Source: a virus
Reading direction: 5' to 3' (one strand)
Virus record (IMG/VR): IMGVR_UViG_3300027834_000005
Coordinates: 1 to 64,000 of that record
DNA: 64,000 bases
The position numbers and the translations under genes were made by a program. Of the stretch, positions 1-64,000 are shown piece after piece (within the stretch, counting starts at the first letter, position 1; every line of letters starts with the position of its first letter). The notes beneath the pieces are model-generated. The model was not told where the DNA came from and searched no databases. It was given only the letters and a program-made list of their open reading frames with translations.

Positions 1-58
1 TAGACGTTGATCGAAGAACCTATTATCCAAGGCTCATAGGTTCTTCGATCAACGTCTA
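1..58. repeat. Perfect 23-bp inverted repeat at window start
   Basis: Bases 1-23 are the exact reverse complement of bases 36-58, with a 12-base loop between them. There is no T-run after it, so it does not look like a terminator. The right arm lies in the polymerase reading frame and encodes a conserved-looking stretch (RFFDQRL), whereas the left arm contains an in-frame stop (8-10) and no polymerase similarity. A fold-back artefact at a contig end is the simplest reading. Confidence 0.9.
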
Positions 59-1069
59 GGACAAAGTACTACGCTGACAGGTCGCTGTATCACTAAGCAC
101 ATGACAGCTAAGACTAATGAGATTTTGACAGGCGAGTATGATCATGGTGGCGTAACAGCTATCTACAATGATACTGACTCAACTTACTTTAGTGCATACC
201 CTGTGATGAAGGAAGAGATGGATCAATGGCCGGTTGAGAAGACCATTAAGTTCTACGATGAATTAGGCGAAGCAGTGAATGACACGTTCATTCAGTACAT
301 GGAAGATTCATTTCATGTGCCACCTATGTACGGTGAAGTTATCGCGGCAGCACGTGAGATCGTTTCTAAGAAAGGTCTCTTCATCAAGAAGAAAAGATAT
401 GCAACCTTAGTTGTGGATAACGAAGGTAAACGTATGGATATAGGCGGGAAAATGGGTAAGGTAAAAGTTACCGGACTCGATCTGCGTAGATCTGATACAG
501 TTAAGTATATTCAGGGGTTCTTAATGAACGTTCTAACATTGTTACTGGAAGGTTACGAGGAAGACGACATTATCAGCTATATCATAGCTTTCAAGAAAGA
601 TCTTGAGAAAATGGACCCGTGGACTTGGGGTAGACCATCTTCTGCTAATAAGCTAACCCATTATGGGAAGGCTAAAGAAGATGAGCTATCACGTAAGCTT
701 TCAGGTATGGATGGCACCAAAGGCTTTACGATACCGTCTCATGTGGCCGGTGCATTAAACTGGAACGAATTGTTAGTCATGGCAAACGACATGGAAACGA
801 TGAAGATTCCTGATGGTGCTAAGGTTATGTCATTGCCTTTGATAGAGGGCGCTGATAATCCATATAGCAGGGTTAGTTACCCAGTTGATGAAACTAGACT
901 ACCTACGTGGTTCTTAGAGCTACCGTTCGATGTTGATGAAATGATGAAAACTAACATTGATAAGAAGGTTAATAACCTTTTGGGTATAATGAATTGGGAT
1001 TTGTCCAGAACGGATTTGGACAATGAAGCTTTCGAAGAAATGTTCGTATATGACGATGATGATTGTTGA
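38..1069 (+). CDS. 43: DNA polymerase family B (T4 gp43-like), C-terminal part
   Basis: This is the C-terminal third of a replicative family B DNA polymerase, which copies the phage genome with the sliding clamp encoded next door. Reading from base 38 gives RFFDQRLGQSTTLTGR, comparable to the T4 gp43 'FRYYDLRNATAIT' segment. Then comes polymerase motif C (YNDTDSTYF, catalytic Asp pair at codons 170-178), a KKRYA motif and a 'KVTGLDLRRSDT' motif, all in family order. The acidic C-terminus with FEEMF may be the clamp-binding peptide. No exonuclease domain or fingers are present because the frame is broken at the inverted repeat. The first ATG (101) has no ribosome binding site, so this is a truncated gene rather than an independent one; a naturally split gene 43, known in some T4-like phages, is the alternative. 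Confidence 0.88.
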   Translation, partial: RFFDQRLGQSTTLTGRCITKHMTAKTNEILTGEYDHGGVTAIYNDTDSTYFSAYPVMKEEMDQWPVEKTIKFYDELGEAVNDTFIQYMEDSFHVPPMYGEVIAAAREIVSKKGLFIKKKRYATLVVDNEGKRMDIGGKMGKVKVTGLDLRRSDTVKYIQGFLMNVLTLLLEGYEEDDIISYIIAFKKDLEKMDPWTWGRPSSANKLTHYGKAKEDELSRKLSGMDGTKGFTIPSHVAGALNWNELLVMANDMETMKIPDGAKVMSLPLIEGADNPYSRVSYPVDETRLPTWFLELPFDVDEMMKTNIDKKVNNLLGIMNWDLSRTDLDNEAFEEMFVYDDDDC

Positions 1070-1095
1070 CACAGACAGTCATCATCTGTTATAAT
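1066..1095 (+). promoter_or_regulatory. Sigma-70-like promoter for the clamp gene
   Basis: TTGACA at 1066-1071, an 18-bp spacer and a perfect TATAAT at 1090-1095, overlapping the polymerase stop codon. The predicted RNA start near 1102 leaves only about 12 bases before the clamp GTG. Confidence 0.75.
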
Positions 1096-1113
1096 ACAAT
1101 AAAGGAATTTTTA

Positions 1114-1866
1114 GTGGATAATATTATACACAGCAATCTTAAGGATGTGCTGAAACACACACACGGTTTAGGTTTCATAGACTTCGTGAAAATTGAGGGG
1201 AATGTCATTAAGGGCATCTCCGAAGATAAAGCGGTTGTAGTCCGTGGAAAACTAAAAGATACTATCTCAGACCTTGAAGGGCATAAGGTAGGGATGTCTA
1301 ATATGTCAGTGTTGAAAGGACTGTTAGACTTCCCTCCATTCCAAGAAGCAGATTCAGATATTCTTATCTCATGTGAAAATGATAAGAAGGGCGAATCTTA
1401 CCCTAGGAATGTTGTTTTTACATCTGGGTATAGTCACAAAGCACAATACACTTTTATGTCTGCTACCAATGCTGATAACAAAGTGAGAGTTCCAAAATTA
1501 GATAATATCAAATTTGATATTAGCTTTCAACCCTCCAGAAAGAACTTAAAGGATTTAAGTTATTTTAATGGAGTTTTAGGTTCCCTTCATAAGACCTTTA
1601 AGGTGACAATGGTTGGTGGTAAGTTGGACTTCGTCATAGGCGATGAAAACTCTACGCAGTCAATCATACCCATCGAAGATGGTCTGATGGGGATACTAAA
1701 AGCAGAGATGATCTTTCCTTTAAGCTACGTGCTTTCTGTACTTAAGTTGGCAGATACGTCACAGTGCGAAATATCTTTCTCTGATAAACGCGGGATGAAA
1801 ATACAAATAGACTCCGGTATCGGTGAGTATGTGTATTATTTCCCAACAAGGAAAAGGAGTTCATAA
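1114..1866 (+). CDS. 45: Sliding clamp (T4 gp45-like)
   Basis: Probable DNA polymerase processivity clamp, a ring that tethers the polymerase and in T4 also activates late transcription. The 250-residue protein has the gp45/PCNA pattern: an N-terminal helix (LKDVLKHTHGLGFIDF), a beta-strand with DLEGHKVGMSNMSVLKGLL resembling gp45 'VAIYDLNGFLGIL', and a C-terminal repeat ending in IGEYVYYFPTRK. T4 gp45 has 228 residues. GTG 1114 is chosen because AAAGGA lies 8 bases upstream and the earlier codons lie inside the promoter. Its position directly after the polymerase supports the call. The assignment rests on pattern and context. Confidence 0.72.
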   Translation: MDNIIHSNLKDVLKHTHGLGFIDFVKIEGNVIKGISEDKAVVVRGKLKDTISDLEGHKVGMSNMSVLKGLLDFPPFQEADSDILISCENDKKGESYPRNVVFTSGYSHKAQYTFMSATNADNKVRVPKLDNIKFDISFQPSRKNLKDLSYFNGVLGSLHKTFKVTMVGGKLDFVIGDENSTQSIIPIEDGLMGILKAEMIFPLSYVLSVLKLADTSQCEISFSDKRGMKIQIDSGIGEYVYYFPTRKRSS

Positions 1867-1867
1867 C

Positions 1868-2557
1868 GTGTCGTATAAGATTACAAATTTAGACGGAACG
1901 GTCACAGTTAGTACCAATGGATATGGAAACCATACGCATAATTTGTCCTACCAAACACCGACAGGTGATATCAAGGTAGACTCAAATGGTTCTACGCTCA
2001 TATACGATGGCACTGAGTGGGTTAAAATGCATGATGGCACTATGACTAATACAGATACTATTAAAAAACTTATGGACAGTATGTACTTGTACTATCCAGA
2101 GAATACCGAGTACGATGAGACCTTAGCTATAGTAATTAATAACTATGTTGACTTTTTAAAAGAGCACGACTTTCAAATGATTGATCACGTGAAGGTTAAG
2201 CCGGAGCCGGTAGAGATAGAGGAAGACGACGAAGGCATTGCTGGATTTACATCTGGTTTTTATGGTCCTCAAGGTCCAACAGGCCATACTCAATCCATTG
2301 GTATGAGTGGACAACATTTGTCTATTGGGACAAGTGGCTCAGCGTGGGTATCTACCTCTCATACTCATGCCAATAAATCATACATGGATAATATATGGGG
2401 CGGTAATTCATATACCGAGACCAGATACTTATCTACTTGCGATGGTTTTATTATAATGAGAAATGGTTTAACTGGTAAAGAAACACAGACGTTATTTAAT
2501 CTTTATGATGAAATAAAATTCGTGGAGAAATTATCAGGTGATGGAGATAACGTATGA
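1868..2557 (+). CDS. Hypothetical protein, Gly/Ser/His-rich middle
   Basis: Not recognised; 229 residues. The GTG start at 1868 is preceded by AAGGAG at 1854-1859 and follows the clamp stop by one base, so the two are co-translated. Residues about 25-60 are Thr/Ser/Asn-rich beta segments. The middle has a collagen-like FYGPQGPTG stretch followed by Ser/Gly/His-rich sequence. No transmembrane segment or catalytic motif is visible. Confidence 0.7.
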   Translation: MSYKITNLDGTVTVSTNGYGNHTHNLSYQTPTGDIKVDSNGSTLIYDGTEWVKMHDGTMTNTDTIKKLMDSMYLYYPENTEYDETLAIVINNYVDFLKEHDFQMIDHVKVKPEPVEIEEDDEGIAGFTSGFYGPQGPTGHTQSIGMSGQHLSIGTSGSAWVSTSHTHANKSYMDNIWGGNSYTETRYLSTCDGFIIMRNGLTGKETQTLFNLYDEIKFVEKLSGDGDNV

Positions 2558-2736
2558 AAGTAGAAATACACTTATATTCTCAGAGTAGACCTGTAATGCT
2601 AGCGGACGTAAAGAACACATACACCAAAGATAATTTATTTTGTGTTATGGATAAAGACGGTGTCGTACAGAAGTTTCCGTACTTACACATTTTTAGAGTT
2701 AAGGAGTATCCATGTACTACGCAGTCTGTTGGTTAG
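2554..2736 (+). CDS. Hypothetical small protein
   Basis: 60 residues, not recognised. The start overlaps the upstream stop as ATGA, a sign of translational coupling. The sequence alternates short strands (KVEIHLYSQSRPVML; VVQKFPYLHIFRV), suggesting a small beta-rich fold. Confidence 0.65.
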   Translation: MKVEIHLYSQSRPVMLADVKNTYTKDNLFCVMDKDGVVQKFPYLHIFRVKEYPCTTQSVG

Positions 2737-3002
2737 ATACGTCTGATAGAAAATATGTTAAAGGTTGGTCTTTGCATCAAAACTCAGAGAGTGCTGAAAA
2801 CGTAAAGTTGAAAGACCTAAAAGGCAGTACAGCACATACGCGTACACCTCACGTATATAAAGTTAATGTGAGTGATGAAGCATTCGATGAAGACTTCTTC
2901 ATGGGTATATTAATGGATGGGTTCGCATACGTAGAAGAATCTGAACCTAAATGGCTTAGGGGCGATTCGTCCACTAGCTCAAAAACACATGTTGGAGATT
3001 AG
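2712..3002 (+). CDS. Hypothetical protein
   Basis: 96 residues, not recognised. It overlaps the preceding gene by 25 bases, and a strong AAGGAG at 2701-2706 lies before the ATG, which fixes this start. The C-terminal half is acidic (DEAFDEDFFMGILMDGF), a loose echo of the DEDxF tail of the later paralogues, but I do not count it as a member. Confidence 0.68.
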   Translation: MYYAVCWLDTSDRKYVKGWSLHQNSESAENVKLKDLKGSTAHTRTPHVYKVNVSDEAFDEDFFMGILMDGFAYVEESEPKWLRGDSSTSSKTHVGD

Positions 3003-3003
3003 C

Positions 3004-3723
3004 ATGGCTAAGAAAAACAGATTACTACCTTTTGGCATTTGGCCAATGGCATGGGGAATGGCAGGAACAACTAGATTAGTAGCAGAAGCTGAATATTACT
3101 ATGATGGTATAGATTTGGAATTTGAACTATCAAAGATCAGTAATGCGGATGACTCTTCAGAGCATATGCGTGACTTACTACGAATTAAGCACAAGTATGA
3201 AGAAATTTCATTAGGTGAAATGGAAGTTGGTCTAGCAGAAATTGAATACTCTATTTCTGACAGCGACTTCAATAAATTGGCACTGTTAGAAGCACAGATG
3301 AACAACGACATGATCGAAGAAAAAGACCATGACTACGCGGTAGCTAAAATCAGAGATGATGAAGGTACGTGGTTAGGTGTTAAGCATAAACATGGTGAAA
3401 TAACAACTAACGAATTTGCCAAAGATATGGCTACGTTAAGGGGTGAGCCATGGGTCATGTTTACCGATATTAACCTTGACGGAGAAACTGGATCGATTGG
3501 AAACTTTGAACTTGACTGGAATGATAAGTTCATTGAAGTTATCAAGGCTGAAGGTCACGTAGCGTTGACCGATGAAGGGTGCGTTGACTTATGGTTGACT
3601 GAAGTTAGTAAGAATATCGCACTTGAAGAACTTAGCGGTACTGGCGTCTTTGATGACGACGCGGAAGAGTCATATTTGTTGAAAAAGAAAAGACTTTCTA
3701 ACGGTAAAAGCGAATACAAGTAA
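3004..3723 (+). CDS. Hypothetical acidic protein
   Basis: 239 residues, not recognised. ATG 3004 is preferred over the upstream in-frame ATG 2989 because GGAGA lies at 2994-2998. The N-terminus (KKNRLLPFGIWPMAWGMAG) is hydrophobic; the rest is strongly acidic and helical, with an internal region (MEVGLAEIEYSISDSDFNKLALLEAQ) that looks like a coiled helix. It may be a scaffold or structural accessory, but nothing proves it. Confidence 0.7.
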   Translation: MAKKNRLLPFGIWPMAWGMAGTTRLVAEAEYYYDGIDLEFELSKISNADDSSEHMRDLLRIKHKYEEISLGEMEVGLAEIEYSISDSDFNKLALLEAQMNNDMIEEKDHDYAVAKIRDDEGTWLGVKHKHGEITTNEFAKDMATLRGEPWVMFTDINLDGETGSIGNFELDWNDKFIEVIKAEGHVALTDEGCVDLWLTEVSKNIALEELSGTGVFDDDAEESYLLKKKRLSNGKSEYK

Positions 3724-3743
3724 AAACACACAGGGAGCCAAGG

Positions 3744-4730
3744 ATGGCTAATTACATATTAGTAGATTACATGAATATGGCTCACCGAGCTAAAAATGCG
3801 ATGTTTAACAGCGATCTGGACACCCAGATAGGCATGTCTATGCATATCATGTTTAACAGCATCAGGAAGGTCCACAATCAGTTTAGTGGGGACCATGTCC
3901 TTATCTGTACTGAGGGTAGTTCATGGCGTAAGAAGTTCTATACTGGTTACAAAAAGAACCGAGTACTAAAGAACCTTCAAAAGACCGAAGCTGAGAGAGA
4001 AGATGATAAGATCTTCATGGAAGCTATTGATGACATGGCGGTATTCTTCAACGAGAAGACCAATGCCACAGTTCTCAATAATCCAGAGGCCGAGGCGGAT
4101 GATATGATTGCTTTGTTCATTCAGGCTCATCCAAACGACACACATTTTATCATTAGCTCTGATCAGGATTACATCCAGTGCTTAGCTGAGAACGTGACCA
4201 TTTATAATGGCGTGTCTGAAGAGGTAATCAGATTGGATGGTTACTTCGACATAAAGGGTAAGCCTATTAAGGATAAGAAAGGTGACATTAAGTTGACGCC
4301 ATTACCTGAATACTCTTTGTTTGAAAAGTGCATACGTGGAGATGTTTCTGATAACATTTTCACTGCCTACCCTAGAGTTAGGAAAAAAGGCACAAAGAAC
4401 AAAGTAGGTATCATAGAAGCGTTTGACGACAGGTTGAATAAAGGGTATGATTGGAACAACTTTATGCTAACCAAGTGGACTGACCCTAATGGGGTAGAAC
4501 ACGTGGTACAAGACAAGTATGAGTTTAACAAGAGACTTATTGACTTAACTATGCAACCGGCTGACATCAAAGATAGATGTTTGGTGAGTATGGCTGAGTC
4601 TTTGGCTGAACCGAGGAAATCAAACGTCGGTATCCATTTCTTGAAATTCTGCTCAGCATGGAACTTGGATAATCTTTCTAAATATCCTGATGACTTCGCC
4701 ACTATGCTTAACAAGCCATACGTGTACTAG
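3744..4730 (+). CDS. rnh: 5'-3' exonuclease / RNase H (T4 Rnh, FEN family)
   Basis: Flap endonuclease-family enzyme that removes RNA primers and 5' flaps from lagging-strand fragments. It has 328 residues against 305 in T4 RNase H. Metal-binding positions are visible in family order: D8 in ILVDYMN, the acidic cluster at about residues 115-120 (PEAEADDM), the SSDQDYIQ motif near residue 140, and GDVSDNI before a helix-hairpin-helix-like region. The N-terminal 'WRKKFYTGYKKNR' resembles the arch substrate contact of T4 Rnh. AGGGAGCC precedes the ATG. It sits in the replication cluster with polymerase and clamp. Confidence 0.9.
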   Translation: MANYILVDYMNMAHRAKNAMFNSDLDTQIGMSMHIMFNSIRKVHNQFSGDHVLICTEGSSWRKKFYTGYKKNRVLKNLQKTEAEREDDKIFMEAIDDMAVFFNEKTNATVLNNPEAEADDMIALFIQAHPNDTHFIISSDQDYIQCLAENVTIYNGVSEEVIRLDGYFDIKGKPIKDKKGDIKLTPLPEYSLFEKCIRGDVSDNIFTAYPRVRKKGTKNKVGIIEAFDDRLNKGYDWNNFMLTKWTDPNGVEHVVQDKYEFNKRLIDLTMQPADIKDRCLVSMAESLAEPRKSNVGIHFLKFCSAWNLDNLSKYPDDFATMLNKPYVY

Positions 4731-4738
4731 GGGTTATC

Positions 4739-5203
4739 ATGGAATATAAAGTAGAAATTAAAGACGAGCAAACATGGTCAGTAACAGACGACACAGGTAT
4801 CGACAAAGAGATAGTATTCTTTGATGAAAGCATGTACGTCACTGACGGAAACAAAGTCATAGTTGCTAAAGACGAAGACGAACTTGACCGAGTGTTATCT
4901 GGTAACCTACTTGCAAAAGAAGATGACAGATGCGAAGAGTATTACATCGGTGGGTACAGAGTATTAAACGCCAAGCCTTATGAAGAGGTAGTAGTTGAAG
5001 GTGTTGACTTACCACTGTACCGTAAGAGAGCGAACAGTGAAGTAATTTATGCGGCAGGGTTCTACTGCGTAAGATACGAAACTGGCTGGAAGCATGGTAC
5101 TAGTATCATGTTAAGCACACTTGAAAATTATGATTATCGTGGACCTTTCCACACAATGAATAAGGCGTATTCGTCTCTCCTTGAAGTAAGGAAGAAACGA
5201 TAG
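4739..5203 (+). CDS. Hypothetical protein
   Basis: 154 residues, not recognised. It is acidic and beta-rich at the N-terminus (YKVEIKDEQTWSVTDDTG), then has a mixed segment with several aromatic residues. It starts 8 bases after the RNase H gene behind GGGG. No membrane segment or motif is seen. Confidence 0.68.
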   Translation: MEYKVEIKDEQTWSVTDDTGIDKEIVFFDESMYVTDGNKVIVAKDEDELDRVLSGNLLAKEDDRCEEYYIGGYRVLNAKPYEEVVVEGVDLPLYRKRANSEVIYAAGFYCVRYETGWKHGTSIMLSTLENYDYRGPFHTMNKAYSSLLEVRKKR

Positions 5204-5225
5204 TCACCATATAGAGGGTATCGAC

Positions 5226-5582
5226 ATGGCTAGAAAAAATCACAGTGAAGAAGCCGGAGCAATGTATGACATATACTGGGACAGCGTTAATGCTGGTGGT
5301 AATGTGGCGCACATGTGGCAGAAAATGTATGATACCTCTATTTCTATGAAATTTGCTAAACTTAAAGGCATGCAGAAAGCGTATGCTGATTTGTCTAGTA
5401 AAGATTCTGAGCTATTGGCAGAGATCAACGCAGAGTTGAAATTGTCCGGTAGTATCGTCACGAAAGAAATCACCTTCTTATATAAAGACAGACTTAAGGT
5501 ATTGAAAAACAAATCTAAATTGGCCAGAAAGATACACGAAGAGAAATCTAGTATTATCAAGACTGGTGATGTGGATGATTGA
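5226..5582 (+). CDS. Hypothetical helical protein
   Basis: 118 residues, not recognised. Mostly helical and rich in Lys/Glu, with a C-terminal basic helix (FLYKDRLKVLKNKSKLARKIHEEK) that could form a coiled coil. GAGGGT precedes the ATG. Confidence 0.68.
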   Translation: MARKNHSEEAGAMYDIYWDSVNAGGNVAHMWQKMYDTSISMKFAKLKGMQKAYADLSSKDSELLAEINAELKLSGSIVTKEITFLYKDRLKVLKNKSKLARKIHEEKSSIIKTGDVDD

Positions 5583-5787
5583 AAAAATACTTCAACATTT
5601 ATATTCATTCTCGTTTTTATATTTATTAGCCATGTACGGGGCCAGCGTTGGCTACATGTCACATACTTATGGTATGAGAATGGCAAGTGATTATTCCGCC
5701 ATAGTAATGATCATCTTAGGCTTCTCCGTATTAGGCATAATTAAACTATTGGAAATTATAGTATGGCTAAGAGAAAGAGTACAGTAA
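5575..5787 (+). CDS. Small inner-membrane protein
   Basis: 70 residues starting at ATG 5575, which overlaps the previous stop; in-frame starts at 5566 and 5569 are possible. Two hydrophobic segments (about residues 8-25 and 42-63) predict a helical-hairpin membrane protein with a basic end (WLRERVQ). Not recognised. Confidence 0.65.
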   Translation: MIEKILQHLYSFSFLYLLAMYGASVGYMSHTYGMRMASDYSAIVMIILGFSVLGIIKLLEIIVWLRERVQ

Positions 5788-6020
5788 GAACAGTAAAGTT
5801 TTGGACTGGTAACGATGACCATACAGGTGACGAACCTTATCGTTATGACGTTAGTATTCATAACGTTGACATAGGTTACGTGATTAAACTAGGTAAACAC
5901 TGGAAAATGTTCTTTACAAACTCTTTAGTGTCTGTTACAATGGACGACTTGGAAGATTTATATAATGCAGTCCTCGATATAGAGGTCAAAGAAAGCATAG
6001 GTGATGATGATGGGAAGTAG
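5763..6020 (+). CDS. Hypothetical protein
   Basis: 85 residues, not recognised. The start lies 25 bases inside the preceding gene. The N-terminus is basic (AKRKSTVRTVKFW), followed by beta-like segments and an acidic C-terminal helix. No known motif. Confidence 0.63.
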   Translation: MAKRKSTVRTVKFWTGNDDHTGDEPYRYDVSIHNVDIGYVIKLGKHWKMFFTNSLVSVTMDDLEDLYNAVLDIEVKESIGDDDGK

Positions 6021-6207
6021 CAGCTCAGTTAATATAAATGGAATTAAAGTTGAAATCACAGATGGCGTCATACGCATAAACGACAAAAAAGTAGTGTATG
6101 TTGATGGTGACCCCACTGTAGAGAGAAGACGTCCATCCGCATCAGTATTCTGTTACGGTATGTGTGCGGGTTTAGTTCTGTCTATTATTGTGTATGCATT
6201 TTTCTAA
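6004..6207 (+). CDS. Small protein with C-terminal membrane anchor
   Basis: 67 residues, with a run of in-frame start codons (GTG 6001, ATG 6004, 6007, 6010). A beta-hairpin segment (VNINGIKVEITDGVIRINDKK) is followed by a basic linker and one transmembrane helix at the extreme C-terminus, so it is probably a tail-anchored protein with its body in the cytoplasm. Function unknown. Confidence 0.62.
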   Translation: MMMGSSSSVNINGIKVEITDGVIRINDKKVVYVDGDPTVERRRPSASVFCYGMCAGLVLSIIVYAFF

Positions 6208-6223
6208 TTTAAAGGTGACGAAG

Positions 6224-6370
6224 ATGACAAAAGAAGATATCAAAAAACAAAAACTGCCATGGGCACAGAAGATGCTACTTGGTTCAGTTGTATACGGCAC
6301 AGTCGTGTGCAGTCCAGCTATAATTACGTATGCCATGTGGCGACGTCGTAAGCATGGACCTAATGATTAA
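6224..6370 (+). CDS. Small single-span membrane protein
   Basis: 48 residues. AAAGGTG lies 6 bases before ATG 6224, which decides the start over an in-frame ATG at 6188. A basic N-terminus is followed by one hydrophobic segment (MLLGSVVYGTVVCSPAIITYAMW) and a positively charged end. Not recognised. Confidence 0.55.
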   Translation: MTKEDIKKQKLPWAQKMLLGSVVYGTVVCSPAIITYAMWRRRKHGPND

Positions 6371-6617
6371 ACGTATTAGGCAATGCATCCGTAACTTTAT
6401 ATATTCTAAGGAAGATATAAAGACTCTCAGAGCCATAGAAAAGAAATCTGAGTTGATGGCTAAGTACGGTGGTAGAATGGTCGTGGTAGGTAGAGGAACT
6501 CTAACGGATTCTTTCGATACCGAGGAAGGTAGAATTGCATACTATGACGCGATATGTGAACCTTACAGAGAAGCCGTAAGAGAAATTGTAGAACAAGAAA
6601 GCAAACGTAATAGATAG
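6354..6617 (+). CDS. Hypothetical protein
   Basis: 87 residues from ATG 6354 (ATG 6363 is an alternative), overlapping the membrane protein gene. Helical and charged at both ends (IKRIRQCIRNF; REAVREIVEQESKRNR), with a central RMVVVGRGTLTDSF segment. Not recognised. Confidence 0.58.
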   Translation: MDLMIKRIRQCIRNFIYSKEDIKTLRAIEKKSELMAKYGGRMVVVGRGTLTDSFDTEEGRIAYYDAICEPYREAVREIVEQESKRNR

Positions 6618-6625
6618 GGATTTTT

Positions 6626-6877
6626 ATGTACGTTCATTCAGATTTACCAATAGCTGAGGGCGCTAAGCGATGCCCTTTTTGTGGTGCCCCAGAAGTATAC
6701 TATAATGATCATGGAAGGTCTTTTGGGCCAGACAATCATACCGTACACTGTAATGTTGTTTGTGTTTGCGGTGCAGAAGGCCCATCAGTTAACTTTGAGT
6801 TCGATGCAACTGAACCCAAATCAGCTATGGCAGCTGCTATAGAGGCGTGGGATTGTAGGAGTATCGCGGATTTGTGA
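6626..6877 (+). CDS. Lar-like restriction alleviation zinc protein
   Basis: 83 residues with the layout of Lar-family phage proteins: RCPFCGAPE (Cys16, Cys19), then a second Cys cluster (HCNVVCVCGAEGP), then an A..AIEAWDCR helix at the end. Lar of lambdoid Rac moderates type I restriction; by family similarity this could protect phage DNA. The fold is a small zinc ribbon. The family is assigned on motif alone. Confidence 0.65.
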   Translation: MYVHSDLPIAEGAKRCPFCGAPEVYYNDHGRSFGPDNHTVHCNVVCVCGAEGPSVNFEFDATEPKSAMAAAIEAWDCRSIADL

Positions 6878-6912
6878 TAAATAGTGGTGTAGTTAACTAA
6901 AGGAATACACCC

Positions 6913-7224
6913 ATGGCAAGACCAGCACCTCATATTATTATGGAGGCGACAGATCCAGATACGTATAAATCAGAACAGATTTTAGAAGCTGAAGCGATTT
7001 ATGCTGTGTTCTATCAGAACAACCCTATTAACATCAAGACCGTTAATAAACTGGTGACCGCGCCTACTAAATATAAAAAGACAAGCTTCCAGAATCCTGG
7101 ATATGCACTCAATTTAGCAAAACGCCTAAATGAATTATTCCACACTGATGACTTCGTAGTACGAGTTATGGAAGGTGGGACTATTTATACTGGTAAAGTT
7201 GAAAGTGGCTTTTATGACGAATAA
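6913..7224 (+). CDS. Hypothetical protein
   Basis: 103 residues, not recognised. AAAGGA precedes ATG 6913. Mixed alpha/beta composition with a basic central region (TAPTKYKKTSFQNPGYALNLAKRLNELF), possibly nucleic-acid binding, and a GGTIYTGKVESGF end. The next gene begins at the last base of its stop codon. Confidence 0.65.
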   Translation: MARPAPHIIMEATDPDTYKSEQILEAEAIYAVFYQNNPINIKTVNKLVTAPTKYKKTSFQNPGYALNLAKRLNELFHTDDFVVRVMEGGTIYTGKVESGFYDE

Positions 7225-7592
7225 TGTTACACTTAAAAGAGTTCAAAAGTAAGAAGGAGTGTACTAATCACATTAAGATACACACGCCTGAATTGGCGGA
7301 ATACGACAGTGATAAATTACAAAATGTGATATTCAAGCACCACAATACATACTCACTCAATCCGTATGGTAAGTTTCTATTATCTAAATATTATGAACAT
7401 TACATACATCCTTTCAAATGTACAACTCTTAAAGAAAAAATGATGCTTAACAGATTATTCGAGGCTCCTTATCATTATTGTGATAAGGGCCATGAATTGA
7501 CCCTCTTCGACAATGAAGTTTCATTCCTCATAAAGCTGTCCGGTGATGTTTCAGATTGGATAAGACAAGAGACTATTCGTCTAGATGTCTAA
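7224..7592 (+). CDS. DEDxF-tail protein, first outlier copy
   Basis: 122 residues. The N-terminal two thirds are rich in His, Tyr and Lys and not recognised. The C-terminus 'NEVSFLIKLSGDVSDWIRQE' fits the tail signature of the large paralogue family downstream, making this the first probable copy. It converges on the antisense lipase, with a 20-base overlap at the 3' ends. Confidence 0.6.
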   Translation: MLHLKEFKSKKECTNHIKIHTPELAEYDSDKLQNVIFKHHNTYSLNPYGKFLLSKYYEHYIHPFKCTTLKEKMMLNRLFEAPYHYCDKGHELTLFDNEVSFLIKLSGDVSDWIRQETIRLDV

Positions 7593-8298
7593 TGTATTCA
7601 GTCATCAGATGATCTGTAATTGACTCGAATGGTGCTCTCAAATTTACTAACCTAAGTGAACATGCTAATAGCACATCACATAAAGTGTATAACTTTGATG
7701 GGTTTTTCTTGATCTTACCTGACGTGTTGATGTATAGGAACGTATCGCCCCTTACAGCAAACTTATACCTAACATGAAGTCTTGGTACTAGGTCACAGTT
7801 GTTCACTACTCGTATAAACTTAGAATTGCCTGCAGATGTCTTTTTCTTACAACTTCTGGCCTCACCAAAGGTATATACTGTAACGTTTTGTTCTTTAAAG
7901 CGTAAACCAAGTAACTTAGCTACTGACCCACCTAAAGAATGCCCAATGAAGAAAACTTTCTTATTGGTATGGTTGACAATTTCCGTAACATCCAATATGA
8001 TGTCCGTAACGCCTTCGTAGAACCCACTGTGTACTTCACCGACCTCTGGCATATATCTAACGTCAGTACCCCACACTTTTAATGTGTCTGCGAAGTCTTC
8101 GAACTCTTTACTACCACGTATTGTGAAAATTACATTTTCGTCATCTTCCAATACATAGCATTGAGTATTCATTACGTCTAGGAACTTATAGTCGTATTTA
8201 TGTTTACCGTTTTTTAGCTCTATGTCTGTTGTGCCGTGACTTGCAGCCGGATCACTATAAGCGAACCTCGCAATTGTTGCGGCGTCTAATATGTTCAT
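7573..8298 (-). CDS. Class 3 lipase-like alpha/beta hydrolase
   Basis: A 241-residue serine hydrolase with the lipase class 3 nucleophile elbow GHSLGG (Ser about 121) and candidate catalytic Asp (NNCDLVPRL, about 169) and His (ITDHLM, about 230) in family order. The 'FTIRGSKEFEDFADTLKVW' strand-loop is typical of the fold. No signal peptide, so it is probably cytoplasmic, acting on lipid or another ester. ATG 8298 is chosen because AAGGAG lies 7 bases upstream on the minus strand. It is one of two antisense genes in the window, consistent with a separately acquired cargo gene. Confidence 0.82.
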   Translation of the reverse strand: MNILDAATIARFAYSDPAASHGTTDIELKNGKHKYDYKFLDVMNTQCYVLEDDENVIFTIRGSKEFEDFADTLKVWGTDVRYMPEVGEVHSGFYEGVTDIILDVTEIVNHTNKKVFFIGHSLGGSVAKLLGLRFKEQNVTVYTFGEARSCKKKTSAGNSKFIRVVNNCDLVPRLHVRYKFAVRGDTFLYINTSGKIKKNPSKLYTLCDVLLACSLRLVNLRAPFESITDHLMTEYIRHLDE

Positions 8299-8336
8299 GT
8301 TGTATCTCCTTTTACTTATTAAGTATTTATCTTCTA

Positions 8337-8365
8337 TTGACAATGCGTAAAAACCACCATATAAT
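8337..8365 (+). promoter_or_regulatory. Consensus sigma-70 promoter for the sigma-factor gene
   Basis: TTGACA (8337-8342), 17-bp spacer, TATAAT (8360-8365), a perfect match. It lies between the divergent lipase and sigma genes and excludes the in-frame upstream ATG at 8343 as a start. Confidence 0.85.
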
Positions 8366-8399
8366 AGCACAAATTGAAAAACTACACAAGAAGAGATTA

Positions 8400-9173
8400 A
8401 TGACGTACTCTGAGAAATATAAAATTCTAACCGACCTTTACTTCAACAAAGGCGACAAATCAGCACTCGATAAAATGCTCCAAATGGCACGTGGTGCTTT
8501 TTTCCGTGAAGCAAATAAGCATAGTATAGAACCTGACATTAAAGAAGAATTCGCACAAGATGCTATGGTGCAGATACTTGAAGCAGTAGAAGACTTTGAT
8601 TTTGAGAAGTCTGATAACTTCAGTGGTATTGTTGGTACTATAATCACTAGAAAAATGCACGCTATGCGGTTTAATGTTGCACATCCTAATGTACCAGCTC
8701 ACGCTAGAAAAAAGCTTACGAAATCTAAGCTTTTCGCAGAGTCTGATTATGGTAAGAAGGACGTGAAGGTTGGTACGGTAACACATTCCGCTGAAAGTAT
8801 AGCAGCAGCCAATGCCTTCCTTAATGTGCGAGTGGTGAGCACTGAAAAGAAAATGACTGAAGACGGCGATACCCTAGGCTCCATTTTACCTAGTGAGGCT
8901 CTTCAAGTAGACGAAGTTATGGAAGGGGATGAATCCAATAACGCCCTTGTTCATGTAATTAGTCTGCTGTCTGATAAAGAACAGAAAATGATTAAAGATC
9001 ACTTTGGCGACGGAATAACATATACCGATATTGCTAAAAGTGATGGTGTGTCCCCTCAAGCAGTACACCTTAGATACTTAAAAGTACTGAAGAAAGTGAA
9101 CGTTGCTCTCACAGAACGTGGTGAAAACTACGTAGATATGAGAGAATGCATTAATCAAGCTAAACTATTCTAG
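8400..9173 (+). CDS. Phage sigma factor (sigma-70 regions 2 and 4)
   Basis: Probable RNA polymerase sigma factor directing a phage gene class, perhaps late genes as T4 gp55 does. Of 257 residues, the N-terminal part (DIKEEFAQDAMVQILEAVEDFD followed by F.G.V.T...RKMHAMR) resembles region 2. The C-terminal part (LLSDKEQKMIKDHFGDGITY then IAKSDGVSPQAVHLRYLKVLKKV) is a classic region 4 helix-turn-helix. T4 gp55 has 185 residues and lacks a recognisable region 4, so this copy is more like a complete small sigma. The start at ATG 8400 has AAGAAGAGA upstream and lies downstream of the promoter. The separate gp45-like clamp suggests a possible T4-type late transcription circuit. Confidence 0.75.
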   Translation: MTYSEKYKILTDLYFNKGDKSALDKMLQMARGAFFREANKHSIEPDIKEEFAQDAMVQILEAVEDFDFEKSDNFSGIVGTIITRKMHAMRFNVAHPNVPAHARKKLTKSKLFAESDYGKKDVKVGTVTHSAESIAAANAFLNVRVVSTEKKMTEDGDTLGSILPSEALQVDEVMEGDESNNALVHVISLLSDKEQKMIKDHFGDGITYTDIAKSDGVSPQAVHLRYLKVLKKVNVALTERGENYVDMRECINQAKLF

Positions 9174-9182
9174 GAGAACAAC

Positions 9183-9641
9183 ATGGCAGCTAATGATCCT
9201 CACGAACTTAAGAACCTTACACAACGTAAGAAACGTCTGGACGTTCAATTGTCCGAATGTACCGATAGAGTCAATGCACGCCAAGAAGAATTCAACATCG
9301 AAAAGAAATCTCAAGGAAAGCTTGTAAAAGAGTTGAATGTAGTAGATAATAGCATTCGTTCTCTTGAGGAACGTAACAAAAGAAACCAAACGCCAATAGT
9401 AACTGAGCACGCATTGTTACGATACGTTGAAAACGTATTAGGCATTGATCTTCAAGAAATCCAAGCTAACATCCTTAGTGATGCTAACCTTGGTATGTAC
9501 CGACAACTCGGTGATGGCAGATACCCTGTAGGGGATTGCAAATCTGGGTTTAAAGCGGTATTTAAGAACGGTAGTGTCGTTACAGTCGTAGACGCAAACA
9601 ACACTGCAAAAAAAGCAAAAAAAGCAAAGAAAAAAGCTTGA
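9183..9641 (+). CDS. Conserved phage protein with coiled coil
   Basis: 152 residues. Residues about 8-65 form a charged coiled coil; then comes 'TEHALLRYVENVLGIDLQEI', a short motif I associate with small phage proteins of unknown function. The last residues (AKKAKKAKKKA) are a Lys/Ala tail that could bind nucleic acid. AGGAGA precedes the ATG, 9 bases after the sigma gene. Confidence 0.68.
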   Translation: MAANDPHELKNLTQRKKRLDVQLSECTDRVNARQEEFNIEKKSQGKLVKELNVVDNSIRSLEERNKRNQTPIVTEHALLRYVENVLGIDLQEIQANILSDANLGMYRQLGDGRYPVGDCKSGFKAVFKNGSVVTVVDANNTAKKAKKAKKKA

Positions 9642-9666
9642 TCGCAACATGAATATCAGGCATAAT
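9638..9666 (+). promoter_or_regulatory. Tandem promoter P1 for moxR
   Basis: TTGATC (9638-9643), 17-bp spacer containing AACATGAA, CATAAT (9661-9666). It begins within the stop region of the preceding gene. Confidence 0.6.
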
Positions 9667-9726
9667 GTACGACATAGAGTTAAGGGAAACATTAAGAGCT
9701 TCCAAATAACTTTTTAAGAAAAACGT

Positions 9727-9755
9727 TTGACACTAACATGAAGATCTGACATAAT
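9727..9755 (+). promoter_or_regulatory. Tandem promoter P2 for moxR
   Basis: TTGACA (9727-9732), 17-bp spacer again containing AACATGAA, CATAAT (9750-9755), 89 bases after P1. Confidence 0.7.
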
Positions 9756-9816
9756 AGTCATCATCAAGTTAAGAGTTAAACACAAAAACTTCTTAAAAAA
9801 CTTATTAAAAAAGATC

Positions 9817-9845
9817 TTGATAACAAGTTGAACTTAACTTATAAT
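9817..9845 (+). promoter_or_regulatory. Tandem promoter P3 for moxR
   Basis: TTGATA (9817-9822), 17-bp spacer, TATAAT (9840-9845), 90 bases after P2 and 54 before the ATG. The 258-base gap 9642-9899 holds only these three promoters, AT-rich leader and the ribosome site GGAGAA. Confidence 0.72.
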
Positions 9846-9899
9846 AGCAACACAAATTAACAACTTATATTATTTTATTTTATACAACGGAGAAACACC

Positions 9900-11183
9900 A
9901 TGGGTAAGAAAGAAGCGAACGTAGCCGAGTACACTGAAGTATCACCAGCCAAAGCATCTGCCTACTTAGAGCATTGCATGAATGTAGGACGTCCTGTATT
10001 CCTTTGGGGTTCTCCAGGTATTGGTAAGTCTGACTTGGTAGAAGGCATTGCCGAACGCCAAGGCCGTAAAGTGATCGACATGCGTCTGATCTTAATGGGT
10101 CCAGAAGATCTTAAGGGTATCCCTTACTTCGACTCGAACGAAGGTACTATGCGCTGGGCACCATCAAGCGAATTGCCTGAAGTAGTTAACCAAGCCGACG
10201 TAGATGAGCAACAAGCGATTGTTGATATGTTTGCAGAAGCATTAGCGCTTATCACAGCAGATGAGACAATGGGTGCATTAGAACGTGTATCTCAGATCGA
10301 AATTGCGACTGGTAAATTGAAAGGTGCAGAAGCACGCCGTGACCGTTACCAAGGTTCGTTAGAATTCCAAGATGCTATCTTGTTCTTGGATGAAATGAAC
10401 TCTGCGCCACCATCAGTACAGGGTGCTGCATACCAGCTAACATTGAACCGTCGTGTTGGTGAATACAAACTGCCTGATGGCGTAAGCATCATCGCAGCCG
10501 GTAACAAAGATACGGATAAAGGTGTAACCTACCGTATGCCTACACCGCTTGCTAACCGTTTCATTCACTTATACATGGATGTTTCGTTTGAAGATTGGCA
10601 GCAATGGGCGATTAACGCTGGGGTTCACGCTGACGTGGTTGGTTTCTTAACCGCTCACCCAAGCAAGATCCACAAGTTTGATCCTAAGTCTGCGGACAAG
10701 GCGTTTGCAACACCACGCTCTTGGACTTTCGTTAGCCAGCTGTTAGAGCAAGACATGGATCACGAAATGGCACGTACTTTGATCGGCGGTACTATCGGTG
10801 AAGGTTTGGCAATCGAATTCATGCAACATCGTAAAGTTGCTGGTAAGATGCCTGCTCCAATGGACGTATTGTTGGGTAAGGTTAAAACACTGAATGTCAC
10901 TGACATCTCAGCGCGTTACTCTCTTACTATCAGCATGTGTTACTTGCTGAAAGAGATCCAAGGTCAAATCGCTGACGAAGCGAAGAAGACTGTAGATCAG
11001 AAGTTCTACTTGGAATGTTTCGATAATTACTTCGAGTTCCTTATGGAAGTGATGCAGGAAGAGATGGTAATCTTAGGTGCTACTACAGCATTGAAGACTT
11101 ACAAGTTACCGATTGATCGTAACAAGTCTCGTACCTTCAACAAGATGTTTCAAGAGTACGGAAAAATGGTGTTGAACACTTAG
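9900..11183 (+). CDS. MoxR-type AAA+ ATPase
   Basis: A 427-residue AAA+ ATPase of the MoxR/RavA group, chaperone-like motors that usually work with a VWA-domain partner. Walker A is GSPGIGKS (37-44), Walker B ILFLDEMN (about 160-167), sensor 1 IIAAGNKD, and a 'TPLANRFIHLYMD' Arg-finger region follows. The VWA/metallopeptidase gene at 13158 is the likely partner. Arginine is encoded almost only by CGT/CGC, unlike the AGA-rich small genes, and three promoters precede it, both suggesting high expression. Confidence 0.88.
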   Translation: MGKKEANVAEYTEVSPAKASAYLEHCMNVGRPVFLWGSPGIGKSDLVEGIAERQGRKVIDMRLILMGPEDLKGIPYFDSNEGTMRWAPSSELPEVVNQADVDEQQAIVDMFAEALALITADETMGALERVSQIEIATGKLKGAEARRDRYQGSLEFQDAILFLDEMNSAPPSVQGAAYQLTLNRRVGEYKLPDGVSIIAAGNKDTDKGVTYRMPTPLANRFIHLYMDVSFEDWQQWAINAGVHADVVGFLTAHPSKIHKFDPKSADKAFATPRSWTFVSQLLEQDMDHEMARTLIGGTIGEGLAIEFMQHRKVAGKMPAPMDVLLGKVKTLNVTDISARYSLTISMCYLLKEIQGQIADEAKKTVDQKFYLECFDNYFEFLMEVMQEEMVILGATTALKTYKLPIDRNKSRTFNKMFQEYGKMVLNT

Positions 11184-11220
11184 AACATCGCCGATCTTCT
11201 TAGATCTTCGTTGAACTACT

Positions 11221-11250
11221 AAAAAAAGGGAAGCTTAGCTTCCCTTTTTT
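11221..11250. terminator. Bidirectional terminator
   Basis: A-run, hairpin GGGAAGCT/AGCTTCCC and T-run, symmetrical, so it can end both the moxR transcript and the convergent endonuclease transcript. Confidence 0.88.
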
Positions 11251-12190
11251 ATTTGTCAATGTATTGCTTAATGATAATCCTAACATCATCTTTAGATGTG
11301 TACGGTATTCGTATTAGGTACACGCCATTAACGGAAGCGTAGTTATCCTTCAGTTTGTCGTGTAATTGTGTTTGTTCGAACTTCTCAAGTTTTTGAGATT
11401 CAGATAATTTTCCACTAAAGTCTGTAGGCTCAAAATGTTGAATGCCATCGTATTCTATCAATAAGTTATAGTCAGGAATATGAAAATCATACCTTAGATG
11501 TCCGCCTAAAGGACTTAAAAGGTCATCATAAGTTTTTTCAGGTTTATATGGCACTGATAAGTCCTCTAGGCATTCTTTGATAAGTTTTTCACCTATGGAC
11601 GAAGAGCATAGTTTACAGCCCTTCCCTTCAAGATGTGCGTTGGGAGTCTGCTCGAAATCACCATGTTCCTTGCATGTTATTAATGCTGGAGTCTTAGCAT
11701 TAACGTAGTTGGTATTACTATAAACATATGCGTGTCCATGCACTTCATTAGCTTTACGTATGAACTCTTCGATTGTTGACCTAAACTTACTACTAAGTGT
11801 ATCAGATTTACATTTAGGACAGCCTTGGCCTAGAAGATGGGCATCTGGTCTTTGTTCGAAATCACCATGTACGTGGCAAGTTATGGAAATTTTGGCCTTA
11901 GACGAGACATAAACGGCACTATCGTAAGAATAGGCATTTCCATGGATCTTTATAGCTTTTGTTATGTAACTTTGAGTTGTGAGCTTTCTGCCCTTAGCTC
12001 TTCTGTTATGGCCGCACTTTTTACAACCTTGACCATTTAAGTGATCATTAGGACGTAAAGTGAAGTCACCATGTATATTACAAGTTATTATTACCTTCTC
12101 CATTACTTTTACATACACGGTCTTAGAGTAGTAGTATTTGTTTCCGTGTATGGTTTTAGCTTTCTCTATGAATTTGTCTGTTTTATTCAT
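11249..12190 (-). CDS. DUF723-type zinc-repeat endonuclease
   Basis: 313 residues. Three copies of a roughly 55-residue repeat (K..IHGN.Y.Y....YV.......I.C..HGDF...P..HL.GQGC.KC) cover about residues 10-190 and resemble DUF723 zinc modules that bind DNA. The C-terminal part has 'YDFHIPDYNLLIEYDGIQHF', a restriction-endonuclease-like core seen in Vsr-like and homing nucleases. AAAGGA precedes the start. Its antisense placement between moxR and its VWA partner fits a selfish (homing) endonuclease inserted in an intergenic site. Specificity is unknown. Confidence 0.72.
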   Translation of the reverse strand: MNKTDKFIEKAKTIHGNKYYYSKTVYVKVMEKVIITCNIHGDFTLRPNDHLNGQGCKKCGHNRRAKGRKLTTQSYITKAIKIHGNAYSYDSAVYVSSKAKISITCHVHGDFEQRPDAHLLGQGCPKCKSDTLSSKFRSTIEEFIRKANEVHGHAYVYSNTNYVNAKTPALITCKEHGDFEQTPNAHLEGKGCKLCSSSIGEKLIKECLEDLSVPYKPEKTYDDLLSPLGGHLRYDFHIPDYNLLIEYDGIQHFEPTDFSGKLSESQKLEKFEQTQLHDKLKDNYASVNGVYLIRIPYTSKDDVRIIIKQYIDK

Positions 12191-12217
12191 TATTATGTCC
12201 TTTTGTAACTTACGTAG

Positions 12218-12246
12218 TTGACAACATGGTGAAAAAGTAGTATTAT
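12218..12246 (+). promoter_or_regulatory. Sigma-70-like promoter
   Basis: TTGACA (12218-12223), 17-bp spacer, TATTAT (12241-12246). It fires towards the hairpin terminator at 12329 rather than directly into a gene. Confidence 0.7.
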
Positions 12247-12252
12247 TACCAC

Positions 12253-12352
12253 TCTTAGGAACTATTTATCGTTTCAGTACGGTAAAATGGTTTTAAATAC
12301 CTAATCTCCGTTGGGTAAGCGATAGAGGAAAGGCACTTATGGTGCCTTTTTT
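12253..12352 (+). ncRNA. Candidate small RNA
   Basis: A promoter followed about 100 bases later by a strong terminator, with no open frame or ribosome site between them. The RNA would contain a hairpin (ACCTAA/TTGGGT, 12299-12316) whose loop shows TCTCC, complementary to Shine-Dalgarno sequences, plus the terminator hairpin. It could equally be an attenuated leader of the gene at 12380. Inference only. Confidence 0.4.
12329..12352 (+). terminator. Intrinsic terminator / attenuator
   Basis: AAAGGCAC/GTGCCTTT stem, loop TTATG, followed by T's. It stands between the promoter at 12218 and the gene at 12380. Confidence 0.8.
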
Positions 12353-12379
12353 CACATCTAAAGAAAAGAAGGTAATGGT

Positions 12380-12769
12380 ATGGAAGTATTTAAACGTGTA
12401 GCAGATGATGGCGGATTTTATCATGTCAATGAAAAAGGTCAAGCTCATGGTTTATGTGTTACGACCCTTTCAGGTGGTCTCAGAAATGAGGTAAACTACG
12501 AGAATGATTTGAAGCATGGTGAATATAAATTGTTCTATGAAAATGGAAGTATATTCATGCATAGCATGTTTCGTGAAGATGTTGCTTTTGGAGAAATAAA
12601 ATCGTATGACGCTCAAGGTGTGTTAAATAAACATTGTATTATTAATAAAGATGATGTAGTATTGGACATAACTGATGAAACCCCTCTAACCGAAGAACTT
12701 AAGTTTTTACTTAGTATTCAAGGTTATATGTTCCTACCTGAAGATGGAGAACGACATGAACATGAATAG
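12380..12769 (+). CDS. MORN-repeat protein with DEDxF-type tail (outlier copy)
   Basis: 129 residues. The N-terminal part has MORN_2/YwqK-like repeats (GQAHGLCV; LKHGEYKLFYENGSIF; FGEIKSYDAQG). The end 'LTEELKFLLSIQGYMFLPED' matches the 'LTDEDKFELxLKYGxxWLP' tail of the seven MORN proteins in the last 13 kb, nearly 39 kb away. YwqK proteins are often labelled antitoxins, but no toxin is seen here. It follows the attenuator-like hairpin. Confidence 0.68.
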   Translation: MEVFKRVADDGGFYHVNEKGQAHGLCVTTLSGGLRNEVNYENDLKHGEYKLFYENGSIFMHSMFREDVAFGEIKSYDAQGVLNKHCIINKDDVVLDITDETPLTEELKFLLSIQGYMFLPEDGERHEHE

Positions 12770-13079
12770 TATTATCGTAGGTGATGAAGCCTTATTAAAG
12801 ACACAGTTGATTAGTCATACGCCTAATAGCGAAGGTTTCTTAGAAGCTAACATAGTTTCTAGAGACGGTAAGACGTTAGATGGCGAGGATAACGTATTGA
12901 AGTTCTTCGAAGAAGACATTTTTTATCGTACAGGCGACTTAGTCATCATGGAAAGTGTTGTTATTGCCGTTAATGGCGATGATGTAGATCTTAAGGTGTT
13001 ATCTACCTTTGGTCGTGATACCGTACGTGAATCAATGACCATAAATCAAGAATTCGTCAATGTAGACGGAAAATACTAG
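12756..13079 (+). CDS. Hypothetical beta-rich protein
   Basis: 107 residues from ATG 12756, behind GGAGA (12746-12750); in-frame ATGs at 12744 and 12762 are alternatives. Beta-rich, with an acidic middle (DGEDNVLKFFEEDIFYRTGDLVIMESVVI). Not recognised. Confidence 0.62.
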   Translation: MNMNSIIVGDEALLKTQLISHTPNSEGFLEANIVSRDGKTLDGEDNVLKFFEEDIFYRTGDLVIMESVVIAVNGDDVDLKVLSTFGRDTVRESMTINQEFVNVDGKY

Positions 13080-13086
13080 AAAGTAT

Positions 13087-13115
13087 TTGACAATGGTATT
13101 AATTAGTAGTATCAT
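13087..13115 (+). promoter_or_regulatory. Sigma-70-like promoter for the VWA gene
   Basis: TTGACA (13087-13092), 17-bp spacer, TATCAT (13110-13115), 42 bases before the start. Confidence 0.7.
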
Positions 13116-13157
13116 TGCATCACAAATTAAATAACTCACTCATAAAAGGAAAATCCT

Positions 13158-14372
13158 ATGGCTGCTAAATGTCCGACTCGACAGAAGTTAGTGAAGGCAC
13201 GTATCCAAATGTTAATGAATATGCCGTTCTTCGGTGTACTCGCAACGCATTTACAACTGAAAGAAATTGATGCCAAGTTCTGCCCTACGGCAGGTACTGA
13301 TGGTCGCTCTTTCTATTACAACAAGGACTTCATTGAAAGCCTTGATGATGAAGAGTGTAAATTCTTGTTTGCACATGAAGTTATGCATTGCTGCTATGAC
13401 CATATGGGTCGTCGTGGTCGTCGTGACGCGGACTTGTATAACCAAGCAGCTGATCACGTGATCAACTTGGAAATCACTGACCAGAACGTCGGTAAGCTTA
13501 TTAGCCGTCCAAACGACGATCCTGCTATGATCCCTTGCCATGATACTAAGTATCGCGGTATGTCATCTGATGAGGTCTATGAGATCTTATATGATGAACA
13601 AGAAAAGAACGGCGGCCAAGGCCAAGGTCATAGCTTCGATGTGCATTTCGATGCTGATAGCATGACTGATGAAGAAGCTGAAGAAGCAGGCATTGATAAA
13701 ATGACTGATGATGAGAAGAGCATGGTTCGTGATGCATTCCGTCAAGCGACTTTAGAAGCTGCTAAATCTGCCGGTGCTGAAAACGTGCCAAATGGCGTAC
13801 GTAGCATGATCGATGATCTTTTAGATCCACAAATGGATTGGCGTGAATGTTTGAATGCCAACATCCAAACGTTGGTTAAGAATGACTGGACTTACTCACG
13901 TCCTAACCGTCGTAATTCATCTCTTGGTGGCATCATCTTACCAGGTAATGACTTCGATGAAGCTGTGAGCGTTTGTTGCGCGATTGATACCTCTGGTTCG
14001 ATCTCTCATCAAATGATTCGTGAATTCTTGAGTGAAATCAAGGGTATCATGGAACAGTTCAAGCAGTTCGAAATCAAGATTTGGTGCTTCGACACGGATA
14101 CTTACACTATCTGGAATTACAACGAAGATAACGCCGATGATATGGATGAGTTCTTCCCAGAAGGCGGTGGTGGTACTGAGTTCATGGTGAACTGGGATCG
14201 CATGAAAGAAGAAGATATCGAGCCTGATCAATTCGTGATGTTCACGGATGGTTACCCTTACGGTAGCTGGGGTGAAGAAGAATATCAAGACAACATGGTT
14301 TTCTTGATCAGTGGTAACCCACGTCACGACATCGTTGCGCCGTTCGGCACTACTTTATATTACGACGACTAA
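13158..14372 (+). CDS. VWA-like metallopeptidase, partner of MoxR
   Basis: 404 residues of the DUF2201 type. The N-terminal domain has a zincin motif HEVMHCCYDH (His73, His77) as in VWA-associated putative metallopeptidases. A Glu/Asp-rich linker (about 150-200) follows, then a C-terminal von Willebrand A-like domain with a MIDAS-type DTSGS (about 277-281) and 'MFTDGYP'. Such proteins are paired with MoxR ATPases in bacteria and large phages; the complex is thought to remodel or process proteins. It shares the CGT-rich codon use of the moxR gene. AAAGGA precedes the ATG. Confidence 0.85.
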   Translation: MAAKCPTRQKLVKARIQMLMNMPFFGVLATHLQLKEIDAKFCPTAGTDGRSFYYNKDFIESLDDEECKFLFAHEVMHCCYDHMGRRGRRDADLYNQAADHVINLEITDQNVGKLISRPNDDPAMIPCHDTKYRGMSSDEVYEILYDEQEKNGGQGQGHSFDVHFDADSMTDEEAEEAGIDKMTDDEKSMVRDAFRQATLEAAKSAGAENVPNGVRSMIDDLLDPQMDWRECLNANIQTLVKNDWTYSRPNRRNSSLGGIILPGNDFDEAVSVCCAIDTSGSISHQMIREFLSEIKGIMEQFKQFEIKIWCFDTDTYTIWNYNEDNADDMDEFFPEGGGGTEFMVNWDRMKEEDIEPDQFVMFTDGYPYGSWGEEEYQDNMVFLISGNPRHDIVAPFGTTLYYDD

Positions 14373-14404
14373 CAGTCGAAAGTAGTAGACAACAACTCAA
14401 AAAA

Positions 14405-14432
14405 GGGATATCATTTAGATATCCCTTTTTTT
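14405..14432 (+). terminator. Intrinsic terminator
   Basis: GGGATATC/GATATCCC stem with loop ATTTA and seven T's, directly after the VWA gene. Confidence 0.88.
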
Positions 14433-14445
14433 ATGGTTATTAAAA

Positions 14446-15117
14446 ATGTTAAAAGAAAATGATAAAACTATTAGTTCTGAAAAAAAGCGTGTGACTGAAA
14501 GCTTACAGAGTAAAATAGACAACATCACCGATTTTGCACAAATAGGCGACATCATTTCTAAAAAAGAAAATGAGTTTATGTATCTTGCCTATTTAGTTAA
14601 CCGACGTGGTGGCATGTGTTTGGATGATATGAAGGAGAAGGCAGACAGCTACGGCGACCTTGACTTCCGGTGGGACTACTTGATTGACTCTGGCTATTCC
14701 GGTCAATGTTGGGATAGTAGTCATCCAGATAATATGGATGAGAAATACATGCAATGGGATGAGCGCTGGGAAAAATGGAAATACCGTACGGCGCGTTGTA
14801 GAGTGGAAATACATTTCTCTGATGATAACAAATATAATTATTCTAGAAGCAGCATACTTGACGCTATTAACCGTATAAGTGGTTTCAAGACTGGATGTGG
14901 TGGGTCTGCTGGTTTTGCTTATTTCCAAGCGGATATGTTTCTAGCTGATTTCAAGCTATATCGAGATTCATATGAGGATTATCTCCTAGAGCATGCGGCG
15001 ATGGAAGAGAATCTGGATTTCATCAATTTTGAAAACAGACTTAGCGGATTACGTGATAGTACCAACACTGTTAAGTATAAATTGCCGTCTTCCGTGCCTA
15101 AACATTCACAAAGATAG
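14446..15117 (+). CDS. Hypothetical protein, paralogue of 18643
   Basis: 223 residues. Shares with the 18643 protein the order: charged N-terminal helix, 'ENEFMYLAYL' (there 'ENEFLLLCQL'), 'YGDLDFRWD' (there 'YGKLTVTWD'), a Trp/His/Lys-rich middle, a basic strand, 'TGCGGSAG..YF' (there 'TGTGSSGPSC.RYYFY') and a C-terminal helix. Function unknown; the duplicated pair brackets block B. Confidence 0.7.
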   Translation: MLKENDKTISSEKKRVTESLQSKIDNITDFAQIGDIISKKENEFMYLAYLVNRRGGMCLDDMKEKADSYGDLDFRWDYLIDSGYSGQCWDSSHPDNMDEKYMQWDERWEKWKYRTARCRVEIHFSDDNKYNYSRSSILDAINRISGFKTGCGGSAGFAYFQADMFLADFKLYRDSYEDYLLEHAAMEENLDFINFENRLSGLRDSTNTVKYKLPSSVPKHSQR

Positions 15118-15146
15118 TAGACATCTATACAAATATAAGGTACTAT
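15118..15146 (+). promoter_or_regulatory. Weak sigma-70-like promoter
   Basis: TAGACA (15118-15123), 17-bp spacer, TACTAT (15141-15146), upstream of 15187 and possibly of all of block B. Confidence 0.45.
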
Positions 15147-15186
15147 AGCGGTATCTTTTATAAAACCTTTTCTTTTAAGGAAAAAC

Positions 15187-15525
15187 ATGAATATTACGAC
15201 AGCAATACAAAATGCATTAGACGACGTGTTCGGTCATTTACCCGCAAAACTTGGTGAACCTCTAATCAAAGAAGTCCATGACATGGCTGATGTTTTTTCT
15301 TTAACAGAAGAAGAGATTCTTGAGCATATCCAGCTTAAGAGAAAAGACGTGCCTGCGCTGTATAGCGATGCGCCAGCTGAAGATTACGTGGAGCCTAAAG
15401 ACAGAGTTAATCATTCTGCTGACGTCATTGCCGATATTGAGAAGTTGCGTGGTGATGACGGTGAAGAAGGCGAAACAGATGAACTTGATGATATGTTCAA
15501 AGGTCTGTTAGGTGATGATAAGTAA
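15187..15525 (+). CDS. Hypothetical acidic protein
   Basis: 112 residues, very acidic at the C-terminus (GDDGEEGETDELDDMFKGLLGDDK). A helical 'SLTEEEILEHIQLKRKDV' segment in the middle faintly recalls the DEDxF tail but is internal, so it is not counted. AAGGAAAA lies before the ATG. Not recognised. Confidence 0.66.
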   Translation: MNITTAIQNALDDVFGHLPAKLGEPLIKEVHDMADVFSLTEEEILEHIQLKRKDVPALYSDAPAEDYVEPKDRVNHSADVIADIEKLRGDDGEEGETDELDDMFKGLLGDDK

Positions 15526-16031
15526 TGACTATCGTCAGCTTGTCGTTATGGGAATCCTATGGTAGATTACCGTGGGATGCCATAACTTTCTGTACTGGTA
15601 ATAAGATTTCCACGTATAGCTTATATGGCGGTGAATTATTTGAGCACTATGAAACCTTCGAAAATGAAAAGTACATCCTTCATGTAAATAAATTGGCGTC
15701 TGGTTACGAGGTGCATCTCAAGGTAATCGGTACTGACACGACAAAATTAATTGTTAATCAGAGATACGATCATAATATGAGAATCGTGGCTAGTAACAAA
15801 ATTTTGGTTGAAGATCTAGCTATCATTAATACTATCAGATGTACATCTGACAAAGAACGAGAAGAGTCTGAAAAAGAACTTTTCGAACTGGCTCTGTCTG
15901 GTGTTACTGTGCCCCCTGAATACATTATAGAGAACGCTTTGGCGGATATCTATTACATGGACTCATGGACCAGATTTAAAGGATGGTTGACGTGTAAGTT
16001 CATAAACCCTATTAATAAGGTAGAACGTTAA
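15525..16031 (+). CDS. Long DEDxF-tail protein heading block B
   Basis: 168 residues. A unique beta-rich N-terminal domain (about 1-110), then 'ESEKELFELALSGVTVPPEYIIEN' matching the tail, followed by a further 35 residues with an aromatic stretch (YYMDSWTRFKGWLTCKF). The start overlaps the preceding stop by one base. Confidence 0.65.
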   Translation: MTIVSLSLWESYGRLPWDAITFCTGNKISTYSLYGGELFEHYETFENEKYILHVNKLASGYEVHLKVIGTDTTKLIVNQRYDHNMRIVASNKILVEDLAIINTIRCTSDKEREESEKELFELALSGVTVPPEYIIENALADIYYMDSWTRFKGWLTCKFINPINKVER

Positions 16032-16327
16032 TGGACGCTAGAATGGTAGCCAACGTAAAGGCTAAGAAAATATTTGAAGAGTTGGAAACTGGGACCAAGC
16101 TCATGGTATCCTGCATACGAGATAATAGACGAGTAGACAAATATGATATTGTGGAAGTGAGTGACGCTTCATACAACGATGATCTTATATGTATTAAACA
16201 GATAGAGGGCGTGTTCGATTATAGACCGTTTGTCGAAGACGAATACAATGAATTAAAAACTATACGTCTTGTGAGTCTGAAGGGTATGTCAGATGAAGAT
16301 ATATTTCTTCTAAGGTTGTCACTGTGA
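16031..16327 (+). CDS. DEDxF-tail protein, block B no. 1
   Basis: 98 residues. SH3-like head (ELETGTKLMVSCIRDNRRVDKYDIVEVSD) and tail MSDEDIFLLRLSL, which is the extreme C-terminus. Stop of the previous gene and start share one base. Confidence 0.72.
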   Translation: MDARMVANVKAKKIFEELETGTKLMVSCIRDNRRVDKYDIVEVSDASYNDDLICIKQIEGVFDYRPFVEDEYNELKTIRLVSLKGMSDEDIFLLRLSL

Positions 16328-16617
16328 TCAAAGTGATGAATCCTGAAGATTGTAAACGTTTGATATGCGTCCGTGCTCCTTATGCCATATACAGGGTCAA
16401 TGTTATCTATGACGTGGTAGATACAGGTCCTGCTAACGATGCCGATCATGATATCGAAATACGTATGCTTTCCGAAGACGGACTGACCTATACGTTTCAT
16501 GAAAGTGACATTGATCAGAGTGATGAATTCATGCATGATCGACCTAGTTTCTTCTTTTTCAAGGACATTACTGATATGTCAGATGAAGATGTATTCCATT
16601 TGAGATTATCCATATGA
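16324..16617 (+). CDS. DEDxF-tail protein, block B no. 2
   Basis: 97 residues; GTG start in a GTGA overlap (ATG 16333 possible). Head has RLICVRAP and NVIYDVVDT strands, then 'ESDIDQSDEF' and a Phe cluster FFFF before MSDEDVFHLRLSI at the C-terminus. Forms a subgroup with 16614 and 17174. Confidence 0.72.
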   Translation: MIKVMNPEDCKRLICVRAPYAIYRVNVIYDVVDTGPANDADHDIEIRMLSEDGLTYTFHESDIDQSDEFMHDRPSFFFFKDITDMSDEDVFHLRLSI

Positions 16618-16901
16618 GTAATCTAGATCGCGTATTGTGCGTCCAAGCTGGATCTTCAGGAAGGTTCACTTTCAAGAAGACATATGATGTGGTAGACGTG
16701 CATGTGACACGCTCACGTCACGAAGTATTATTCCGTAAATTTACAATAATGAGTGATGATGACACCGCATCCGAATTCTATGATGACGAGGACCTTGATC
16801 AGTCACAAGAAGTAATAAGGCATTTTTCTAATTTCGATTATTTCATGAATATATCCGGTATGACTGATGAAGACATATTCCAACATATGCTGAGTAATTA
16901 A
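16614..16901 (+). CDS. DEDxF-tail protein, block B no. 3
   Basis: 95 residues, ATGA overlap. RVLCVQAGSSG and KKTYDVVDVHV strands, 'DEDLDQSQEVI' then MTDEDIFQHMLSN. Aligns along its length with 17174, so they are duplicates that have diverged strongly. Confidence 0.72.
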   Translation: MSNLDRVLCVQAGSSGRFTFKKTYDVVDVHVTRSRHEVLFRKFTIMSDDDTASEFYDDEDLDQSQEVIRHFSNFDYFMNISGMTDEDIFQHMLSN

Positions 16902-16902
16902 T

Positions 16903-17172
16903 ATGACAGGTTACACGCCTAAAATCAACGACATTTTACGATGCCGATCAACCAATAGAGATGACAACGAAATCACAGTAGGTAAGTCATATAGAGTGAC
17001 TAAAGTTGAATATGGTGAGTTCTATTTTTCTTCCAATAAAGGAAGAACGATGAAGTATAATTCATGTTGCGTTAGTATTGGTTTTGATCTCATATATATG
17101 TTCAAGACTGAATTTGAGACCATAGATCATTTATCTGAAGAAGAGCAGTTTGAGATAAAGCTGAGCGTGTGA
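16903..17172 (+). CDS. DEDxF-tail protein, block B no. 4
   Basis: 89 residues. Head 'INDILRCRSTNRDDNEITVGKSYRVTKVEY' is the clearest block B example of the 'vGksYrV' strand; tail LSEEEQFEIKLSV ends the protein. One base separates it from the previous gene. Confidence 0.72.
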   Translation: MTGYTPKINDILRCRSTNRDDNEITVGKSYRVTKVEYGEFYFSSNKGRTMKYNSCCVSIGFDLIYMFKTEFETIDHLSEEEQFEIKLSV

Positions 17173-17173
17173 T

Positions 17174-17458
17174 ATGGAAGTAGGATATAAACTATTATGT
17201 GTGAACTCTGGGAATGGTATATCGGGTGGTGAATTCACCAAGAATAGAGTTTATGATGTTAATATTGTTGACTTAACAAGCACACCCACGTTGTATAGCT
17301 TTAGAATTATTGATGATGATGGTCATTCTGTGAAATTTGATGACATAGACGTAAATCAGAGTGTAGAGGTGATAAGAAAATACCCTAAACTCACGTTCTT
17401 TATGGACGTCACTGACATGTCAGAAGAAGACTTATTTACCTTTATATTGAGTAACTAA
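17174..17458 (+). CDS. DEDxF-tail protein, block B no. 5
   Basis: 94 residues. EVGYKLLCVNSGNG head, 'FTKNRVYDVNIVD', 'DDIDVNQSVEVIRKYPKLTFFMDVTDMSEEDLFTFILSN'-type ending shared with 16324 and 16614 (given here as the family ending of this subgroup). Confidence 0.72.
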   Translation: MEVGYKLLCVNSGNGISGGEFTKNRVYDVNIVDLTSTPTLYSFRIIDDDGHSVKFDDIDVNQSVEVIRKYPKLTFFMDVTDMSEEDLFTFILSN

Positions 17459-17459
17459 T

Positions 17460-17759
17460 ATGGACATAACAAATATATCGATTGGCAGTATATTATTATG
17501 TATTAGAACCACTGCGCCTAGGTGGTTCTCTATCGACAAGACGTATGAAGTATCTACGTCACGTCCTACAAGCGGTTATAGTTTTGGATGCTTAGTAATA
17601 TATGATGACCAAGATGATGATTGGGATATAAAAAACTACGTCATCGAATTGGCAGGGTCCCCATCTGAAATAGCCACGTTTGGTGACGAAAAATGTATAT
17701 TCATAGATATTACGAATATGACTGAAGAAGAAATATTCCTTTTTCGTCTATCTTATTGA
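17460..17759 (+). CDS. DEDxF-tail protein, block B no. 6
   Basis: 99 residues. ISIGSILLCIRTTAPRWFSI, then KTYEVSTSRP strand, a DDQDDDWD acidic turn, and tail MTEEEIFLFRLSY. It has an aromatic last residue where others have V, I, N or H. Confidence 0.72.
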   Translation: MDITNISIGSILLCIRTTAPRWFSIDKTYEVSTSRPTSGYSFGCLVIYDDQDDDWDIKNYVIELAGSPSEIATFGDEKCIFIDITNMTEEEIFLFRLSY

Positions 17760-17782
17760 CACTAAATTGAAAGGGTTGTATT

Positions 17783-18088
17783 ATGTTAGAACATATCAAA
17801 GAAGGCGATAAAGTACTGTGCGTACAAGCTGATATTCTTAAGCACATAGACGCTAGATTTGAGGTTGGTAAATTGTATAACGTATGTTGTGTGCGATTTG
17901 CTCCCAGTGGGAAAATCATGGTTAGTTTACAAAGTCCTTGTGGTAATGTGTTGACTTATAAAGAGAAAGATTTCACGTATGAATTACACCACGAAGACCC
18001 TCAATGCTATTATAAGTTTGCCATGCCTGAAAACTTTAATCAGGAAGAATTATTTGAGTTTATGTTGAGAGGAGGAAACGATGAATAA
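17783..18088 (+). CDS. DEDxF-tail protein, block B no. 7
   Basis: 101 residues behind AAAGGG. 'IKEGDKVLCVQADILKHIDA', 'FEVGKLYNVCCVRF', 'KEKDFTYELHHEDP', tail NQEELFEFMLRGGNDE. Unlike its neighbours it continues past the LS/LR position with GGNDE, partly because the next gene's start and ribosome site overlap it. Confidence 0.72.
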   Translation: MLEHIKEGDKVLCVQADILKHIDARFEVGKLYNVCCVRFAPSGKIMVSLQSPCGNVLTYKEKDFTYELHHEDPQCYYKFAMPENFNQEELFEFMLRGGNDE

Positions 18089-18359
18089 GGAATTATCCGT
18101 TGGAGACTTTATTATTTGTGACTGGGTAAGAGGTGGTACAACCATATATACCCTCAAGAAGCAGTATCAAATATTGTCTGTTTCAGATGGAGGATTCGAA
18201 CATACCTACATCGTTAGGAATAATGAAGAAACTCTCTTCGAAGTGTACAGCCAAGAAGTGGACGGCGGAAACAATGTGGCTGCGTATACAATGGCTACCT
18301 TCAGATCTGTTAAGAACATGACCAAAGAAGAATTATTTGAATTTATGTTGAGTCACTAG
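18081..18359 (+). CDS. DEDxF-tail protein, block B no. 8
   Basis: 92 residues; strong GAGGA before ATG 18081 lies inside the upstream gene. 'LSVGDFIICDWVRGG', 'YTLKKQYQILSVSDGG' and tail MTKEELFEFMLSH, nearly the same ELFEFML as its upstream neighbour, suggesting a recent duplication. Confidence 0.73.
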   Translation: MNKELSVGDFIICDWVRGGTTIYTLKKQYQILSVSDGGFEHTYIVRNNEETLFEVYSQEVDGGNNVAAYTMATFRSVKNMTKEELFEFMLSH

Positions 18360-18361
18360 CC

Positions 18362-18646
18362 ATGAAAGTAAAAGATGCCAGAGAATCCATGTTTGAGTTG
18401 AAAAAAGGATCATTCGTTATGTGTTTGTATGCCGTTTCAAGCAACGTTCTAGAAACTGGCAAGGTATACAAAGTATTGAGAAGTCCTATATGTATTAAGC
18501 CTGCTATGGAAGTATATATTGATGTTGGTGGAATCCCATATTCTTTTTCCGAAAGAGCATTCACTGGTGACCTTGACTCTGTACACGTAATCAATATAGA
18601 CCACATGGATGATGAAGAGATATTCATGTTAAGGCTGTCAGTATGA
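18362..18646 (+). CDS. DEDxF-tail protein, block B no. 9
   Basis: 94 residues. 'ELKKGSFVMCLYAVSS', 'LETGKVYKVLRSP', tail MDDEEIFMLRLSV. Last of the nine-gene run; followed in ATGA overlap by an unrelated larger gene. Confidence 0.72.
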   Translation: MKVKDARESMFELKKGSFVMCLYAVSSNVLETGKVYKVLRSPICIKPAMEVYIDVGGIPYSFSERAFTGDLDSVHVINIDHMDDEEIFMLRLSV

Positions 18647-19350
18647 AAACCAAATTAGCAATAGAAAAAGATAAAGAACGTGAACTGATCGTAGCCAAGT
18701 TCATCTATAAATTGAAAAGAATACATTACTTCGATGAGATACTCGATATCATAGCGGACCCTGAGAATGAATTTCTTTTGTTGTGTCAGCTACACGGGAG
18801 TAACTCTAGTACCTTAACGTTAGAAGAGTTACGTGAGAAGATCAAGACTTACGGTAAGCTTACTGTGACGTGGGATGAAAACTTTGGCTTCACGGAATAT
18901 GAGTCACAGTGGGGTCCACAAAAACATCCTCGTAACCGACATCCTAGATGGTCAAAGGAGTGCGATAAGTATGTGTCTCGTAAGCATTCTCAGTTTAGAG
19001 GTTGCATTAAGATTCTATACGAAAATAAAAATTATGAGTATGGTTTTGGGGACGTTAGTGATTCATTGGAACGCCTTGGCCTTTATACTGGCACAGGTAG
19101 TAGTGGTCCTAGTTGTTCACGATACTATTTCTATACATATGCATTAGACTACACGTTCATCTATGCTAAGCTGCGTAAGTTCCGCCGTGAGTACTTCGCC
19201 GAAGAAGAAAGGTTGAAACTTGTGCACTTCGAAGACACATTGGCAGGAAAACCCTTGACAAAGAACTGTATTAGGTTTATGATGCCACTTTTAAATTCAA
19301 AGAAGATTCTTTTGCCGAATCCTAACCACGACAGGAAATATGTGAGATGA
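18643..19350 (+). CDS. Hypothetical protein, paralogue of 14446
   Basis: 235 residues, basic, Tyr/Arg-rich. No tail. The middle 'ESQWGPQKHPRNRHPRWSKE' replaces the Trp/Asp-rich stretch of its paralogue. Function unknown; a nucleic-acid-binding role is possible from charge only. Confidence 0.7.
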   Translation: MKTKLAIEKDKERELIVAKFIYKLKRIHYFDEILDIIADPENEFLLLCQLHGSNSSTLTLEELREKIKTYGKLTVTWDENFGFTEYESQWGPQKHPRNRHPRWSKECDKYVSRKHSQFRGCIKILYENKNYEYGFGDVSDSLERLGLYTGTGSSGPSCSRYYFYTYALDYTFIYAKLRKFRREYFAEEERLKLVHFEDTLAGKPLTKNCIRFMMPLLNSKKILLPNPNHDRKYVR

Positions 19351-19742
19351 GTTTAAAATACACATTATATATTGCAGATAGAGAAAAAAGCATGTATACT
19401 TTTCGTCCTGTTTTGGTTGAAGGGTATCGTAACTCAATCTCTGCCAGCGGCTTCTTAGATAATATGAAGAAGATAGCACATGATATGGCGTACGGTAAGC
19501 ATAAAACGTTGAAAGTGTATGATTACACGTTCACTGATACTCACTTAGACGACATTGACATGCACAATAAAGCTCATTTGAAATGCGGTGGTAAAAAGAA
19601 TCTGTATGAGATTCGTGGCGAGCCTATTGCACTAAAAGATTACTATGAAGAAATTGGTTGGGACTATAAGGCCAAAAAGCTTAATGGTCTAACTATCAGA
19701 CAACACATCAACAAGAAGATGGCGGAGAGAACCGATGATTAG
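19347..19742 (+). CDS. Hypothetical basic protein
   Basis: 131 residues, ATGA overlap. Mixed alpha/beta with Lys-rich C-terminus (LKDYYEEIGWDYKAKKLNGLTIRQHINKKMAE). Not recognised. Confidence 0.66.
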   Translation: MSLKYTLYIADREKSMYTFRPVLVEGYRNSISASGFLDNMKKIAHDMAYGKHKTLKVYDYTFTDTHLDDIDMHNKAHLKCGGKKNLYEIRGEPIALKDYYEEIGWDYKAKKLNGLTIRQHINKKMAERTDD

Positions 19743-19968
19743 TGAAAAAGCAGACGAGTGTATTATTTCAGATTGTATCATCATGGTAATGAACGGTGAT
19801 GAAAAAGTGTCCAGAGTTCCTGCTGGTACGCCTTTTCCTGTTGGATGTGTTGTTAATTGGGAAGATCTTGGTGATAATCGTGAACGATTCACTATGAGAG
19901 ATGAGAACGACGTTGAAAGAACTATCGAAGTGATGTGTGAAGGTTTTATTGATGTCGTGTTTGCATGA
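19735..19968 (+). CDS. Hypothetical small protein
   Basis: 77 residues, beta-rich (CIIMVMNGDEKVSRVPAGTPFPVGCVVNW), starting 8 bases inside the previous gene. Not recognised. Confidence 0.62.
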   Translation: MISEKADECIISDCIIMVMNGDEKVSRVPAGTPFPVGCVVNWEDLGDNRERFTMRDENDVERTIEVMCEGFIDVVFA

Positions 19969-20279
19969 CCCGCTCAGTTAGTTACTACTCTAGAGCCTAT
20001 ATACCTAAAAAGCCAGATATACACTCGGCTAGGTCAGTGTATAATAATGGTCAGTTATTATGTGTGTACTCTCATAATGAAGACTTCATTAAAGGTAAAG
20101 TGTACACGGGTGAGTCTAAGCAGACTACAGGTGATATATTTTATATTCCTGAAGTGAACAATATTATGTACGGGGGTCCACATCTAGACACTGATAGGAT
20201 AGGCAATGATTATCCAATATTTATTGTCGTTGATGGTTTGGACGAAGAAGATATTTTTCAATTATTAATGATGTATTAG
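19965..20279 (+). CDS. DEDxF-tail protein (isolated copy)
   Basis: 104 residues. 'NGQLLCVYSHNEDFIKGKVYTGES' is the family head; tail LDEEDIFQLLMMY. An N-terminal basic/Tyr-rich extension of about 25 residues is specific to this copy. Confidence 0.7.
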   Translation: MTRSVSYYSRAYIPKKPDIHSARSVYNNGQLLCVYSHNEDFIKGKVYTGESKQTTGDIFYIPEVNNIMYGGPHLDTDRIGNDYPIFIVVDGLDEEDIFQLLMMY

Positions 20280-20288
20280 GAGGTAAGC

Positions 20289-20705
20289 ATGAACACAGAT
20301 TACGACAAATACATATATGTCGGTGCAAAATTCGTTTGTGTTGATATATCCCATCGCTACGGTGCCGTACCTCGTAACTTGAAATATAATTACACTGACG
20401 GTATTGTGTATGAGGTTACAGACGCTGTTAGGACGCCTGTGTATTGCCAAGACGAGGGAATAAGTCTTTACCTTTCAAGTGACAAAGGTAGAAAGCAGTG
20501 GAATCCTAAAACCCTATTAAATGCTAAGCCGTCTCCTGTCACTGAGCGTGGTTCTGAAGGTACATACATGTATCCGGTGATGATACCAATAGATGACTTC
20601 CCAGAAGAGCACAAGTTCTTCATAGAGCTTGGAGGTGATCCAGTTCAAGTGGTTAAAGATCATTACGAAGAGATCATGGGGTGTGTTCGTGTTCAAGAAT
20701 CCTAA
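20289..20705 (+). CDS. DEDxF-tail protein, extended
   Basis: 138 residues behind AGGAGGT, one of the strongest ribosome sites of the window. 'VGAKFVCVDISHRYG' head, 'YTDGIVYEVTDAV', tail FPEEHKFFIELGGDPVQVVKDHYEEIM with a helical extension as in block D. Confidence 0.7.
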   Translation: MNTDYDKYIYVGAKFVCVDISHRYGAVPRNLKYNYTDGIVYEVTDAVRTPVYCQDEGISLYLSSDKGRKQWNPKTLLNAKPSPVTERGSEGTYMYPVMIPIDDFPEEHKFFIELGGDPVQVVKDHYEEIMGCVRVQES

Positions 20706-21111
20706 GTGCTACGAATATAATGGTTTCATGTGCATCTCAGACATTGATGATAATGGAAAGCAGACCGGAACAATTTTAAGCTATGAACGGTTCGATAAAA
20801 AATTATTGGTATTCGCTGAAGAAGAACTCAGTTCAAAAACATGCCACTATATGGATTGGAATAAACATGGCAGGTTAGACGCCAATATAGTCGAGTATGA
20901 AGGAAAGGATATTTACTTACAAGATAAGCAAGGTGATGTCAAGACTGACGGATCTTTCTTTTTTCCAAAAACGGAAGAAGAATCATTTCATATACAGCTT
21001 ATGTATCCAGGTGTAGTTTTAATGCCCGAAATAGATTTTGAAAAGTTTGGATATTTTGATGAGACCGTTAAGAAAGTAAAAGCAAAAACACATACATACA
21101 TTGGAAAATAG
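20683..21111 (+). CDS. DEDxF-tail protein with weak MORN-like head
   Basis: About 142 residues from GTG 20683 (GTG 20689 equally possible), overlapping the previous gene. The head 'ISDIDDNGKQTG.ILSYERFDKKLLVF' resembles degenerate MORN repeats, and the ending 'TEEESFHIQLMYPGVVLMPEIDF' parallels the LKYG tail of MORN members. Confidence 0.55.
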   Translation: MFVFKNPKCYEYNGFMCISDIDDNGKQTGTILSYERFDKKLLVFAEEELSSKTCHYMDWNKHGRLDANIVEYEGKDIYLQDKQGDVKTDGSFFFPKTEEESFHIQLMYPGVVLMPEIDFEKFGYFDETVKKVKAKTHTYIGK

Positions 21112-21123
21112 GGTTACAATAGA

Positions 21124-21549
21124 ATGAAAAAGATAAATGTAAATTCGTTACGATATAAAGCGACTAAGCTATGTTTTGAAGAAGATGACATGCCTAAGTC
21201 TGAATGTACCTACTTCTGGCTTTCTCTTGGCTCAATGGCGTGGCTATCCTTCATTGCAGTGTTTGCAGCAACCATGGTAAGCATTGTGCTGTGGGTGGTG
21301 TTATATGAATTCATTGGTTGCTTGATTGGATTAGTAGTAATGAGCACTCCATACTATTATGTAGGTGGTATTATCGTTGCCACGATACTATATTGCGTTC
21401 TGCATATAATGGTATGTGAGAGAAGAGAATTCACTCAGTGGAGAATCGATGAAGGTCTTGAAGAAGCACCTGTGCGTAGTGACTTCGTTGAAAAGCTTTT
21501 ATACGTGAAGAAGAAAATTTGCCGCGAAGTTGAATACGTCGATGAGTAA
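21124..21549 (+). CDS. Membrane protein, two transmembrane helices
   Basis: 141 residues. Two to three hydrophobic stretches (about 35-60 and 62-98) flanked by charged cytoplasmic ends. Not recognised. Overlaps the HNH gene start. Confidence 0.7.
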   Translation: MKKINVNSLRYKATKLCFEEDDMPKSECTYFWLSLGSMAWLSFIAVFAATMVSIVLWVVLYEFIGCLIGLVVMSTPYYYVGGIIVATILYCVLHIMVCERREFTQWRIDEGLEEAPVRSDFVEKLLYVKKKICREVEYVDE

Positions 21550-22012
21550 TTATATTCTTACTATTGAGCTGGTCCCTAAGACTAGCTGGTATTCCAATGT
21601 TAGGTCTAATGTAACCTCTACGCAGTGGAGTAAGATCAAAAAAGATCGAGCCACGTTAGCCGGTTACAAATGTGAGATCTGTAATGGTACTGGTTTCGAC
21701 CAAGGCATAAGATGGGCAGTAGAGTGCCATGAGATATGGGAGTATGATGATAAGAATCACATACAGAAGCTCAAATCTATGACGTCTCTATGTCCTCGCT
21801 GCCACGAAGTAAAGCATATTGGTCTTGCTGCCGTAAGAGGTAAGCTAGAGTATGCCACACAGCACTTCATGGCGGTTAACGGGGTTTCCAGTGATGAGGC
21901 TGAAGACTACATCATTGGGTGCTTCGAAGAGCATGCAGAGAGAAGTAAGCACGAATGGGCATTAGATTTGGATCACCTTGAAGAAAGATACAACATTAAG
22001 GTTAAAAAGTAA
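21542..22012 (+). CDS. HNH-like endonuclease protein
   Basis: 156 residues. A zinc-bound HNH arrangement is visible: CEIC near residue 46, 'AVECHEIWEYDD' with the candidate catalytic His, and LCPRCHEVKH downstream. This spacing resembles HNH proteins described in large phages and bacteria, acting as DNA nicking or homing enzymes. ATG 21542 overlaps the membrane gene by 8 bases. Target unknown. Confidence 0.72.
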   Translation: MSNYILTIELVPKTSWYSNVRSNVTSTQWSKIKKDRATLAGYKCEICNGTGFDQGIRWAVECHEIWEYDDKNHIQKLKSMTSLCPRCHEVKHIGLAAVRGKLEYATQHFMAVNGVSSDEAEDYIIGCFEEHAERSKHEWALDLDHLEERYNIKVKK

Positions 22013-22332
22013 TGAACATAATGGATGATTTGGACATCTGCATGGATGATTTGAACATATGTCCTGTGTGTGTGCCAATAGAGTCCGTGTACGAAGGCAT
22101 GAAGCTAATAGGCATCTCTGATTCCCTCCTATTCGAAGTCACCAAAGGTAAGATTTATGAGATTACTCGTATAACACCGATGTCAATTTACGTGCAGTGC
22201 GATGATGATATGGAATGCGGATACGGGTGGGATAAAAGAACGATATGTGGGCAAGCAAGAAACGTCTGGTACTATCCAATAGACATGATTGAAGATGAAG
22301 CGATGAAATTTCTAATAACTTTGTCAATGTAG
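22012..22332 (+). CDS. DEDxF-tail protein (divergent)
   Basis: 106 residues. Opens with a duplicated short motif (MDDLDIC MDDLNIC), then 'VYEGMKLIGISD', 'VTKGKIYEITRI', and the tail IEDEAMKFLITLSM, with the F shifted by one relative to the consensus. Confidence 0.65.
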   Translation: MNIMDDLDICMDDLNICPVCVPIESVYEGMKLIGISDSLLFEVTKGKIYEITRITPMSIYVQCDDDMECGYGWDKRTICGQARNVWYYPIDMIEDEAMKFLITLSM

Positions 22333-22341
22333 GAGATTTAC

Positions 22342-22785
22342 ATGGCTGGCATAGATAAAATATGTGAAGTGTGCGACGACTACGTAGGTAGTGATATGTA
22401 TACTATGAGTAGTAATTTATTCCAAGTGTGCAATAAATGTAAGCCGTCATTTAGAGGGCACAGCGCAGTTATATACATGGATGCGCCAGATAGACACCTT
22501 GATATGGGTATTGGTTACGTATCTCATTCTATAGAGGATGAAGAGTGGTTCAAAGACTCAGGAAGAAAAATACCACGAGGGAAGTTAGTGAATAGGTACG
22601 AATACGCCATAGAGATAAAAGGTGATACGTATTGGCATTACACGTACGATAAGAAAACTATGCTACGTAAGGTGAAGCGGTTAACAAGATCATCGGATAT
22701 ACGAATACACGAAAACGTGTATATGGAAGCTATATATCGAGAGTATAGCACTTCGCAGCACGGTGAGGTATATGAGTACTTCTAG
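22342..22785 (+). CDS. Zinc-ribbon hypothetical protein
   Basis: 147 residues behind GGAGA. N-terminal CEVC...CNKC (Cys8, 11, about 33 and 36) is a probable zinc-binding ribbon; the rest is Tyr/Lys/Arg-rich. Not recognised. Confidence 0.66.
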   Translation: MAGIDKICEVCDDYVGSDMYTMSSNLFQVCNKCKPSFRGHSAVIYMDAPDRHLDMGIGYVSHSIEDEEWFKDSGRKIPRGKLVNRYEYAIEIKGDTYWHYTYDKKTMLRKVKRLTRSSDIRIHENVYMEAIYREYSTSQHGEVYEYF

Positions 22786-22969
22786 AGAATCATCGGATGT
22801 TGTTTGTGGCGTGCTTCTTATGGCCCATGGTATGTTCGGGTTATCCATATCCCCATACGCAGCTCATAATGGATCGCCAGCGGTAATATTTACTTATGTA
22901 CTGTGTGTAGGTACGTTATTAAGTAGTTTTTACTTTTTTCATAAATCAGGCAGTACAATTTTTAATTAA
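22772..22969 (+). CDS. Small membrane protein
   Basis: 65 residues from ATG 22772 (GTG 22763 possible). Two hydrophobic segments (VVCGVLLMAHGMFGLSI and AVIFTYVLCVGTLLSSFYFF). Not recognised. Confidence 0.6.
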   Translation: MSTSRESSDVVCGVLLMAHGMFGLSISPYAAHNGSPAVIFTYVLCVGTLLSSFYFFHKSGSTIFN

Positions 22970-22974
22970 AATGA

Positions 22975-23003
22975 TTGACAAAAACATTATGTTGTGGGAT
23001 AAT
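22975..23003 (+). promoter_or_regulatory. Sigma-70-like promoter for the AAA-M41 protease
   Basis: TTGACA (22975-22980), 17-bp spacer, GATAAT (22998-23003), 29 bases before ATG 23032. It also argues against an in-frame start at 22975. Confidence 0.75.
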
Positions 23004-23031
23004 ACGCAGCAAGAGACCAACGGGGTTTATA

Positions 23032-24966
23032 ATGATAGACATTAGTGAAAAGAAGAATAAGTTAGCATCTGCTTCTACTAATCTGAAGAAAAGATTCTTC
23101 GGTATTGATGATACAATTGATAAGATTATCGATAGTATTAGCGCATGGTATTTGTTCCCAGAGATTAGTACACGTCCTCAAATCGTGTGCCTTTGGGGTT
23201 TAACTGGAGTAGGTAAGACCGACTTGATCAGACAGCTATGTGCTGAGCTAGATGTAAGTTCTGACTTTGCTGAAATCCAGCTTGATGGCAACAAAAACGG
23301 TCAGCGCGACATTGGCGACATTTTAGCGCACACCACAATCACTCCTGAGTCTCATAGTGTTTTACTATTAGATGAAGTGCAGCGATTCAAGACCAAAGAC
23401 GAAGAAGGTCATGACCTGATGGAAGGCAATATGCAAGACATCTGGATGCTTCTTAGTGACGGTACGCTTGGCTCACGTAACTCCCTAAAGATCGATCTAA
23501 TGAACTTCTTGATGGAACTGAACTCTGACATCTATGCGGCAGAGAAACGCTCTAATAAGTCCTCTAAGGACGATAGTAATAGCGTTTCTGGTAGTGACGA
23601 AGCTGATATCACTGAAGAAGATGATGAAGACGACGATAGTCCGTTCTCATGGGGTAGAAAATATAATGCTAACCGCTTATATCGCTTCGATAACAGCACA
23701 CCGTTGGAAGAGTACATGCAAATGGACTATTACCAGCAACGTGACATGGTAACTGCTCTGTTAGCTGATACTAATACGTTTGTACCTAAGCCTTATCGTA
23801 AGATGCTTATTTTCATCTCCGGTAACTTGGATGAAGCATTCCACGTAGCGACAGATACAGCTGAATCTGAAATCAATGCTGATTTGGTGTACGAAGAGAC
23901 CAAGAAAGTAAATGTATTGGATATTAAGACTGCTCTACGTAGACGTTTTAAGCCAGAACAGATTGCTCGCTTCGGTAACAACTACATCATCTATCCTTCG
24001 CTTAATAAGAAAGCGTATGATAAGATCATTGAGCGAAGAATCAAAGACTTCACTAAGTCGGTGAATAAAGTCCTTAAAGGCAACGATATCAAAGTTAAGA
24101 TTACCAAGAACGTGAATACCATGTTGTATCAGAACGGTGTATATCCAGCACAAGGTGCACGTCCTATTTTGTCAACGATTGATAATTTCATCAATAACGT
24201 TATCCCTAAAGTGATCATTGCGTGTGATTCTAACGGTGTGACAGGTGAAGTGTCTCTTAGCTGCTCAGAGAAAGGCTTCGTGTCTTACAAGTGCGGTGAC
24301 TTAGAAGGTAAAGTGGCATTCGTAGGTGAGTTGGATAAGATTCGTGACAAGCAAAAAAGCAAGAAAAATCTTTCTGCTAAAGTAGCTGTACATGAAGCTG
24401 GTCATGCAGTATTACATTGCGTCGAATACGGGGTAGCACCTAAAGATGTGAAGATCAGCGTAGCTTCTTCATTCAATAACGGATTCGTGTATAACAGTGT
24501 TGTTCCTTCATCTAAGAAAGAGTTGGAAAGTTATGTTAAGTGTTGCTTCGGTGGCACAGCAGCTGAAGAGCTTGTGTTCGGTAAAGACAACGTTAGTAGC
24601 GGTGCCAGCTCCGACTTAGCTTCTGCTTCTGAGAAGATTGCTCTGATGATCCGATACTTAGGTATGGGACCAAACGACTCTAAAGTCATGGTGGGTGATC
24701 ACACTGACAAGCAAATCATCTGCACAAAAGAAACAGATGCTCAGATGAAGACGTTGTCGGCTTCTCTTATGAAAGACACGTCTGCGGTTCTTAGAGAGCA
24801 CGTTGATTTCTTAAAGGATGTCTCTAGAGAGTTATCTGCTAAGAAAGAACTATCCTCTAAGGATATGCGAGAAATCGCTAAACGTAATAACTTGGACATA
24901 TTGGCAGATGCCTCAGAAGACGATCATTATGGCTATAATGACGTATTCAACAAGTGGCTTTCGTAG
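23032..24966 (+). CDS. Clp-like AAA+ ATPase fused to FtsH-type M41 metallopeptidase
   Basis: A 644-residue ATP-dependent protease candidate. Walker A is GLTGVGKT (56-63), Walker B SVLLLDEV (about 109-116), and the small domain ends in 'GARPILSTIDNFINNVIPKVI', the pattern of Clp/Hsp100 ATPases rather than FtsH. An acidic Ser/Asp/Glu insert lies at about 178-206. The C-terminal part carries HEAGH (about 454-458) with 'SSGASSDLASASEKIALMIRYLG' giving the third zinc ligand Asp (about 528), as in peptidase family M41 (FtsH). No transmembrane segment is visible, so unlike FtsH it is probably soluble. Likely role: degradation of selected phage or host proteins. Confidence 0.85.
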   Translation: MIDISEKKNKLASASTNLKKRFFGIDDTIDKIIDSISAWYLFPEISTRPQIVCLWGLTGVGKTDLIRQLCAELDVSSDFAEIQLDGNKNGQRDIGDILAHTTITPESHSVLLLDEVQRFKTKDEEGHDLMEGNMQDIWMLLSDGTLGSRNSLKIDLMNFLMELNSDIYAAEKRSNKSSKDDSNSVSGSDEADITEEDDEDDDSPFSWGRKYNANRLYRFDNSTPLEEYMQMDYYQQRDMVTALLADTNTFVPKPYRKMLIFISGNLDEAFHVATDTAESEINADLVYEETKKVNVLDIKTALRRRFKPEQIARFGNNYIIYPSLNKKAYDKIIERRIKDFTKSVNKVLKGNDIKVKITKNVNTMLYQNGVYPAQGARPILSTIDNFINNVIPKVIIACDSNGVTGEVSLSCSEKGFVSYKCGDLEGKVAFVGELDKIRDKQKSKKNLSAKVAVHEAGHAVLHCVEYGVAPKDVKISVASSFNNGFVYNSVVPSSKKELESYVKCCFGGTAAEELVFGKDNVSSGASSDLASASEKIALMIRYLGMGPNDSKVMVGDHTDKQIICTKETDAQMKTLSASLMKDTSAVLREHVDFLKDVSRELSAKKELSSKDMREIAKRNNLDILADASEDDHYGYNDVFNKWLS

Positions 24967-25190
24967 TATATTTCCTATGCGTGATCTTATTAAACACCAT
25001 CGCCCTTACTGTGGCGGTTGGTGTTTTTTTGCGTTATAGGGATATAAAAAGGTGGAATAATGGGGTATGTAGAGAGTCAGGTAGAGATTGGATGTTGTTT
25101 AGGCTTGACATGAGTAATAATGCTTGGTACACTGATCTTCGTGGTAATGACATATACTTGAAACATTACAATCCTAGGAAATACGAATGA
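24954..25190 (+). CDS. Small single-span membrane protein
   Basis: 78 residues from GTG 24954, 13 bases inside the protease gene (GTG 24981 is an alternative); no good ribosome site, so coupled translation is likely. N-terminal hydrophobic helix of about 24 residues, then a charged cytoplasmic part. Not recognised. Confidence 0.55.
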   Translation: MAFVVYFLCVILLNTIALTVAVGVFLRYRDIKRWNNGVCRESGRDWMLFRLDMSNNAWYTDLRGNDIYLKHYNPRKYE

Positions 25191-25558
25191 TATACGATGA
25201 CATAATGATATACGATGACATAATGACTGTTATATTCTGTGCAACTACGTTATTATCATTAATAATGTATCATGTGTTTTACAAGAAAAGAATACATAAT
25301 AGCATGAAGATGGCAGCTACGGTTGATTATTGTCTTCTAACTTTTTCCGTACAAGTAGCTATAGCATACACATTATATACTTCATATTTCAACTTGACAC
25401 CGTCAGCGATTGCTGTATGCTCGTGTATGGTAATTTTGGTACTTTATGACTTATTCTGTAGAGTGTATGGTTCCATAACACATAAGAAGACACGGTTCTT
25501 TAACAAGTTAAGCGGGGAGGTGAATTTTGAGCGATCTAATATTGATGTCGATTACTAG
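25187..25558 (+). CDS. Membrane protein, duplicated start codon region
   Basis: 123 residues, three hydrophobic segments. An 18-bp tandem duplication at the start gives MIYDDIMIYDDIM, so either ATG could serve. The end 'FFNKLSGEV' resembles the end of the membrane protein at 46138 (LFIEKLGGEV). Function unknown. Confidence 0.62.
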   Translation: MIYDDIMIYDDIMTVIFCATTLLSLIMYHVFYKKRIHNSMKMAATVDYCLLTFSVQVAIAYTLYTSYFNLTPSAIAVCSCMVILVLYDLFCRVYGSITHKKTRFFNKLSGEVNFERSNIDVDY

Positions 25559-25853
25559 TATCGTAATGCTTTTTTCATGTAAATGGAGAGGCGAATATCT
25601 TAAGGAGTATGGATTCTATAGCCTAGGTATCATGAATAATAATCCATGGTACAAGAATCCAGCGGTCACTAATCTAATTCTTATCATACTTATGAATCTG
25701 TCCAATTTTGTATTTGATAGCAGAGAAGAAGTGTCATCATTTTATTTGTTTTGTTTCATTTACATATGGTCTTCTTTATCCGTACACACGTCTGTAACTA
25801 GAATAATGAGCAGACGGGAAGTAGATCATATCATAGAGACTAAATTCAAATGA
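25527..25853 (+). CDS. Membrane protein
   Basis: 108 residues starting at TTG 25527, supported by GGGAGGTG just upstream. Hydrophobic segments at about 1-15, 45-60 and 70-90. It overlaps its upstream membrane neighbour. Not recognised. Confidence 0.6.
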   Translation: MSDLILMSITSIVMLFSCKWRGEYLKEYGFYSLGIMNNNPWYKNPAVTNLILIILMNLSNFVFDSREEVSSFYLFCFIYIWSSLSVHTSVTRIMSRREVDHIIETKFK

Positions 25854-26233
25854 CTAAGATGGAAACGCCCTATGGCCCACTTGAATTTCTAGAAATTCCT
25901 AGAACCGGCAAAACGTACCGCATAACGCATCGCGGAGAAGAAACTAGATCCGATATTGTCAAACGTGGTTCAGGTCATAGACTAAAGTATACCACAGGAA
26001 GCATTATTAATGGTCCTAGGGTAGAGATAACAGTGAGAGTTGTGCCAGATGGGTATGATCAGGAAAAATCTGTATTTAGTATTGGTGGTGAAGTGGTATT
26101 TTCTGAATTTTATATCCCGTCTGATGAAGAAGTATTCGAAATCATTTTGACCCATGGTCCGTTCATAATGCCGTCATTCAAAATGCGAAAATATTTAGAA
26201 CATGCATATAGTCTGAACAAAAATAAGTTTTAG
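25850..26233 (+). CDS. DEDxF-tail protein, LTHG/PSxKM subtype
   Basis: 127 residues. Paralogue of the next gene: shared 'RG.ETRSDI', 'TTGSIINGPRVEI' (there 'TIGSIHKGSRVEM') and the tail PSDEEVFEIILTHG followed by 'MPSFKMRKYLEHA'. The Pro-Ser-x-Lys-Met extension also occurs at 49624. Function unknown. Confidence 0.68.
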   Translation: MTKMETPYGPLEFLEIPRTGKTYRITHRGEETRSDIVKRGSGHRLKYTTGSIINGPRVEITVRVVPDGYDQEKSVFSIGGEVVFSEFYIPSDEEVFEIILTHGPFIMPSFKMRKYLEHAYSLNKNKF

Positions 26234-26246
26234 CGGAGATAATGCC

Positions 26247-26648
26247 ATGATTAATTATATAGACTCACCACATGGTGTTATTGATGTGATGCGAGTTCCC
26301 AATTGCGATGACGTTGCTGGTTTATATCACAATGACGGTGAAACTAGGTCAACCATTAAAGCTATTGATGGAATCACGGAAGTTAAATTTACTATTGGGT
26401 CAATTCACAAAGGTTCAAGGGTAGAAATGCGCATTGGATGTGATAAAAAAGGACATGAAAATATAATAACTTTAATCATCCGTGATGGCGAACTTCAAGA
26501 AGTACTACCCCACATACCAACCGATGAGGATATTTTCGAATTGACATTGAAGTATGGTGATATAAAAATGCCGTCAATGAAGATGAAATATCACTTAGAA
26601 TGCGCATTAGAAAAAATTATTAAAGATAAAGGTGTATTTACATGTTAA
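26247..26648 (+). CDS. DEDxF-tail protein, LKYG/PSxKM subtype
   Basis: 133 residues behind CGGAGA. Tail PTDEDIFELTLKYG then 'MPSMKMKYHLECALEK'. Its tail is of the kind otherwise found on MORN proteins, but the head is not MORN, so tails and heads have been recombined. Confidence 0.7.
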   Translation: MINYIDSPHGVIDVMRVPNCDDVAGLYHNDGETRSTIKAIDGITEVKFTIGSIHKGSRVEMRIGCDKKGHENIITLIIRDGELQEVLPHIPTDEDIFELTLKYGDIKMPSMKMKYHLECALEKIIKDKGVFTC

Positions 26649-26687
26649 TGCATGTTATAATACGCGCATAATACAGGGAGAAGGACC

Positions 26688-26846
26688 ATGGCTATATTAT
26701 TCATAGTCTTAATAATATTAGGCGCGTGCGTCTGGGAAGAAGGATTTGATGTACAATTCACTCATCCTTACGCATCACTCATACTAATGACCATAGGCAT
26801 AATTATGGTTCTTGGCGGATTCGGCGGAGCAATAGTCTATGCCTGA
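26688..26846 (+). CDS. 52-residue membrane protein
   Basis: Short gene with a good ribosome site (GGGAGAAGG) 4-5 bases before ATG. Two hydrophobic segments (AILFIVLIILGACVW and SLILMTIGIIMVLGG) separated by a short polar loop. Its stop overlaps the next start. A TATAAT at 26656-26661 lies upstream without a convincing -35. Not recognised. Confidence 0.65.
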   Translation: MAILFIVLIILGACVWEEGFDVQFTHPYASLILMTIGIIMVLGGFGGAIVYA

Positions 26847-27024
26847 TAAAATGACATCATCAGAGAAGTACAGTAAGGCTCTAGAGCTTAGAATGTGTGC
26901 CGATTCATGGGAACCAAACGTAATGCTCTTAGGTAATGTGTCGGCGGATGCTATCAAGCAGATATGCAGTGATTACGCACGTTTACGACTTCAAGCAGGC
27001 ATTAGTGATAATATTGATGATTAA
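26839..27024 (+). CDS. Hypothetical helical protein
   Basis: 61 residues, all helical by composition, starting 8 bases inside the preceding gene. Not recognised. Confidence 0.58.
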   Translation: MPDKMTSSEKYSKALELRMCADSWEPNVMLLGNVSADAIKQICSDYARLRLQAGISDNIDD

Positions 27025-27028
27025 AAGC

Positions 27029-27057
27029 TTGCCGGTAACATGAACTGGTGTTATTAT
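27029..27057 (+). promoter_or_regulatory. Sigma-70-like promoter
   Basis: TTGCCG (27029-27034), 17-bp spacer beginning GTAACATGAA as in the moxR promoters, TATTAT (27052-27057). The poor -35 with this shared spacer suggests the spacer matters. Confidence 0.55.
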
Positions 27058-27101
27058 ACACCTCTCAAATTAATCAACTTATTAAATAACAGGTGACAAA
27101 T

Positions 27102-27641
27102 ATGGAAGCTTTCTTTTTAGGTGTATTAGGGTTCTTCGCAACCCCATTCTTTTTCGGCGCATTTATCATTGCAGCATTATGGTTCGAGTATGAATCCCAT
27201 ACGAAGACAGGCGGTGTGTTCTTATTGATATTAGCAGTGCTCACGGTGAGTATGTTCGGTGACGTAGTACCGTTACGTTGTTTCGGATACATGGCATTAG
27301 CTTATATCCCGTTAGGCATCGCATGGTCAACTATTCGTTGGGGACGTTATTCCAATAGTTTAGTGAATGATTTCAATGAGTGGAAGAAACAGCAACAAGG
27401 TCATTCGAACTCATCTCAACATAGTAGAACGGTTGATGCACGAGAAAGATTAGATTATAGACTCGAACTGTCTAACAACAAAGCTCGTGTTGCAGAATGG
27501 GTATTAACTTGGCCTATCAGTATCCCAGTGTTCTTCTTAAGTGATACATTGGCGTTGATTGAGAAAGTCATCACAACATATTTCAAGTCTGTGTTCACAC
27601 GTATCACAGATAAAGCCAAGTCACGTATTGACGAAAGCTAA
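27102..27641 (+). CDS. Membrane protein
   Basis: 179 residues from ATG 27102, behind CAGGTG. Three hydrophobic segments in the first 80 residues, a polar Gln/Ser/His-rich linker (WKKQQQGHSNSSQHSRT), a further hydrophobic region near 145-165 and a basic end. Not recognised. Confidence 0.7.
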   Translation: MEAFFLGVLGFFATPFFFGAFIIAALWFEYESHTKTGGVFLLILAVLTVSMFGDVVPLRCFGYMALAYIPLGIAWSTIRWGRYSNSLVNDFNEWKKQQQGHSNSSQHSRTVDARERLDYRLELSNNKARVAEWVLTWPISIPVFFLSDTLALIEKVITTYFKSVFTRITDKAKSRIDES

Positions 27642-27668
27642 AACACAATCTAATTTAAAGGAATAGAC

Positions 27669-27983
27669 ATGATTGTAGAAGGGAATCAGGAAAATTTTGA
27701 TGAAGAAGTTATGGGCCACCAAGGTGTGGTTCTTTTAGACTTCTATGCAGACTGGTGCGGTCCATGTAAAATGGTAATGCCAGTACTGGAAGACATCGCC
27801 GAGAGTGGCGAAGTAAAAGTAGTGAAAATAAACGTTGACGAAGCACCAGAAATGGTGGCAGAATACAACGTTCGTGGAGTACCTACTTTCCGTTTAGTAA
27901 GAGATGGTGAGTTGTTGGAAGCAATTGCTTCTGGCGGACAGACCAAAACAACTCTTACTGAATTTATTGACAATAATTTGTAA
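27669..27983 (+). CDS. trx: Thioredoxin
   Basis: 104 residues, the normal thioredoxin length. Active site DWCGPCK (Cys30, Cys33), conserved cis-Pro in RGVPTF, 'KINVDEAP' strand and a C-terminal amphipathic helix. It reduces disulfides and could serve a phage ribonucleotide reductase or another redox enzyme located outside the window. AAAGGA precedes the ATG. Confidence 0.95.
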   Translation: MIVEGNQENFDEEVMGHQGVVLLDFYADWCGPCKMVMPVLEDIAESGEVKVVKINVDEAPEMVAEYNVRGVPTFRLVRDGELLEAIASGGQTKTTLTEFIDNNL

Positions 27984-28023
27984 CAGTTTTATAATGAAGT
28001 GAGAACCTGTAGGAGGGTTAACA

Positions 28024-28221
28024 ATGTCTAAGACAAGACGCGTGGCAGCCAAAGGCCAAAAATCAGTTCCAGTGCGAGTTAAGTTCAAACTGGGTGGACG
28101 TAAAAGTACAGTTAGTGCTCTACATTTAACAACCGATGAATTGCTTGAACGCTTAGCCAAAGGTGGCAAAGACGCGAGTAAGATCACGCAGGTTTTAGAT
28201 CAACGCGGCATTACTATCTAG
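28024..28221 (+). CDS. Hypothetical basic small protein
   Basis: 65 residues behind a strong AGGAGGG. Very basic N-terminal half (SKTRRVAAKGQKSVPVRVKFKLGGRK) and a helical acidic/basic end. Possibly nucleic-acid binding. Not recognised. Confidence 0.62.
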   Translation: MSKTRRVAAKGQKSVPVRVKFKLGGRKSTVSALHLTTDELLERLAKGGKDASKITQVLDQRGITI

Positions 28222-28257
28222 CAGTGTTAACTCACTGCTCCGAATAGGAAGATAATT

Positions 28258-28494
28258 ATGGTCATGGCAAGATTGCACGTTATATGCGGTAATTGTGGTA
28301 ACAACGAAGGGTTCAAGTATTCTATTGACCCGACAGGCAACTGCGACAATGATGGGAATAATTTTCCCAGTGTAGACATAACGTGTCCAAACTGTGCTAC
28401 TATGCACTTCTTAGGTGAAGACATGGGCATCCCAGAGGATGAAAAACATAAGTATCGACCAGATGAGAATGGTGAAGAAGATGAAAAAAAGTAA
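28258..28494 (+). CDS. Zinc-ribbon protein
   Basis: 78 residues. CGNCGN and CPNC pairs (about residues 11-14 and 42-45) form a probable zinc ribbon; the end is highly acidic (DENGEEDEKK). It overlaps the rtcB start by 14 bases, so the two are co-translated. Confidence 0.66.
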   Translation: MVMARLHVICGNCGNNEGFKYSIDPTGNCDNDGNNFPSVDITCPNCATMHFLGEDMGIPEDEKHKYRPDENGEEDEKK

Positions 28495-29704
28495 TTTTAT
28501 TTATGACGGTTCAGCCGTCAATGGTATCAAACACTGGACCAAAGGTGTTGGTATGGAGCCACAAGCGTTACAGCAATTGATCAATGTTGCTAATATGCCT
28601 TTCATTCATAAGCACGTCGCGGCTATGCCAGACGTTCACTTTGGACGAGGAGCTACAATAGGATCAGTTATTGCAACCAAGGGTGCTATTATCCCTTCGG
28701 CAGTAGGCGTGGATATCGGATGCGGCATGATCGCAGTTCAAACCACGTTGAAAGCAGGTGATTTACCAGATAACTTGCGTACCATACGTAATGATATCGA
28801 AAGAGCAGTACCACATGGCTTTGTATCGATCTCTGGGCGCTCCCGTAAAGGTTCGTTTGAGGTTGCTCCACAGTCTGTTCTAACACGCTGGCGTACGTTG
28901 TCAGACGGGTATGAAACACTTGTAGCCAAACATGGCGATAAGATAGCTAAGAAAAACCCTCACGAGCAGCTAGGTACGCTTGGTGGAGGAAACCACTTCA
29001 TTGAAATCTGTTTGGATGAAAATGACTCGGTTTGGATCATGTTACACTCAGGCTCTCGTGGAGCTGGTAACTTGATCGGTCAGTATTTTATCGATAAGGC
29101 CAAAGAAGATATGGAGAGACGCCATATCGGCTTGGTTGACAGAGACCTGTCCTACTTGACAGAAGGCGACAAACTTTTTGAAGATTATACGGAAGCTTTG
29201 TTGTGGGCACAAGACTACGCATACGAAAACCGTCAAGCTATGCTTGATAACGTGTTAGGTGTGTTGAGAAATCACTTGAAGCCATTCCAGTTTGTGGAGC
29301 AGGCTATCAACTGCCACCATAACTACGCTTCCCAAGAGGTCCACTTCGGTGAGAACGTCTGGGTAACTCGTAAAGGTGCAGTTAGAGCACAAGTAGGGGA
29401 TTTGGGTATCATACCAGGTTCTATGGGCACTGGCTCCTTCATCGTTCGCGGTTTAGGTAGCAAGGAATCCTTCTGTTCATGTTCGCATGGGGCAGGACGT
29501 GTAATGTCACGTGGTGAGGCTAAACGCACAATCACTATGGCAGATCACGAGAAGGCTACAGCCGGTATAGAGTGTCGTAAAGACAAAGCTATATTGGATG
29601 AGTCACCAGCTGCTTATAAGGATATCTCGGCTGTAATGGCCGCACAGGATGACCTTGTAGAAGTTGTCCACAGACTACGACAAGTAGTTAACGTAAAAGG
29701 GTGA
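28481..29704 (+). CDS. rtcB: RNA-splicing ligase RtcB
   Basis: 407 residues, normal RtcB length. It joins RNA 2',3'-cyclic phosphate or 3'-phosphate ends to 5'-OH ends using GTP and Mn. Visible motifs: 'MPDVHFGRGATIGSV', DIGCGM (metal-ligand Cys about 81), 'LGTLGGGNHFIE', 'HSGSRGAGN', and the guanylated His in CSHGAGR (about His336). In a phage it could repair tRNAs cut by host anticodon nucleases. ATG 28481 is chosen over upstream in-frame ATGs because homology begins there. Confidence 0.95.
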   Translation: MKKSNFIYDGSAVNGIKHWTKGVGMEPQALQQLINVANMPFIHKHVAAMPDVHFGRGATIGSVIATKGAIIPSAVGVDIGCGMIAVQTTLKAGDLPDNLRTIRNDIERAVPHGFVSISGRSRKGSFEVAPQSVLTRWRTLSDGYETLVAKHGDKIAKKNPHEQLGTLGGGNHFIEICLDENDSVWIMLHSGSRGAGNLIGQYFIDKAKEDMERRHIGLVDRDLSYLTEGDKLFEDYTEALLWAQDYAYENRQAMLDNVLGVLRNHLKPFQFVEQAINCHHNYASQEVHFGENVWVTRKGAVRAQVGDLGIIPGSMGTGSFIVRGLGSKESFCSCSHGAGRVMSRGEAKRTITMADHEKATAGIECRKDKAILDESPAAYKDISAVMAAQDDLVEVVHRLRQVVNVKG

Positions 29705-29720
29705 TTCGTCACCCTTTTTT
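29699..29720 (+). terminator. Intrinsic terminator after rtcB
   Basis: GGGTGA-TTCG-TCACCC tetraloop hairpin plus six T's; the rtcB stop codon is in the stem. Confidence 0.9.
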
Positions 29721-29732
29721 ATTGTCTGCGTA

Positions 29733-29761
29733 TTGACAACATCACACATATCACCTATAAT
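29733..29761 (+). promoter_or_regulatory. Consensus promoter for the block C operon
   Basis: TTGACA (29733-29738), 17 bp, TATAAT (29756-29761). No other convincing promoter or terminator is seen before 38220, so it may drive about 8 kb. Confidence 0.85.
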
Positions 29762-29791
29762 GGCTGCATAACTTATTATAGGTGATATGTC

Positions 29792-30073
29792 ATGTCTGAA
29801 TGGAACGCAAGTGGATTAGAAGTAGACCATAGTGAAAGAACAGACTTCAGTTTATTACCTCTAACATCTGAGACGTGCAGTCTTTGGGCTAAAGAAAGAA
29901 GTTGTACCCAACAAGGCAGAGCCAACATGCTAAGCGGTACTCAGTTTGCACTGAAGAAGCACGAAGAATACGTAGCTAAAATGGAACTAGCCGTGAAGAA
30001 TGCTATACAGGCATGTGAGCATGGCAGCCCAGAAAATGCAGCGACCATTCTGAGGGAATTACAATGCCGGTAG
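29792..30073 (+). CDS. Hypothetical helical protein
   Basis: 93 residues, first gene of the block C operon, behind AGGTGA. The C-terminal half is one long helix with His/Glu/Ala (KKHEEYVAKMELAVKNAIQA). No tail. Overlaps the first block C paralogue. Confidence 0.66.
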   Translation: MSEWNASGLEVDHSERTDFSLLPLTSETCSLWAKERSCTQQGRANMLSGTQFALKKHEEYVAKMELAVKNAIQACEHGSPENAATILRELQCR

Positions 30074-30330
30074 AACTTAATAAATTCCATACTTATGAAA
30101 AAGGTGACGAACTAGTTTGTGTGAGTAAAATAGGCACGAGCACTAACCATGTTGTGGGAGAAACATATATGTTCCATGGCAGTGGAGTTGAAGGTATGGT
30201 TATGGGTCACGAAGGTATTCATAGGAGAAGCCTTTTACCGATAACCTACTTCAGCAGGGTGAAGTTTACCCTGAAATCCAGTATCACAGACGAAGATATA
30301 TTCACTTTAAAGTTGGGTGGTAGAATATGA
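30064..30330 (+). CDS. DEDxF-tail protein, block C no. 1
   Basis: 88 residues. 'YEKGDELVCVSKIGTS', 'HVVGETYMFHG', tail ITDEDIFTLKLGGRI. Belongs to the short KLG subtype with 31960 and 34072, which share 'RVKF/RFV' before the tail. Confidence 0.73.
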   Translation: MPVELNKFHTYEKGDELVCVSKIGTSTNHVVGETYMFHGSGVEGMVMGHEGIHRRSLLPITYFSRVKFTLKSSITDEDIFTLKLGGRI

Positions 30331-30674
30331 TAGTCCTACGTGATTTACCAATAAAAGAAATAGTTGACTTAGTAAGACTGGGTGACGAATTGTTATGCAT
30401 TAATTTTGACTGTGCATATACTACCGTGGGTAAATCATATGAAGTCGCAAAATACATTGATAGTGAAAATCAGGTACGTATCGCTTTTCCTAAAGATGGT
30501 GTTATAGGGTATAAAATACTAGATGACGAGAATGATCCAGAAGGCTTATTGGAAGTTGAAATTAGAGAAATAATGTATAGTCACCTTTATTACCCCGTGT
30601 CTCTTATATCCGAAGAAGATAAATTCGCCATAGCTCTAGGAGTAGATGTGACATTCGCATCGGATGGTAACTAA
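30327..30674 (+). CDS. DEDxF-tail protein, block C no. 2
   Basis: 115 residues. 'RLGDELLCINFDCAYTTVGKSYEVAKYID' and 'YYPVSLISEEDKFAIALGVDV'. Near-duplicate of the next gene over its whole length. Confidence 0.75.
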   Translation: MIVLRDLPIKEIVDLVRLGDELLCINFDCAYTTVGKSYEVAKYIDSENQVRIAFPKDGVIGYKILDDENDPEGLLEVEIREIMYSHLYYPVSLISEEDKFAIALGVDVTFASDGN

Positions 30675-30676
30675 GT

Positions 30677-31015
30677 ATGATAACCTTACCTAGACTAACC
30701 GCAGAAGAGGTCACTGAAACAGTCATGATAGGTGATTCGTTACTATGTATTAAGTATGATTGCGAATATACAACGGTTGGCAAAAAATATAAAGTCATGA
30801 AGTACTTTGATGTCACGTATGACGAATATGACGAAATACCAGAGAACGGAATACACGGGTATCTCATTTTTGATGATGAAGAAATACCAGATAACATGTT
30901 AGGTGTAGAGATAGACGAAATATCTTTAGATTGTATTTATTATCCCGTGTCTCGTATACCTGATGAAGACATGTTTGTAATATCTTTGGGCATGGGAGTT
31001 AAAGTTGCATGTTGA
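30677..31015 (+). CDS. DEDxF-tail protein, block C no. 3
   Basis: 112 residues. 'MIGDSLLCIKYDCEYTTVGKKYKVMKYFD', 'YYPVSRIPDEDMFVISLGMGV'. Tandem duplicate of 30327; the middle (30-65) has diverged more than either end. Confidence 0.75.
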   Translation: MITLPRLTAEEVTETVMIGDSLLCIKYDCEYTTVGKKYKVMKYFDVTYDEYDEIPENGIHGYLIFDDEEIPDNMLGVEIDEISLDCIYYPVSRIPDEDMFVISLGMGVKVAC

Positions 31016-31029
31016 TAGAAGGTGAAGTA

Positions 31030-31341
31030 ATGGCACGGTCATTATACTTAGAAGAGAAAGATTTAGTGGAAGGTGTTGAATTACTCTATGTAGGTAGTAG
31101 TGATCGTAGATTATACACCGAAGGTAAAGTTTATAACTATATCAGAAGAGTAAAATCATACGGTGATATACGCATATTAGTTACCGACGATGACCGTGAT
31201 GATACTGATCCTTGGAAGTGGATGATTAGTGAAATTTTAGAAGACAAGGTATTCGTATCAATGTCGGTTCTATCGGAAAAAGACTTGTTCCTGTACCGAG
31301 TAGGTGGACCAGAAGCTATTGGATTACGGGCGGTAAAATGA
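31030..31341 (+). CDS. DEDxF-tail protein, block C no. 4
   Basis: 103 residues from ATG 31030 behind GAAGGTGAAG (ATG 31009 in frame but without a site). 'GVELLYVGSSDRRLYTEGKVYNY', acidic Trp turn DDRDDTDPWKWM, tail LSEKDLFLYRVGGPEAIG. Confidence 0.74.
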   Translation: MARSLYLEEKDLVEGVELLYVGSSDRRLYTEGKVYNYIRRVKSYGDIRILVTDDDRDDTDPWKWMISEILEDKVFVSMSVLSEKDLFLYRVGGPEAIGLRAVK

Positions 31342-31658
31342 AAATATTACATTATTTGAGAAGAGAAGAGTTAGTCGTAGGCACAAAGATACTTTATATT
31401 GGGTATGAACGAGGCCTATACACTCAAGGCGAAGAATACGAGATCGTTTTGATACGTGATGATAGTGACGGTGGTGATTTAGAAGGTATGGTATCTATTG
31501 GCGTTACCGATAATGAGCGAGACAGGAATAATTTATGGATGTGGGGTGCTGATTCCATTATAGAACAACAGATGTTCGTGGCTATTGACTATATGACCGA
31601 AGAAGATAAGTTCGCATATAAAATAGGCGGCATAGAGGCATTAGAGATAATAGAATAA
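31338..31658 (+). CDS. DEDxF-tail protein, block C no. 5
   Basis: 106 residues, ATGA overlap. 'VGTKILYIGYERGLYTQGEEYEIVLI', 'DNERDRNNLWMWG', tail MTEEDKFAYKIGGIEALEI. Same DPWxW subgroup as 31030, 33203 and 35021. Confidence 0.74.
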   Translation: MKILHYLRREELVVGTKILYIGYERGLYTQGEEYEIVLIRDDSDGGDLEGMVSIGVTDNERDRNNLWMWGADSIIEQQMFVAIDYMTEEDKFAYKIGGIEALEIIE

Positions 31659-31663
31659 ACATG

Positions 31664-31963
31664 ATGAAAATTACAGATAAAGATGTTGTCGTTGGTTTTG
31701 AAATAGTGTGCGTATCAGTTCCTGACCACGCAAAGGATAATTATACGCGAGGTGGCATTTACAAAATTATATCTACGTATACCCCTTCGAATAACTACGA
31801 TGTGCTAATGTCTGATAATAACATAAAGGAAGAACTTGACAATCCTGATGATTACGGGTATTATTGGTATATTACAGAAGTGACAGCAATGAATATTTTC
31901 GTTCCAAGAGAATATTTATCCGATGAAGATATATTCGCTTTAAAATTAGGTGCTGATCTATGA
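31664..31963 (+). CDS. DEDxF-tail protein, block C no. 6
   Basis: 99 residues (ATG 31661 also possible). 'VVGFEIVCVSVPD', 'YTRGGIYKIISTYTP', tail LSDEDIFALKLGADL at the very C-terminus. Tail differs from its neighbours' IGG form. Confidence 0.73.
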   Translation: MKITDKDVVVGFEIVCVSVPDHAKDNYTRGGIYKIISTYTPSNNYDVLMSDNNIKEELDNPDDYGYYWYITEVTAMNIFVPREYLSDEDIFALKLGADL

Positions 31964-32214
31964 GACATATAACTTATCATAACGTACTAGTTGGCACTGA
32001 AGTTATAGCACTAGAAAGTACCAAATACCATACTAGGGGTGAAACATACACTATCCGTACGCGGACGTATGAAGGGGTTTCTGTATCTATTGACGGTCAG
32101 GATGAACAATGTCAACTTCTTAGGTTCATGTTTAGAGAAATTAAGAACTTCGTGCCAGCTTACGAGTTGACTGAAGAAGACATATTCGCTTTAAAATTAG
32201 GTGTTGAGTTATGA
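31960..32214 (+). CDS. DEDxF-tail protein, block C no. 7
   Basis: 84 residues, the shortest clear member. 'LVGTEVIALESTKYHTRGETYTIRTRTYEG' and LTEEDIFALKLGVEL. The tail's DNA (EDIFALKLG) is almost the same as in 31664, suggesting recent copying. Confidence 0.73.
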   Translation: MRHITYHNVLVGTEVIALESTKYHTRGETYTIRTRTYEGVSVSIDGQDEQCQLLRFMFREIKNFVPAYELTEEDIFALKLGVEL

Positions 32215-32621
32215 AATACAAAAAGAACGGTGAAGTGTTATTTGAAAAAGAAGACCGCAGTGTTCTTAATGCTATTGTTAACGAATGGCTAAAGAATAAC
32301 GATACTACCACCGTGAAAGGTAAGAAGGTAGCTAAAATTAAGTCTGCTATGGGTAAACCACTGGCCAAGCCATTCCCGACCTTAGATGAATCATTGAAAG
32401 CCATTCGTGATTCAGGTCTATCTGCGACAAAAGAAGCTGGTGGTTTTTATAGTAATCATGTAGTGACACGAATTTCAAATGGCAAGAAAAGTGGTGATTA
32501 CGCAACTGTTCTTTTTTTCTCCAATCGTTACCAAGTAAATATGTATTATGGTAGTGGCGGTTGTAATATAAAGATAAAGAAAAGCCTTAAAACGTTATTA
32601 GCAATGTTGGAATCTATATGA
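32211..32621 (+). CDS. Hypothetical protein inside block C, no tail
   Basis: 136 residues, basic (KNNDTTTVKGKKVAKIKSAMGKP), with 'GFYSNHVVTRISNGKKSGDYATVLFFSN'. Not recognised and unlike the flanking genes, though joined to both by ATGA overlaps. Confidence 0.67.
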   Translation: MKYKKNGEVLFEKEDRSVLNAIVNEWLKNNDTTTVKGKKVAKIKSAMGKPLAKPFPTLDESLKAIRDSGLSATKEAGGFYSNHVVTRISNGKKSGDYATVLFFSNRYQVNMYYGSGGCNIKIKKSLKTLLAMLESI

Positions 32622-32941
32622 GCATTGAGTATGCAAACGAAGACAATTTGATTAGAGGCGATAAGCTCATATACGTCAGAGAATTCTATGTCAATTGGGA
32701 ATTAGGAAGCATTGTCACAGTTTCTGACATAGTAGGTTACCAAGCAGCTACTGGTGCCAATAGAGTGTATTTTGAAGAAAAGACTACAGGTATTGGAAGC
32801 TACAATGGAAGTATAGATATGAAAATACATGGGGAAAACAAGACGTTCATCATATACGAATGTCTTGAAGAGGAAGAGAAGTTCCTTTATTCCGTGGGTG
32901 GATATGAAGCTCTAATGAGAAGCGAACATGAGAGAGATTAG
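32618..32941 (+). CDS. DEDxF-tail protein, block C no. 8
   Basis: 107 residues. 'RGDKLIYVREFYVNWELGSIVTVSDIV', tail LEEEEKFLYSVGGYEALMRSE. First of a run with an 'EEKFLY.vGG.eaL' tail. Confidence 0.72.
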   Translation: MSIEYANEDNLIRGDKLIYVREFYVNWELGSIVTVSDIVGYQAATGANRVYFEEKTTGIGSYNGSIDMKIHGENKTFIIYECLEEEEKFLYSVGGYEALMRSEHERD

Positions 32942-33206
32942 AAGATCAGATTTTAAAGTTGGTAGTAAGTTCGCCATAATAACTACAGATACCTATATGC
33001 CTATGAATACTGTAGTGACAGTTAGAGAGTTGGTGTATGAAAGTTCTATCATACAGAGAGTTAAGTTTGTAGAGACTGAACTAGTTATTAATTTCCGTTA
33101 TCTTGAACAATACACAGAAGACCTTTTACCTTATGATGCATTGACAGATGAAGAAAAATTCCTGTTTGGTATCGGCGGTATACAGACATTGAGAGATAAC
33201 CAATGA
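32928..33206 (+). CDS. DEDxF-tail protein, block C no. 9
   Basis: 92 residues. 'KVGSKFAIITTDTYMPMNTVVTVRELV', tail LTDEEKFLFGIGGIQTLRDNQ. Begins 14 bases inside its neighbour. Confidence 0.71.
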   Translation: MREIRRSDFKVGSKFAIITTDTYMPMNTVVTVRELVYESSIIQRVKFVETELVINFRYLEQYTEDLLPYDALTDEEKFLFGIGGIQTLRDNQ

Positions 33207-33514
33207 AAATGCCTTATCTAACAGAAGCGGATGTTTTCCTTGATGCAATATTCATATATGTAGTGGAAGATCAAGATAGAGAATATTCCGGTCTGTACAC
33301 TAGAGGTGAAAAGTATCCCGTAGTGAATATGCCTAGTAGACCCACTTTTAGTGTTAGTGTTTTAGACGATGACCGTGATGATACTGATCCGTGGAGGTGG
33401 ATAAACATGGATGACATAATCAGCGAACAAGCCTTCATATCTTATGACTCACTATCTGAGGAGGATAAGTTCCTATTTGATGTTGGTGGGCTAGACGCGT
33501 TATTAGGAGAGTAA
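33203..33514 (+). CDS. DEDxF-tail protein, block C no. 10
   Basis: 103 residues. 'YTRGEKYPVVNMP' and DDRDDTDPWRWIN; bases 33365-33390 are identical to 31186-31211 in block C no. 4. Tail LSEEDKFLFDVGGLDALLGE. Confidence 0.74.
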   Translation: MKMPYLTEADVFLDAIFIYVVEDQDREYSGLYTRGEKYPVVNMPSRPTFSVSVLDDDRDDTDPWRWINMDDIISEQAFISYDSLSEEDKFLFDVGGLDALLGE

Positions 33515-33515
33515 T

Positions 33516-33797
33516 ATGTCAATTGTATATGCGAAATCAACGAACGTTAAAGCAGGTCATACCTTAAAGGCTCTGTTCTCAAGCGATAGGCATTCAACGT
33601 ACACCATTAATGAGATAGCGGTAACTAATTCTATGTCGGTGCCATATAGAATCACATTTGCAGAGACATCCGCAACGATGGATTTAAAAGCATTGGACAG
33701 AGAACCATTGTTCATTATATTCGATATGCTTGACGACGAAGAGAAGTTCCTATATAATATAGGCGGAATGGAATCACTTCTAGAGCAGGACGAGTAG
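33516..33797 (+). CDS. DEDxF-tail protein, block C no. 11
   Basis: 93 residues. The head is reduced (KAGHTLKALFSSDRHSTYTINEIAV) and lacks the acidic turn; tail LDDEEKFLYNIGGMESLLEQDE. Confidence 0.71.
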   Translation: MSIVYAKSTNVKAGHTLKALFSSDRHSTYTINEIAVTNSMSVPYRITFAETSATMDLKALDREPLFIIFDMLDDEEKFLYNIGGMESLLEQDE

Positions 33798-33799
33798 TC

Positions 33800-34078
33800 A
33801 TGATTAGGTTTAGTAACAAAATAGAAGATTTCGATAAAGGCACAGAGCATGTGATGATCGTCGGTAGTTATGTCGGGAAGAAAGTAAAAGTCTTAACACA
33901 GCAGGCAATTAGAGGTGGCGGACAAGTGGATGTAAGTGTTGATATCCATGAAACTGTCTACAATGTGCATCAGTTGATAAGACATGAAGCGTGCTTAAAT
34001 TATAGCGCCATGACAGACGAAGAAAAATTCTTACTTGAACTAAGCGGTCTATCCGCGTTACTGGCTAACCTATGTTAA
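33800..34078 (+). CDS. DEDxF-tail protein, block C no. 12
   Basis: 92 residues. 'FDKGTEHVMIVGSYVGKKVKVLTQ' head and tail MTDEEKFLLELSGLSALLANLC, with LSG in place of IGG. Confidence 0.71.
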   Translation: MIRFSNKIEDFDKGTEHVMIVGSYVGKKVKVLTQQAIRGGGQVDVSVDIHETVYNVHQLIRHEACLNYSAMTDEEKFLLELSGLSALLANLC

Positions 34079-34335
34079 ATCTAGAAGAAATGCTTAAGGT
34101 GCCATCACGAAGTTATTTGGTATGTGTTAAATCTAAATATCCTAAAAGTCACATAGTAGGTAATGTATATAGCGTGATTAATGATAAACACGCAAAAGGA
34201 ATATACATAACATGTGAAAATTCAGGAGGGCATAGGTTTCAGGCTCTCTCATATTTTAACATAGTTAGGTTCGTAACACGTGAATCATTAACAGATGAAG
34301 ATCTATTTGCTTTAAAAATTGGTGCGTCATTATGA
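34072..34335 (+). CDS. DEDxF-tail protein, block C no. 13
   Basis: 87 residues. 'SYLVCVKSKYPKSHIVGNVYSVIND' and LTDEDLFALKIGASL at the C-terminus; same short subtype as 30064 and 31960. Confidence 0.71.
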   Translation: MLNLEEMLKVPSRSYLVCVKSKYPKSHIVGNVYSVINDKHAKGIYITCENSGGHRFQALSYFNIVRFVTRESLTDEDLFALKIGASL

Positions 34336-34457
34336 ACTGTAGAATTACTCCAGTAGCCTCAGACAGAGACGTCCCTATTAAGCATAAAGAGAAGCCTAAG
34401 AGTAAAGGCAACGTCCGGTATGGTAACCTAAAAAGATTACTAGGCATAATAGAATGA
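34332..34457 (+). CDS. 41-residue basic microprotein
   Basis: Begins and ends in ATGA overlaps with its two neighbours, which is strong evidence that it is translated despite its size. Basic (KHKEKPKSKGNVRYGNLKRL), with no tail and no recognised function. Confidence 0.6.
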   Translation: MNCRITPVASDRDVPIKHKEKPKSKGNVRYGNLKRLLGIIE

Positions 34458-34744
34458 AAAAAGCATTAAGAAGGAACATGTATGTTGGACAAGAGATCCT
34501 ATATGTGGGTAATTTAGAACATTACCCTACCATGACCAATATATTGTCTGTCATAGAAGTTGATCGTGCCGCTGACGGTAGTTTTGGCGTGGATATAGGA
34601 GATGGTGATCATAAATGGTTTAGTATGGGACACTATCTTACAAGAGAAGAAGTGTTCGTGGATTATGAATCATTATCTGATGAAGAAAAATTCCTAATAA
34701 AATTAGGTGGCGCAGAGGCGTTATTAAAAGGACTTGATGAATGA
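34454..34744 (+). CDS. DEDxF-tail protein, block C no. 14
   Basis: 96 residues. 'YVGQEILYVGNLEHYPTMTNILSVIEVD', 'DGDHKWFSMGHYL', tail LSDEEKFLIKLGGAEALLKGLDE. Confidence 0.73.
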   Translation: MKKALRRNMYVGQEILYVGNLEHYPTMTNILSVIEVDRAADGSFGVDIGDGDHKWFSMGHYLTREEVFVDYESLSDEEKFLIKLGGAEALLKGLDE

Positions 34745-35028
34745 CCATTACATTTGCGAACGAACATAACATAGAATATGGCCAACGATTAGTATGCACT
34801 AAGGTGTTATATAAAAGTGGGGAACCAGCTATACTTGTTGGGCAGATCCTAACCATAAACGAAATTACCAGTGATGCCATACGTTTCAGAGATAAAGATG
34901 GTGAGCTACCTATGGAAATTATTAAAAGTAACAATACCTTAGTGCTATATGATGACCTTGATGAAGAAGAGCTTTTCTTATATAGCATAGGAGGAGTCGA
35001 GTCTCTAGTGGGTAGAGACGATGAATGA
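34741..35028 (+). CDS. DEDxF-tail protein, block C no. 15
   Basis: 95 residues. 'EYGQRLVCTKVLYKSGEPAILVGQILTINEI', tail LDEEELFLYSIGGVESLVGRDDE. ATGA overlap upstream, 8-base overlap downstream. Confidence 0.72.
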   Translation: MTITFANEHNIEYGQRLVCTKVLYKSGEPAILVGQILTINEITSDAIRFRDKDGELPMEIIKSNNTLVLYDDLDEEELFLYSIGGVESLVGRDDE

Positions 35029-35335
35029 TATTTATTTAAAAAAAGATGATTGTGTAGCCGGTGAAGTATTATTATATGTTGGTGGGACACGAGCATTATA
35101 TACCTTCGGGAAATCATATGAAATAATCAATGTGCATAAGCCCATGCGAACAGCTCCTGTCGTGTATATACTTGATGATGAAGACTCAGTCAGAGATCCA
35201 TGGGCATGGGATTCAAAAGATTTATTAGTTGAAGACATATTCATACCTATGTCAAGATTAAGTGAAAAAGACTTGTTCGCATTTAAAATAGGTGGTATAG
35301 AAGCTTTGGGGATCACGTATGATAGTAAAGACTAA
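35021..35335 (+). CDS. DEDxF-tail protein, block C no. 16
   Basis: 104 residues. 'AGEVLLYVGGTRALYTFGKSYEIINV', 'DDEDSVRDPWAWDSKDLL', tail LSEKDLFAFKIGGIEALGITYDSKD. Closest to block C no. 4 (LSEKDLF; DPWxW). Confidence 0.74.
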   Translation: MNDIYLKKDDCVAGEVLLYVGGTRALYTFGKSYEIINVHKPMRTAPVVYILDDEDSVRDPWAWDSKDLLVEDIFIPMSRLSEKDLFAFKIGGIEALGITYDSKD

Positions 35336-35582
35336 TCTGAATATGTGCGAGGTTTTTGATAAAGCCATATGTATAGCGACTTTGCATAGCTTCGGAGAAA
35401 AAGTATGTGATGTTGGGGATATTATTACAATCGTGACTAAAAATGGTGGCGGAATAAGGTTTAAAGAGATAGATGGGTATATGTCAAACTTAAATAATAT
35501 AATATTGATGAAAAATCTATCTGAAGAAGAGAAATTCGCGTTTGAACTTGGCGGCATTAACATGTTAGTTATTGAAAAATGA
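35319..35582 (+). CDS. DEDxF-tail protein, block C no. 17
   Basis: 87 residues. 'VFDKAICIATLHSFGEKVCDVGDIITIVTK', tail LSEEEKFAFELGGINMLVIEK. Confidence 0.72.
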   Translation: MIVKTNLNMCEVFDKAICIATLHSFGEKVCDVGDIITIVTKNGGGIRFKEIDGYMSNLNNIILMKNLSEEEKFAFELGGINMLVIEK

Positions 35583-35869
35583 CTGAAGGTGATCTAGAAC
35601 CACATTCTAAATTGATATTTAAGTCTGATGATGAACATGAAGAATTTTTCACCCGTGGTAAAGTTTACTTGGTGAAATACGTAGGTAGTGGTTTCACAGA
35701 AGTAGTTGATGATTCTAAAGACGAGATAAACACTACTTCGTTCAGTGGCGGTTGCCTACATCAATATTTTGTATATTATGACGCGCTTACTGAAGAAGAG
35801 AAATTCGCTTTTGATATTGGTGGCATTGACATGTTAGATATCGAAGAAGATGAGGATTACGACTGGTGA
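35579..35869 (+). CDS. DEDxF-tail protein, block C no. 18
   Basis: 96 residues. 'EPHSKLIFKSDDEHEEFFTRGKVYLVKYV', tail LTEEEKFAFDIGGIDMLDIEEDEDYDW with a strongly acidic end. Its tail is nearly that of the upstream neighbour. Confidence 0.72.
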   Translation: MTEGDLEPHSKLIFKSDDEHEEFFTRGKVYLVKYVGSGFTEVVDDSKDEINTTSFSGGCLHQYFVYYDALTEEEKFAFDIGGIDMLDIEEDEDYDW

Positions 35870-36165
35870 GGCAAATTTATAAAGATGACATACGCAAAGG
35901 CAAACAACTAATTGTATGTGTTAGGGGTCTCAATGAGCCATTTGGTAAAGTACTCACGATAGACACTGAAGTGCCTTTTTTATCTTTCGATGATGAACTA
36001 AAAATTAGGTTCATTGAGACAGACAAGATTGTTAGGCTGGGTAGTTTATTAATGAAAGAAGAGTGCTGTGTTATGTCATACGACGCACTATCTGAAGAAG
36101 AGAAATTCACATTCCACATTGGTGGTCTAGAATCCATTGGTATTGAACCGGAAGACAAGAAATGA
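35866..36165 (+). CDS. DEDxF-tail protein, block C no. 19
   Basis: 99 residues, GTG start in a GTGA overlap. 'RKGKQLIVCVRGLNEPFGKVLTIDTE', tail LSEEEKFTFHIGGLESIGIEPEDKK. Confidence 0.72.
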   Translation: MRQIYKDDIRKGKQLIVCVRGLNEPFGKVLTIDTEVPFLSFDDELKIRFIETDKIVRLGSLLMKEECCVMSYDALSEEEKFTFHIGGLESIGIEPEDKK

Positions 36166-36473
36166 TTTCACGACGTAAAATAACAAAAGCTGATTTGCAG
36201 CCATTCATTAAACTTGTGTGCGTTGCCACTGAACAAAACCAACATGTAAAATGCTCACATAAGTTGGGAGGCATATATAAAATAGGTCACCTAACAGCTG
36301 ATCACAGTTTATATATGGAAAGTGAGACGTATGATGGACTTACTACGTTCAATATAAACTACATACTAAACGAAGAAGACTCTGGATACACGAGAACATT
36401 CGTTCCTAAAGATTGGTTAACAGATAAAGAGATATTTTCTATATTACTAGGAGTGCCGTATGAATGTGATTGA
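36162..36473 (+). CDS. DEDxF-tail protein, block C no. 20
   Basis: 103 residues. 'LQPFIKLVCVATEQNQHVKCSHKLGGIYKIGHL', tail LTDKEIFSILLGVPYECD. Overlaps the macro-domain gene by 14 bases. Confidence 0.71.
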   Translation: MISRRKITKADLQPFIKLVCVATEQNQHVKCSHKLGGIYKIGHLTADHSLYMESETYDGLTTFNINYILNEEDSGYTRTFVPKDWLTDKEIFSILLGVPYECD

Positions 36474-36918
36474 TGGAAACTTAATACATATGGCCATAAA
36501 CGGTGACTTCGATGTTATGGTGCATGGCTGTAACTGTTTCGGTGCCATGGGTTCAGGCATAGCACGACAGGTCAAAGATACGTTCCCAGAAGCATACTCT
36601 GCGGACTTGGCAACTGAGAAAGGCGACTCATCTAAACTGGGCACATACAGCATAGCTACATACGATGACGCACTTACCGACTACGGCAAGTTACACGTTG
36701 TTAATGCATACACACAATACGCCTTCTGGAATGACGCTGACGTGGATTACGAAGCTATACGTTGGTGCTTCAAAGACATCAAAGAAGACTTTGGTGATCT
36801 TAGAGTGGCATACCCTTTAATAGGGTGCGGTTTGGCCGGTGGCGACTGGAACATTGTCAAGAACATTATTGACGAAGAAATGGGGACATCAACGCACACG
36901 CTAGTGAGATATAAATGA
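36460..36918 (+). CDS. Macro-domain protein (ADP-ribose binding)
   Basis: 152 residues covering one macro domain: 'NVIDGNLIHMAINGDFDVMVHGCNC' with the HGCN loop (22-25), 'GAMGSGIARQVKDTFPEAY' diphosphate loop and 'YPLIGCGLAGGDW'. Such domains bind ADP-ribose or hydrolyse ADP-ribose phosphate, acetyl-ADP-ribose or protein ADP-ribosyl esters. It sits inside the paralogue operon and could counter NAD- or ADP-ribose-based host defence; that role is inference. No DEDxF tail. Confidence 0.9.
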   Translation: MNVIDGNLIHMAINGDFDVMVHGCNCFGAMGSGIARQVKDTFPEAYSADLATEKGDSSKLGTYSIATYDDALTDYGKLHVVNAYTQYAFWNDADVDYEAIRWCFKDIKEDFGDLRVAYPLIGCGLAGGDWNIVKNIIDEEMGTSTHTLVRYK

Positions 36919-37202
36919 TAAAGTATTGTGATAATACTGGACAGTTGAATCACGGATCTTCATTCATACCTGTCAATAAGGTATTGGGAGAAATGGGGTC
37001 TGTATTCACCATCACTGAGTTTTCTTCAGACACTGGTGTTCATTTCGACGTGGAAGAAGCGTGGTGTCCTTCTAGATACATAACTAGAGGAGATACGTTC
37101 ATTATGTATGAATGTCTTGATGAACATGAGAAGTTCCTATACATGATCGGTGGCTTAGATGCATTACTTGGAGACAATAATGATACATTTCCTAGTATCT
37201 AG
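36915..37202 (+). CDS. DEDxF-tail protein, block C no. 21
   Basis: 95 residues. Head with 'IPVNKVLGEMGSVFTITEFS', tail LDEHEKFLYMIGGLDALLGDNNDTFPSI. The codons for the C-terminal extension also hold the ribosome site of the next gene. Confidence 0.71.
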   Translation: MIKYCDNTGQLNHGSSFIPVNKVLGEMGSVFTITEFSSDTGVHFDVEEAWCPSRYITRGDTFIMYECLDEHEKFLYMIGGLDALLGDNNDTFPSI

Positions 37203-37482
37203 TGAATTTAACGAAGACGTAGTAGTCATATACTACGACGATACCTTGCCTGACTATCACGGAATTAAAATGATTTTCGGTACTCGCAAAGAGTTTGATA
37301 TCGGAGACAGGATAAGTGTATTTAGAGGGGATAACGAAGACTTTATCACCACTCTAATAATCACTGACGACATTGTTGAAGGAAGGTTCTTGTCTTATGA
37401 TAAACTGAATGACGAAGAGAAATTCGCATATGAGATAGGCGGAATAGACTCTATAATAGGAGAGCATCATGAAAACGATTAA
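37180..37482 (+). CDS. DEDxF-tail protein, block C no. 22
   Basis: 100 residues from ATG 37180 (TTGGAGA just upstream; ATG 37159 rejected). 'FDIGDRISVFRGDNEDF', tail LNDEEKFAYEIGGIDSIIGEHHEND. Confidence 0.7.
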   Translation: MIHFLVSSEFNEDVVVIYYDDTLPDYHGIKMIFGTRKEFDIGDRISVFRGDNEDFITTLIITDDIVEGRFLSYDKLNDEEKFAYEIGGIDSIIGEHHEND

Positions 37483-37654
37483 CATTGGTAAGCTTACATT
37501 AGGCTTTGACTTCGCTAAGACATGGTTGTGGGGAACAACAACTGGCGATGAAGAAAGAACGTACTTCTTTCAGATAGGCACGGTTAAGAAAAACGATAAC
37601 ACAGCCTTGTCTTTAATCATATTACCTGTTACCATAATGATTCATTACGGATGA
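37469..37654 (+). CDS. Hypothetical small protein, no tail
   Basis: 61 residues behind GGAGAGCATC. 'TINIGKLTLGFDFAKTWLWG' and a hydrophobic end (LSLIILPVTIMIHYG). Not recognised. Confidence 0.6.
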   Translation: MKTINIGKLTLGFDFAKTWLWGTTTGDEERTYFFQIGTVKKNDNTALSLIILPVTIMIHYG

Positions 37655-37938
37655 TAACATACGCAACAGCTGAAGACATAATAACTGGTGTCCCTCTATA
37701 CAGTATTAAAGAAAATAGAGTAGTGGTGGTGTATGATGTTGAGATATGTCAAACAGAAAGGGACAGAATTTACCATATGGTGACTTTTGAACACAGACGT
37801 GGAGCACAAACTAATGCTTCATTTTTAGAAGATATGAAGCAGCTCGTCCTTTTTAAATCATTGACAGAAGAAGAGCAATTTTATATACAACTGGGCGGTT
37901 TGATACAAGGTATCGGAGATGACAATAAACGTACATAA
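37651..37938 (+). CDS. DEDxF-tail protein, block C no. 23
   Basis: 95 residues. 'IITGVPLYSIKENRVVVVYDVEICQ', tail LTEEEQFYIQLGGLIQGIGDDNKRT. Confidence 0.71.
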   Translation: MITYATAEDIITGVPLYSIKENRVVVVYDVEICQTERDRIYHMVTFEHRRGAQTNASFLEDMKQLVLFKSLTEEEQFYIQLGGLIQGIGDDNKRT

Positions 37939-38233
37939 GTTAAGCCTAGAAGAAATAAAGGTCGGTACGGATGTGCTATGTATACGTCCACATCCACGCG
38001 ATGGATGGATCACACATGGTAGGTTATACAATATAAATTACGTCAATAAAACGCTAAGTGTATTCGGTGTATCAGATGACGATAATGACCCTACGGACTA
38101 TTGCATATATGAAATGGAAGACATATTCAGTGACGACTTCTGTTATTACTCAGTAAGTGGGATACCCGAAGAGGAATTGTTTTTCATTAAACTAGGTGGT
38201 GTCACAGATTATGATATTATCGTTGACAACTAG
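37919..38233 (+). CDS. DEDxF-tail protein, block C no. 24
   Basis: 104 residues. 'KVGTDVLCIRPHPRDGWITHGRLYNINYV', 'DDDNDPTDYCIYEME', tail IPEEELFFIKLGGVTDYDIIVDN. Last gene of block C, followed by a new promoter. Confidence 0.73.
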   Translation: MTINVHKLSLEEIKVGTDVLCIRPHPRDGWITHGRLYNINYVNKTLSVFGVSDDDNDPTDYCIYEMEDIFSDDFCYYSVSGIPEEELFFIKLGGVTDYDIIVDN

Positions 38234-38251
38234 TTCATCATGTAGTATAAT
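38223..38251 (+). promoter_or_regulatory. Consensus sigma-70 promoter
   Basis: TTGACA (38223-38228), 17 bp, TATAAT (38246-38251), overlapping the end of block C and 24 bases before the next start. Confidence 0.82.
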
Positions 38252-38274
38252 TATCGCATACATAGGAGAGCATC

Positions 38275-38562
38275 ATGAAAAACATTTCTAAGGTTTTACT
38301 AGCATTCTTAATCACATTCAGTATCAGTGTTTCAGCTGATCCATTTAAAACCACGGTCAAGTGCATCGACGGTTATAAATTCGCCGTGATATACACGGAC
38401 AGAAACAACTCTAAGTACGTAAGGATCGTTGACATGGAACAGATCATGGACAGTGGCAATGCTATGATATGCACAGTGAAAGTAGCGAAATACGTTGAGC
38501 CTGAACCTCTCCCAGATGGCTATTGGCCAGAAACTGAAGCATCAACATTGAACGTTAGATAG
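38275..38562 (+). CDS. Exported (periplasmic) small protein
   Basis: 95 residues with a clear Sec signal peptide: KNISK, hydrophobic core VLLAFLITFSISV, cleavage expected after SVSA (about residue 21). The mature part has two Cys (CIDG and CTVK) that could form a disulfide. AGGAGAG precedes the ATG. Unknown function; a role at the envelope is implied. Confidence 0.74.
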   Translation: MKNISKVLLAFLITFSISVSADPFKTTVKCIDGYKFAVIYTDRNNSKYVRIVDMEQIMDSGNAMICTVKVAKYVEPEPLPDGYWPETEASTLNVR

Positions 38563-38570
38563 GTAAGCAC

Positions 38571-38732
38571 ATGAGAAGAGCGTGGAGACTATGGGCAAAA
38601 GCCATAGGGGAAAAGAGTGGTTCTACCGATGCGGAAGCTAACATCATAGCAGCAATAAGAACTTCATTTTTTTTATTAACTGTAGCAACAGAAATATCAA
38701 TACTAGGCACTAATGCTGGCTGGTTTAATTAA
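38571..38732 (+). CDS. Conserved small T4-like phage membrane protein
   Basis: 53 residues. The N-terminal 'MRRAWRLWAKAIGEKSGSTD' and 'EANIIAAIRT' pattern is, as I recall, shared by a family of tiny uncharacterised proteins in T4-like phages. It ends in one hydrophobic segment (SFFLLTVATEISILG). GGTAAGCAC precedes the ATG. Confidence 0.68.
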   Translation: MRRAWRLWAKAIGEKSGSTDAEANIIAAIRTSFFLLTVATEISILGTNAGWFN

Positions 38733-38743
38733 AAGGTAATATT

Positions 38744-39376
38744 ATGCATTTTCATCAGAATCACTCATGGTGTAGTAGATCAAACTGGAATAATCAGTCT
38801 TTTGACTCTTCGTATATGGTGTCGTTCGGTACTCACTTGAGCTACCAGCACAATAACGACGAGTACGTTGAAGACTTAGTCGATTGGAACAACCTCGTCG
38901 TTGAAGAAGACGAAGTATTCATCCAAGAAGATTATGATCGTGCAGTGGCATGGGCGAAGAAGTCCAAGCATGAGTATTCACCTGACTACCCAACACTAGC
39001 GGCAACCAAGTATGGCGTGCCAAATCTTAAACCGGAAGTTTTACAATGGCTCCATGAGAATGTGAAGGATTGTGCCAGTAACAAAGAACAGCCACAGGGT
39101 TGGGCCATAGGCAATGAATCCTACAGAGCAACCAATACTACTGATATAACCATCTGGTTCTACCGTAGAGGTGACGCTATGAAGTTCATTAAGGAGTGGA
39201 GCCAGTACAAGAAGCCCACTACTTATCTAAACTACTTCAAAGATGACTACCGTGAACTGTATGATGGTAAGCTGAGAGTGTTTAATCGCAGTGACCAAGA
39301 TTTTGAGCCTAAAGTGAAGGGCCGTGTCATACCTACAAAAAAAGATGACTTTGGATTCACAATAGGAACGTATTAA
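38744..39376 (+). CDS. Hypothetical protein, tandem paralogue A
   Basis: 210 residues. Starts MHFHQNHSWCSRSNWN (next gene MHFHENHCWCSNSNWN). Both share '.QEDYDRAV/QESYDEWI', 'GWAIGNESYRATNT' / 'GWCMGNDEYRATGT', 'VWFYR' and 'KPTTYLNYFKDDYR'. The His/Cys-rich N-terminus may bind metal. Function unknown. Confidence 0.72.
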   Translation: MHFHQNHSWCSRSNWNNQSFDSSYMVSFGTHLSYQHNNDEYVEDLVDWNNLVVEEDEVFIQEDYDRAVAWAKKSKHEYSPDYPTLAATKYGVPNLKPEVLQWLHENVKDCASNKEQPQGWAIGNESYRATNTTDITIWFYRRGDAMKFIKEWSQYKKPTTYLNYFKDDYRELYDGKLRVFNRSDQDFEPKVKGRVIPTKKDDFGFTIGTY

Positions 39377-39385
39377 GGATAAGTT

Positions 39386-39988
39386 ATGCATTTTCATGAA
39401 AATCACTGCTGGTGTAGTAATTCAAATTGGAATGATGAAAACTATGATAGCCGTTACATGGTCGTCATAGACAGACATCTAGACTTACCTCATATAGAGA
39501 GAGTTCCTTATCGTGAACGCGTTAATGAGAAGGATTGGGACAACCTCACACATCTGATCAACGACGTGTGGTGTCAGGAATCATATGATGAGTGGATTAG
39601 GGTGTTCGAAAAATCTTCCGATAATAAGCGTGATATTGAACGTGATGAAAGATTCGCCAAAGCAGACTCAACCAAAAACAGAGTGCCAGCTCTTAACCAA
39701 GAAGTTATCGATTGGCTGAATGAAAATATTGACGACGATGCGAAAGCCAAGTACAATGACAATATGAAAGGTTGGTGTATGGGTAACGATGAGTACCGAG
39801 CAACTGGTACATGTTCATCTGTTACAGTGTGGTTCTACCGTAAGGTTGATGCATTTAGATTCATGCGTCGTTGGAGCACACATCAGAAACCAACAACATA
39901 TTTGAATTACTTCAAAGATGACTACCGCGTATTGAAAGCCGGTGACCTTTTGAAGTATAATCGTTCTACTAAATTGTTCGAGGAATAA
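39386..39988 (+). CDS. Hypothetical protein, tandem paralogue B
   Basis: 200 residues, tandem duplicate of the preceding gene, about 9 bases apart. The centre (residues 60-110) is rich in Asp/Lys/Arg and diverges, whereas the N- and C-terminal motifs are retained. Confidence 0.72.
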   Translation: MHFHENHCWCSNSNWNDENYDSRYMVVIDRHLDLPHIERVPYRERVNEKDWDNLTHLINDVWCQESYDEWIRVFEKSSDNKRDIERDERFAKADSTKNRVPALNQEVIDWLNENIDDDAKAKYNDNMKGWCMGNDEYRATGTCSSVTVWFYRKVDAFRFMRRWSTHQKPTTYLNYFKDDYRVLKAGDLLKYNRSTKLFEE

Positions 39989-39993
39989 CCACT

Positions 39994-41961
39994 ATGCAAG
40001 ATATGATAACTAGCCTCATCAGTAAAGGTAACTATGACGAATATGACATCGATGATGTCTGCGCCATGTTATTTACAGCCGACGACGAATATGAGATTGA
40101 TGGTGATCTTACATCGTTTGAGTTATCTGATGCTCAGTATGACGTTATCAAGTTCAATGCTAAGCGATTGGCACCAGCACACAAGTACTTCACTGGTGTT
40201 GGTTCTGACGTGCGTGGTGGCAAGATAGACCTACCCAATTACATGCCTTCACTTAACCAGATCGAAGTAGGCGACATTGGCCGCTGGATCATCGATAACA
40301 ATCTTCACCAAGAATGCATTGTTCTATCAGATAAGATGGATGGCGTATCAATTCAGCTTATATACAACGCTGATGGTTCTTTACGTATTGCATATTCTCG
40401 TGGTAACGGATTGAAGGGTGCAGACGTTACCCGACATGTTAGACGCATGAAGAAAGTGCCATTACAGATAGAACCAACTGGCAGTGTAGTTGAAATACGT
40501 GCCGAGGTGGAATTGTCCAATTCTATATTCGAAGAGTTGAAGACGCAAGTGTTTAAGTCTGATGGTTCCCCTTATAAGAACCCTCGTAACATGACTGCCG
40601 GTATGATGAACTCTTCTGAAGCTCACCAAGCCTTCTATGATGTGGTTGATGTGTTCACTTATGAAATCATGAACACCACTTTGGACAAACTAACCACTTT
40701 ACAACGCCTAGATGAGATGCGATTCACTGTGGTGTGTTACTGTGCTCTAGATGGTTGCGATCTAAATGACGATAAGCTTGCCGAATACCTTAATAGAAGA
40801 CGTAATGATATCGACTATGACATTGATGGTTTGGTGCTTACTGTGGATAGCTATATTGTTAGCGGTAAGTTAGACGTTGGTATGAAGGGCGCAGCTAACC
40901 CTAAGTCATCTATCAAGTACAAGGTGGCGGACGCATCCAATTATCACATGGCTACGTGTACTGGCGTGACATATAACGTGTCTAAACATGCATTCGGTAA
41001 GCCACAGATCAACTTGGAACCGTTTGACATTCAAGGGGTGACAGTATCCAACACTACCGGATTCAATGCGAAGTTCATCCACGACAATAACATTGGTGCT
41101 GGTGCTAAAATACTGATGACGCGCTCTGGTGATGTAATCCCTTACGTTGTTAAGGTGAGTGAAGGTGTTGAGACATGGGCACAGCCTGACGATGGATATG
41201 AGTACAAGTGGAACGACACAGCAGTAGACTTAGTGCTTGTTGACCCTGATTCTCATCCAACGGTACAGCTACGTCGCATGACTGACTTCTGTAACTCTCT
41301 GGAACTGCCCGTGTTAAGAGAAGGTAACGTCCAGAAGCTTATAACAGACGGCTACGACTCCGTAGAATCGATCCTGTTGGCTAGTAAGGAGCAACTGGTC
41401 CAAACGTTAGGGGCTAATGGTGAGAAGGCATACGACGGCATACACAAGCGTCTAAGTAACGTGAAGTATTACGAGATTGCTGGTTCAGTTCACGCCTTCG
41501 GACGTGGAGTAGGCAAGCGCAAGTTTGAAGATCTATTCGCCAGCGGTATTTTACCAATGGAGGAAGATGGCACCTATGACATGACTAAGCTCACAGTGTC
41601 TAAAATCATAGGCGTTAAAGGGTTCGAAGTGGTAACAGCAGAAAAAATCATGGAAGGACTTGACGAGTTCATGAACTTCTGGGATAATATATGTCACTTG
41701 GTACACATACCAACGCTCTCTAGTAGTGGCTCACTGAATGACGAGATGATCGTGTTCACTGGCTTCAGAGATAAAGACCTAAAGGCGGATGTTGAATCTG
41801 CTGGAGGGAAGATGCAATCGAGTGTCAATGGCAAAACAACTATACTAGTATGTCTTGATCCAACATCAACATCTGGTAAAGTTAAAAAAGCACGGGACAA
41901 GGGTGTTACTATCGTTAGCCCTGACGAAATTAAAGAACGAATCCTAATGGGGAATCTATAA
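39994..41961 (+). CDS. ligA: NAD-dependent DNA ligase
   Basis: 655 residues. Seals nicks using NAD. N-terminal region 'SDAQYDVI...' and 'MPSLNQIE' match LigA domain Ia and the start of the nucleotidyltransferase domain; the adenylated lysine is in DKMDGVS (Lys114, Escherichia coli Lys115), then YSRGNGLKGADVT, EIRAEVEL, 'DGLVLTVD' and 'KYKVADASN' motifs. The OB fold, a helix-hairpin-helix region and a C-terminal BRCT domain (EMIVFTGFRDKDLKADVESAG) follow. The four-Cys zinc finger normally between OB fold and HhH is not recognisable. T4 itself uses an ATP-dependent ligase. Confidence 0.93.
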   Translation: MQDMITSLISKGNYDEYDIDDVCAMLFTADDEYEIDGDLTSFELSDAQYDVIKFNAKRLAPAHKYFTGVGSDVRGGKIDLPNYMPSLNQIEVGDIGRWIIDNNLHQECIVLSDKMDGVSIQLIYNADGSLRIAYSRGNGLKGADVTRHVRRMKKVPLQIEPTGSVVEIRAEVELSNSIFEELKTQVFKSDGSPYKNPRNMTAGMMNSSEAHQAFYDVVDVFTYEIMNTTLDKLTTLQRLDEMRFTVVCYCALDGCDLNDDKLAEYLNRRRNDIDYDIDGLVLTVDSYIVSGKLDVGMKGAANPKSSIKYKVADASNYHMATCTGVTYNVSKHAFGKPQINLEPFDIQGVTVSNTTGFNAKFIHDNNIGAGAKILMTRSGDVIPYVVKVSEGVETWAQPDDGYEYKWNDTAVDLVLVDPDSHPTVQLRRMTDFCNSLELPVLREGNVQKLITDGYDSVESILLASKEQLVQTLGANGEKAYDGIHKRLSNVKYYEIAGSVHAFGRGVGKRKFEDLFASGILPMEEDGTYDMTKLTVSKIIGVKGFEVVTAEKIMEGLDEFMNFWDNICHLVHIPTLSSSGSLNDEMIVFTGFRDKDLKADVESAGGKMQSSVNGKTTILVCLDPTSTSGKVKKARDKGVTIVSPDEIKERILMGNL

Positions 41962-42353
41962 TGATTAAGAAAGAAGAAATATTTGATGCTATTAAAGCAA
42001 CCGCGCTATGGTTTGTAATCTCGCTGATGCGTGTCGCTGAATTATTAATTACGATACTTGCATTCGTGTATACCGTAGCTATCACTTTGCCATTCCTGAC
42101 TGCTCTCATAGGCAAGACAGTGATCGCATTATTTTTGACTCTGTTTATGGGTTTCATTGCATACGTAATAGTGAGTTGCATAACTGAATGGATATTGAAG
42201 AATGCATTCTCTGCGTTATACGCTTATATCCTTCGTAAAGGCTTCATCATGGACGAACACATGAATGAAATGTTTGCTGAATACTCTAGTGAAACGTATG
42301 AGCTTCCTAGAATGTTCCATGTGCATAACTTATTCAGAAAGGTTCACGATTAA
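41961..42353 (+). CDS. Membrane protein
   Basis: 130 residues. Two to three hydrophobic segments between residues 10 and 80, then an amphipathic, charged C-terminus. Start overlaps the ligase stop by one base. Not recognised. Confidence 0.7.
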   Translation: MIKKEEIFDAIKATALWFVISLMRVAELLITILAFVYTVAITLPFLTALIGKTVIALFLTLFMGFIAYVIVSCITEWILKNAFSALYAYILRKGFIMDEHMNEMFAEYSSETYELPRMFHVHNLFRKVHD

Positions 42354-42886
42354 TGAACGCGGGATATTCACATTCCTACGATCTAGTATCGAAGTTCTAT
42401 GAGGGACGCAGTGCAGCACGCTCTGGCGTTCCTTATATGAATCATATAGATGAAGGCATAGTCATAATGACTGAAATAGGCGCAAGCGTTGATGCTATTG
42501 GTGCCTATTGCCTTCATCCTCTTGTCCAGAGTCATGTAGACTACATGGACAGATTAAAACCAGAAGACGAATACTTGGACGGTGTCGATCCAAGACAGTT
42601 GATGTTAGCTATGGACTATAGATCCAGAGCCAATGCCTTCCTGTCTTATAAGATTGATCGCATCACTGACGCAGAAGTAGCTACGCTAAACGCGTATCTA
42701 TGGAAGACCCGTGATGTAAGAGACATGCTCATTGCAGACAAGGTACAGAACTATAAGGACTTCCTTAAGTATCACCTTTTAACGCATGAACGTTCGGAAA
42801 AGCTTGACAAGTATTTTAAAACGTGGCTTAATGACATTCTTGATGTGTACAACTACCAGTCATTAGTCAAACTCATAGAGAAATAA
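42353..42886 (+). CDS. Conserved phage protein, HD-phosphohydrolase-like
   Basis: 177 residues. 'KFYEGRSAARSGVPYMNHIDEGIVIMTEIGAS' followed by 'AYCLHPLVQSHVDY' resembles small phage proteins annotated as metal-dependent HD hydrolases, with His in NHIDEG and CLHP as candidate ligands. The second half is helical. Activity and substrate are uncertain. Confidence 0.5.
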   Translation: MNAGYSHSYDLVSKFYEGRSAARSGVPYMNHIDEGIVIMTEIGASVDAIGAYCLHPLVQSHVDYMDRLKPEDEYLDGVDPRQLMLAMDYRSRANAFLSYKIDRITDAEVATLNAYLWKTRDVRDMLIADKVQNYKDFLKYHLLTHERSEKLDKYFKTWLNDILDVYNYQSLVKLIEK

Positions 42887-42888
42887 CT

Positions 42889-43116
42889 ATGCAATACGAA
42901 CTTATTATATATAACGGCGAACGTAAAAAAAGACTATCTCTTCCTTTCAAACCAGCTGACGGAGACCGCCTTGAGTTTATGATTGACGTGGTTGAGGTCG
43001 GAAAGCCAACGACGCAGCGTAAGGTTAGTGCAAAGCTGCGTGACGTAACGTATGATTGTGAGATTACACTGTTCACGGCATACACTACCGTATGGACTTA
43101 TATCGATGGTGAATAA
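42889..43116 (+). CDS. Hypothetical small beta-rich protein
   Basis: 75 residues, beta-rich (ELIIYNGERKKRLSL; RLEFMIDVVEV; VSAKLRDVTYDCEITLF). Not recognised. Confidence 0.63.
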   Translation: MQYELIIYNGERKKRLSLPFKPADGDRLEFMIDVVEVGKPTTQRKVSAKLRDVTYDCEITLFTAYTTVWTYIDGE

Positions 43117-43591
43117 CATAGTGGGCATGGCTAAGGTACATAAGACTTTAGCCGAGCGTGCCATTGTCGTACAAAGTATGCTGGAGCCTCTGGCTGAAAA
43201 CGATTTAGAAGTGCAGCTCATCAAAATGATGGACAAGCTTGGATGGAAGACTGTCGGTGTATTATGGTGGAAGAAACCAATAACATTGGACTTCTATAAA
43301 TCCTTCATAACTGAAAAATTCATTGATCATAACTACAAAGCATTTACTCAAATTAAAAATGAGCACGCTGCCAATCCTAACACAAAGGATGGGGTGTTCG
43401 CAGTGAAACATTACAAGCTTGGTATGGGCTGGATTACTGAGAAGCATGATGACATATATGCCGAAGTGCGGTCCCTTATTGATGCTACAACACACGATCA
43501 CATATATCTATCTAATGAAGCCACTAAGTGGTACAATGATATGATGTCTATTGAACAAGAGGTGCACGATGCAACGACTAACCAAGTTTAA
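43106..43591 (+). CDS. Hypothetical protein
   Basis: 161 residues from ATG 43106 (GTG 43109 and ATG 43127 are alternatives). Helical with 'KMMDKLGWKTVGVLWWKKPITLDFYKSF' and a His-rich second half. Not recognised. Confidence 0.62.
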   Translation: MVNNIVGMAKVHKTLAERAIVVQSMLEPLAENDLEVQLIKMMDKLGWKTVGVLWWKKPITLDFYKSFITEKFIDHNYKAFTQIKNEHAANPNTKDGVFAVKHYKLGMGWITEKHDDIYAEVRSLIDATTHDHIYLSNEATKWYNDMMSIEQEVHDATTNQV

Positions 43592-43937
43592 AAAAGAAAT
43601 ATTCACACTCGTATGCTTACTCGTTATATTTTCAGCTGCGGTAGTAACGTTTAGTGAAAGAGACAAGCAAAATCGTTTTGATACTGATGAGTACGCATCT
43701 GATAATAGATACTCTTGCCACATAGAATATGGTGCAACGACGTATGTTGGTAATACAAGATATGACACGTTGGTAGAATCAGAAGACCATGCATACATAC
43801 ATGCTATAGCTATAGTTGCATGCACTGAAGCATTAGATATGTGTATTGCTGATCGTAAGTTTGGATGGAAGGACTGTATGTCTCCATTCCAACAAAAGAT
43901 AGAAGGCATCGTCAATGAAATCGACCAAGAAGTCTAA
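43569..43937 (+). CDS. Membrane-anchored protein with extracytoplasmic Cys domain
   Basis: 122 residues from ATG 43569, behind AGAGGTG. Basic N-terminus, one transmembrane segment (EIFTLVCLLVIFSAAVVTF), then a domain with four Cys and aromatic residues that would lie in the periplasm. Not recognised. Confidence 0.65.
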   Translation: MQRLTKFKKEIFTLVCLLVIFSAAVVTFSERDKQNRFDTDEYASDNRYSCHIEYGATTYVGNTRYDTLVESEDHAYIHAIAIVACTEALDMCIADRKFGWKDCMSPFQQKIEGIVNEIDQEV

Positions 43938-44127
43938 TAAGAAAACAGTATCCATGCCAGTAGAGGTGCCTAAAGGTCGCTTCTGTTGGGATGGAGAAAC
44001 AGTATGTGACCACTTTGATAATGAAGGTGGTCATGGTTCATGTGATATTGGTTTTCACTTAGCATGTGATTATGAATATCTTAAGCCCCAAGAGTGTTTA
44101 AATTTAATTGATATCACTGACGAATAA
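43915..44127 (+). CDS. Cys/His-rich small protein
   Basis: 70 residues. Basic N-terminus (KSTKKSNKKT), then five Cys and three His in 45 residues (FCWDGETVCDHF..GHGSCDIGFHLACDY), suggesting a zinc-binding fold. Overlaps the previous gene. Confidence 0.62.
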   Translation: MKSTKKSNKKTVSMPVEVPKGRFCWDGETVCDHFDNEGGHGSCDIGFHLACDYEYLKPQECLNLIDITDE

Positions 44128-44130
44128 AGT

Positions 44131-44159
44131 TTGACAGTAATATGAATTAGCCCTATACT
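44131..44159 (+). promoter_or_regulatory. Sigma-70-like promoter for the SPFH gene
   Basis: TTGACA (44131-44136), 17-bp spacer GTAATATGAA..., TATACT (44154-44159). Confidence 0.75.
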
Positions 44160-44200
44160 TCAATCCTCACAAATCAAACAGTATCTCATAAGGAGATCAT

Positions 44201-46075
44201 ATGTTACAAATTATATTCGCAATCATCTTTGCAATCGCAGCATGGAAGGCCGTGCCGTTAATCGCAGAGAAAGTAAGTGATGGTGCTGGCACAGCAGCTC
44301 GTATCATCTTCATCGTTTTATCGTTATTTTGTTTCGCATCGACGTCATGGATCAATGTAGGTTCTGACGAAGTGGCTCACCTTAAGCGTAACTACTTAGG
44401 TACATCCATCTCAACTGACCGCGTTATCGCATTAGACGGTGAAACGGGCAAGCAAGCAGAAATCCTGATGCCAGGATTCAAGTTCCGCTTCCTCATCCGT
44501 GTAGTCAATGATATTGAATACTACGAATTCGTTAATGTGCCCACGGGCAGTATTGCCGTAATATCCGCAGTAGATGGTGAACCATTACGTGAAGGTCAGG
44601 CCATTGCAGATGCATGGGTTCCCTTTACCGATAAAGATGGCGTAGAACATAAAGCCATGGACATGCTTAATGCCACTACATTCCTAACCAACGGCGGTCA
44701 GAAAGGTGAGCAGTTAACAGTGCTGAAACCAGGACAATACGCAGTTAATGCATACTTGTTCAAACTAGAAATCGTTAGAGCCACGTCTATTGCGGCTGGT
44801 ACGGTAGGTGTAGTTACCTCTCGTGTTGAACATCCTAATACGGTATGTCCTACACAGGCTGAGTTATTATCTTATAAAGGTGCCAATGAAGAAGTATCCG
44901 TGCCGTTAGTTCCCACTGGTTGTATCGGTGTGTGGTCTGACCCTCTGTTGAACGGTTACCACTTCATTAACCCTAACGCTTATAAAGTGACTGTTGTCCC
45001 TACACTGGTTCAAACTTGGAAATATAAGGGTGGCTACACTAAACGTGAAATCGTTCTTACCGTAGGTAAAACTGCGATTACGCAACAGATCAAGCCTACA
45101 CCAGTGCCAGTACCGAAAGATGCCGCTGACTCAGCTATCTCTTCGAACGTGGAAGGTTGGACAGTCCCTACTGAATTCAGCTTACTCATTCAGGTTCCGC
45201 CAGCTAAAGCTTCTATGATGGTAGCGTCAGTAGGAACATTATCAGACGTAGAGAATAAGATTGGTACACGTGCATTACGCTCTTCATACCGCGACACTGT
45301 AGGTGGCCGACATGAAGTAACAGTAACTGAATGCAGTGTTAACCTTATTGACAAAGTTGACAAGAAAGGTAAAGTGATTCAGAAGGCAGTATGTCCTAAA
45401 GACAAACTGGTTGATGTTAAAAAAATGGTTCCTTGGAAGATCTTAGAGCTTATCACTGAACGTGTAGCGATTGAGAACTCAGTAGAAACAGCATTAGCAG
45501 TCGAATTAGCACGTGCCGGTGTTATCTTGAAAGAAGTACAGATGGGTCATGCAGAACTGCCTACAGGCTTACTGGCAACACGTCAGCGTGAACAGTTAGC
45601 AGATCAGCAGCGCAAGACCTTCATCGAAGAAGAGAAAGCACAGGTACAGCGTCAGTCATTGGAAGCAGCTGAAGAGTTAGCTAACATGCAGGACCAGATT
45701 GTACAAGCTAAGCAAGCTGAGCAGATCGCCAAAGACAAAGCCAGAGCCGCGAAGAACGAAGGTGAAGGTGAACGTGATAAGCTTAAAGAAATTGCTAAGG
45801 GTGAACGTGCTCGTGTAAATACTTTAGGCGTAGAAGCAACACTCGAATTGGCCAAAGAGAAGCAGCGCTTAGACTTCCAGTTGATTCAGTTTGAAATGTT
45901 GATGGCTACATTAGCTAAGAACCCAGACTTAGTTAAGGTTCCTTTAGTAGACGCAAGCTCTAAAGGTGGCGCAGCAGGTCAGGAAGGTGCAGCGGCAGTA
46001 CTAGGCACCATGTTAGGCGGTAACAGTAACGTTGCTGAGCTAGTAAGCCTGATGGAACAAAGAAACAAAAACTAA
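44201..46075 (+). CDS. SPFH/Band 7 (flotillin-like) membrane protein
   Basis: 624 residues. Two N-terminal hydrophobic segments (1-20 and about 33-52), then a Band 7/SPFH-type region ('GSDEVAHLKRNYLG...', repeated VPTGSIAVI / VPTGCIGVW strands). A long Glu/Ala/Lys/Gln-rich coiled coil follows (about 460-560) with 'VTECSVNLIDKVDKKGK' before it, and a Gly/Ala-rich end. Such proteins form membrane-associated cages or microdomains with proteases such as FtsH; this phage also carries an M41 protease. Own promoter, AAGGAG site, terminator and CGT-rich codons point to high expression. Confidence 0.8.
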   Translation: MLQIIFAIIFAIAAWKAVPLIAEKVSDGAGTAARIIFIVLSLFCFASTSWINVGSDEVAHLKRNYLGTSISTDRVIALDGETGKQAEILMPGFKFRFLIRVVNDIEYYEFVNVPTGSIAVISAVDGEPLREGQAIADAWVPFTDKDGVEHKAMDMLNATTFLTNGGQKGEQLTVLKPGQYAVNAYLFKLEIVRATSIAAGTVGVVTSRVEHPNTVCPTQAELLSYKGANEEVSVPLVPTGCIGVWSDPLLNGYHFINPNAYKVTVVPTLVQTWKYKGGYTKREIVLTVGKTAITQQIKPTPVPVPKDAADSAISSNVEGWTVPTEFSLLIQVPPAKASMMVASVGTLSDVENKIGTRALRSSYRDTVGGRHEVTVTECSVNLIDKVDKKGKVIQKAVCPKDKLVDVKKMVPWKILELITERVAIENSVETALAVELARAGVILKEVQMGHAELPTGLLATRQREQLADQQRKTFIEEEKAQVQRQSLEAAEELANMQDQIVQAKQAEQIAKDKARAAKNEGEGERDKLKEIAKGERARVNTLGVEATLELAKEKQRLDFQLIQFEMLMATLAKNPDLVKVPLVDASSKGGAAGQEGAAAVLGTMLGGNSNVAELVSLMEQRNKN

Positions 46076-46097
46076 CCACTGTTAGTTTGATAAAGAA

Positions 46098-46118
46098 GGG
46101 GACTTAGGTCCCTTTTTT
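46098..46118 (+). terminator. Intrinsic terminator
   Basis: GGGGAC-TTA-GGTCCC hairpin plus six T's directly after the SPFH gene. Confidence 0.85.
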
Positions 46119-46137
46119 CTTATTCGGAGTAAATGAA

Positions 46138-46485
46138 ATGACAGTACTAGATTTCCTGTTTTACGGTCAAATACCAACCTTAATAGTGTTAGTAGTTAAG
46201 ATATTCATGTTATTAACTAGAGATGAATTGGACAATTTCGGCGTCTGTGGAGGAAACACATTCTCCGTTGTTACAGTCCACACCATAGTTACCATGTTAA
46301 CATGCTTGTGCTTAAGTACTCTGCTTTATGGAGTATGGCTAGATAACACGTCAGCCATGTTTTCACTTGTGAAGACAATCACGTTATTCTTTTTGATTAC
46401 GTATGTAATATATGCCATAATGTCCGCTAGGAAAGAAAGGCAAAAAGTACTATTCATAGAAAAACTTGGAGGTGAAGTATGTTAG
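46138..46485 (+). CDS. Membrane protein
   Basis: 115 residues, three hydrophobic segments and a charged end (SARKERQKVLFIEKLGGEVC). The 'LFIEKLGGEV' ending weakly resembles the paralogue tail without the acidic part. Not recognised. Confidence 0.66.
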   Translation: MTVLDFLFYGQIPTLIVLVVKIFMLLTRDELDNFGVCGGNTFSVVTVHTIVTMLTCLCLSTLLYGVWLDNTSAMFSLVKTITLFFLITYVIYAIMSARKERQKVLFIEKLGGEVC

Positions 46486-46799
46486 GACACGGTGATATAA
46501 TGGAGAGTATGTTGATCATACTCTTTTTTGTGGTCATAGCTTTTGAGACTAAAATCATTCTAAATAACTACATAAAGACAGGTAATATACTTACTGAAGA
46601 CATATACGAAGGCGCTTTTAAATTCGTCGCAGACATATGTGTTTTTGCTCGTTTAGTATTAGCATTCACTGTGTGCGCATTCTTAGGTAGCATAGAAGTA
46701 GTTAATTACTTGACAAGCTCTATGTACTTATTCATGATATTCATGCTTGGTGCGCACATAGTAGTAGAAGAAAAATACAGATCGCCATATAGTTTCTAA
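46479..46799 (+). CDS. Membrane protein
   Basis: 106 residues (ATG 46500 also possible), three hydrophobic segments, 'EDIYEGAFKFVADICVFARLVLAFTVCAFLG' in the middle. Overlaps its upstream membrane neighbour. Not recognised. Confidence 0.64.
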   Translation: MLGHGDIMESMLIILFFVVIAFETKIILNNYIKTGNILTEDIYEGAFKFVADICVFARLVLAFTVCAFLGSIEVVNYLTSSMYLFMIFMLGAHIVVEEKYRSPYSF

Positions 46800-46847
46800 G
46801 AATCTAAATGGCTTATAGAAGAATGTAGAGGAGTTATAACAAAAGAG

Positions 46848-46855
46848 TATAAATA
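46848..46855 (+). promoter_or_regulatory. T4-late-promoter-like octamer TATAAATA
   Basis: Exact match to the T4 late promoter core in a 77-base gap after the membrane genes. In so AT-rich a genome it may be chance; the presence of a sigma factor and a gp45-like clamp makes it worth noting. Confidence 0.25.
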
Positions 46856-46876
46856 GGTATATAAGACAATAAAAAG

Positions 46877-46906
46877 TTGACTATGCCGCATACCTTATGT
46901 TATAAT
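46877..46906 (+). promoter_or_regulatory. Sigma-70-like promoter
   Basis: TTGACT (46877-46882), 18 bp, TATAAT (46901-46906). It covers the first codons of the longer open frame, so the gene must start downstream. Confidence 0.65.
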
Positions 46907-46951
46907 ATACCCTCTCATCAGGTAGACACGAAGTCTATCGGATTACTAGAG

Positions 46952-47128
46952 ATGTTCATAGCCGAATGGCTAGATGGATTATGTATAGAGCCTTATAGAT
47001 TTAAGGTTACGGAAAGGTTTTATGTGAGTGAAGTCAGATTAGACATCGATTTCGACTGCGCAGAAGACGCCTTTCTAGTGAAAATAAAGGGATTTTCAGA
47101 GCAATTGCCCAAGTTTACCTCTATTTAA
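46952..47128 (+). CDS. Hypothetical small protein
   Basis: 58 residues from ATG 46952, the first ATG after the promoter; the ribosome site is weak. 'FIAEWLDGLCIEPYRFKVTERFYVSEVRLDI', mixed alpha/beta. Not recognised. Confidence 0.48.
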   Translation: MFIAEWLDGLCIEPYRFKVTERFYVSEVRLDIDFDCAEDAFLVKIKGFSEQLPKFTSI

Positions 47129-47144
47129 CCTCATATAATCCATT

Positions 47145-47177
47145 TTTCGTACATAAATGATAAATAAAAGTACGAAA
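47145..47177. repeat. 8-bp inverted repeat around an AT-rich loop
   Basis: TTTCGTAC and GTACGAAA flank 17 bases containing GATAAATAA. In the 101-base gap before 47230; possibly a regulatory hairpin or operator. The remaining gap shows only a ribosome site (AAGGATT). Confidence 0.4.
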
Positions 47178-47229
47178 GAAATATTTTCTAGTTAATACAC
47201 AGCTAAAAAACTTATACAAGGATTAGTAT

Positions 47230-47499
47230 ATGACTACTGATACAACAGCAACAGACACACCTGAAACACCTGAAACACCTGAAACACCTGAAACACCTGA
47301 AACAATTAGCTTAGGCGCTTCAGACCTAGGTATGTACTTAAAAATCATCGAAGTAGCTTGTACCCGTGGTGCGTTCAGAGCTGAAGAGATGACTCAAATT
47401 GGTACAGCTCATGATAAGCTTAAAGCTTTCTTAGCTCAAATCACTCCAGCAGCACCAGAAGATGGTGAGGAAGGCGCAACAACTGAAGGTGATAAATAA
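47230..47499 (+). CDS. Conserved T4-like phage protein with PET repeat
   Basis: 89 residues. After MTTDTTATD comes a Pro-Glu-Thr repeat made by five 9-bp units (47258-47302). The core 'LGMYLKIIEVACTRGAFRAEEMTQIGTAHDKLKAFLAQI' resembles a short protein family that I recall from T4-like phages of unknown function. It ends in an acidic tail. Confidence 0.7.
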   Translation: MTTDTTATDTPETPETPETPETPETISLGASDLGMYLKIIEVACTRGAFRAEEMTQIGTAHDKLKAFLAQITPAAPEDGEEGATTEGDK

Positions 47500-48209
47500 T
47501 GAATTTATCTACAGACGTACGTCGTCACACGGGCATTTTGGACTCTACCGGAAGTAGAATTTACCTTGTATTCAGAAAGATTCCAGGTGATGAAGAGAAC
47601 TGCTTAGTTATTATGGCTGATGCATTACCAGATCAAATCTCACAGAACTTAGAAGGCTTAGTGCTGAGCCGTGAAGGTCAAGGCACGTGCGACTTACATG
47701 AAGTGTTCCATAGACATAAGTTCAAAGACGGTTCTAATGTTCTTTTATCTCTGCATGAGCGTAAGCTTCTACAGAAGATGCCGGTTAGCGGAATCAGCAT
47801 GACTCCTCTAGCAGATAGAACTGTACCGTTATCTGTTATCAACCATGACATCGACTTTGGTACAGCAGTCGAAGACGACTCTAACGTGGTTGCTACTATG
47901 GACACAGCTTCTAATGTTCCTACTCCAGCACCTGTGAAAGCAGAAGCCGTAGTCGCAGTTGAAGAGGAAGCTGATCCTATGGATTCTATGACTGACGCTG
48001 AAAAAGCTAAGTATATGATGAAGATGTCTCAGGACCTTAAGAAGCAAGCGGAAGATCTTAAGAAACAAGCTCAAAAGCTTAACCCTAAGATCAAAGCTAA
48101 AGCAGGTCGCCCAGCAGAATCAGCATCTGATGCTGAAAAGAAAGCTAAGCGTAATGCGCAGAGACGCAAGTCTTATGCTGAGAAAAATGGAAAAAGTGGT
48201 AAGGCGTAA
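47499..48209 (+). CDS. Conserved T4-like phage hypothetical protein
   Basis: 236 residues. N-terminal part (RRHTGILDSTGSRIYLVFRK / PGDEENCLVIMADALPDQI / LHERKLLQKMPVSGISMTPL) looks like a conserved hypothetical protein of T4-like phages. The second half is Pro/Val/Glu-rich and then a Lys-rich coiled coil with basic 'KAGRPAESASDAEKKAKRNAQRRK'. Shares one base with the upstream gene. Function unknown. Confidence 0.7.
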   Translation: MNLSTDVRRHTGILDSTGSRIYLVFRKIPGDEENCLVIMADALPDQISQNLEGLVLSREGQGTCDLHEVFHRHKFKDGSNVLLSLHERKLLQKMPVSGISMTPLADRTVPLSVINHDIDFGTAVEDDSNVVATMDTASNVPTPAPVKAEAVVAVEEEADPMDSMTDAEKAKYMMKMSQDLKKQAEDLKKQAQKLNPKIKAKAGRPAESASDAEKKAKRNAQRRKSYAEKNGKSGKA

Positions 48210-48245
48210 GTCTTACCCACCCATCTACACACAGAAACATTAAGA

Positions 48246-48290
48246 AACCTCCACCGATATGCTAAATACTATTATCGATGGGGGTTTTTT
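48246..48290 (+). terminator. Intrinsic terminator
   Basis: A 14-bp imperfect stem (AAACCTCCACCGAT with ATCGATGGGGGTTT, one mismatch and one G-U) and a T-run. It ends only one base before the next ATG, so read-through may feed that gene. Confidence 0.75.
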
Positions 48291-48291
48291 T

Positions 48292-48618
48292 ATGTCAAGT
48301 AATAATACAGACTTAGCTATACACGGTTCTAACTTGTTGGATTATATAGATATTCTTAGGAAGTTAGATTCATCTAGAGTGCCAGCCAAGTATGTTGAGA
48401 AGATCATAGTAACACTTAAAGATGAAAGTGTAGTAGAGTTGTCAGGCGAAGAGTTCTCGGAGCCATTGCCAGTAGAAGGCTTTATCCAATGGAATAAGAT
48501 AAAAGACATGTTCGATGGCGTTGCCAGTATGAAGATGCACCTCAACCTAGACCTAATAGAGATAGAACTAGAGAGAAAACTAGAAGACATTTATAGAGTG
48601 GCATACAGAGGTGAGTAG
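48292..48618 (+). CDS. Conserved phage hypothetical protein
   Basis: 108 residues from ATG 48292. 'LLDYIDILRKLDSSRVPAKYVEKIIVTLKD', 'LPVEGFIQWNKIKDMF' and 'LDLIEIELERKLEDIYR' form a compact alpha/beta protein like hypothetical proteins of T4-like phages. The GGGGG of the terminator stem is the only candidate ribosome site, so hairpin folding could control its translation. Confidence 0.65.
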   Translation: MSSNNTDLAIHGSNLLDYIDILRKLDSSRVPAKYVEKIIVTLKDESVVELSGEEFSEPLPVEGFIQWNKIKDMFDGVASMKMHLNLDLIEIELERKLEDIYRVAYRGE

Positions 48619-48898
48619 TATTCTTTCTGAAGTGTGCGAAATAGCCAATTATATAAATGTAGACAGTCTTGTGACTGAATCCGGTGATGCACGCTTCGAT
48701 CATTACATAGCGTACCCTTCACGTAACATGATACCTACAATCTACGCTACGCGCATGAAACACATTTTCGACATAACATACGCTGACTCAGCTTCCGTTG
48801 GCTCAGTGTCAATCAGCGGCTATAACGACGCGGAACTTGGGTTCCTACTGAAGTTAGCCATCCCAGACAGTCACGTAATACCCCGCAAAACAATTTGA
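48611..48898 (+). CDS. Hypothetical protein, possible DEDxF-tail relative
   Basis: 95 residues from GTG 48611. The end 'YNDAELGFLLKLAIPDSHVIP' resembles 'AEERFHLKLTNPDLVIIP' of the next gene, so it may be a divergent tail. Head not recognised. Confidence 0.58.
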   Translation: MSSILSEVCEIANYINVDSLVTESGDARFDHYIAYPSRNMIPTIYATRMKHIFDITYADSASVGSVSISGYNDAELGFLLKLAIPDSHVIPRKTI

Positions 48899-48923
48899 CA
48901 TTAGCCTGACAATCAGGTATCAT
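48895..48923 (+). promoter_or_regulatory. Sigma-70-like promoter opening block D
   Basis: TTGACA (48895-48900), 17 bp, TATCAT (48918-48923). Confidence 0.75.
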
Positions 48924-48952
48924 TCTCCACTGTACTCATTGGAGATTTCCAC

Positions 48953-48988
48953 GTGCCATCTCCATATCCATATACACGAAGGAAATAA
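48953..48988 (+). CDS. Candidate 11-residue leader peptide
   Basis: GTG start 7 bases after TTGGAGA, open for 11 codons (Pro/Tyr-rich, PSPYPYTRRK) and stopping one base before the ATG at 48990. Position between promoter and gene suggests a translational leader. Short and unproven. Confidence 0.4.
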   Translation: MPSPYPYTRRK

Positions 48989-48989
48989 G

Positions 48990-49631
48990 ATGTTTAGTCT
49001 AAAGAAACTTAAAGCGTTGAAAGGTACAGGCGAACGTATTGATTACCTAATTGATTGCGCAGCTAGACATTATGCAGACACTGCTTACATCATTGAGAAA
49101 AGCAGTCAAGGTGTTAGATTCAATAGTCAGTTCGGCAAGAAGATTTTCGAAGTGAAGATAGGTAACAGTAAAGTAAGAGAGATCGGTTACTACAAAGATC
49201 CTAAAAACTTTTCAGGTCTACGTGTATTGCAACTATCTAACAGCATGCACATCTGTATGGCTAAGACCTCTCTCGTTAATAGAAGGAACATGAAGCGTTA
49301 TACCCGAATATGCGGAAGATCATACATCACAGGGTTGAACATGAATGGCTTAGAGAAGACTTTTAGATTATACCATACGCATGGCGTGGTCAGAAAGAAA
49401 TTATTGTCTATAAGCATGCGCGTGGATTGTCATAAAAGCAGAACTACTAAGTATGAAAAGTACAGTAACTGCACTAAGCAGTTTGAAGTTATGTTTGACA
49501 GGAAAAAATACACCCATAGCCAATTCACTGCCGAGGAAAGATTTCATTTAAAACTCACTAACCCTGACTTGGTTATCATACCTCAAGTACACCTTGATAA
49601 GATTTTAGAGAAGGGTCAACTAAGTGCCTAA
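48990..49631 (+). CDS. Long basic DEDxF-tail protein
   Basis: 213 residues from ATG 48990, behind AAGGA. Basic head rich in Lys/Arg/His/Cys (KTSLVNRRNMKRYTRICGRSY), then tail FTAEERFHLKLTNPDLVIIPQVHLDKI with an extension. Head unrelated to the SH3-like type. Confidence 0.64.
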   Translation: MFSLKKLKALKGTGERIDYLIDCAARHYADTAYIIEKSSQGVRFNSQFGKKIFEVKIGNSKVREIGYYKDPKNFSGLRVLQLSNSMHICMAKTSLVNRRNMKRYTRICGRSYITGLNMNGLEKTFRLYHTHGVVRKKLLSISMRVDCHKSRTTKYEKYSNCTKQFEVMFDRKKYTHSQFTAEERFHLKLTNPDLVIIPQVHLDKILEKGQLSA

Positions 49632-50157
49632 AAATACTGATCTGTTCTGTAATACTGATTATATCTACATCGTCAATGATAAGGATAGAATCATCAGAGC
49701 CTATGTGGTTACGCCCATAGGAAGTATAAAATTATACAAGGTTGTTAAGTACCATGACATGTGGAGTAGCGGAATAGATTTCGAAAGAACCTACATCCGA
49801 GGAAATATCGTAACCCGTGAAATGTATTCCAAGACGGTTAAAGTATGTCTTAATACTAACTCTAACTCTGGTAAAATGTGCGTGCATTGGCATGAGTGGG
49901 ATGGCATGGAATTCAAAAGATGGAAATTATACGAGAGATACCCTTATAGTATTATAAAAACGGGTAATGATGAGCTTACTGAAGAAGATAAGTTCGAGTT
50001 GAACCTTCAGTATGGTTCCTCAAAATACCCAACATTAAAAATGGATGATGAGGTTAGAGAGAAAACTAATCTCATGTTCCCTTTGGATTTTTACGACAAT
50101 GATCTTGAGAGAATGAAAGAAATAAATCACGACTTTAACATGAGGTTTTTAGTATGA
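49624..50157 (+). CDS. DEDxF-tail protein, LQYG/PTxKM subtype
   Basis: 177 residues, GTG start. Beta-rich head (DYIYIVNDKDRIIRAYVVTPIGSIKLY), tail LTEEDKFELNLQYG then 'YPTLKMDDEVREKTN', linking it to 25850 and 26247. Confidence 0.66.
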   Translation: MPKNTDLFCNTDYIYIVNDKDRIIRAYVVTPIGSIKLYKVVKYHDMWSSGIDFERTYIRGNIVTREMYSKTVKVCLNTNSNSGKMCVHWHEWDGMEFKRWKLYERYPYSIIKTGNDELTEEDKFELNLQYGSSKYPTLKMDDEVREKTNLMFPLDFYDNDLERMKEINHDFNMRFLV

Positions 50158-50741
50158 AATGGTATGCAAGATATTGGGCTTTGGACCAATCAGAAGCTGT
50201 AGCTCAATTCTATTCATATGGTTTCAATAATGGAGAATATGGATCGGATAGCATCGATAGCGTAACGTGGAATAAAAAAGGCCAAATGACGTCAATGACT
50301 GTGTACTTTGACGAGCAGCACAGAGAAACATATGAGATAGACGAAGACTCTGGTGAATGGCTATACACTATTAGTGTGTCAGGTAAAGAGAAGAAAAGCT
50401 CTATACGCATAATCAACAACATGGCAAAAGGTACATGGGAATACTACATTGTCAACGAGAGGATGGAATATATGTATCCTTTCGATGATTCTAAGGTGTC
50501 CACTAAGGTTGATAGGATTCTCAACGAAGAAGATTTAATGTACATAACCTTATCCCACGAGGGTGTGGCAATGATGAATTTCGACGTGTTCTCTTGGGGA
50601 TCTATAGATCCTTTCAGTATGAAGATGCCATCACGCTTTATTATGTGTGTTGATGCCACGCTTGATGCATTAACAGAGGCACTAGTATCATGTATACCTT
50701 CAATGATTAAGGACATATTCACCTACAAGTACGGGGAGTGA
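50154..50741 (+). CDS. Long DEDxF-tail protein
   Basis: 195 residues, ATGA overlap. Head with repeated strand motifs (YEIDEDSGEWLYTISV; GTWEYYIVNERMEYMY), tail LNEEDLMYITLSHEG, where Phe is replaced by Met, then 'SMKMPSRFIMCVDATLDALTEALV', shared with the next gene. Confidence 0.64.
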   Translation: MKWYARYWALDQSEAVAQFYSYGFNNGEYGSDSIDSVTWNKKGQMTSMTVYFDEQHRETYEIDEDSGEWLYTISVSGKEKKSSIRIINNMAKGTWEYYIVNERMEYMYPFDDSKVSTKVDRILNEEDLMYITLSHEGVAMMNFDVFSWGSIDPFSMKMPSRFIMCVDATLDALTEALVSCIPSMIKDIFTYKYGE

Positions 50742-50744
50742 CAT

Positions 50745-51239
50745 GTGCGTATAATTAAATGTTGGAAGATAGCCTCCACAAGGTCAATATGCGTCTACAC
50801 TGACGAAGTTCATGTTTTCGTGTGTATGTATGCGGATGACATAATAACGACGATACAGCATTGGAAGTCCACTAAAGAGAAGAGCTACACTAGTTGTTAC
50901 CCTCTCAATGATGAATATCACGCATACGGTTATTTAGGTAACGTACAGACAGAGACCATAGTGGACATTGGCGGAGAAACAAGGTTCACCATAGCAAATA
51001 GCGAGAGTGATGAACCGCCTATAGCTTCTGGGTACAGTATAACGGACGAAGACAAGTTCGCCATTACACTTAGGCATGGTGCTATCTCATGGGCAGACTA
51101 CACTGCTATTAGTTATATTAGGGATGAAAAAATTCCAACCTCCATGCCTTTTCAGTATCGATTATGTATGATGGCTCACGTTACGCCTAAGTTACTTGCG
51201 GCGGACTTTATAAAAGATTTTTTTGACACATTGACATAA
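50745..51239 (+). CDS. Long DEDxF-tail protein
   Basis: 164 residues, GTG start. Tail ITDEDKFAITLRHGAISW followed by 'KIPTSMPFQYRLCMMAHVTPKLLA', paralogous to the end of 50154. Head (STRSICVYTDEVHVFVCMYAD) not recognised. Confidence 0.65.
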   Translation: MRIIKCWKIASTRSICVYTDEVHVFVCMYADDIITTIQHWKSTKEKSYTSCYPLNDEYHAYGYLGNVQTETIVDIGGETRFTIANSESDEPPIASGYSITDEDKFAITLRHGAISWADYTAISYIRDEKIPTSMPFQYRLCMMAHVTPKLLAADFIKDFFDTLT

Positions 51240-51259
51240 AACTTATAACGTGGTATTAT
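51231..51259 (+). promoter_or_regulatory. Sigma-70-like promoter
   Basis: TTGACA (51231-51236), 17 bp, TATTAT (51254-51259), 23 bases before the next start. Confidence 0.75.
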
Positions 51260-51281
51260 AGACGTCCACCAAGGATTAATC

Positions 51282-51581
51282 ATGAACCTCATAAAGACTG
51301 AATACTCTAATTGCACATTTTACCTTGATGAAAGAAGTAAGAAGCAAGGTGAGTACATAGAAAGACACATGTGCAATGACTCGTTGTCAGTGAGATGCTT
51401 ATTCAAAGACAATAAACTCCACGGTGAGTATATTGAGTGGACGAGAAACGGCGAAGTTGTACATCATAAACTGTATGATGAAGGCAAGGTGAGCTGGTCT
51501 AACATGCATAACCTTACCAATGAAGATAGGTTTGAACTTGCCCTCAAAACATCATTGCCTTTTCTTAGTGGTACAGTGTAA
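51282..51581 (+). CDS. MORN-repeat DEDxF-tail protein 1
   Basis: 99 residues. Repeats 'KKQGEYIERHM' and 'KLHGEYIEWTRNGEVVHHKLY', tail LTNEDRFELALKTSLPFLSG. The LKYG of the other MORN tails is altered to LKTS. Confidence 0.7.
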   Translation: MNLIKTEYSNCTFYLDERSKKQGEYIERHMCNDSLSVRCLFKDNKLHGEYIEWTRNGEVVHHKLYDEGKVSWSNMHNLTNEDRFELALKTSLPFLSGTV

Positions 51582-51952
51582 TGGGTGCCTTAATATCTGA
51601 AAGGAATATCTGCGAAGGTGAGCTTCTTCTGTGTCCTAAATCTATGTCTGTATATGAAGTCATGACTATAAGTGATAAACGAGGGTACAGTGTGCATGGT
51701 AATAAGGAGATACGTATCCGACAAGTAGATGGTGGTAACACTAGCGATAGAACATCGTTCGGTCTATCTCATTCCTACCTTAGAAATCGACATGTAACCG
51801 AAGAAGCTAAATTCGCATTTATGCTTAGCGGAGACATCAAAGACCTACTTGTGGACGAAGACCTTAACGGTAATAACCTACAAAGAAGCAAACAACGTAT
51901 AGATGCATTACAGGATCTATGCGATAACTTCGGTAATGATGTGCGCAGATGA
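51581..51952 (+). CDS. DEDxF-tail protein, block D
   Basis: 123 residues. 'CEGELLLCPKSMSVYEVMTIS' head; tail VTEEAKFAFMLSGDIKDLLVDED with a helical 35-residue extension. Overlaps its neighbour by one base. Confidence 0.7.
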   Translation: MGALISERNICEGELLLCPKSMSVYEVMTISDKRGYSVHGNKEIRIRQVDGGNTSDRTSFGLSHSYLRNRHVTEEAKFAFMLSGDIKDLLVDEDLNGNNLQRSKQRIDALQDLCDNFGNDVRR

Positions 51953-52260
51953 TAGATCCTGCAGATTACGAACATCTATTAGTAGATAAGGAAAATGTGA
52001 ATGATGGTTTACTATGCATTGATCCTTTAGTAGGTACAGTGTGCACAGTGCTTACGTGCGTAGACGTAGAAGAGGTAGAAATAGTACCCTCTGTCATGTG
52101 CTCTTCCATGGTAGTAACTGTGGACGCCAAAGGCGACATAGAAAATGTTTTACCTTTACATGTGTTCTGTATGAAGTTCGTTGATTTAACTGGTACTAGT
52201 GAAGAAGACATATTCGAGTACACACTAAGCGAAGACATAGAAAAACTGTTAGGTATATAA
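51949..52260 (+). CDS. DEDxF-tail protein, block D
   Basis: 103 residues. 'VNDGLLCIDPLVGTVCTVLTCVDVEEV' head, tail TSEEDIFEYTLSEDIEKLLGI. 'SEDIEKLL' parallels 'SGDIKDLL' of the upstream gene. Confidence 0.7.
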   Translation: MIDPADYEHLLVDKENVNDGLLCIDPLVGTVCTVLTCVDVEEVEIVPSVMCSSMVVTVDAKGDIENVLPLHVFCMKFVDLTGTSEEDIFEYTLSEDIEKLLGI

Positions 52261-52272
52261 AGGAATATATGA

Positions 52273-52626
52273 ATGTTAACATGTGATGATTTAATAGTGG
52301 GTCAAGTACTTATTTGCGTACATGACGAATCAGACGAGAAGTGCTTGTCGTGGGAAGGAAGAGAGTACACGATTGCTAATGTAAGTTATGACTCAGGTGA
52401 GTGGTCGTGCTACATTTCAAATGAGGCTTGGACTATTGATCAACTCAATGGGCAAAAAAAATACAATGACAATGGGGATTTTCTAATATTCGCAGTGAAG
52501 AAAGATATACCCGAAGAAAATCTATTTGCGTATGAGCTGTCAAAAAACGTAAAAGATCTACAGTGCGGAATGGAAAACGTCATAGCGAATTCACGAGCCA
52601 AAATTAGACTTCAGGGGACGTTATGA
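52273..52626 (+). CDS. DEDxF-tail protein, block D
   Basis: 117 residues behind AAAGGA. 'IVGQVLICVHDESDEKCLSWEGREYTIANV', tail IPEENLFAYELSKNVKDLQ with a basic extension. The 'W.GREYTI' strand is shared with the next gene. Confidence 0.71.
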   Translation: MLTCDDLIVGQVLICVHDESDEKCLSWEGREYTIANVSYDSGEWSCYISNEAWTIDQLNGQKKYNDNGDFLIFAVKKDIPEENLFAYELSKNVKDLQCGMENVIANSRAKIRLQGTL

Positions 52627-52973
52627 AGACCATAAAGAATATAACTTATGATAGTCTTAAAATAGGTGACATGCTATTTTGTGTGTTAGACCAAGATCTA
52701 CCTGAACAGAACTGGACTGGAAGAGAGCTTCTCGTTGTTAAAATGGAAAGATCTAATTACGTAAGTGTTAAGTCTATTGGTATCGTGGACGAATCTGGTG
52801 AAGAGGTAACATCTGCTTTACCTATAGGCATTTTACGTGGTGACAACGACTACGATGATGATTTCTTCATGCACGTTATAAAACGAGAAGATGTGTCTGA
52901 AGATGACATATTCTTAGGTAAGCTTTCTGGAAATTACGACCACGTAATAGAAAGAATAGACAAGGAGTCATAG
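52623..52973 (+). CDS. DEDxF-tail protein, block D
   Basis: 116 residues. 'KIGDMLFCVLDQDLPEQNWTGRELLVVKME', tail VSEDDIFLGKLSGNYDHVIERIDKES, the LSG.YDHV form typical of block D. Confidence 0.72.
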   Translation: MKTIKNITYDSLKIGDMLFCVLDQDLPEQNWTGRELLVVKMERSNYVSVKSIGIVDESGEEVTSALPIGILRGDNDYDDDFFMHVIKREDVSEDDIFLGKLSGNYDHVIERIDKES

Positions 52974-53321
52974 ATGTACATGTGCACGGAAAAAGACATG
53001 GAGCCAATGTCGGAATTTATTTGTCTGGTAGACACTGTAGCTATAGAAGAGGAAGGTGGCGCATTGACTGGTAGAGTATTGATCCTTGATTCGTTCTTAC
53101 CTGATCTCCAACCATGTGGCTGTAAGGGAACCTACAACTTCGAAGACGAAGAACTAAGTATAGGCGACAGTGGTTGTTTTTGTATATTACATGGCGTTAC
53201 AGAGCATGCACGTGGTGGACATTTCATAATGATGCCGGTAAGTAAGTTAGATGAAGCAGATAGATTCTTACTGAGTCTGTCTGGTAGCACAGAACACATA
53301 TTAAAAAAAGAGGCACCGTAG
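52974..53321 (+). CDS. DEDxF-tail protein, block D
   Basis: 115 residues. 'MSEFICLVDTVAIEEEGGALTGRVLILDSF', Cys-rich middle (CGCKG and CFC), tail LDEADRFLLSLSGSTEHILKKEAP. No gap from the upstream stop. Confidence 0.7.
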   Translation: MYMCTEKDMEPMSEFICLVDTVAIEEEGGALTGRVLILDSFLPDLQPCGCKGTYNFEDEELSIGDSGCFCILHGVTEHARGGHFIMMPVSKLDEADRFLLSLSGSTEHILKKEAP

Positions 53322-53323
53322 GG

Positions 53324-53746
53324 ATGACTAGATTACCCAACACAGAAGACATTGAGATAGGTAATAAATTTCTACTTCTTTGTCCTGAATCTACCGCAGG
53401 CGACATATATAAAGTGACAGCTGTGGCACATCCAAACTCACAAACACACCCTAACGGTTTCTTCGAGGGGGATGATGTAGACATTGACAAGGAAGTATTA
53501 TTAAATGAAAAGTATTGTTTCTTTAACGGTGGCAATAGAGAGTTTAATATTGGGATGATACGAGGTGAGATACCGTATTGCGATGATAGATACTTATTTG
53601 CTATTCCGCTAAACTCATTATCAGATGAAGATGTATTCCAGTACAAACTATCTGGTGAATGGGATCATCTACAGTATTTCTTAGGACATCATAAAAAATG
53701 GATTGAAGTGACAAATGACATGCTACTGGAACTTAACGGTGAGTAG
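53324..53746 (+). CDS. DEDxF-tail protein, block D
   Basis: 140 residues. 'EIGNKFLLLCPESTAGDIYKVTAVA', 'NGFFEGDDVDIDKE', tail LSDEDVFQYKLSGEWDHLQYF with a long helix. Confidence 0.72.
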   Translation: MTRLPNTEDIEIGNKFLLLCPESTAGDIYKVTAVAHPNSQTHPNGFFEGDDVDIDKEVLLNEKYCFFNGGNREFNIGMIRGEIPYCDDRYLFAIPLNSLSDEDVFQYKLSGEWDHLQYFLGHHKKWIEVTNDMLLELNGE

Positions 53747-54056
53747 TTTTTTGTACGTAGACAAATACAAGGATGGTACTGTGTCTGAAGAAGTATTAGT
53801 AGTTGACGGTAAGAGACAAGGTTTATGTACAAGGTATTGCATGAACGGCAGAGTGATGGCGCACGAGAACTTCGTCAACGATGTGTTACATGGTGAAGCT
53901 AGGTTCTATAGTTCACTTGGCAAATTGAAATGGTGCGTGTTATTCGTAAGAGGCAAACCGGCAGTCAAGCAAGACCACCTTATGGATGATGTGGAGAAGT
54001 TTGAATATGCTTTAAAGTTCGAAGGGCTGTTATTTATAGAGGAAGACTTCAAATGA
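53739..54056 (+). CDS. MORN-repeat DEDxF-tail protein 2
   Basis: 105 residues from GTG 53739, overlapping the upstream stop. Repeats 'GKRQGLCTRYCMNGRVMAHENF' and 'VLHGEARFYSSLGKLKW', tail MDDVEKFEYALKFEGLLFIEED. Confidence 0.68.
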   Translation: MSSFLYVDKYKDGTVSEEVLVVDGKRQGLCTRYCMNGRVMAHENFVNDVLHGEARFYSSLGKLKWCVLFVRGKPAVKQDHLMDDVEKFEYALKFEGLLFIEEDFK

Positions 54057-54379
54057 AAGAAGTAAAACATGACGACTTAGTGAAAGACGTACATTGCATA
54101 TGTATAATGGATGAGTACCCATCTCAGTATAGCGAACACTTCACTGGAAGGAAGTTTGTATTGGAAGGCGTAATAAATGATGATGCAACTCTAGTGCCAA
54201 CCTACACGTTCAACATAGATGACTCGCCAGAAAAAGACTTGGTGAATTTAACGTTATCGGAAATTAATGGCCATAATAAGGTAGGCGGTAGTGCCATTAT
54301 TCTAGTACCAGAGAATTTCATAACGGATGAAGACATGTTTACATATAAGTTATCCGGTAACTTCGAGCACATACTATAA
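54053..54379 (+). CDS. DEDxF-tail protein, block D
   Basis: 108 residues. 'LVKDVHCICIMDEYPSQYSEHFTGRKFVLEGV', tail ITDEDMFTYKLSGNFEHIL at the C-terminus. 'DEYP/DTYP...W/F' links it to 54969. Confidence 0.71.
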   Translation: MKEVKHDDLVKDVHCICIMDEYPSQYSEHFTGRKFVLEGVINDDATLVPTYTFNIDDSPEKDLVNLTLSEINGHNKVGGSAIILVPENFITDEDMFTYKLSGNFEHIL

Positions 54380-54673
54380 ATGTCTAACTTACAACACATA
54401 GTGAATAATAAAATAGACTACTACTTGGATGATGAAGGCTTTCCGCAAGGAGTGTGTATTCTTTATTGTGGTACTGGGCAAATTGAAGTAATGCGAACGT
54501 ATAGAGACGGTAAGAAGCACGGTGAGTGTATAGAGTACAGTGGCACGGGTAAGGTAATCGCTCATAGAATATTCGTGGATGATGAACTTGTGGTAGGTAA
54601 CGCTGTTGGTATCACTGAAGAAGAAAAGTTTCATTATAGTTTAAAATATGGCATAACAGAATGGCTAAGCTAG
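54380..54673 (+). CDS. MORN-repeat DEDxF-tail protein 3
   Basis: 97 residues. 'DDEGFPQGVCILYCGTGQIEVMRTYRDG', 'KKHGECIEYSGTGKVIAHRIFVDD', tail ITEEEKFHYSLKYGITEWLS. Directly abuts the upstream stop. Confidence 0.72.
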   Translation: MSNLQHIVNNKIDYYLDDEGFPQGVCILYCGTGQIEVMRTYRDGKKHGECIEYSGTGKVIAHRIFVDDELVVGNAVGITEEEKFHYSLKYGITEWLS

Positions 54674-54963
54674 TAGACGAGAATTTAATAATACACGATA
54701 ACATTACATGCATTAGTGACACGGACGAGAGCTTATCTTTAGTTGGAGACATATTCAATATAGTAGATATGCCCACACCATACAAGTACACGTTGATCAC
54801 TAGTGATCAACCACTTAGTGATATAACCTTGACTTTGTCTCAATTATTAGGTGAAAGGACATTCGGTATTGCCAGAATGAAGTTCGTTTATACTGACAGT
54901 ATAACAGACAAAGACAAATTTTTATGGAAGTTATCGGGCCACACTAATATGCCCTTAGAGTAA
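54661..54963 (+). CDS. DEDxF-tail protein, block D
   Basis: 100 residues, starting within the upstream MORN gene. 'LIIHDNITCISDTDESLSLVGDIFNIVDM', tail ITDKDKFLWKLSGHTNMPLE. Confidence 0.7.
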   Translation: MAKLVDENLIIHDNITCISDTDESLSLVGDIFNIVDMPTPYKYTLITSDQPLSDITLTLSQLLGERTFGIARMKFVYTDSITDKDKFLWKLSGHTNMPLE

Positions 54964-54968
54964 TCATC

Positions 54969-55304
54969 ATGATTAGATTAATAACTAAAGAAGACCTAGA
55001 TGTTAATATTGACGGTAATGTCGAGTTCGTAATAGTATACGATACGTACCCAGAAGATTCGGAGAACAGATTCTTGAACACATGGGAGTTAGTTGGCCGA
55101 TCATCACATGATGGCGAGTATAAGTTCGCAGATATTAACGAAGGAAGGAATACGCAATTCTTACCTTTAGGAATACTGATCGGTGAACTAATCCCTCATA
55201 GCAATAGAGTAATCCAGTTGGTCCCTAAACATCTATTAACTGATGAAGACATGTTCGAACTCAAATTACGTGGAAATAATCCTTTGGTGAATGACAATGG
55301 CTAA
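54969..55304 (+). CDS. DEDxF-tail protein, block D
   Basis: 111 residues. 'NVEFVIVYDTYPEDSENRFLNTWELVGR', 'LGILIGELIPHSNRVIQLVPKH', tail LTDEDMFELKLRGNNPLVNDNG. Confidence 0.71.
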   Translation: MIRLITKEDLDVNIDGNVEFVIVYDTYPEDSENRFLNTWELVGRSSHDGEYKFADINEGRNTQFLPLGILIGELIPHSNRVIQLVPKHLLTDEDMFELKLRGNNPLVNDNG

Positions 55305-55665
55305 ATATAGACCGTTAAGAAAAGATGATTTGGTAATTGGAGAAGACTTCCTATGCATAGTTGATGAGTGCAAAGATCCAAGAGGTTCATGGGCAGCAGA
55401 CTTACTCACACTAGATGAGGTAGACATTGACGGTGACCCAACATTCCGATCCCGTGATGGATACGTTACAGGTTTCGCAAGCCTTGACACCTTTAATGGA
55501 CTAACACATTATTACTCTGAATGTAGTGATGGTAGTGACAGATTCGTAATGGTATCACTGTCCTTACTTAAAGATGAAAGTGATTTCTTGGGAATACTAC
55601 AAGCCGACTACCGTGACATATCTGAATCGTTAGCAAAGCAGTGGAGAGAGCATGTTCAAGGATAA
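55297..55665 (+). CDS. DEDxF-tail protein, block D
   Basis: 122 residues from ATG 55297 (TTTGGTGA 8 bases upstream; ATG 55291 possible). 'VIGEDFLCIVDECKDPRGSWAADLLTLDEV', variant tail LKDESDFLGILQADYRDISESLAKQW. Confidence 0.68.
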   Translation: MAKYRPLRKDDLVIGEDFLCIVDECKDPRGSWAADLLTLDEVDIDGDPTFRSRDGYVTGFASLDTFNGLTHYYSECSDGSDRFVMVSLSLLKDESDFLGILQADYRDISESLAKQWREHVQG

Positions 55666-56041
55666 TCAATTCGGTAGTTTAATGCAAGACCATACTATGG
55701 TAGTAGGGGATAAGTTCCTCTGCTACTATGACCTGAACATGGTATATGACCGTAACCCTAACTCATGGTTCGGAAAGACATGCACCCTCACTGAGGTGAA
55801 GGATATGTTTTTTGAGACAGAGTTAAGCTTCTCATTGGATAATAACGGGTGCAAAACTTATGCGTCTGCACGTACGCTTGATGGCGTGATTGACGGTCAC
55901 GAAGATCTATTCCTCCTCATACCATTAGAACTTATAACACAGAACGAAGAAGATGCATTCTTCATCGCATTAAGTGACGACTGGAAGAAAGTAGCTAAAG
56001 AAATAAGAAAGCGTTACAAGTTATATAAGCTTCATTGTTGA
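55652..56041 (+). CDS. DEDxF-tail protein, block D
   Basis: 129 residues. 'VVGDKFLCYYDLNMVYDRNPNSWFGKTCTLTEV', tail QNEEDAFFIALSDDWKKVAKEIRKRYK. Followed by a promoter. Confidence 0.7.
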   Translation: MFKDNQFGSLMQDHTMVVGDKFLCYYDLNMVYDRNPNSWFGKTCTLTEVKDMFFETELSFSLDNNGCKTYASARTLDGVIDGHEDLFLLIPLELITQNEEDAFFIALSDDWKKVAKEIRKRYKLYKLHC

Positions 56042-56066
56042 CTCCAATACTATTATGTTGTAAAAT
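56038..56066 (+). promoter_or_regulatory. Sigma-70-like promoter
   Basis: TTGACT (56038-56043), 17 bp, TAAAAT (56061-56066), overlapping the upstream stop codon. Confidence 0.62.
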
Positions 56067-56092
56067 GTCAGTATTAATACATAGGCACTTAC

Positions 56093-56413
56093 ATGATAGA
56101 ACTTATTAGTGAAAACTCCGTATCGGAAACCAACAAGTACTTAATCTCCTATGACTCATGGGAAGCCGTAAATGGAGAGCACGTAACTCTATTGCCACGT
56201 ACTGAATTTCCAACTCTAATATTTGAATTTGACCAAGATAAGATCACTGCGCCTGCTGTGCACATAAAGGTTGCCCGTGGTGAGAGACCACTAATTAATC
56301 ATTCTGCTAAAGGTGAAAGGATCATACAGTTCATCAGGACCGATACTTTGTCGGATGAAGATAAGTTCTTCATTAAAATGTCCGGTGGCTATAATGAGAA
56401 GATAGACGTATGA
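56093..56413 (+). CDS. DEDxF-tail protein, block D
   Basis: 106 residues; weak ribosome site. Head 'SETNKYLISYDSWEAVNGEHVTLLPRTEF', 'HIKVARGERPLINHS', tail LSDEDKFFIKMSGGYNEKIDV. Confidence 0.7.
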   Translation: MIELISENSVSETNKYLISYDSWEAVNGEHVTLLPRTEFPTLIFEFDQDKITAPAVHIKVARGERPLINHSAKGERIIQFIRTDTLSDEDKFFIKMSGGYNEKIDV

Positions 56414-56847
56414 ATTATAATCGCATACTCGTAGAAAATCTCTCATTGGGTGATAAGTTACTCTGTGTAAGAGATGACATAATAGAAAGTAGTACTTCCG
56501 GTGACTCTGCATGGACAGGTAAAGTCGTTACTGTCACCAGAATACATAACGTTAGATGGGGTGCCGGTGCCGGTGATTCAGATGTGGTACGCGATGTGCG
56601 GTTGACTTCAGACATTCTATATGACGATGTTGTCGTGGATGAGTTTCAAATGAACGGCGAGAAAAGATTCTATCGTGTACCTAATCAAGCTTACGGAGAC
56701 AAAATGGTATTCATAAACTATGAAGATATATCTGATATTGATAAATTTGACATAGCTTTATCTGGTAGTGATAGTGATGTGATCGGGCAGGCATATGAAT
56801 CTTGGTTAGAAGGTAACCCATACGCTAAAGACAGGACAAGTGACTAA
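56410..56847 (+). CDS. DEDxF-tail protein, block D
   Basis: 145 residues. 'SLGDKLLCVRDDIIESSTSGDSAWTGKVVTVTRI', tail ISDIDKFDIALSGSDSDVIGQAYESWLEG. A clear 'W.GK..tV' head as in 52273-55652. Confidence 0.72.
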   Translation: MNYNRILVENLSLGDKLLCVRDDIIESSTSGDSAWTGKVVTVTRIHNVRWGAGAGDSDVVRDVRLTSDILYDDVVVDEFQMNGEKRFYRVPNQAYGDKMVFINYEDISDIDKFDIALSGSDSDVIGQAYESWLEGNPYAKDRTSD

Positions 56848-57161
56848 TGATAGACGTAACAACCCCAGAAGATTTCATGGTAGATGGCAATCTATTCCGT
56901 TGTGTATACGCGGACGGCGCAGGCGAATGTTTACGTGACACTACGTTCATTGTTGAACGTCATGGATGTGAAGATTTTGAAGTGGATCTTAGAGGCTACC
57001 ATGATCGCGGAAGTCTAACAATGACTCACGAACAATCACTTGGCGGACAAGGCTATCAATATGCAGATGAGCCATGTAAGATCTATTTCGTAAAAAATGA
57101 TGTTATATTGTCTGAAGAAGACAAGTTTGAACTATCTCTTAAGCATGGGTGGACATGGTGA
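56847..57161 (+). CDS. DEDxF-tail protein, LKHG subtype
   Basis: 104 residues. 'DGNLFRCVYADGAGECLRDTTFIVERH', tail LSEEDKFELSLKHGWTW. A MORN-type tail on a non-MORN head. Confidence 0.7.
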   Translation: MIDVTTPEDFMVDGNLFRCVYADGAGECLRDTTFIVERHGCEDFEVDLRGYHDRGSLTMTHEQSLGGQGYQYADEPCKIYFVKNDVILSEEDKFELSLKHGWTW

Positions 57162-57478
57162 AATATTGCGAGAATTTAGATGACTTACGAGGAAGAAGAG
57201 TCGTGTGTACCTTATGCGAAGGTGCCAGAGGTGATGTTGGGTTATTAGGTAATCTTTTCTATGTTACTGCGAGTTGGTCTGGTGGAGAACGGGAACCTTT
57301 CCTCACCTTTAGATGCGTTAACAGCAGTAACATACTCACTATGTCTTTGCCTACCGCTACTGGAAATCTTCTCTATCACTATCACACGGAATCATTGACA
57401 ATGAGGTTCACTAAGCTCTGCGACATGACGGATGAAGATAATTTCGAAATTAAGTTGAAGGGTGGTAGAACATCATGA
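57149..57478 (+). CDS. DEDxF-tail protein, LKGG subtype
   Basis: 109 residues (ATG 57155 possible). 'RGRRVVCTLCEGARGDVGLLGNLFYVTASW', tail MTDEDNFEIKLKGGRTS. Confidence 0.69.
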   Translation: MDMVKYCENLDDLRGRRVVCTLCEGARGDVGLLGNLFYVTASWSGGEREPFLTFRCVNSSNILTMSLPTATGNLLYHYHTESLTMRFTKLCDMTDEDNFEIKLKGGRTS

Positions 57479-57897
57479 CTATATCTCGCGTAGACGATAG
57501 AACAATGGTTAAGTTTGTAGACGAAAACGGTTTGCTACAGGGCTACGTATATCACTTCTCTAACGGTCACTGCACAGACAGACTACATTACATTGATAAT
57601 GTATGCGTGGGTTTACAACTTAAATGGTACACAGGCACTGATACCTTGTACATGGCATACATATATGCTAGAGGATGCATGACTGGCGAAGCTATCATGT
57701 TTAATAGAGACGGTTCCATACATTCCCATAATGTTTGGGATGATGATGATAACACCATATGCAATTTAGACGGTTTTCCATCCAAAGAAGATAAATTCGA
57801 ACTCACATTAAAACATGGTAACATAGATTGGTTACCAGAAAACACGCTAGATATTAAGCCGCCAAAAAACAGGACTGATATACATGGACCTCTTTGA
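57475..57897 (+). CDS. MORN-repeat DEDxF-tail protein 4
   Basis: 140 residues. 'ENGLLQGYVYHFSNGHCTDRLHYID', 'MTGEAIMFNRDGSIHSHNVWDDDD', tail PSKEDKFELTLKHGNIDWLPEN plus a short basic extension. Confidence 0.71.
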   Translation: MTISRVDDRTMVKFVDENGLLQGYVYHFSNGHCTDRLHYIDNVCVGLQLKWYTGTDTLYMAYIYARGCMTGEAIMFNRDGSIHSHNVWDDDDNTICNLDGFPSKEDKFELTLKHGNIDWLPENTLDIKPPKNRTDIHGPL

Positions 57898-58204
57898 TTC
57901 AAAAAACATACCGGAAGATCGTAGATACGTCATAGTTCAAGACGATTTATGTGACTTCATAGGTGATGTGTGGACTTTACATAAGGTTATTACTAGTGGT
58001 GATCGAGAATATTTCAGTTTCATCAGAGATACCCCAAATAAAGAAAAAACTAGGGAATTCGTAGAAGAGCATTTACGCGGTGAGACTTCTATAGGATTAG
58101 ACACGGACACTAGATTACAATTGGTGGCCGAGTCAAGTATATCCGATGAGGATAAGTTTTACATTGCTTTCAAAGGTTACAGCAAAATAGACGTTGACTC
58201 GTAA
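57884..58204 (+). CDS. DEDxF-tail protein, block D
   Basis: 106 residues. 'DRRYVIVQDDLCDFIGDVWTLHKVI', 'EEHLRGETSIGLDTDTRLQLVAE', tail ISDEDKFYIAFKGYSKIDVDS. Confidence 0.69.
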   Translation: MDLFDSKNIPEDRRYVIVQDDLCDFIGDVWTLHKVITSGDREYFSFIRDTPNKEKTREFVEEHLRGETSIGLDTDTRLQLVAESSISDEDKFYIAFKGYSKIDVDS

Positions 58205-58222
58205 CCCCACATAGAGTATAAT
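58194..58222 (+). promoter_or_regulatory. Sigma-70-like promoter abutting a start codon
   Basis: TTGACT (58194-58199), 17 bp, TATAAT (58217-58222). Only three bases separate the -10 from ATG 58226, so RNA starting here would be leaderless or lack the start. Confidence 0.72.
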
Positions 58223-58225
58223 ACC

Positions 58226-58552
58226 ATGGTAAGAGAAGAATTGCTAGCCTATAAACGTGGCGATATTTTAGTAACTGTGCATGACACAGCTAAACGACGC
58301 TATGGAAGTCTTTACACCATTGAATATTGTTTCGAAGATGTGTTAACTGGTGAGTACATCTATTCATTAAGAAGTGAATCTGGTCACGTACTCAAACTTA
58401 AACATTCGTACATCAATGGCACTAAGGAACTAACAAGTTTTTCAAGTGCCAGAGGCATTCAGTTAGTGATTAAGAACGAACTTACTGAAGAAGAACAGTT
58501 CCTTGGTGAGCTTTGCGGATGGAATAGGGAGGCTATGGGCTTATGCGAGTAA
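58226..58552 (+). CDS. DEDxF-tail protein, LSGW subtype
   Basis: 108 residues. The opening 'REELLAYKRGDILVTVHD' aligns with 'RPELLQYRDGDELLCVRS' of 59703, which supports ATG 58226 despite the promoter just before it. Tail LTEEEQFLGELCGWNREAMGLCE. Confidence 0.69.
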   Translation: MVREELLAYKRGDILVTVHDTAKRRYGSLYTIEYCFEDVLTGEYIYSLRSESGHVLKLKHSYINGTKELTSFSSARGIQLVIKNELTEEEQFLGELCGWNREAMGLCE

Positions 58553-58884
58553 TGAATAAAGATGACCTTATCGTAGATAATAAATTCGTAGTTACCTTTC
58601 ACAAAAGAGGTAAGGCAGACGGCGAAGTGTGGATTTATAAACGTGCGCATTCACCTTGTAAAACTGACGAAGAAATCAAATATGTATTTAAACGATTCAC
58701 AGCCAATGGCGTCATCTTAGAAACTCATCGAATGACATTCAGAAGCTTTACTGGTGGCGATGAAATAGCTGTCAGAGATTTAGAGATAAGTCCCATAGAC
58801 ACCATTACCGATGAAGACATTTTCTTCATGAAGATGCAAGGTGTGAATACAAGCAGAGTGGAGCAATTCCGTGGAAAAGAATGA
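58543..58884 (+). CDS. DEDxF-tail protein, block D
   Basis: 113 residues (ATG 58552 possible). 'IVDNKFVVTFHKRGKADGEVWIYKRAH', tail ITDEDIFFMKMQGVNTSRVEQFRGKE. Confidence 0.69.
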   Translation: MRVMNKDDLIVDNKFVVTFHKRGKADGEVWIYKRAHSPCKTDEEIKYVFKRFTANGVILETHRMTFRSFTGGDEIAVRDLEISPIDTITDEDIFFMKMQGVNTSRVEQFRGKE

Positions 58885-59299
58885 TTTTAATTTAGACTAC
58901 GGGAACCTTTGTACTGTAGAAGGATTGCTTAAGGGTCATCAATATTTGATAATTAAAGATAGGAAAGACCTACATTCATCTATAGGTGAGTGTAGCGAGG
59001 GTCGTATTGTCGAATATAGTAGTGTTATAGACAGCCACGCAGGAGAGTATGAGTTTTCTATTGTAGGTGGTAATGATCATACCTACTCTACTGTACCGGA
59101 GATGAACGGACGTAAGCCGTGGTATATTGGAAGTGCCCGAAACTCTAGAAACTACGTGGTATATGTCCCTTTGCACTTAATACCTAAAGACGTATTGTTC
59201 CACTGTGCGTTATCCGGTGACTACACTGAACTATGTGAACAACTTTATTACGAATGGAGTATGTGGTGGGAAAAAGAAATAAAGCCAAAACGCGATTAA
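58871..59299 (+). CDS. DEDxF-tail protein, block D
   Basis: 142 residues, GTG start. 'LLKGHQYLIIKDRKDLHSSIGECSEGRIVEYS', tail IPKDVLFHCALSGDYTELCEQLYYEWSMWWEKE, with a Trp-rich helix after the LSG. Confidence 0.68.
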   Translation: MEKNDFNLDYGNLCTVEGLLKGHQYLIIKDRKDLHSSIGECSEGRIVEYSSVIDSHAGEYEFSIVGGNDHTYSTVPEMNGRKPWYIGSARNSRNYVVYVPLHLIPKDVLFHCALSGDYTELCEQLYYEWSMWWEKEIKPKRD

Positions 59300-59712
59300 C
59301 CAAGCATCGAAGAGGCGGATTAGAATGGACAGAAGATGACCTTGGTCGTAAACAAGGTGAGCTACTAAGATTCCATAACAGCATAACCATACTTAGAGAG
59401 CACTACGTAGATAACTTATTACATGGTATGACTACTAGGTGTGATTACTTTGGTAATCGAACGGCAACGACCACTTATGTCAATGGTGAGTTACATGGGA
59501 GAAAAACCATGTACATGAGAGACGGAAGAGTTAAGGCTGTGCGTCATTTTTATTTCGGTAAGCTACACGGTGAACTTGTAACATACATCGGCACGAATAT
59601 GGAACACGCTGTATATGATAATGGATTTAAAATACACGGTCTTCACATGCCTTTATCTGAAGAAGATAAGTTTGAATTGGCACTTAAGTATGAAGGATTA
59701 CAATGGGCATAA
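59266..59712 (+). CDS. MORN-repeat DEDxF-tail protein 5
   Basis: 148 residues from GTG 59266 (GGAG 6 bases upstream; ATG 59254 possible). Four repeats, the most regular set: 'GRKQGELLRFHNSI', 'LLHGMTTRCDYFG', 'ELHGRKTMYMRDGR', 'KLHGELVTYIGT'; tail LSEEDKFELALKYEGLQWA. Confidence 0.7.
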   Translation: MGKRNKAKTRLTKHRRGGLEWTEDDLGRKQGELLRFHNSITILREHYVDNLLHGMTTRCDYFGNRTATTTYVNGELHGRKTMYMRDGRVKAVRHFYFGKLHGELVTYIGTNMEHAVYDNGFKIHGLHMPLSEEDKFELALKYEGLQWA

Positions 59713-59999
59713 GACCAGAGCTACTACAATATAGAGACGGAGATGAGCTACTTTGTGTGCGTAGTAATGACAAAGATTTTGATGTCAGTGACACCTACGT
59801 GGTGTCGGGAGGATACCTCAATGATTCACTCGATAGAGTATTTACTATCGTCACGGACTACACTACGTGGCGAATAGTAGAAAACTACTTGAACGGCACT
59901 AATATCATGAAGGATGATACTAGTGTGTTGATGGTGAGAAAGGATTTACTCACTGAAGAAGATAAATTTCATGGAGAACTTTCAGGATGGAAAGTATAA
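59703..59999 (+). CDS. DEDxF-tail protein, LSGW subtype
   Basis: 98 residues. 'YRDGDELLCVRSNDKDFDVSDTYVVSGG', 'VENYLNGTNIMKDDTSVLMVRKDL' (58226 has 'HSYINGTKEL...IQLVIKNEL'), tail LTEEDKFHGELSGWKV. A duplicate pair with 58226 separated by three genes. Confidence 0.71.
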   Translation: MGIRPELLQYRDGDELLCVRSNDKDFDVSDTYVVSGGYLNDSLDRVFTIVTDYTTWRIVENYLNGTNIMKDDTSVLMVRKDLLTEEDKFHGELSGWKV

Positions 60000-60418
60000 A
60001 TTTCGAAGAACTAAGATCACATAACCTATCAGAATCTAAAGTTGGTGATAAATTCCTATGTGTGTTCCACAAGGGTAAATGGTACAGTCACGACCAATTA
60101 GAAAGTAACGTAGTAACTTTCAAAGAGGTGAAGCTTTACGAGTACATGAAGAAAGGCAAAAAAGTAAGTGTGGTTGAGAGAATGACGTTAGAAATTAATG
60201 GCAGAGACCATCATATGTATAGCGACACTCAGTTAGTAGTGACTGCCGGTGATAAGAGAAGAGGCGACTATGCACGTAACGATTACGTCACAGCGTTCAT
60301 TCCACTGGAACAGCTTACCCAAGAAGCACTATTTGAATCAACTCTATGCGGTGACTATAAAGAGATGTCTAAGCAGTTGAGATCGGAGTTTATAAAATGG
60401 AAAAAGACAGCAAATTAG
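59987..60418 (+). CDS. DEDxF-tail protein, block D
   Basis: 143 residues. 'KVGDKFLCVFHKGKWYSHDQLESNVVTFKEV', tail LTQEALFESTLCGDYKEMSKQLRSEFIKW, similar after LCG to 58871. Confidence 0.7.
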   Translation: MESINFEELRSHNLSESKVGDKFLCVFHKGKWYSHDQLESNVVTFKEVKLYEYMKKGKKVSVVERMTLEINGRDHHMYSDTQLVVTAGDKRRGDYARNDYVTAFIPLEQLTQEALFESTLCGDYKEMSKQLRSEFIKWKKTAN

Positions 60419-60798
60419 ATTACTATAAGAATCTTCCTTACGGGCGTTTAGTGACTGATGATGATTTATACATCGGAAACAAATTCCTAGTGTACCGAGA
60501 CAATGAACATGACACATGCCGTAGAGGACACGTTATCATACTTGATGGACTGATAGACTTCGACGGAGACTACACGTTCGAAATGTGTGAAACTCCTGAC
60601 GACATGTCCGTGATGTTCATAAGTAAGGATGAGGCAAACGGCAACGGTGACACGTACGGAGAAAATGTTCTGCTTGTTCCAATGGACCTAATACTTGAAG
60701 AAGATAAGTTCATTGGTGTATTATCCGGTGACTGGGAATATATATGTGACGTGATGGACAAGGCAAAAGAAAACCATAAGAAGAAATTAAAAGGGTAG
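60397..60798 (+). CDS. DEDxF-tail protein, block D
   Basis: 133 residues. 'KNLPYGRLVTDDDLYIGNKFLVYRDNEHD' and 'DFDGDYTFEM', matching the truncated gene at the right edge; tail ILEEDKFIGVLSGDWEYICDVMDKAKE. Confidence 0.71.
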   Translation: MEKDSKLDYYKNLPYGRLVTDDDLYIGNKFLVYRDNEHDTCRRGHVIILDGLIDFDGDYTFEMCETPDDMSVMFISKDEANGNGDTYGENVLLVPMDLILEEDKFIGVLSGDWEYICDVMDKAKENHKKKLKG

Positions 60799-60801
60799 TA
60801 G

Positions 60802-61131
60802 ATGAATATTTTCAAGGATGTTGAAGACATACGCAATTTAAGAAAAACTAGGTTCTCCACCCTTGAGTCGGGCGATGAAGTGTTATGTGTGAATGGACTA
60901 GACATAGGTAGCATCCTCACGATTGAGAAGCACACCCACAATACATTCATCAGAATGCCTAATAACAAATTGATTGCCGTCAACTACGCTACCCTATGCA
61001 CTGATTACTTCGCTCATATACCAACAAAGTACTTATGCGGCGAAGAAACGTTCTACGCTACCTTATCAAACGACTGGTCAGGCTCTGCTAATAGAATATT
61101 TAATGAATATATGAAGGTGGTTTTAACATGA
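60802..61131 (+). CDS. DEDxF-tail protein, block D
   Basis: 109 residues. 'ESGDEVLCVNGLDIGSILTIEKHTHN', tail LCGEETFYATLSNDWSGSANRIFNEYMK. Confidence 0.7.
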   Translation: MNIFKDVEDIRNLRKTRFSTLESGDEVLCVNGLDIGSILTIEKHTHNTFIRMPNNKLIAVNYATLCTDYFAHIPTKYLCGEETFYATLSNDWSGSANRIFNEYMKVVLT

Positions 61132-61436
61132 TAGTGTACCCTACTAAAGATAACATAGAACTAAAAACGCGACTAGTTTGTGTAAAAGATTCAGGTAATG
61201 AATACATGAATAACAGAGCTTCCATATCTAGTATGCCAGATTTCGTATACGAAGAAGCGTATGGTATCATATTCGATGATGCTTGGGCCGAAGGTAAGGT
61301 TAGCTTAGAGTGTATGAGTGGAAAAGCTCTTCCTAATGGGAGAGAGATGCTTTTCGCCCTAGAAGAATTCTTAGACGACGAAGATCTATTTTACCTGTCA
61401 CTTGAAAATGGCGTGTCTTTGGGTAAACCCATATAG
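61128..61436 (+). CDS. DEDxF-tail protein, block D
   Basis: 102 residues. 'ELKTRLVCVKDSGNEYMNNRASISSM', tail LDDEDLFYLSLENGVSLGKPI. Last gene before a promoter. Confidence 0.69.
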   Translation: MIVYPTKDNIELKTRLVCVKDSGNEYMNNRASISSMPDFVYEEAYGIIFDDAWAEGKVSLECMSGKALPNGREMLFALEEFLDDEDLFYLSLENGVSLGKPI

Positions 61437-61440
61437 CCCA

Positions 61441-61469
61441 TTGACAATATCACTAAGAACGAGTATAGT
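61441..61469 (+). promoter_or_regulatory. Sigma-70-like promoter
   Basis: TTGACA (61441-61446), 17 bp, TATAGT (61464-61469), 24 bases before ATG 61493, which has TTGGAG upstream. Confidence 0.74.
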
Positions 61470-61492
61470 GTTCTCTTTTGGAGTCATAACAT

Positions 61493-61831
61493 ATGTACGT
61501 ACTTGAGAAAGACCTATACAAAGGCAATCGATTTTTGTGCATCCAAGACACTATGTATGATTTTAAAAATCTAATTATAGAGGTGAACGAAATCCATATT
61601 GAGTACGGTACAAGATCAATACTACTTGACCACCCTAAGTACCCAATGCCTATAGCCATTACATACGAAGGTATGAAAAGTAGACATTATTACAATACTT
61701 TAGTACTCGTGCCAATAGACAAGTTAGTACTACCAGAAAAAATGGAGTTCGAAGCTTTACTAACTAACGATTGGGAAGAAGTGACTTCCTACGTTATCTC
61801 CAACGTTCACACTTGCATAAAGGACTTTTAA
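61493..61831 (+). CDS. DEDxF-tail protein, block D
   Basis: 112 residues. 'YKGNRFLCIQDTMYDFKNLIIEVNEI', variant tail VLPEKMEFEALLTNDWEEVTSYVISN, in which one extra residue precedes the Phe. Confidence 0.67.
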   Translation: MYVLEKDLYKGNRFLCIQDTMYDFKNLIIEVNEIHIEYGTRSILLDHPKYPMPIAITYEGMKSRHYYNTLVLVPIDKLVLPEKMEFEALLTNDWEEVTSYVISNVHTCIKDF

Positions 61832-61834
61832 CAT

Positions 61835-62290
61835 ATGCTTACTCTCGTTGAAGAAGCCCTTTGTGAAATGTACATAGACGAAGACGGTAGACGTCAAGGT
61901 GCGACTACGCATTTCTATGACTTCGGTGAAAAAAAAGCCATACACAAGATCATGGAATTTAAAGACGACGTTGTTAATGGCGCGTACATGTTGTTCAGGA
62001 TTGATGGCTCCATTAAATTCAACCATAGCTACGTTAATGGGTTCAAATGCGGGGAACAAACAACATGGAGAAGTAACGGCGTAATCTTCAGAAGTGAAAT
62101 GTGCTCTTCAATCTCTGTGTTGCATGGCGAAGCAGTTGAAAGAGATAGAAACGGGTACGTAAATAGCCACTGCATATATGCTAATGGCGTGGTAGTTGAA
62201 CGCCTTGACGATAGCGAACTCACCGACGAAGATAAGTTTGAGCTTAGGCTTAAGTACGGAGACATTGGTTTCCTAAAGCACTTCAAGTAG
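61835..62290 (+). CDS. MORN-repeat DEDxF-tail protein 6
   Basis: 151 residues. 'DGRRQGATTHFYDFGEKKAIHKIMEF', 'VVNGAYMLFRIDGSIKFNHSY', 'FKCGEQTTWRSNGVIF', 'VLHGEAVERDRNGYVNSH', tail LTDEDKFELRLKYGDIGFLKHFK. Confidence 0.72.
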   Translation: MLTLVEEALCEMYIDEDGRRQGATTHFYDFGEKKAIHKIMEFKDDVVNGAYMLFRIDGSIKFNHSYVNGFKCGEQTTWRSNGVIFRSEMCSSISVLHGEAVERDRNGYVNSHCIYANGVVVERLDDSELTDEDKFELRLKYGDIGFLKHFK

Positions 62291-62298
62291 GAACGTAT

Positions 62299-62619
62299 AT
62301 GAGACAAGTTGATCGTGATGACATAGTTACAGGTACGAAGTTCTTATTGGTAGCTAAGCACACTAATGATATTGTCATTGGCGAGGTAATTTCAAAGTCT
62401 AGAAGTAATTTTTACTACAAGATTGGAAACGGTAGAGTTTACGTGTTGGGTTTCACCACTACGGAGGTTTTGCCTGTGCCCGATTTGAGGGTCATACCAT
62501 TAGACTATATGGATTGGTATGTGGAACAGGGCGAAATCAGAGACCAAGACGTTTTCCTCGCTAAGTTAAGTGGTGACTGGAACGACGTAGTAGATAAGAT
62601 AACAGGAAGAAATCTATGA
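62299..62619 (+). CDS. DEDxF-tail protein, block D
   Basis: 106 residues. 'VTGTKFLLVAKHTNDIVIGEVISKSR', tail IRDQDVFLAKLSGDWNDVVDKITGRNL. Behind GTAGGAACG. Confidence 0.71.
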   Translation: MRQVDRDDIVTGTKFLLVAKHTNDIVIGEVISKSRSNFYYKIGNGRVYVLGFTTTEVLPVPDLRVIPLDYMDWYVEQGEIRDQDVFLAKLSGDWNDVVDKITGRNL

Positions 62620-63002
62620 CCATGCGTATTGTTACTTCTAGGGACCTAATCAATGAAGGAATGGAGCTTCTCCTTTTTTCATTCACTGATAAGGAGAAGC
62701 ACTCACACGGCATATTCGTAGAGAAGTCTGTATCTATGTGGACTGAAGGCCCAGAGTATATAATAGATATCACCAGAAAAGACGGTAACACTACAAAGTT
62801 TGGTGCTAAGAAACATGTATTAATGGGTGTCGTACCTTACTCAGAAAAAGATGGCATCAAGAAGTTCTTGGTTGCTATACCAGTTTCAAGTTTAGATGAG
62901 AACGACCTGTTTCTGTTAAAACTAAGTAATAATGCTGATCATATAAGAGCTAAGACAAAAAAGCTTATCAACTCATATTCAATTGAACACTGGGTAGACT
63001 AA
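62616..63002 (+). CDS. DEDxF-tail protein, block D
   Basis: 128 residues (ATG 62622 possible). 'NEGMELLLFSFTDKEKHSHGIFVEKSV', tail LDENDLFLLKLSNNADHIRAKTKKLINS. Confidence 0.7.
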   Translation: MTMRIVTSRDLINEGMELLLFSFTDKEKHSHGIFVEKSVSMWTEGPEYIIDITRKDGNTTKFGAKKHVLMGVVPYSEKDGIKKFLVAIPVSSLDENDLFLLKLSNNADHIRAKTKKLINSYSIEHWVD

Positions 63003-63433
63003 TGTCGGAATTAAAACGCATAGTAGAAAGAAGTGGCGGAATCATAGAAACGTTCCAAGTTGATGAAACTGGCTCGAAACAGGGAGTCAGTGTTAGGACG
63101 TTCGAGAACGGAAAGCCATGGCTTATATCTTATTACCAAAATGGGTTCTTACATGGCGAATTCATAGAGCTGCACGAAGATGGGTACATACGTGAGCACT
63201 CTATGTACTCTAATGGTAAACAGTGCGGCGAGATGGTATTAAAAAGAGATGACAGGGTAGTACGCCATGAAATATGGTATAGTGCAGAATTGGTCCATAC
63301 ATTCATGTATCTTGGATCTATTTTCTGTGAACCAACAGAAGAAACCAAGTTTGAAATGACACTTAAATACGGCACCAAGTGGTTACCCAAGAGGACATAT
63401 GAAGAGTTATCAGCTGAATTTGAACAGTCCTAA
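63002..63433 (+). CDS. MORN-repeat DEDxF-tail protein 7
   Basis: 143 residues. 'TGSKQGVSVRTFENGKPWLISYYQNG', 'FLHGEFIELHEDGYIREHSMYSNG', 'QCGEMVLKRDDRVVRHEIW', tail PTEETKFEMTLKYGTKWLPKRTYEEL. Confidence 0.71.
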   Translation: MSELKRIVERSGGIIETFQVDETGSKQGVSVRTFENGKPWLISYYQNGFLHGEFIELHEDGYIREHSMYSNGKQCGEMVLKRDDRVVRHEIWYSAELVHTFMYLGSIFCEPTEETKFEMTLKYGTKWLPKRTYEELSAEFEQS

Positions 63434-63722
63434 TTATAGAACTATAAATAAAAAAACATTAGTTCAAGATCTACCTCATAACACAATGCTTATCGGCATA
63501 GATAAGCATAATAGTGGGGATGCGATACACATACAGATTGGCGAAGATGGACGTCATATGTGTAACGGTTCGGTATGCTCTAACCTGCATCTTGATAATG
63601 ATAGATACGCATATGTACCTGAATCTAGCCTAAGTGAAGAAGCCGTGTTCGAAGCTAAGTTGCGTGGTGATTGGAGTGAAGTGGCAATTGAAGCTGCTTC
63701 ACTATACTACCGTGTCTATTAA
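63399..63722 (+). CDS. DEDxF-tail protein, block D
   Basis: 107 residues from ATG 63399, overlapping the upstream gene by 35 bases with GAGGA only three bases away; TTG 63420 is an alternative start. Tail LSEEAVFEAKLRGDWSEVAIEAASLYYRVY. Confidence 0.63.
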   Translation: MKSYQLNLNSPNYRTINKKTLVQDLPHNTMLIGIDKHNSGDAIHIQIGEDGRHMCNGSVCSNLHLDNDRYAYVPESSLSEEAVFEAKLRGDWSEVAIEAASLYYRVY

Positions 63723-64000
63723 TCCGTATATGAATCTTCCATTCGACCATCTCATATTCACTACGGATATGGAAGTGGGGAAGGAAATATTAGTGTACCG
63801 TCATGATGATCACGCTGGTGACAGGTATTCTTTTAAGGCTAATATATTCAGAGTACATGATGAATGTGATAGTGATGGTGATTATGATATGCAGCGCATG
63901 ATTGCCTCCCCAGATAACGTGATGGATCAGAAATTCAGCTTTGTTAGACTAGATGAATATAATGGCAACAAACTATGGATGGATTGCATTACGTTATTAG
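63712..64000 (+). CDS. DEDxF-tail family protein, truncated by the window edge
   Basis: Open frame from GTG 63712 (ATG 63730 possible) to the last base, 96 codons with no stop. 'NPYMNLPFDHLIF', 'MEVGKEILVYRHDDHAGDRYSF' and 'DSDGDYDMQRMIASPDN' align with the head of 60397, so it is a family member whose tail lies beyond the window. Confidence 0.68.
   Translation, partial: MSINPYMNLPFDHLIFTTDMEVGKEILVYRHDDHAGDRYSFKANIFRVHDECDSDGDYDMQRMIASPDNVMDQKFSFVRLDEYNGNKLWMDCITLL

Follow-up and report, generated by a model that had tools for sequence, protein, structure and literature searches.

Why should about 80 small proteins encoded within a single stretch of a phage genome (i.e., the window analysed here, comprising the first 64,000 nucleotides of the 347-kb phage record IMGVR_UViG_3300027834_000005) carry the same short sequence at their C-terminus? 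The shared signature itself, originally noticed from the sequence alone, is real: an iterated hidden Markov model (HMM) of the 25-residue tail matched 94 ORFs of the record at E<0.01, all of them on the plus strand (with no minus-strand matches genome-wide), and none of ~48,000 shuffled or reversed decoys reached this threshold. At a loose threshold of E<5, the window holds 79 tail genes, with 9, 24, and 38 in the arrays referred to as blocks B, C, and D, respectively, and 8 elsewhere, which almost exactly reproduces the counts of 9, 24, 39, and 9 made earlier. Tail genes make up 34% of the window, in keeping with the original estimate of more than a third, and 9.8% of the record; a third of the former and a tenth of the latter are thus given over to proteins with this common tail, a repertoire for which no named family gave a match. 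The constant core of the tail reads [ST]-[DE]-E-[DE]-x-F-x3-L (in its fuller form [LIM]-[ST]-[DE]-E-[DE]-x-F-x-x-x-L); of the motif as first written this core holds, but the trailing S/G/K-G is specific to subgroups. A median of 12 and up to 55 residues follow the conserved Leu, which places the tail usually near the C-terminus.

Block B (16031–18646; all window features given here and below lie on the plus strand) consists of nine small genes with SH3-like heads (starting at 16031, 16324, 16614, 16903, 17174, 17460, 17783, 18081, and 18362), separated by gaps of no more than 23 nt and all matching the tail HMM at E<0.01. According to the alignment, most of their proteins stop directly after the tail (DEDxFxxxLSx), that of the 17783 gene being slightly longer. 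Of the 28 closely packed ORFs in block C (30064–38233), 24 are tail genes, likewise with SH3-like heads (e.g., at 31661–31963) and with [LI]G-G-x-x-[AS]-L as tail form; 23 genes scored at E<0.02, and the one at 36162–36473 was weak. Block D had been delimited as 48,990–64,000, and an array is indeed present there, but it does not end at position 64,000 and runs past the window to ~84.2 kb of the record (a MORN member lies at record positions 82551–82862), with outlying tail genes near 201, 206–208, and 225 kb. The window part of block D (48939–64000) comprises ~38 tail genes with the tail form LSGDW or LKYG and with SH3-like and MORN heads mixed. Its first four tail genes (48939–51239; starts at 48939, 49624, 50154, and 50745) are longer and carry the tail ~30–55 residues before their end, with those at 49624 and 50745 matching the tail HMM at E<1e-4 and those at 48939 and 50154 only weakly. 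Scattered tail genes were detected with the HMM at 19965–20279 (LDEEDIFQLLMMY) and 20289–20705 (FPEEHKFFIELGG), and a weak one with an SH3-like head at 22012–22332 (IEDEAMKFLITLSM; E=2.1), while at 25850–26233 (E=0.24) and 26247–26648 (TDEDIFELTLKYG; tail HMM) the tail is followed by a PxxxM extension. An HMM built from block C only recovered 6 of the 9 block B genes and 20 genes in block D, and one built from block D only recovered 8 of the 9 in block B and 12 in block C, each above every decoy; that from block B alone transferred poorly (none in block C, three in block D).

The heads preceding this tail had been described as differing, and this is correct for a MORN set that is unrelated to the rest, but the heads of blocks B and C form one SH3-like family, which also takes in, with weaker support, those of block D. 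Comparison of head profiles yielded a probability of 95% for block B versus block C, as opposed to 0.1–0.3% for MORN versus any other. The structure model of an SH3-like block C member (mean pLDDT of 86.3) retrieved Tudor, chromo, and SH3 folds as top Foldseek matches, at E-values of 0.2 or worse in PDB and 5.7e-3 in BFVD (i.e., no match below E=0.001), and the SH3-like heads matched no Pfam family. Weak profile matches (best 2.9e-4) linked the barrel-like heads of blocks B, C, and part of D to unnamed PHROGs (e.g., phrog_6261, phrog_11067, and phrog_4927), which are without annotated function and in which no tail of the DEDxF kind is known. In the MORN-headed subset, 10 of 22 members matched Pfam MORN_2 (PF07661; best E=1.9e-14), single MORN_2 repeats scoring under the family cut-off. 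The MORN region of SET7/9 was the best PDB sequence match of these heads (E=0.045), and MORN proteins topped the viral fold search. The heads of these ~22 members are MORN_2-like, and the proteins differ from known MORN_2 proteins by an extra DEDxF helix outside the MORN_2 model.

Within block D, MORN heads (as identified by alignment) combine with an HMM-detected tail at 51282–51581 (LTNEDRFELALK), 54380–54673 (ITEEEKFHYSLKYG), 57475–57897 (SKEDKFELTLKHG), 59254–59712 (LSEEDKFELALKYEG), 61835–62290 (LTDEDKFELRLKYG), and 63002–63433 (PTEETKFEMTLKYG; E=0.024), and with a degenerate tail at 53715–54056 (DDVEKFEYALKFEG; weak, E=4). A scattered gene at 12380–12769 (PLTEELKFLLSIQG; E=0.024) shows the same combination by MORN alignment, with a MORN_2 repeat at 12512–12559. 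These data support the tail being a module on at least two unrelated heads, i.e., a putative SH3/Tudor-like barrel and MORN_2 repeats. Binding of other molecules by the heads is a prediction from fold resemblance.

Synonymous codons are mixed at the Leu, Asp, and Phe positions of the tail, and since its conserved positions vary in synonymous codon, it is the protein and not the DNA that is kept. A role of the tail DNA as ribosome site of the following gene was rejected, because the distance to that gene is too large and the synonymous positions of the tail are variable. Tails of different groups scored ~25 against each other, versus 12.9 for non-member C-termini; SH3-versus-MORN head scores (24–27) were near the non-member level of 23.2. 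A tail helix was predicted in both folds (SH3-like 88–95, MORN 81–91), with E11, F14, and L18 being kept in all groups and falling within 60 degrees of the helix wheel (i.e., on one face), and with positions 15–17 and 19–22 varying by group.

Our tentative preference, at rather less than even probability, is that the arrays encode a set of small binding proteins for early use, whose constant helix lets them dock either on one shared partner or on one another. The earlier proposal that the tail docks these proteins on one hub agrees with a module on unrelated folds and with constant residues on one helix face; the hub itself we infer, and the AlphaFold model of the SH3-like protein, in which the tail helix lies beside the body with the highest pLDDT of the protein (95–96), makes a core or capping helix equally possible. 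It is indeed conceivable, and in our estimate only slightly less probable than docking, that the tail has a purely structural role, as a helix that caps a small beta domain at its open edge or core and is kept for the fold. In that case, it would descend from a founder gene, a single recombination event in the array would have joined it to a MORN protein, and the arrays would be the product of runaway tandem duplication in a hyperplastic region, with no hub involved. The very high confidence with which the tail helix is modelled is what such a structural element should display, but the same E11/F14/L18 face then recurs on two unrelated folds, which would be expected to present different packing surfaces. 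Moreover, the group-specific hydrophobic positions 15, 16, and 20–25 would fit packing on each head, yet similarity of the heads does not go along with similarity of the tails (rho of –0.03 in block B and 0.04 in block C), and the tail is also found in members with 40–55 residues beyond it. The Ser/Thr followed by three acidic residues fits ordinary helix N-capping as well, which is in line with a structural helix and counts against docking.

A ubiquitin-interacting motif (that of RAP80) ranked among the top PDB hits when the tail profile was searched (E=0.04–0.24), the likeness consisting of an acidic run and, after it, a short helix that bears a Leu and a bulky hydrophobic residue. The Ala and Ser that define the motif (hydrophobic-x-x-Ala-x-x-x-Ser after the acidic run) are, however, absent from most phage tails (Ala in 7 of 98 members, Ser in 3 of 98, and both in 1 of 98), and this candidate was rejected.

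The genes of the arrays overlap or abut, and sigma-70-type promoters matching at 11/12 or better numbered 64, compared to 4–6 in shuffles. Just upstream of block C, an intrinsic-terminator-like hairpin (29695–29718) is followed by a perfect sigma-70-type promoter (TTGACA-N17-TATAAT; 29733–29761), separated by 31 nt from the first of the ORFs that precede the block, and another perfect one is situated at the block C end (38223–38251). Matches at 11/12 occur at the block D start (48895–48923) and within this block at 51231–51259 (23 nt before the next gene), 58194–58222, and 61441–61469. The arrays are thus gap-free operons behind near-perfect sigma-70 promoters, and their genes are therefore probably expressed early, as far as the sequence context indicates. 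Adjacent genes have more similar heads in block C (p=0.04), block D (p=0.008), and the MORN set (p=0.0005; permutation), so tandem duplication has occurred in most blocks, and this likeness of neighbours in three of four groups also suits the structural alternative. Block B gave no head-adjacency signal (p=0.44, permutation), which, together with the poor transfer of its tail model to blocks C and D, counts against docking.

If the tail is indeed a docking helix, ~95–105 small two-module proteins would be expressed early, of which the head (SH3/Tudor-like barrel or MORN sheet) would diversify fast by tandem duplication and bind different targets. The tail would be one constant amphipathic helix whose E11/F14/L18 face docks all members on the same partner, being either a hub that the phage itself encodes or the tails of the other members, so that many host or competitor proteins could be acted on through one shared assembly. 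A single pull-down might then reveal the role of dozens of phage dark-matter proteins. This layout recalls the poxvirus ankyrin/F-box (PRANC) proteins, a large family of these viruses in which the repeat heads vary and a single conserved module at the C-terminus docks on the SCF ubiquitin ligase (PMC9414399, PMC4353913). Nevertheless, the analogy is one of layout only, as the phage members are without F-box (Pfam scans of SH3-like and MORN members returned neither F-box nor PRANC) and bacteria are without such a ubiquitin ligase.

The tail family was absent from every other sequence searched: the tail had no match in 9 named phages, 33 IMG/VR records, and 2.5 Mb of further loci, its degenerate DNA patterns had none in viral or genome contig collections, no relatives were reached via SPFH and ligase among viral contigs, and single members yielded weak MORN matches or nothing among 50,697 phage records. 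Of the seven other large phages scanned, five nonetheless carry arrays with different constant tails (i.e., ~59 genes in Atu_ph07, 22 in RAS14, 12 in XacN1, 11 in Paride, and three sets in Vibrio 2.275.O). The Paride array lies at 156.5–161.5 kb and has the tail ILHLQxxTH. Head homology between these arrays and the present ones was tested for and not found, and those of their proteins that were checked are listed as hypothetical proteins only. The tail is therefore phage-specific, with related jumbo phages using other tails, which speaks against a single target common to all hosts and makes a partner encoded by the phage, self-assembly, or a structural role more plausible; the differing tails imply no conserved target surface, and the unrelated conserved segments in related phages' arrays also suit a structural helix.

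By co-occurrence only, an AAA + M41 (FtsH-like) protease (22975–24966; Pfam Peptidase_M41 at 6.4e-17, ClpB_D2-small, and AAA) is a candidate partner. We regard it as very unlikely that the tail acts as a delivery or degradation signal handing the proteins to this phage machine as substrates or adaptors: the protease gene lies in the same region and Paride encodes one too, but Atu_ph07, XacN1, RAS14, and Vibrio 2.275.O carry constant-tail arrays and no M41 match, and the tail is often internal instead of at the very end. Because only Paride among the other array-bearing phages has an M41 domain, the FtsH-like hub suggested by the original prediction is not a general answer.

Least probable of all appears a capsid-targeting or processing signal, with the members being injected internal proteins. 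Internal proteins of T4 offer a precedent in having a short targeting sequence in common, but T4-type targeting signals are N-terminal and cleaved, as opposed to the C-terminal tail found here. Also in favour, many virion proteins of jumbo phages have no assigned function (PMC6102473), yet the tail genes are situated behind sigma-70-type promoters and at a distance from the genes for portal and sheath. Cleavage of the tail by a T4-type protease was rejected, as position 10 is Asp in ~40% and misfits Leu/Ile-x-Glu.

It would be a bold and rather unlikely generalisation that many jumbo phages carry an undescribed repertoire system, in which fast-diverging small early proteins would be plugged by a phage-specific constant tail into one phage-encoded assembly, as a bacterial-virus counterpart of F-box-type substrate adaptors, with the tail and not the heads defining the lineage. 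The tail approach provides a way of finding such repertoires in other jumbo phages, and even if the tail were only structural, a large share of the ORFans in these genomes would come down to few expanded families. Many small paralogues in one genome, restricted to a lineage and without assigned function, also characterise the lineage-specific expansions of jumbo phages, among which the ~35 zinc-ribbon copies of Bacillus phage G were called unprecedented (PMC7824862). The expansion first termed extraordinary is so in copy number (~95 versus 35; PMC7824862), but such arrays occur in other phages as well. Compared with the zinc ribbons of phage G, the present repertoire is almost threefold larger in copy number, and what its members share is a tail that extends across unrelated head folds, instead of one copied domain.

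A profile of the tail (i.e., a C-terminal segment of ca. 25 residues with the core [ST]-[DE]-E-[DE]-x-F-x3-L) was trained on single blocks, searched against the other blocks, and then iterated genome-wide. Each single-block profile recovered the other blocks, with the exception of the block-B-only model, which transferred poorly. The iterated profile retrieved 94 ORFs at E<0.01 in the record, all on the + strand, vs. 0 of ~48,000 shuffled and reversed decoys. At E<5, the window contained 9 tail genes in block B (16031–18646), 24 in block C (30064–38233), 38 in block D (from 48939 on), and 8 elsewhere, in line with the original prediction of some 80 proteins with one C-terminal signature (9, 24, about 39, and about 9, respectively). 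Independently, when a sample of 420 small proteins from the phage was clustered by C-terminal 20-mers without any motif, 130 fell into a single cluster (shuffled maximum of 4). The share put at more than a third of the window came out at 34%; in the 347,232-base IMG/VR record, of which the 283 kb beyond the window was also examined, tail genes account for 9.8%. The blocks held, but the end at 64,000 did not: the arrays extend as far as 84.2 kb, and outliers lie at 201, 206–208, and 225 kb. Two alike proteins of 223 and 235 residues (14446–15117 and 18643–19350), as well as that at 7224–7592, show a faint F-x-x-x-L-[SA]-G near their end and are possibly very distant tail carriers.

Constant in every group were Ser/Thr 9, acid 10, Glu 11, acid 12, Phe 14, and Leu 18, with group-specific flanks (M-S...LS in B, LGG in C, LSGDW in D, and LKYG in the members with MORN_2-type heads, referred to as MORN). 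Based on the group alignment, Glu11, Phe14, and Leu18 would lie within 60 degrees on a 100-degree helix wheel. Codons at the Leu, Asp, and Phe positions were mixed, indicating selection at the protein level; the Glu11 codon was biased to GAA beyond background.

The expectation that the tail is kept while heads vary was right in that SH3-like and MORN heads have it in common, but B and C heads proved to be one family (hhalign 95%), which D joins weakly (57–68%). MORN heads did not match the other heads (hhalign 0.1–0.3%), and MORN_2 was confirmed in 10 of 22 members (best 1.9e-14). Between-group tail scores (~25) were twice those of non-member C-termini (12.9), SH3-versus-MORN head scores were near background, and head and tail similarity were uncorrelated within B and within C. 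Therefore, the tail is a module carried by unrelated heads.

AlphaFold modelled one C member as a small beta barrel with the tail helix at 88–95 (mean pLDDT 86.3, pTM 0.76), and one MORN member as a MORN sheet with the tail helix at 81–91 (mean 89.1, pTM 0.75). The barrel bears likeness to Tudor, chromo, and SH3 domains, with no significant structure match. Members modelled alone thus have the tail helix in both folds, MORN included, yet it is packed confidently (tail pLDDT of 95–96 in the C member), as expected if it were a purely structural helix. This main rival is ranked only somewhat lower than the preferred reading; on the other side, the module occurs on unrelated folds with the same face conserved. 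Ranked most likely, albeit tentatively, is that the proteins are early binders that diversify fast and share a helix for docking or assembly, although the evidence does not firmly separate both readings.

Block genes overlap or nearly abut. Scanning for sigma-70-type promoters (11 or 12 of 12 positions, 17-base spacing) yielded 64 matches in the record vs. 4–6 in shuffled sequence, a roughly tenfold excess, mostly on the + strand and ahead of small-gene clusters. Perfect TTGACA-N17-TATAAT matches were located on the + strand at 29733–29761 and 38223–38251, with further matches (11 or 12 of 12) inside block D. The first of them directly follows a terminator-like hairpin, and 31 bases separate it from the ORF leading into block C. 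These predicted promoters suggest early transcription of the arrays by host polymerase. Neighboring genes had more similar heads in C, D, and MORN, a mark of tandem duplication that was absent from B. Block C also harbors a macro-domain gene without the tail (36460–36918).

Portal and tail-sheath family matches identify a large myophage, the portal being 59.6% identical to those of Paride, PA5oct, and MIJ3, and more distant from those of Atu_ph07, Phosso, and Vibrio 2.275.O. The largest open frame of the record (3,999 residues) lies on the minus strand at 125,461–137,460. When other large phages were searched, as originally proposed, the tail family was not found: the profile had no match in nine named relatives, 33 IMG/VR relatives, or 2.5 Mb of other loci, and DNA patterns of the tail had none in viral and genome collections, within the limits of a short profile and of a set in which no close relative covers the region (one at 82% in the portal is a 6.7-kb fragment). 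A Vibrio phage tail, LPDEDQVTLTLLG, resembles that of the record phage (hhalign 77.7%, P 1.9e-5).

De novo C-terminal clustering, as used on the record phage, revealed phage-specific constant-tail arrays elsewhere, made up of small proteins whose heads are dissimilar, with approximate gene counts since sets were picked by eye from clusters and scored afterwards: Atu_ph07 (~59 with 'SDLLPI', plus 9 with 'YxEIAPVC'), RAS14 (22 with 'YLxxYDF', plus 5), XacN1 (12, 'GEFMEFLxDY'), Paride (11, 'ILHLQxxTH', at 156.5–161.5 kb), and Vibrio 2.275.O (three sets of 5–8 at 98.9–112.3 kb, one ending in KPNQRRRGIG). Decoys passing for these tails numbered 0–1 in 20-fold shuffles. The same clustering found no such array in two giant phage records from IMG/VR, one of 289 kb and one of 342 kb, and head comparison showed the heads of these arrays to be unrelated to those of the record phage. 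In Atu_ph07, RAS14, and Paride, the common segment lies 15–40 residues before the end rather than at it. In some arrays, the shared segment may be no more than a fold core that all members conserve. In a limited literature check, constant-tail arrays were unmentioned in the Atu_ph07 and MIJ3 papers, and keywords returned none; among published benchmarks for the expansion, phage G comes closest with 35 zinc-ribbon copies, a number described as unprecedented (PMC7824862). In Vibrio 2.275.O, seven proteins with dissimilar heads and a near-exact KPNQRRRGIG ending (98,992–103,604) share an [LI]LSGD-like segment upstream of it, and the Paride small-protein array includes a repeat region annotated as CRISPR (158,126–158,490).

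The FtsH-like protease had been put forward among the candidates for a shared docking hub, but among six phages tested M41 was limited to the record phage and Paride, which weakens the protease as hub. The gene product at 22975–24966 has an unusual FtsH-like arrangement, being an AAA protein that combines ClpB_D2-small with an M41 peptidase domain. That at 44201–46075 has phage relatives only in Vibrio phages and one uncultured phage (30–32% identity over most of its length), one of which is annotated as SPFH/band 7.
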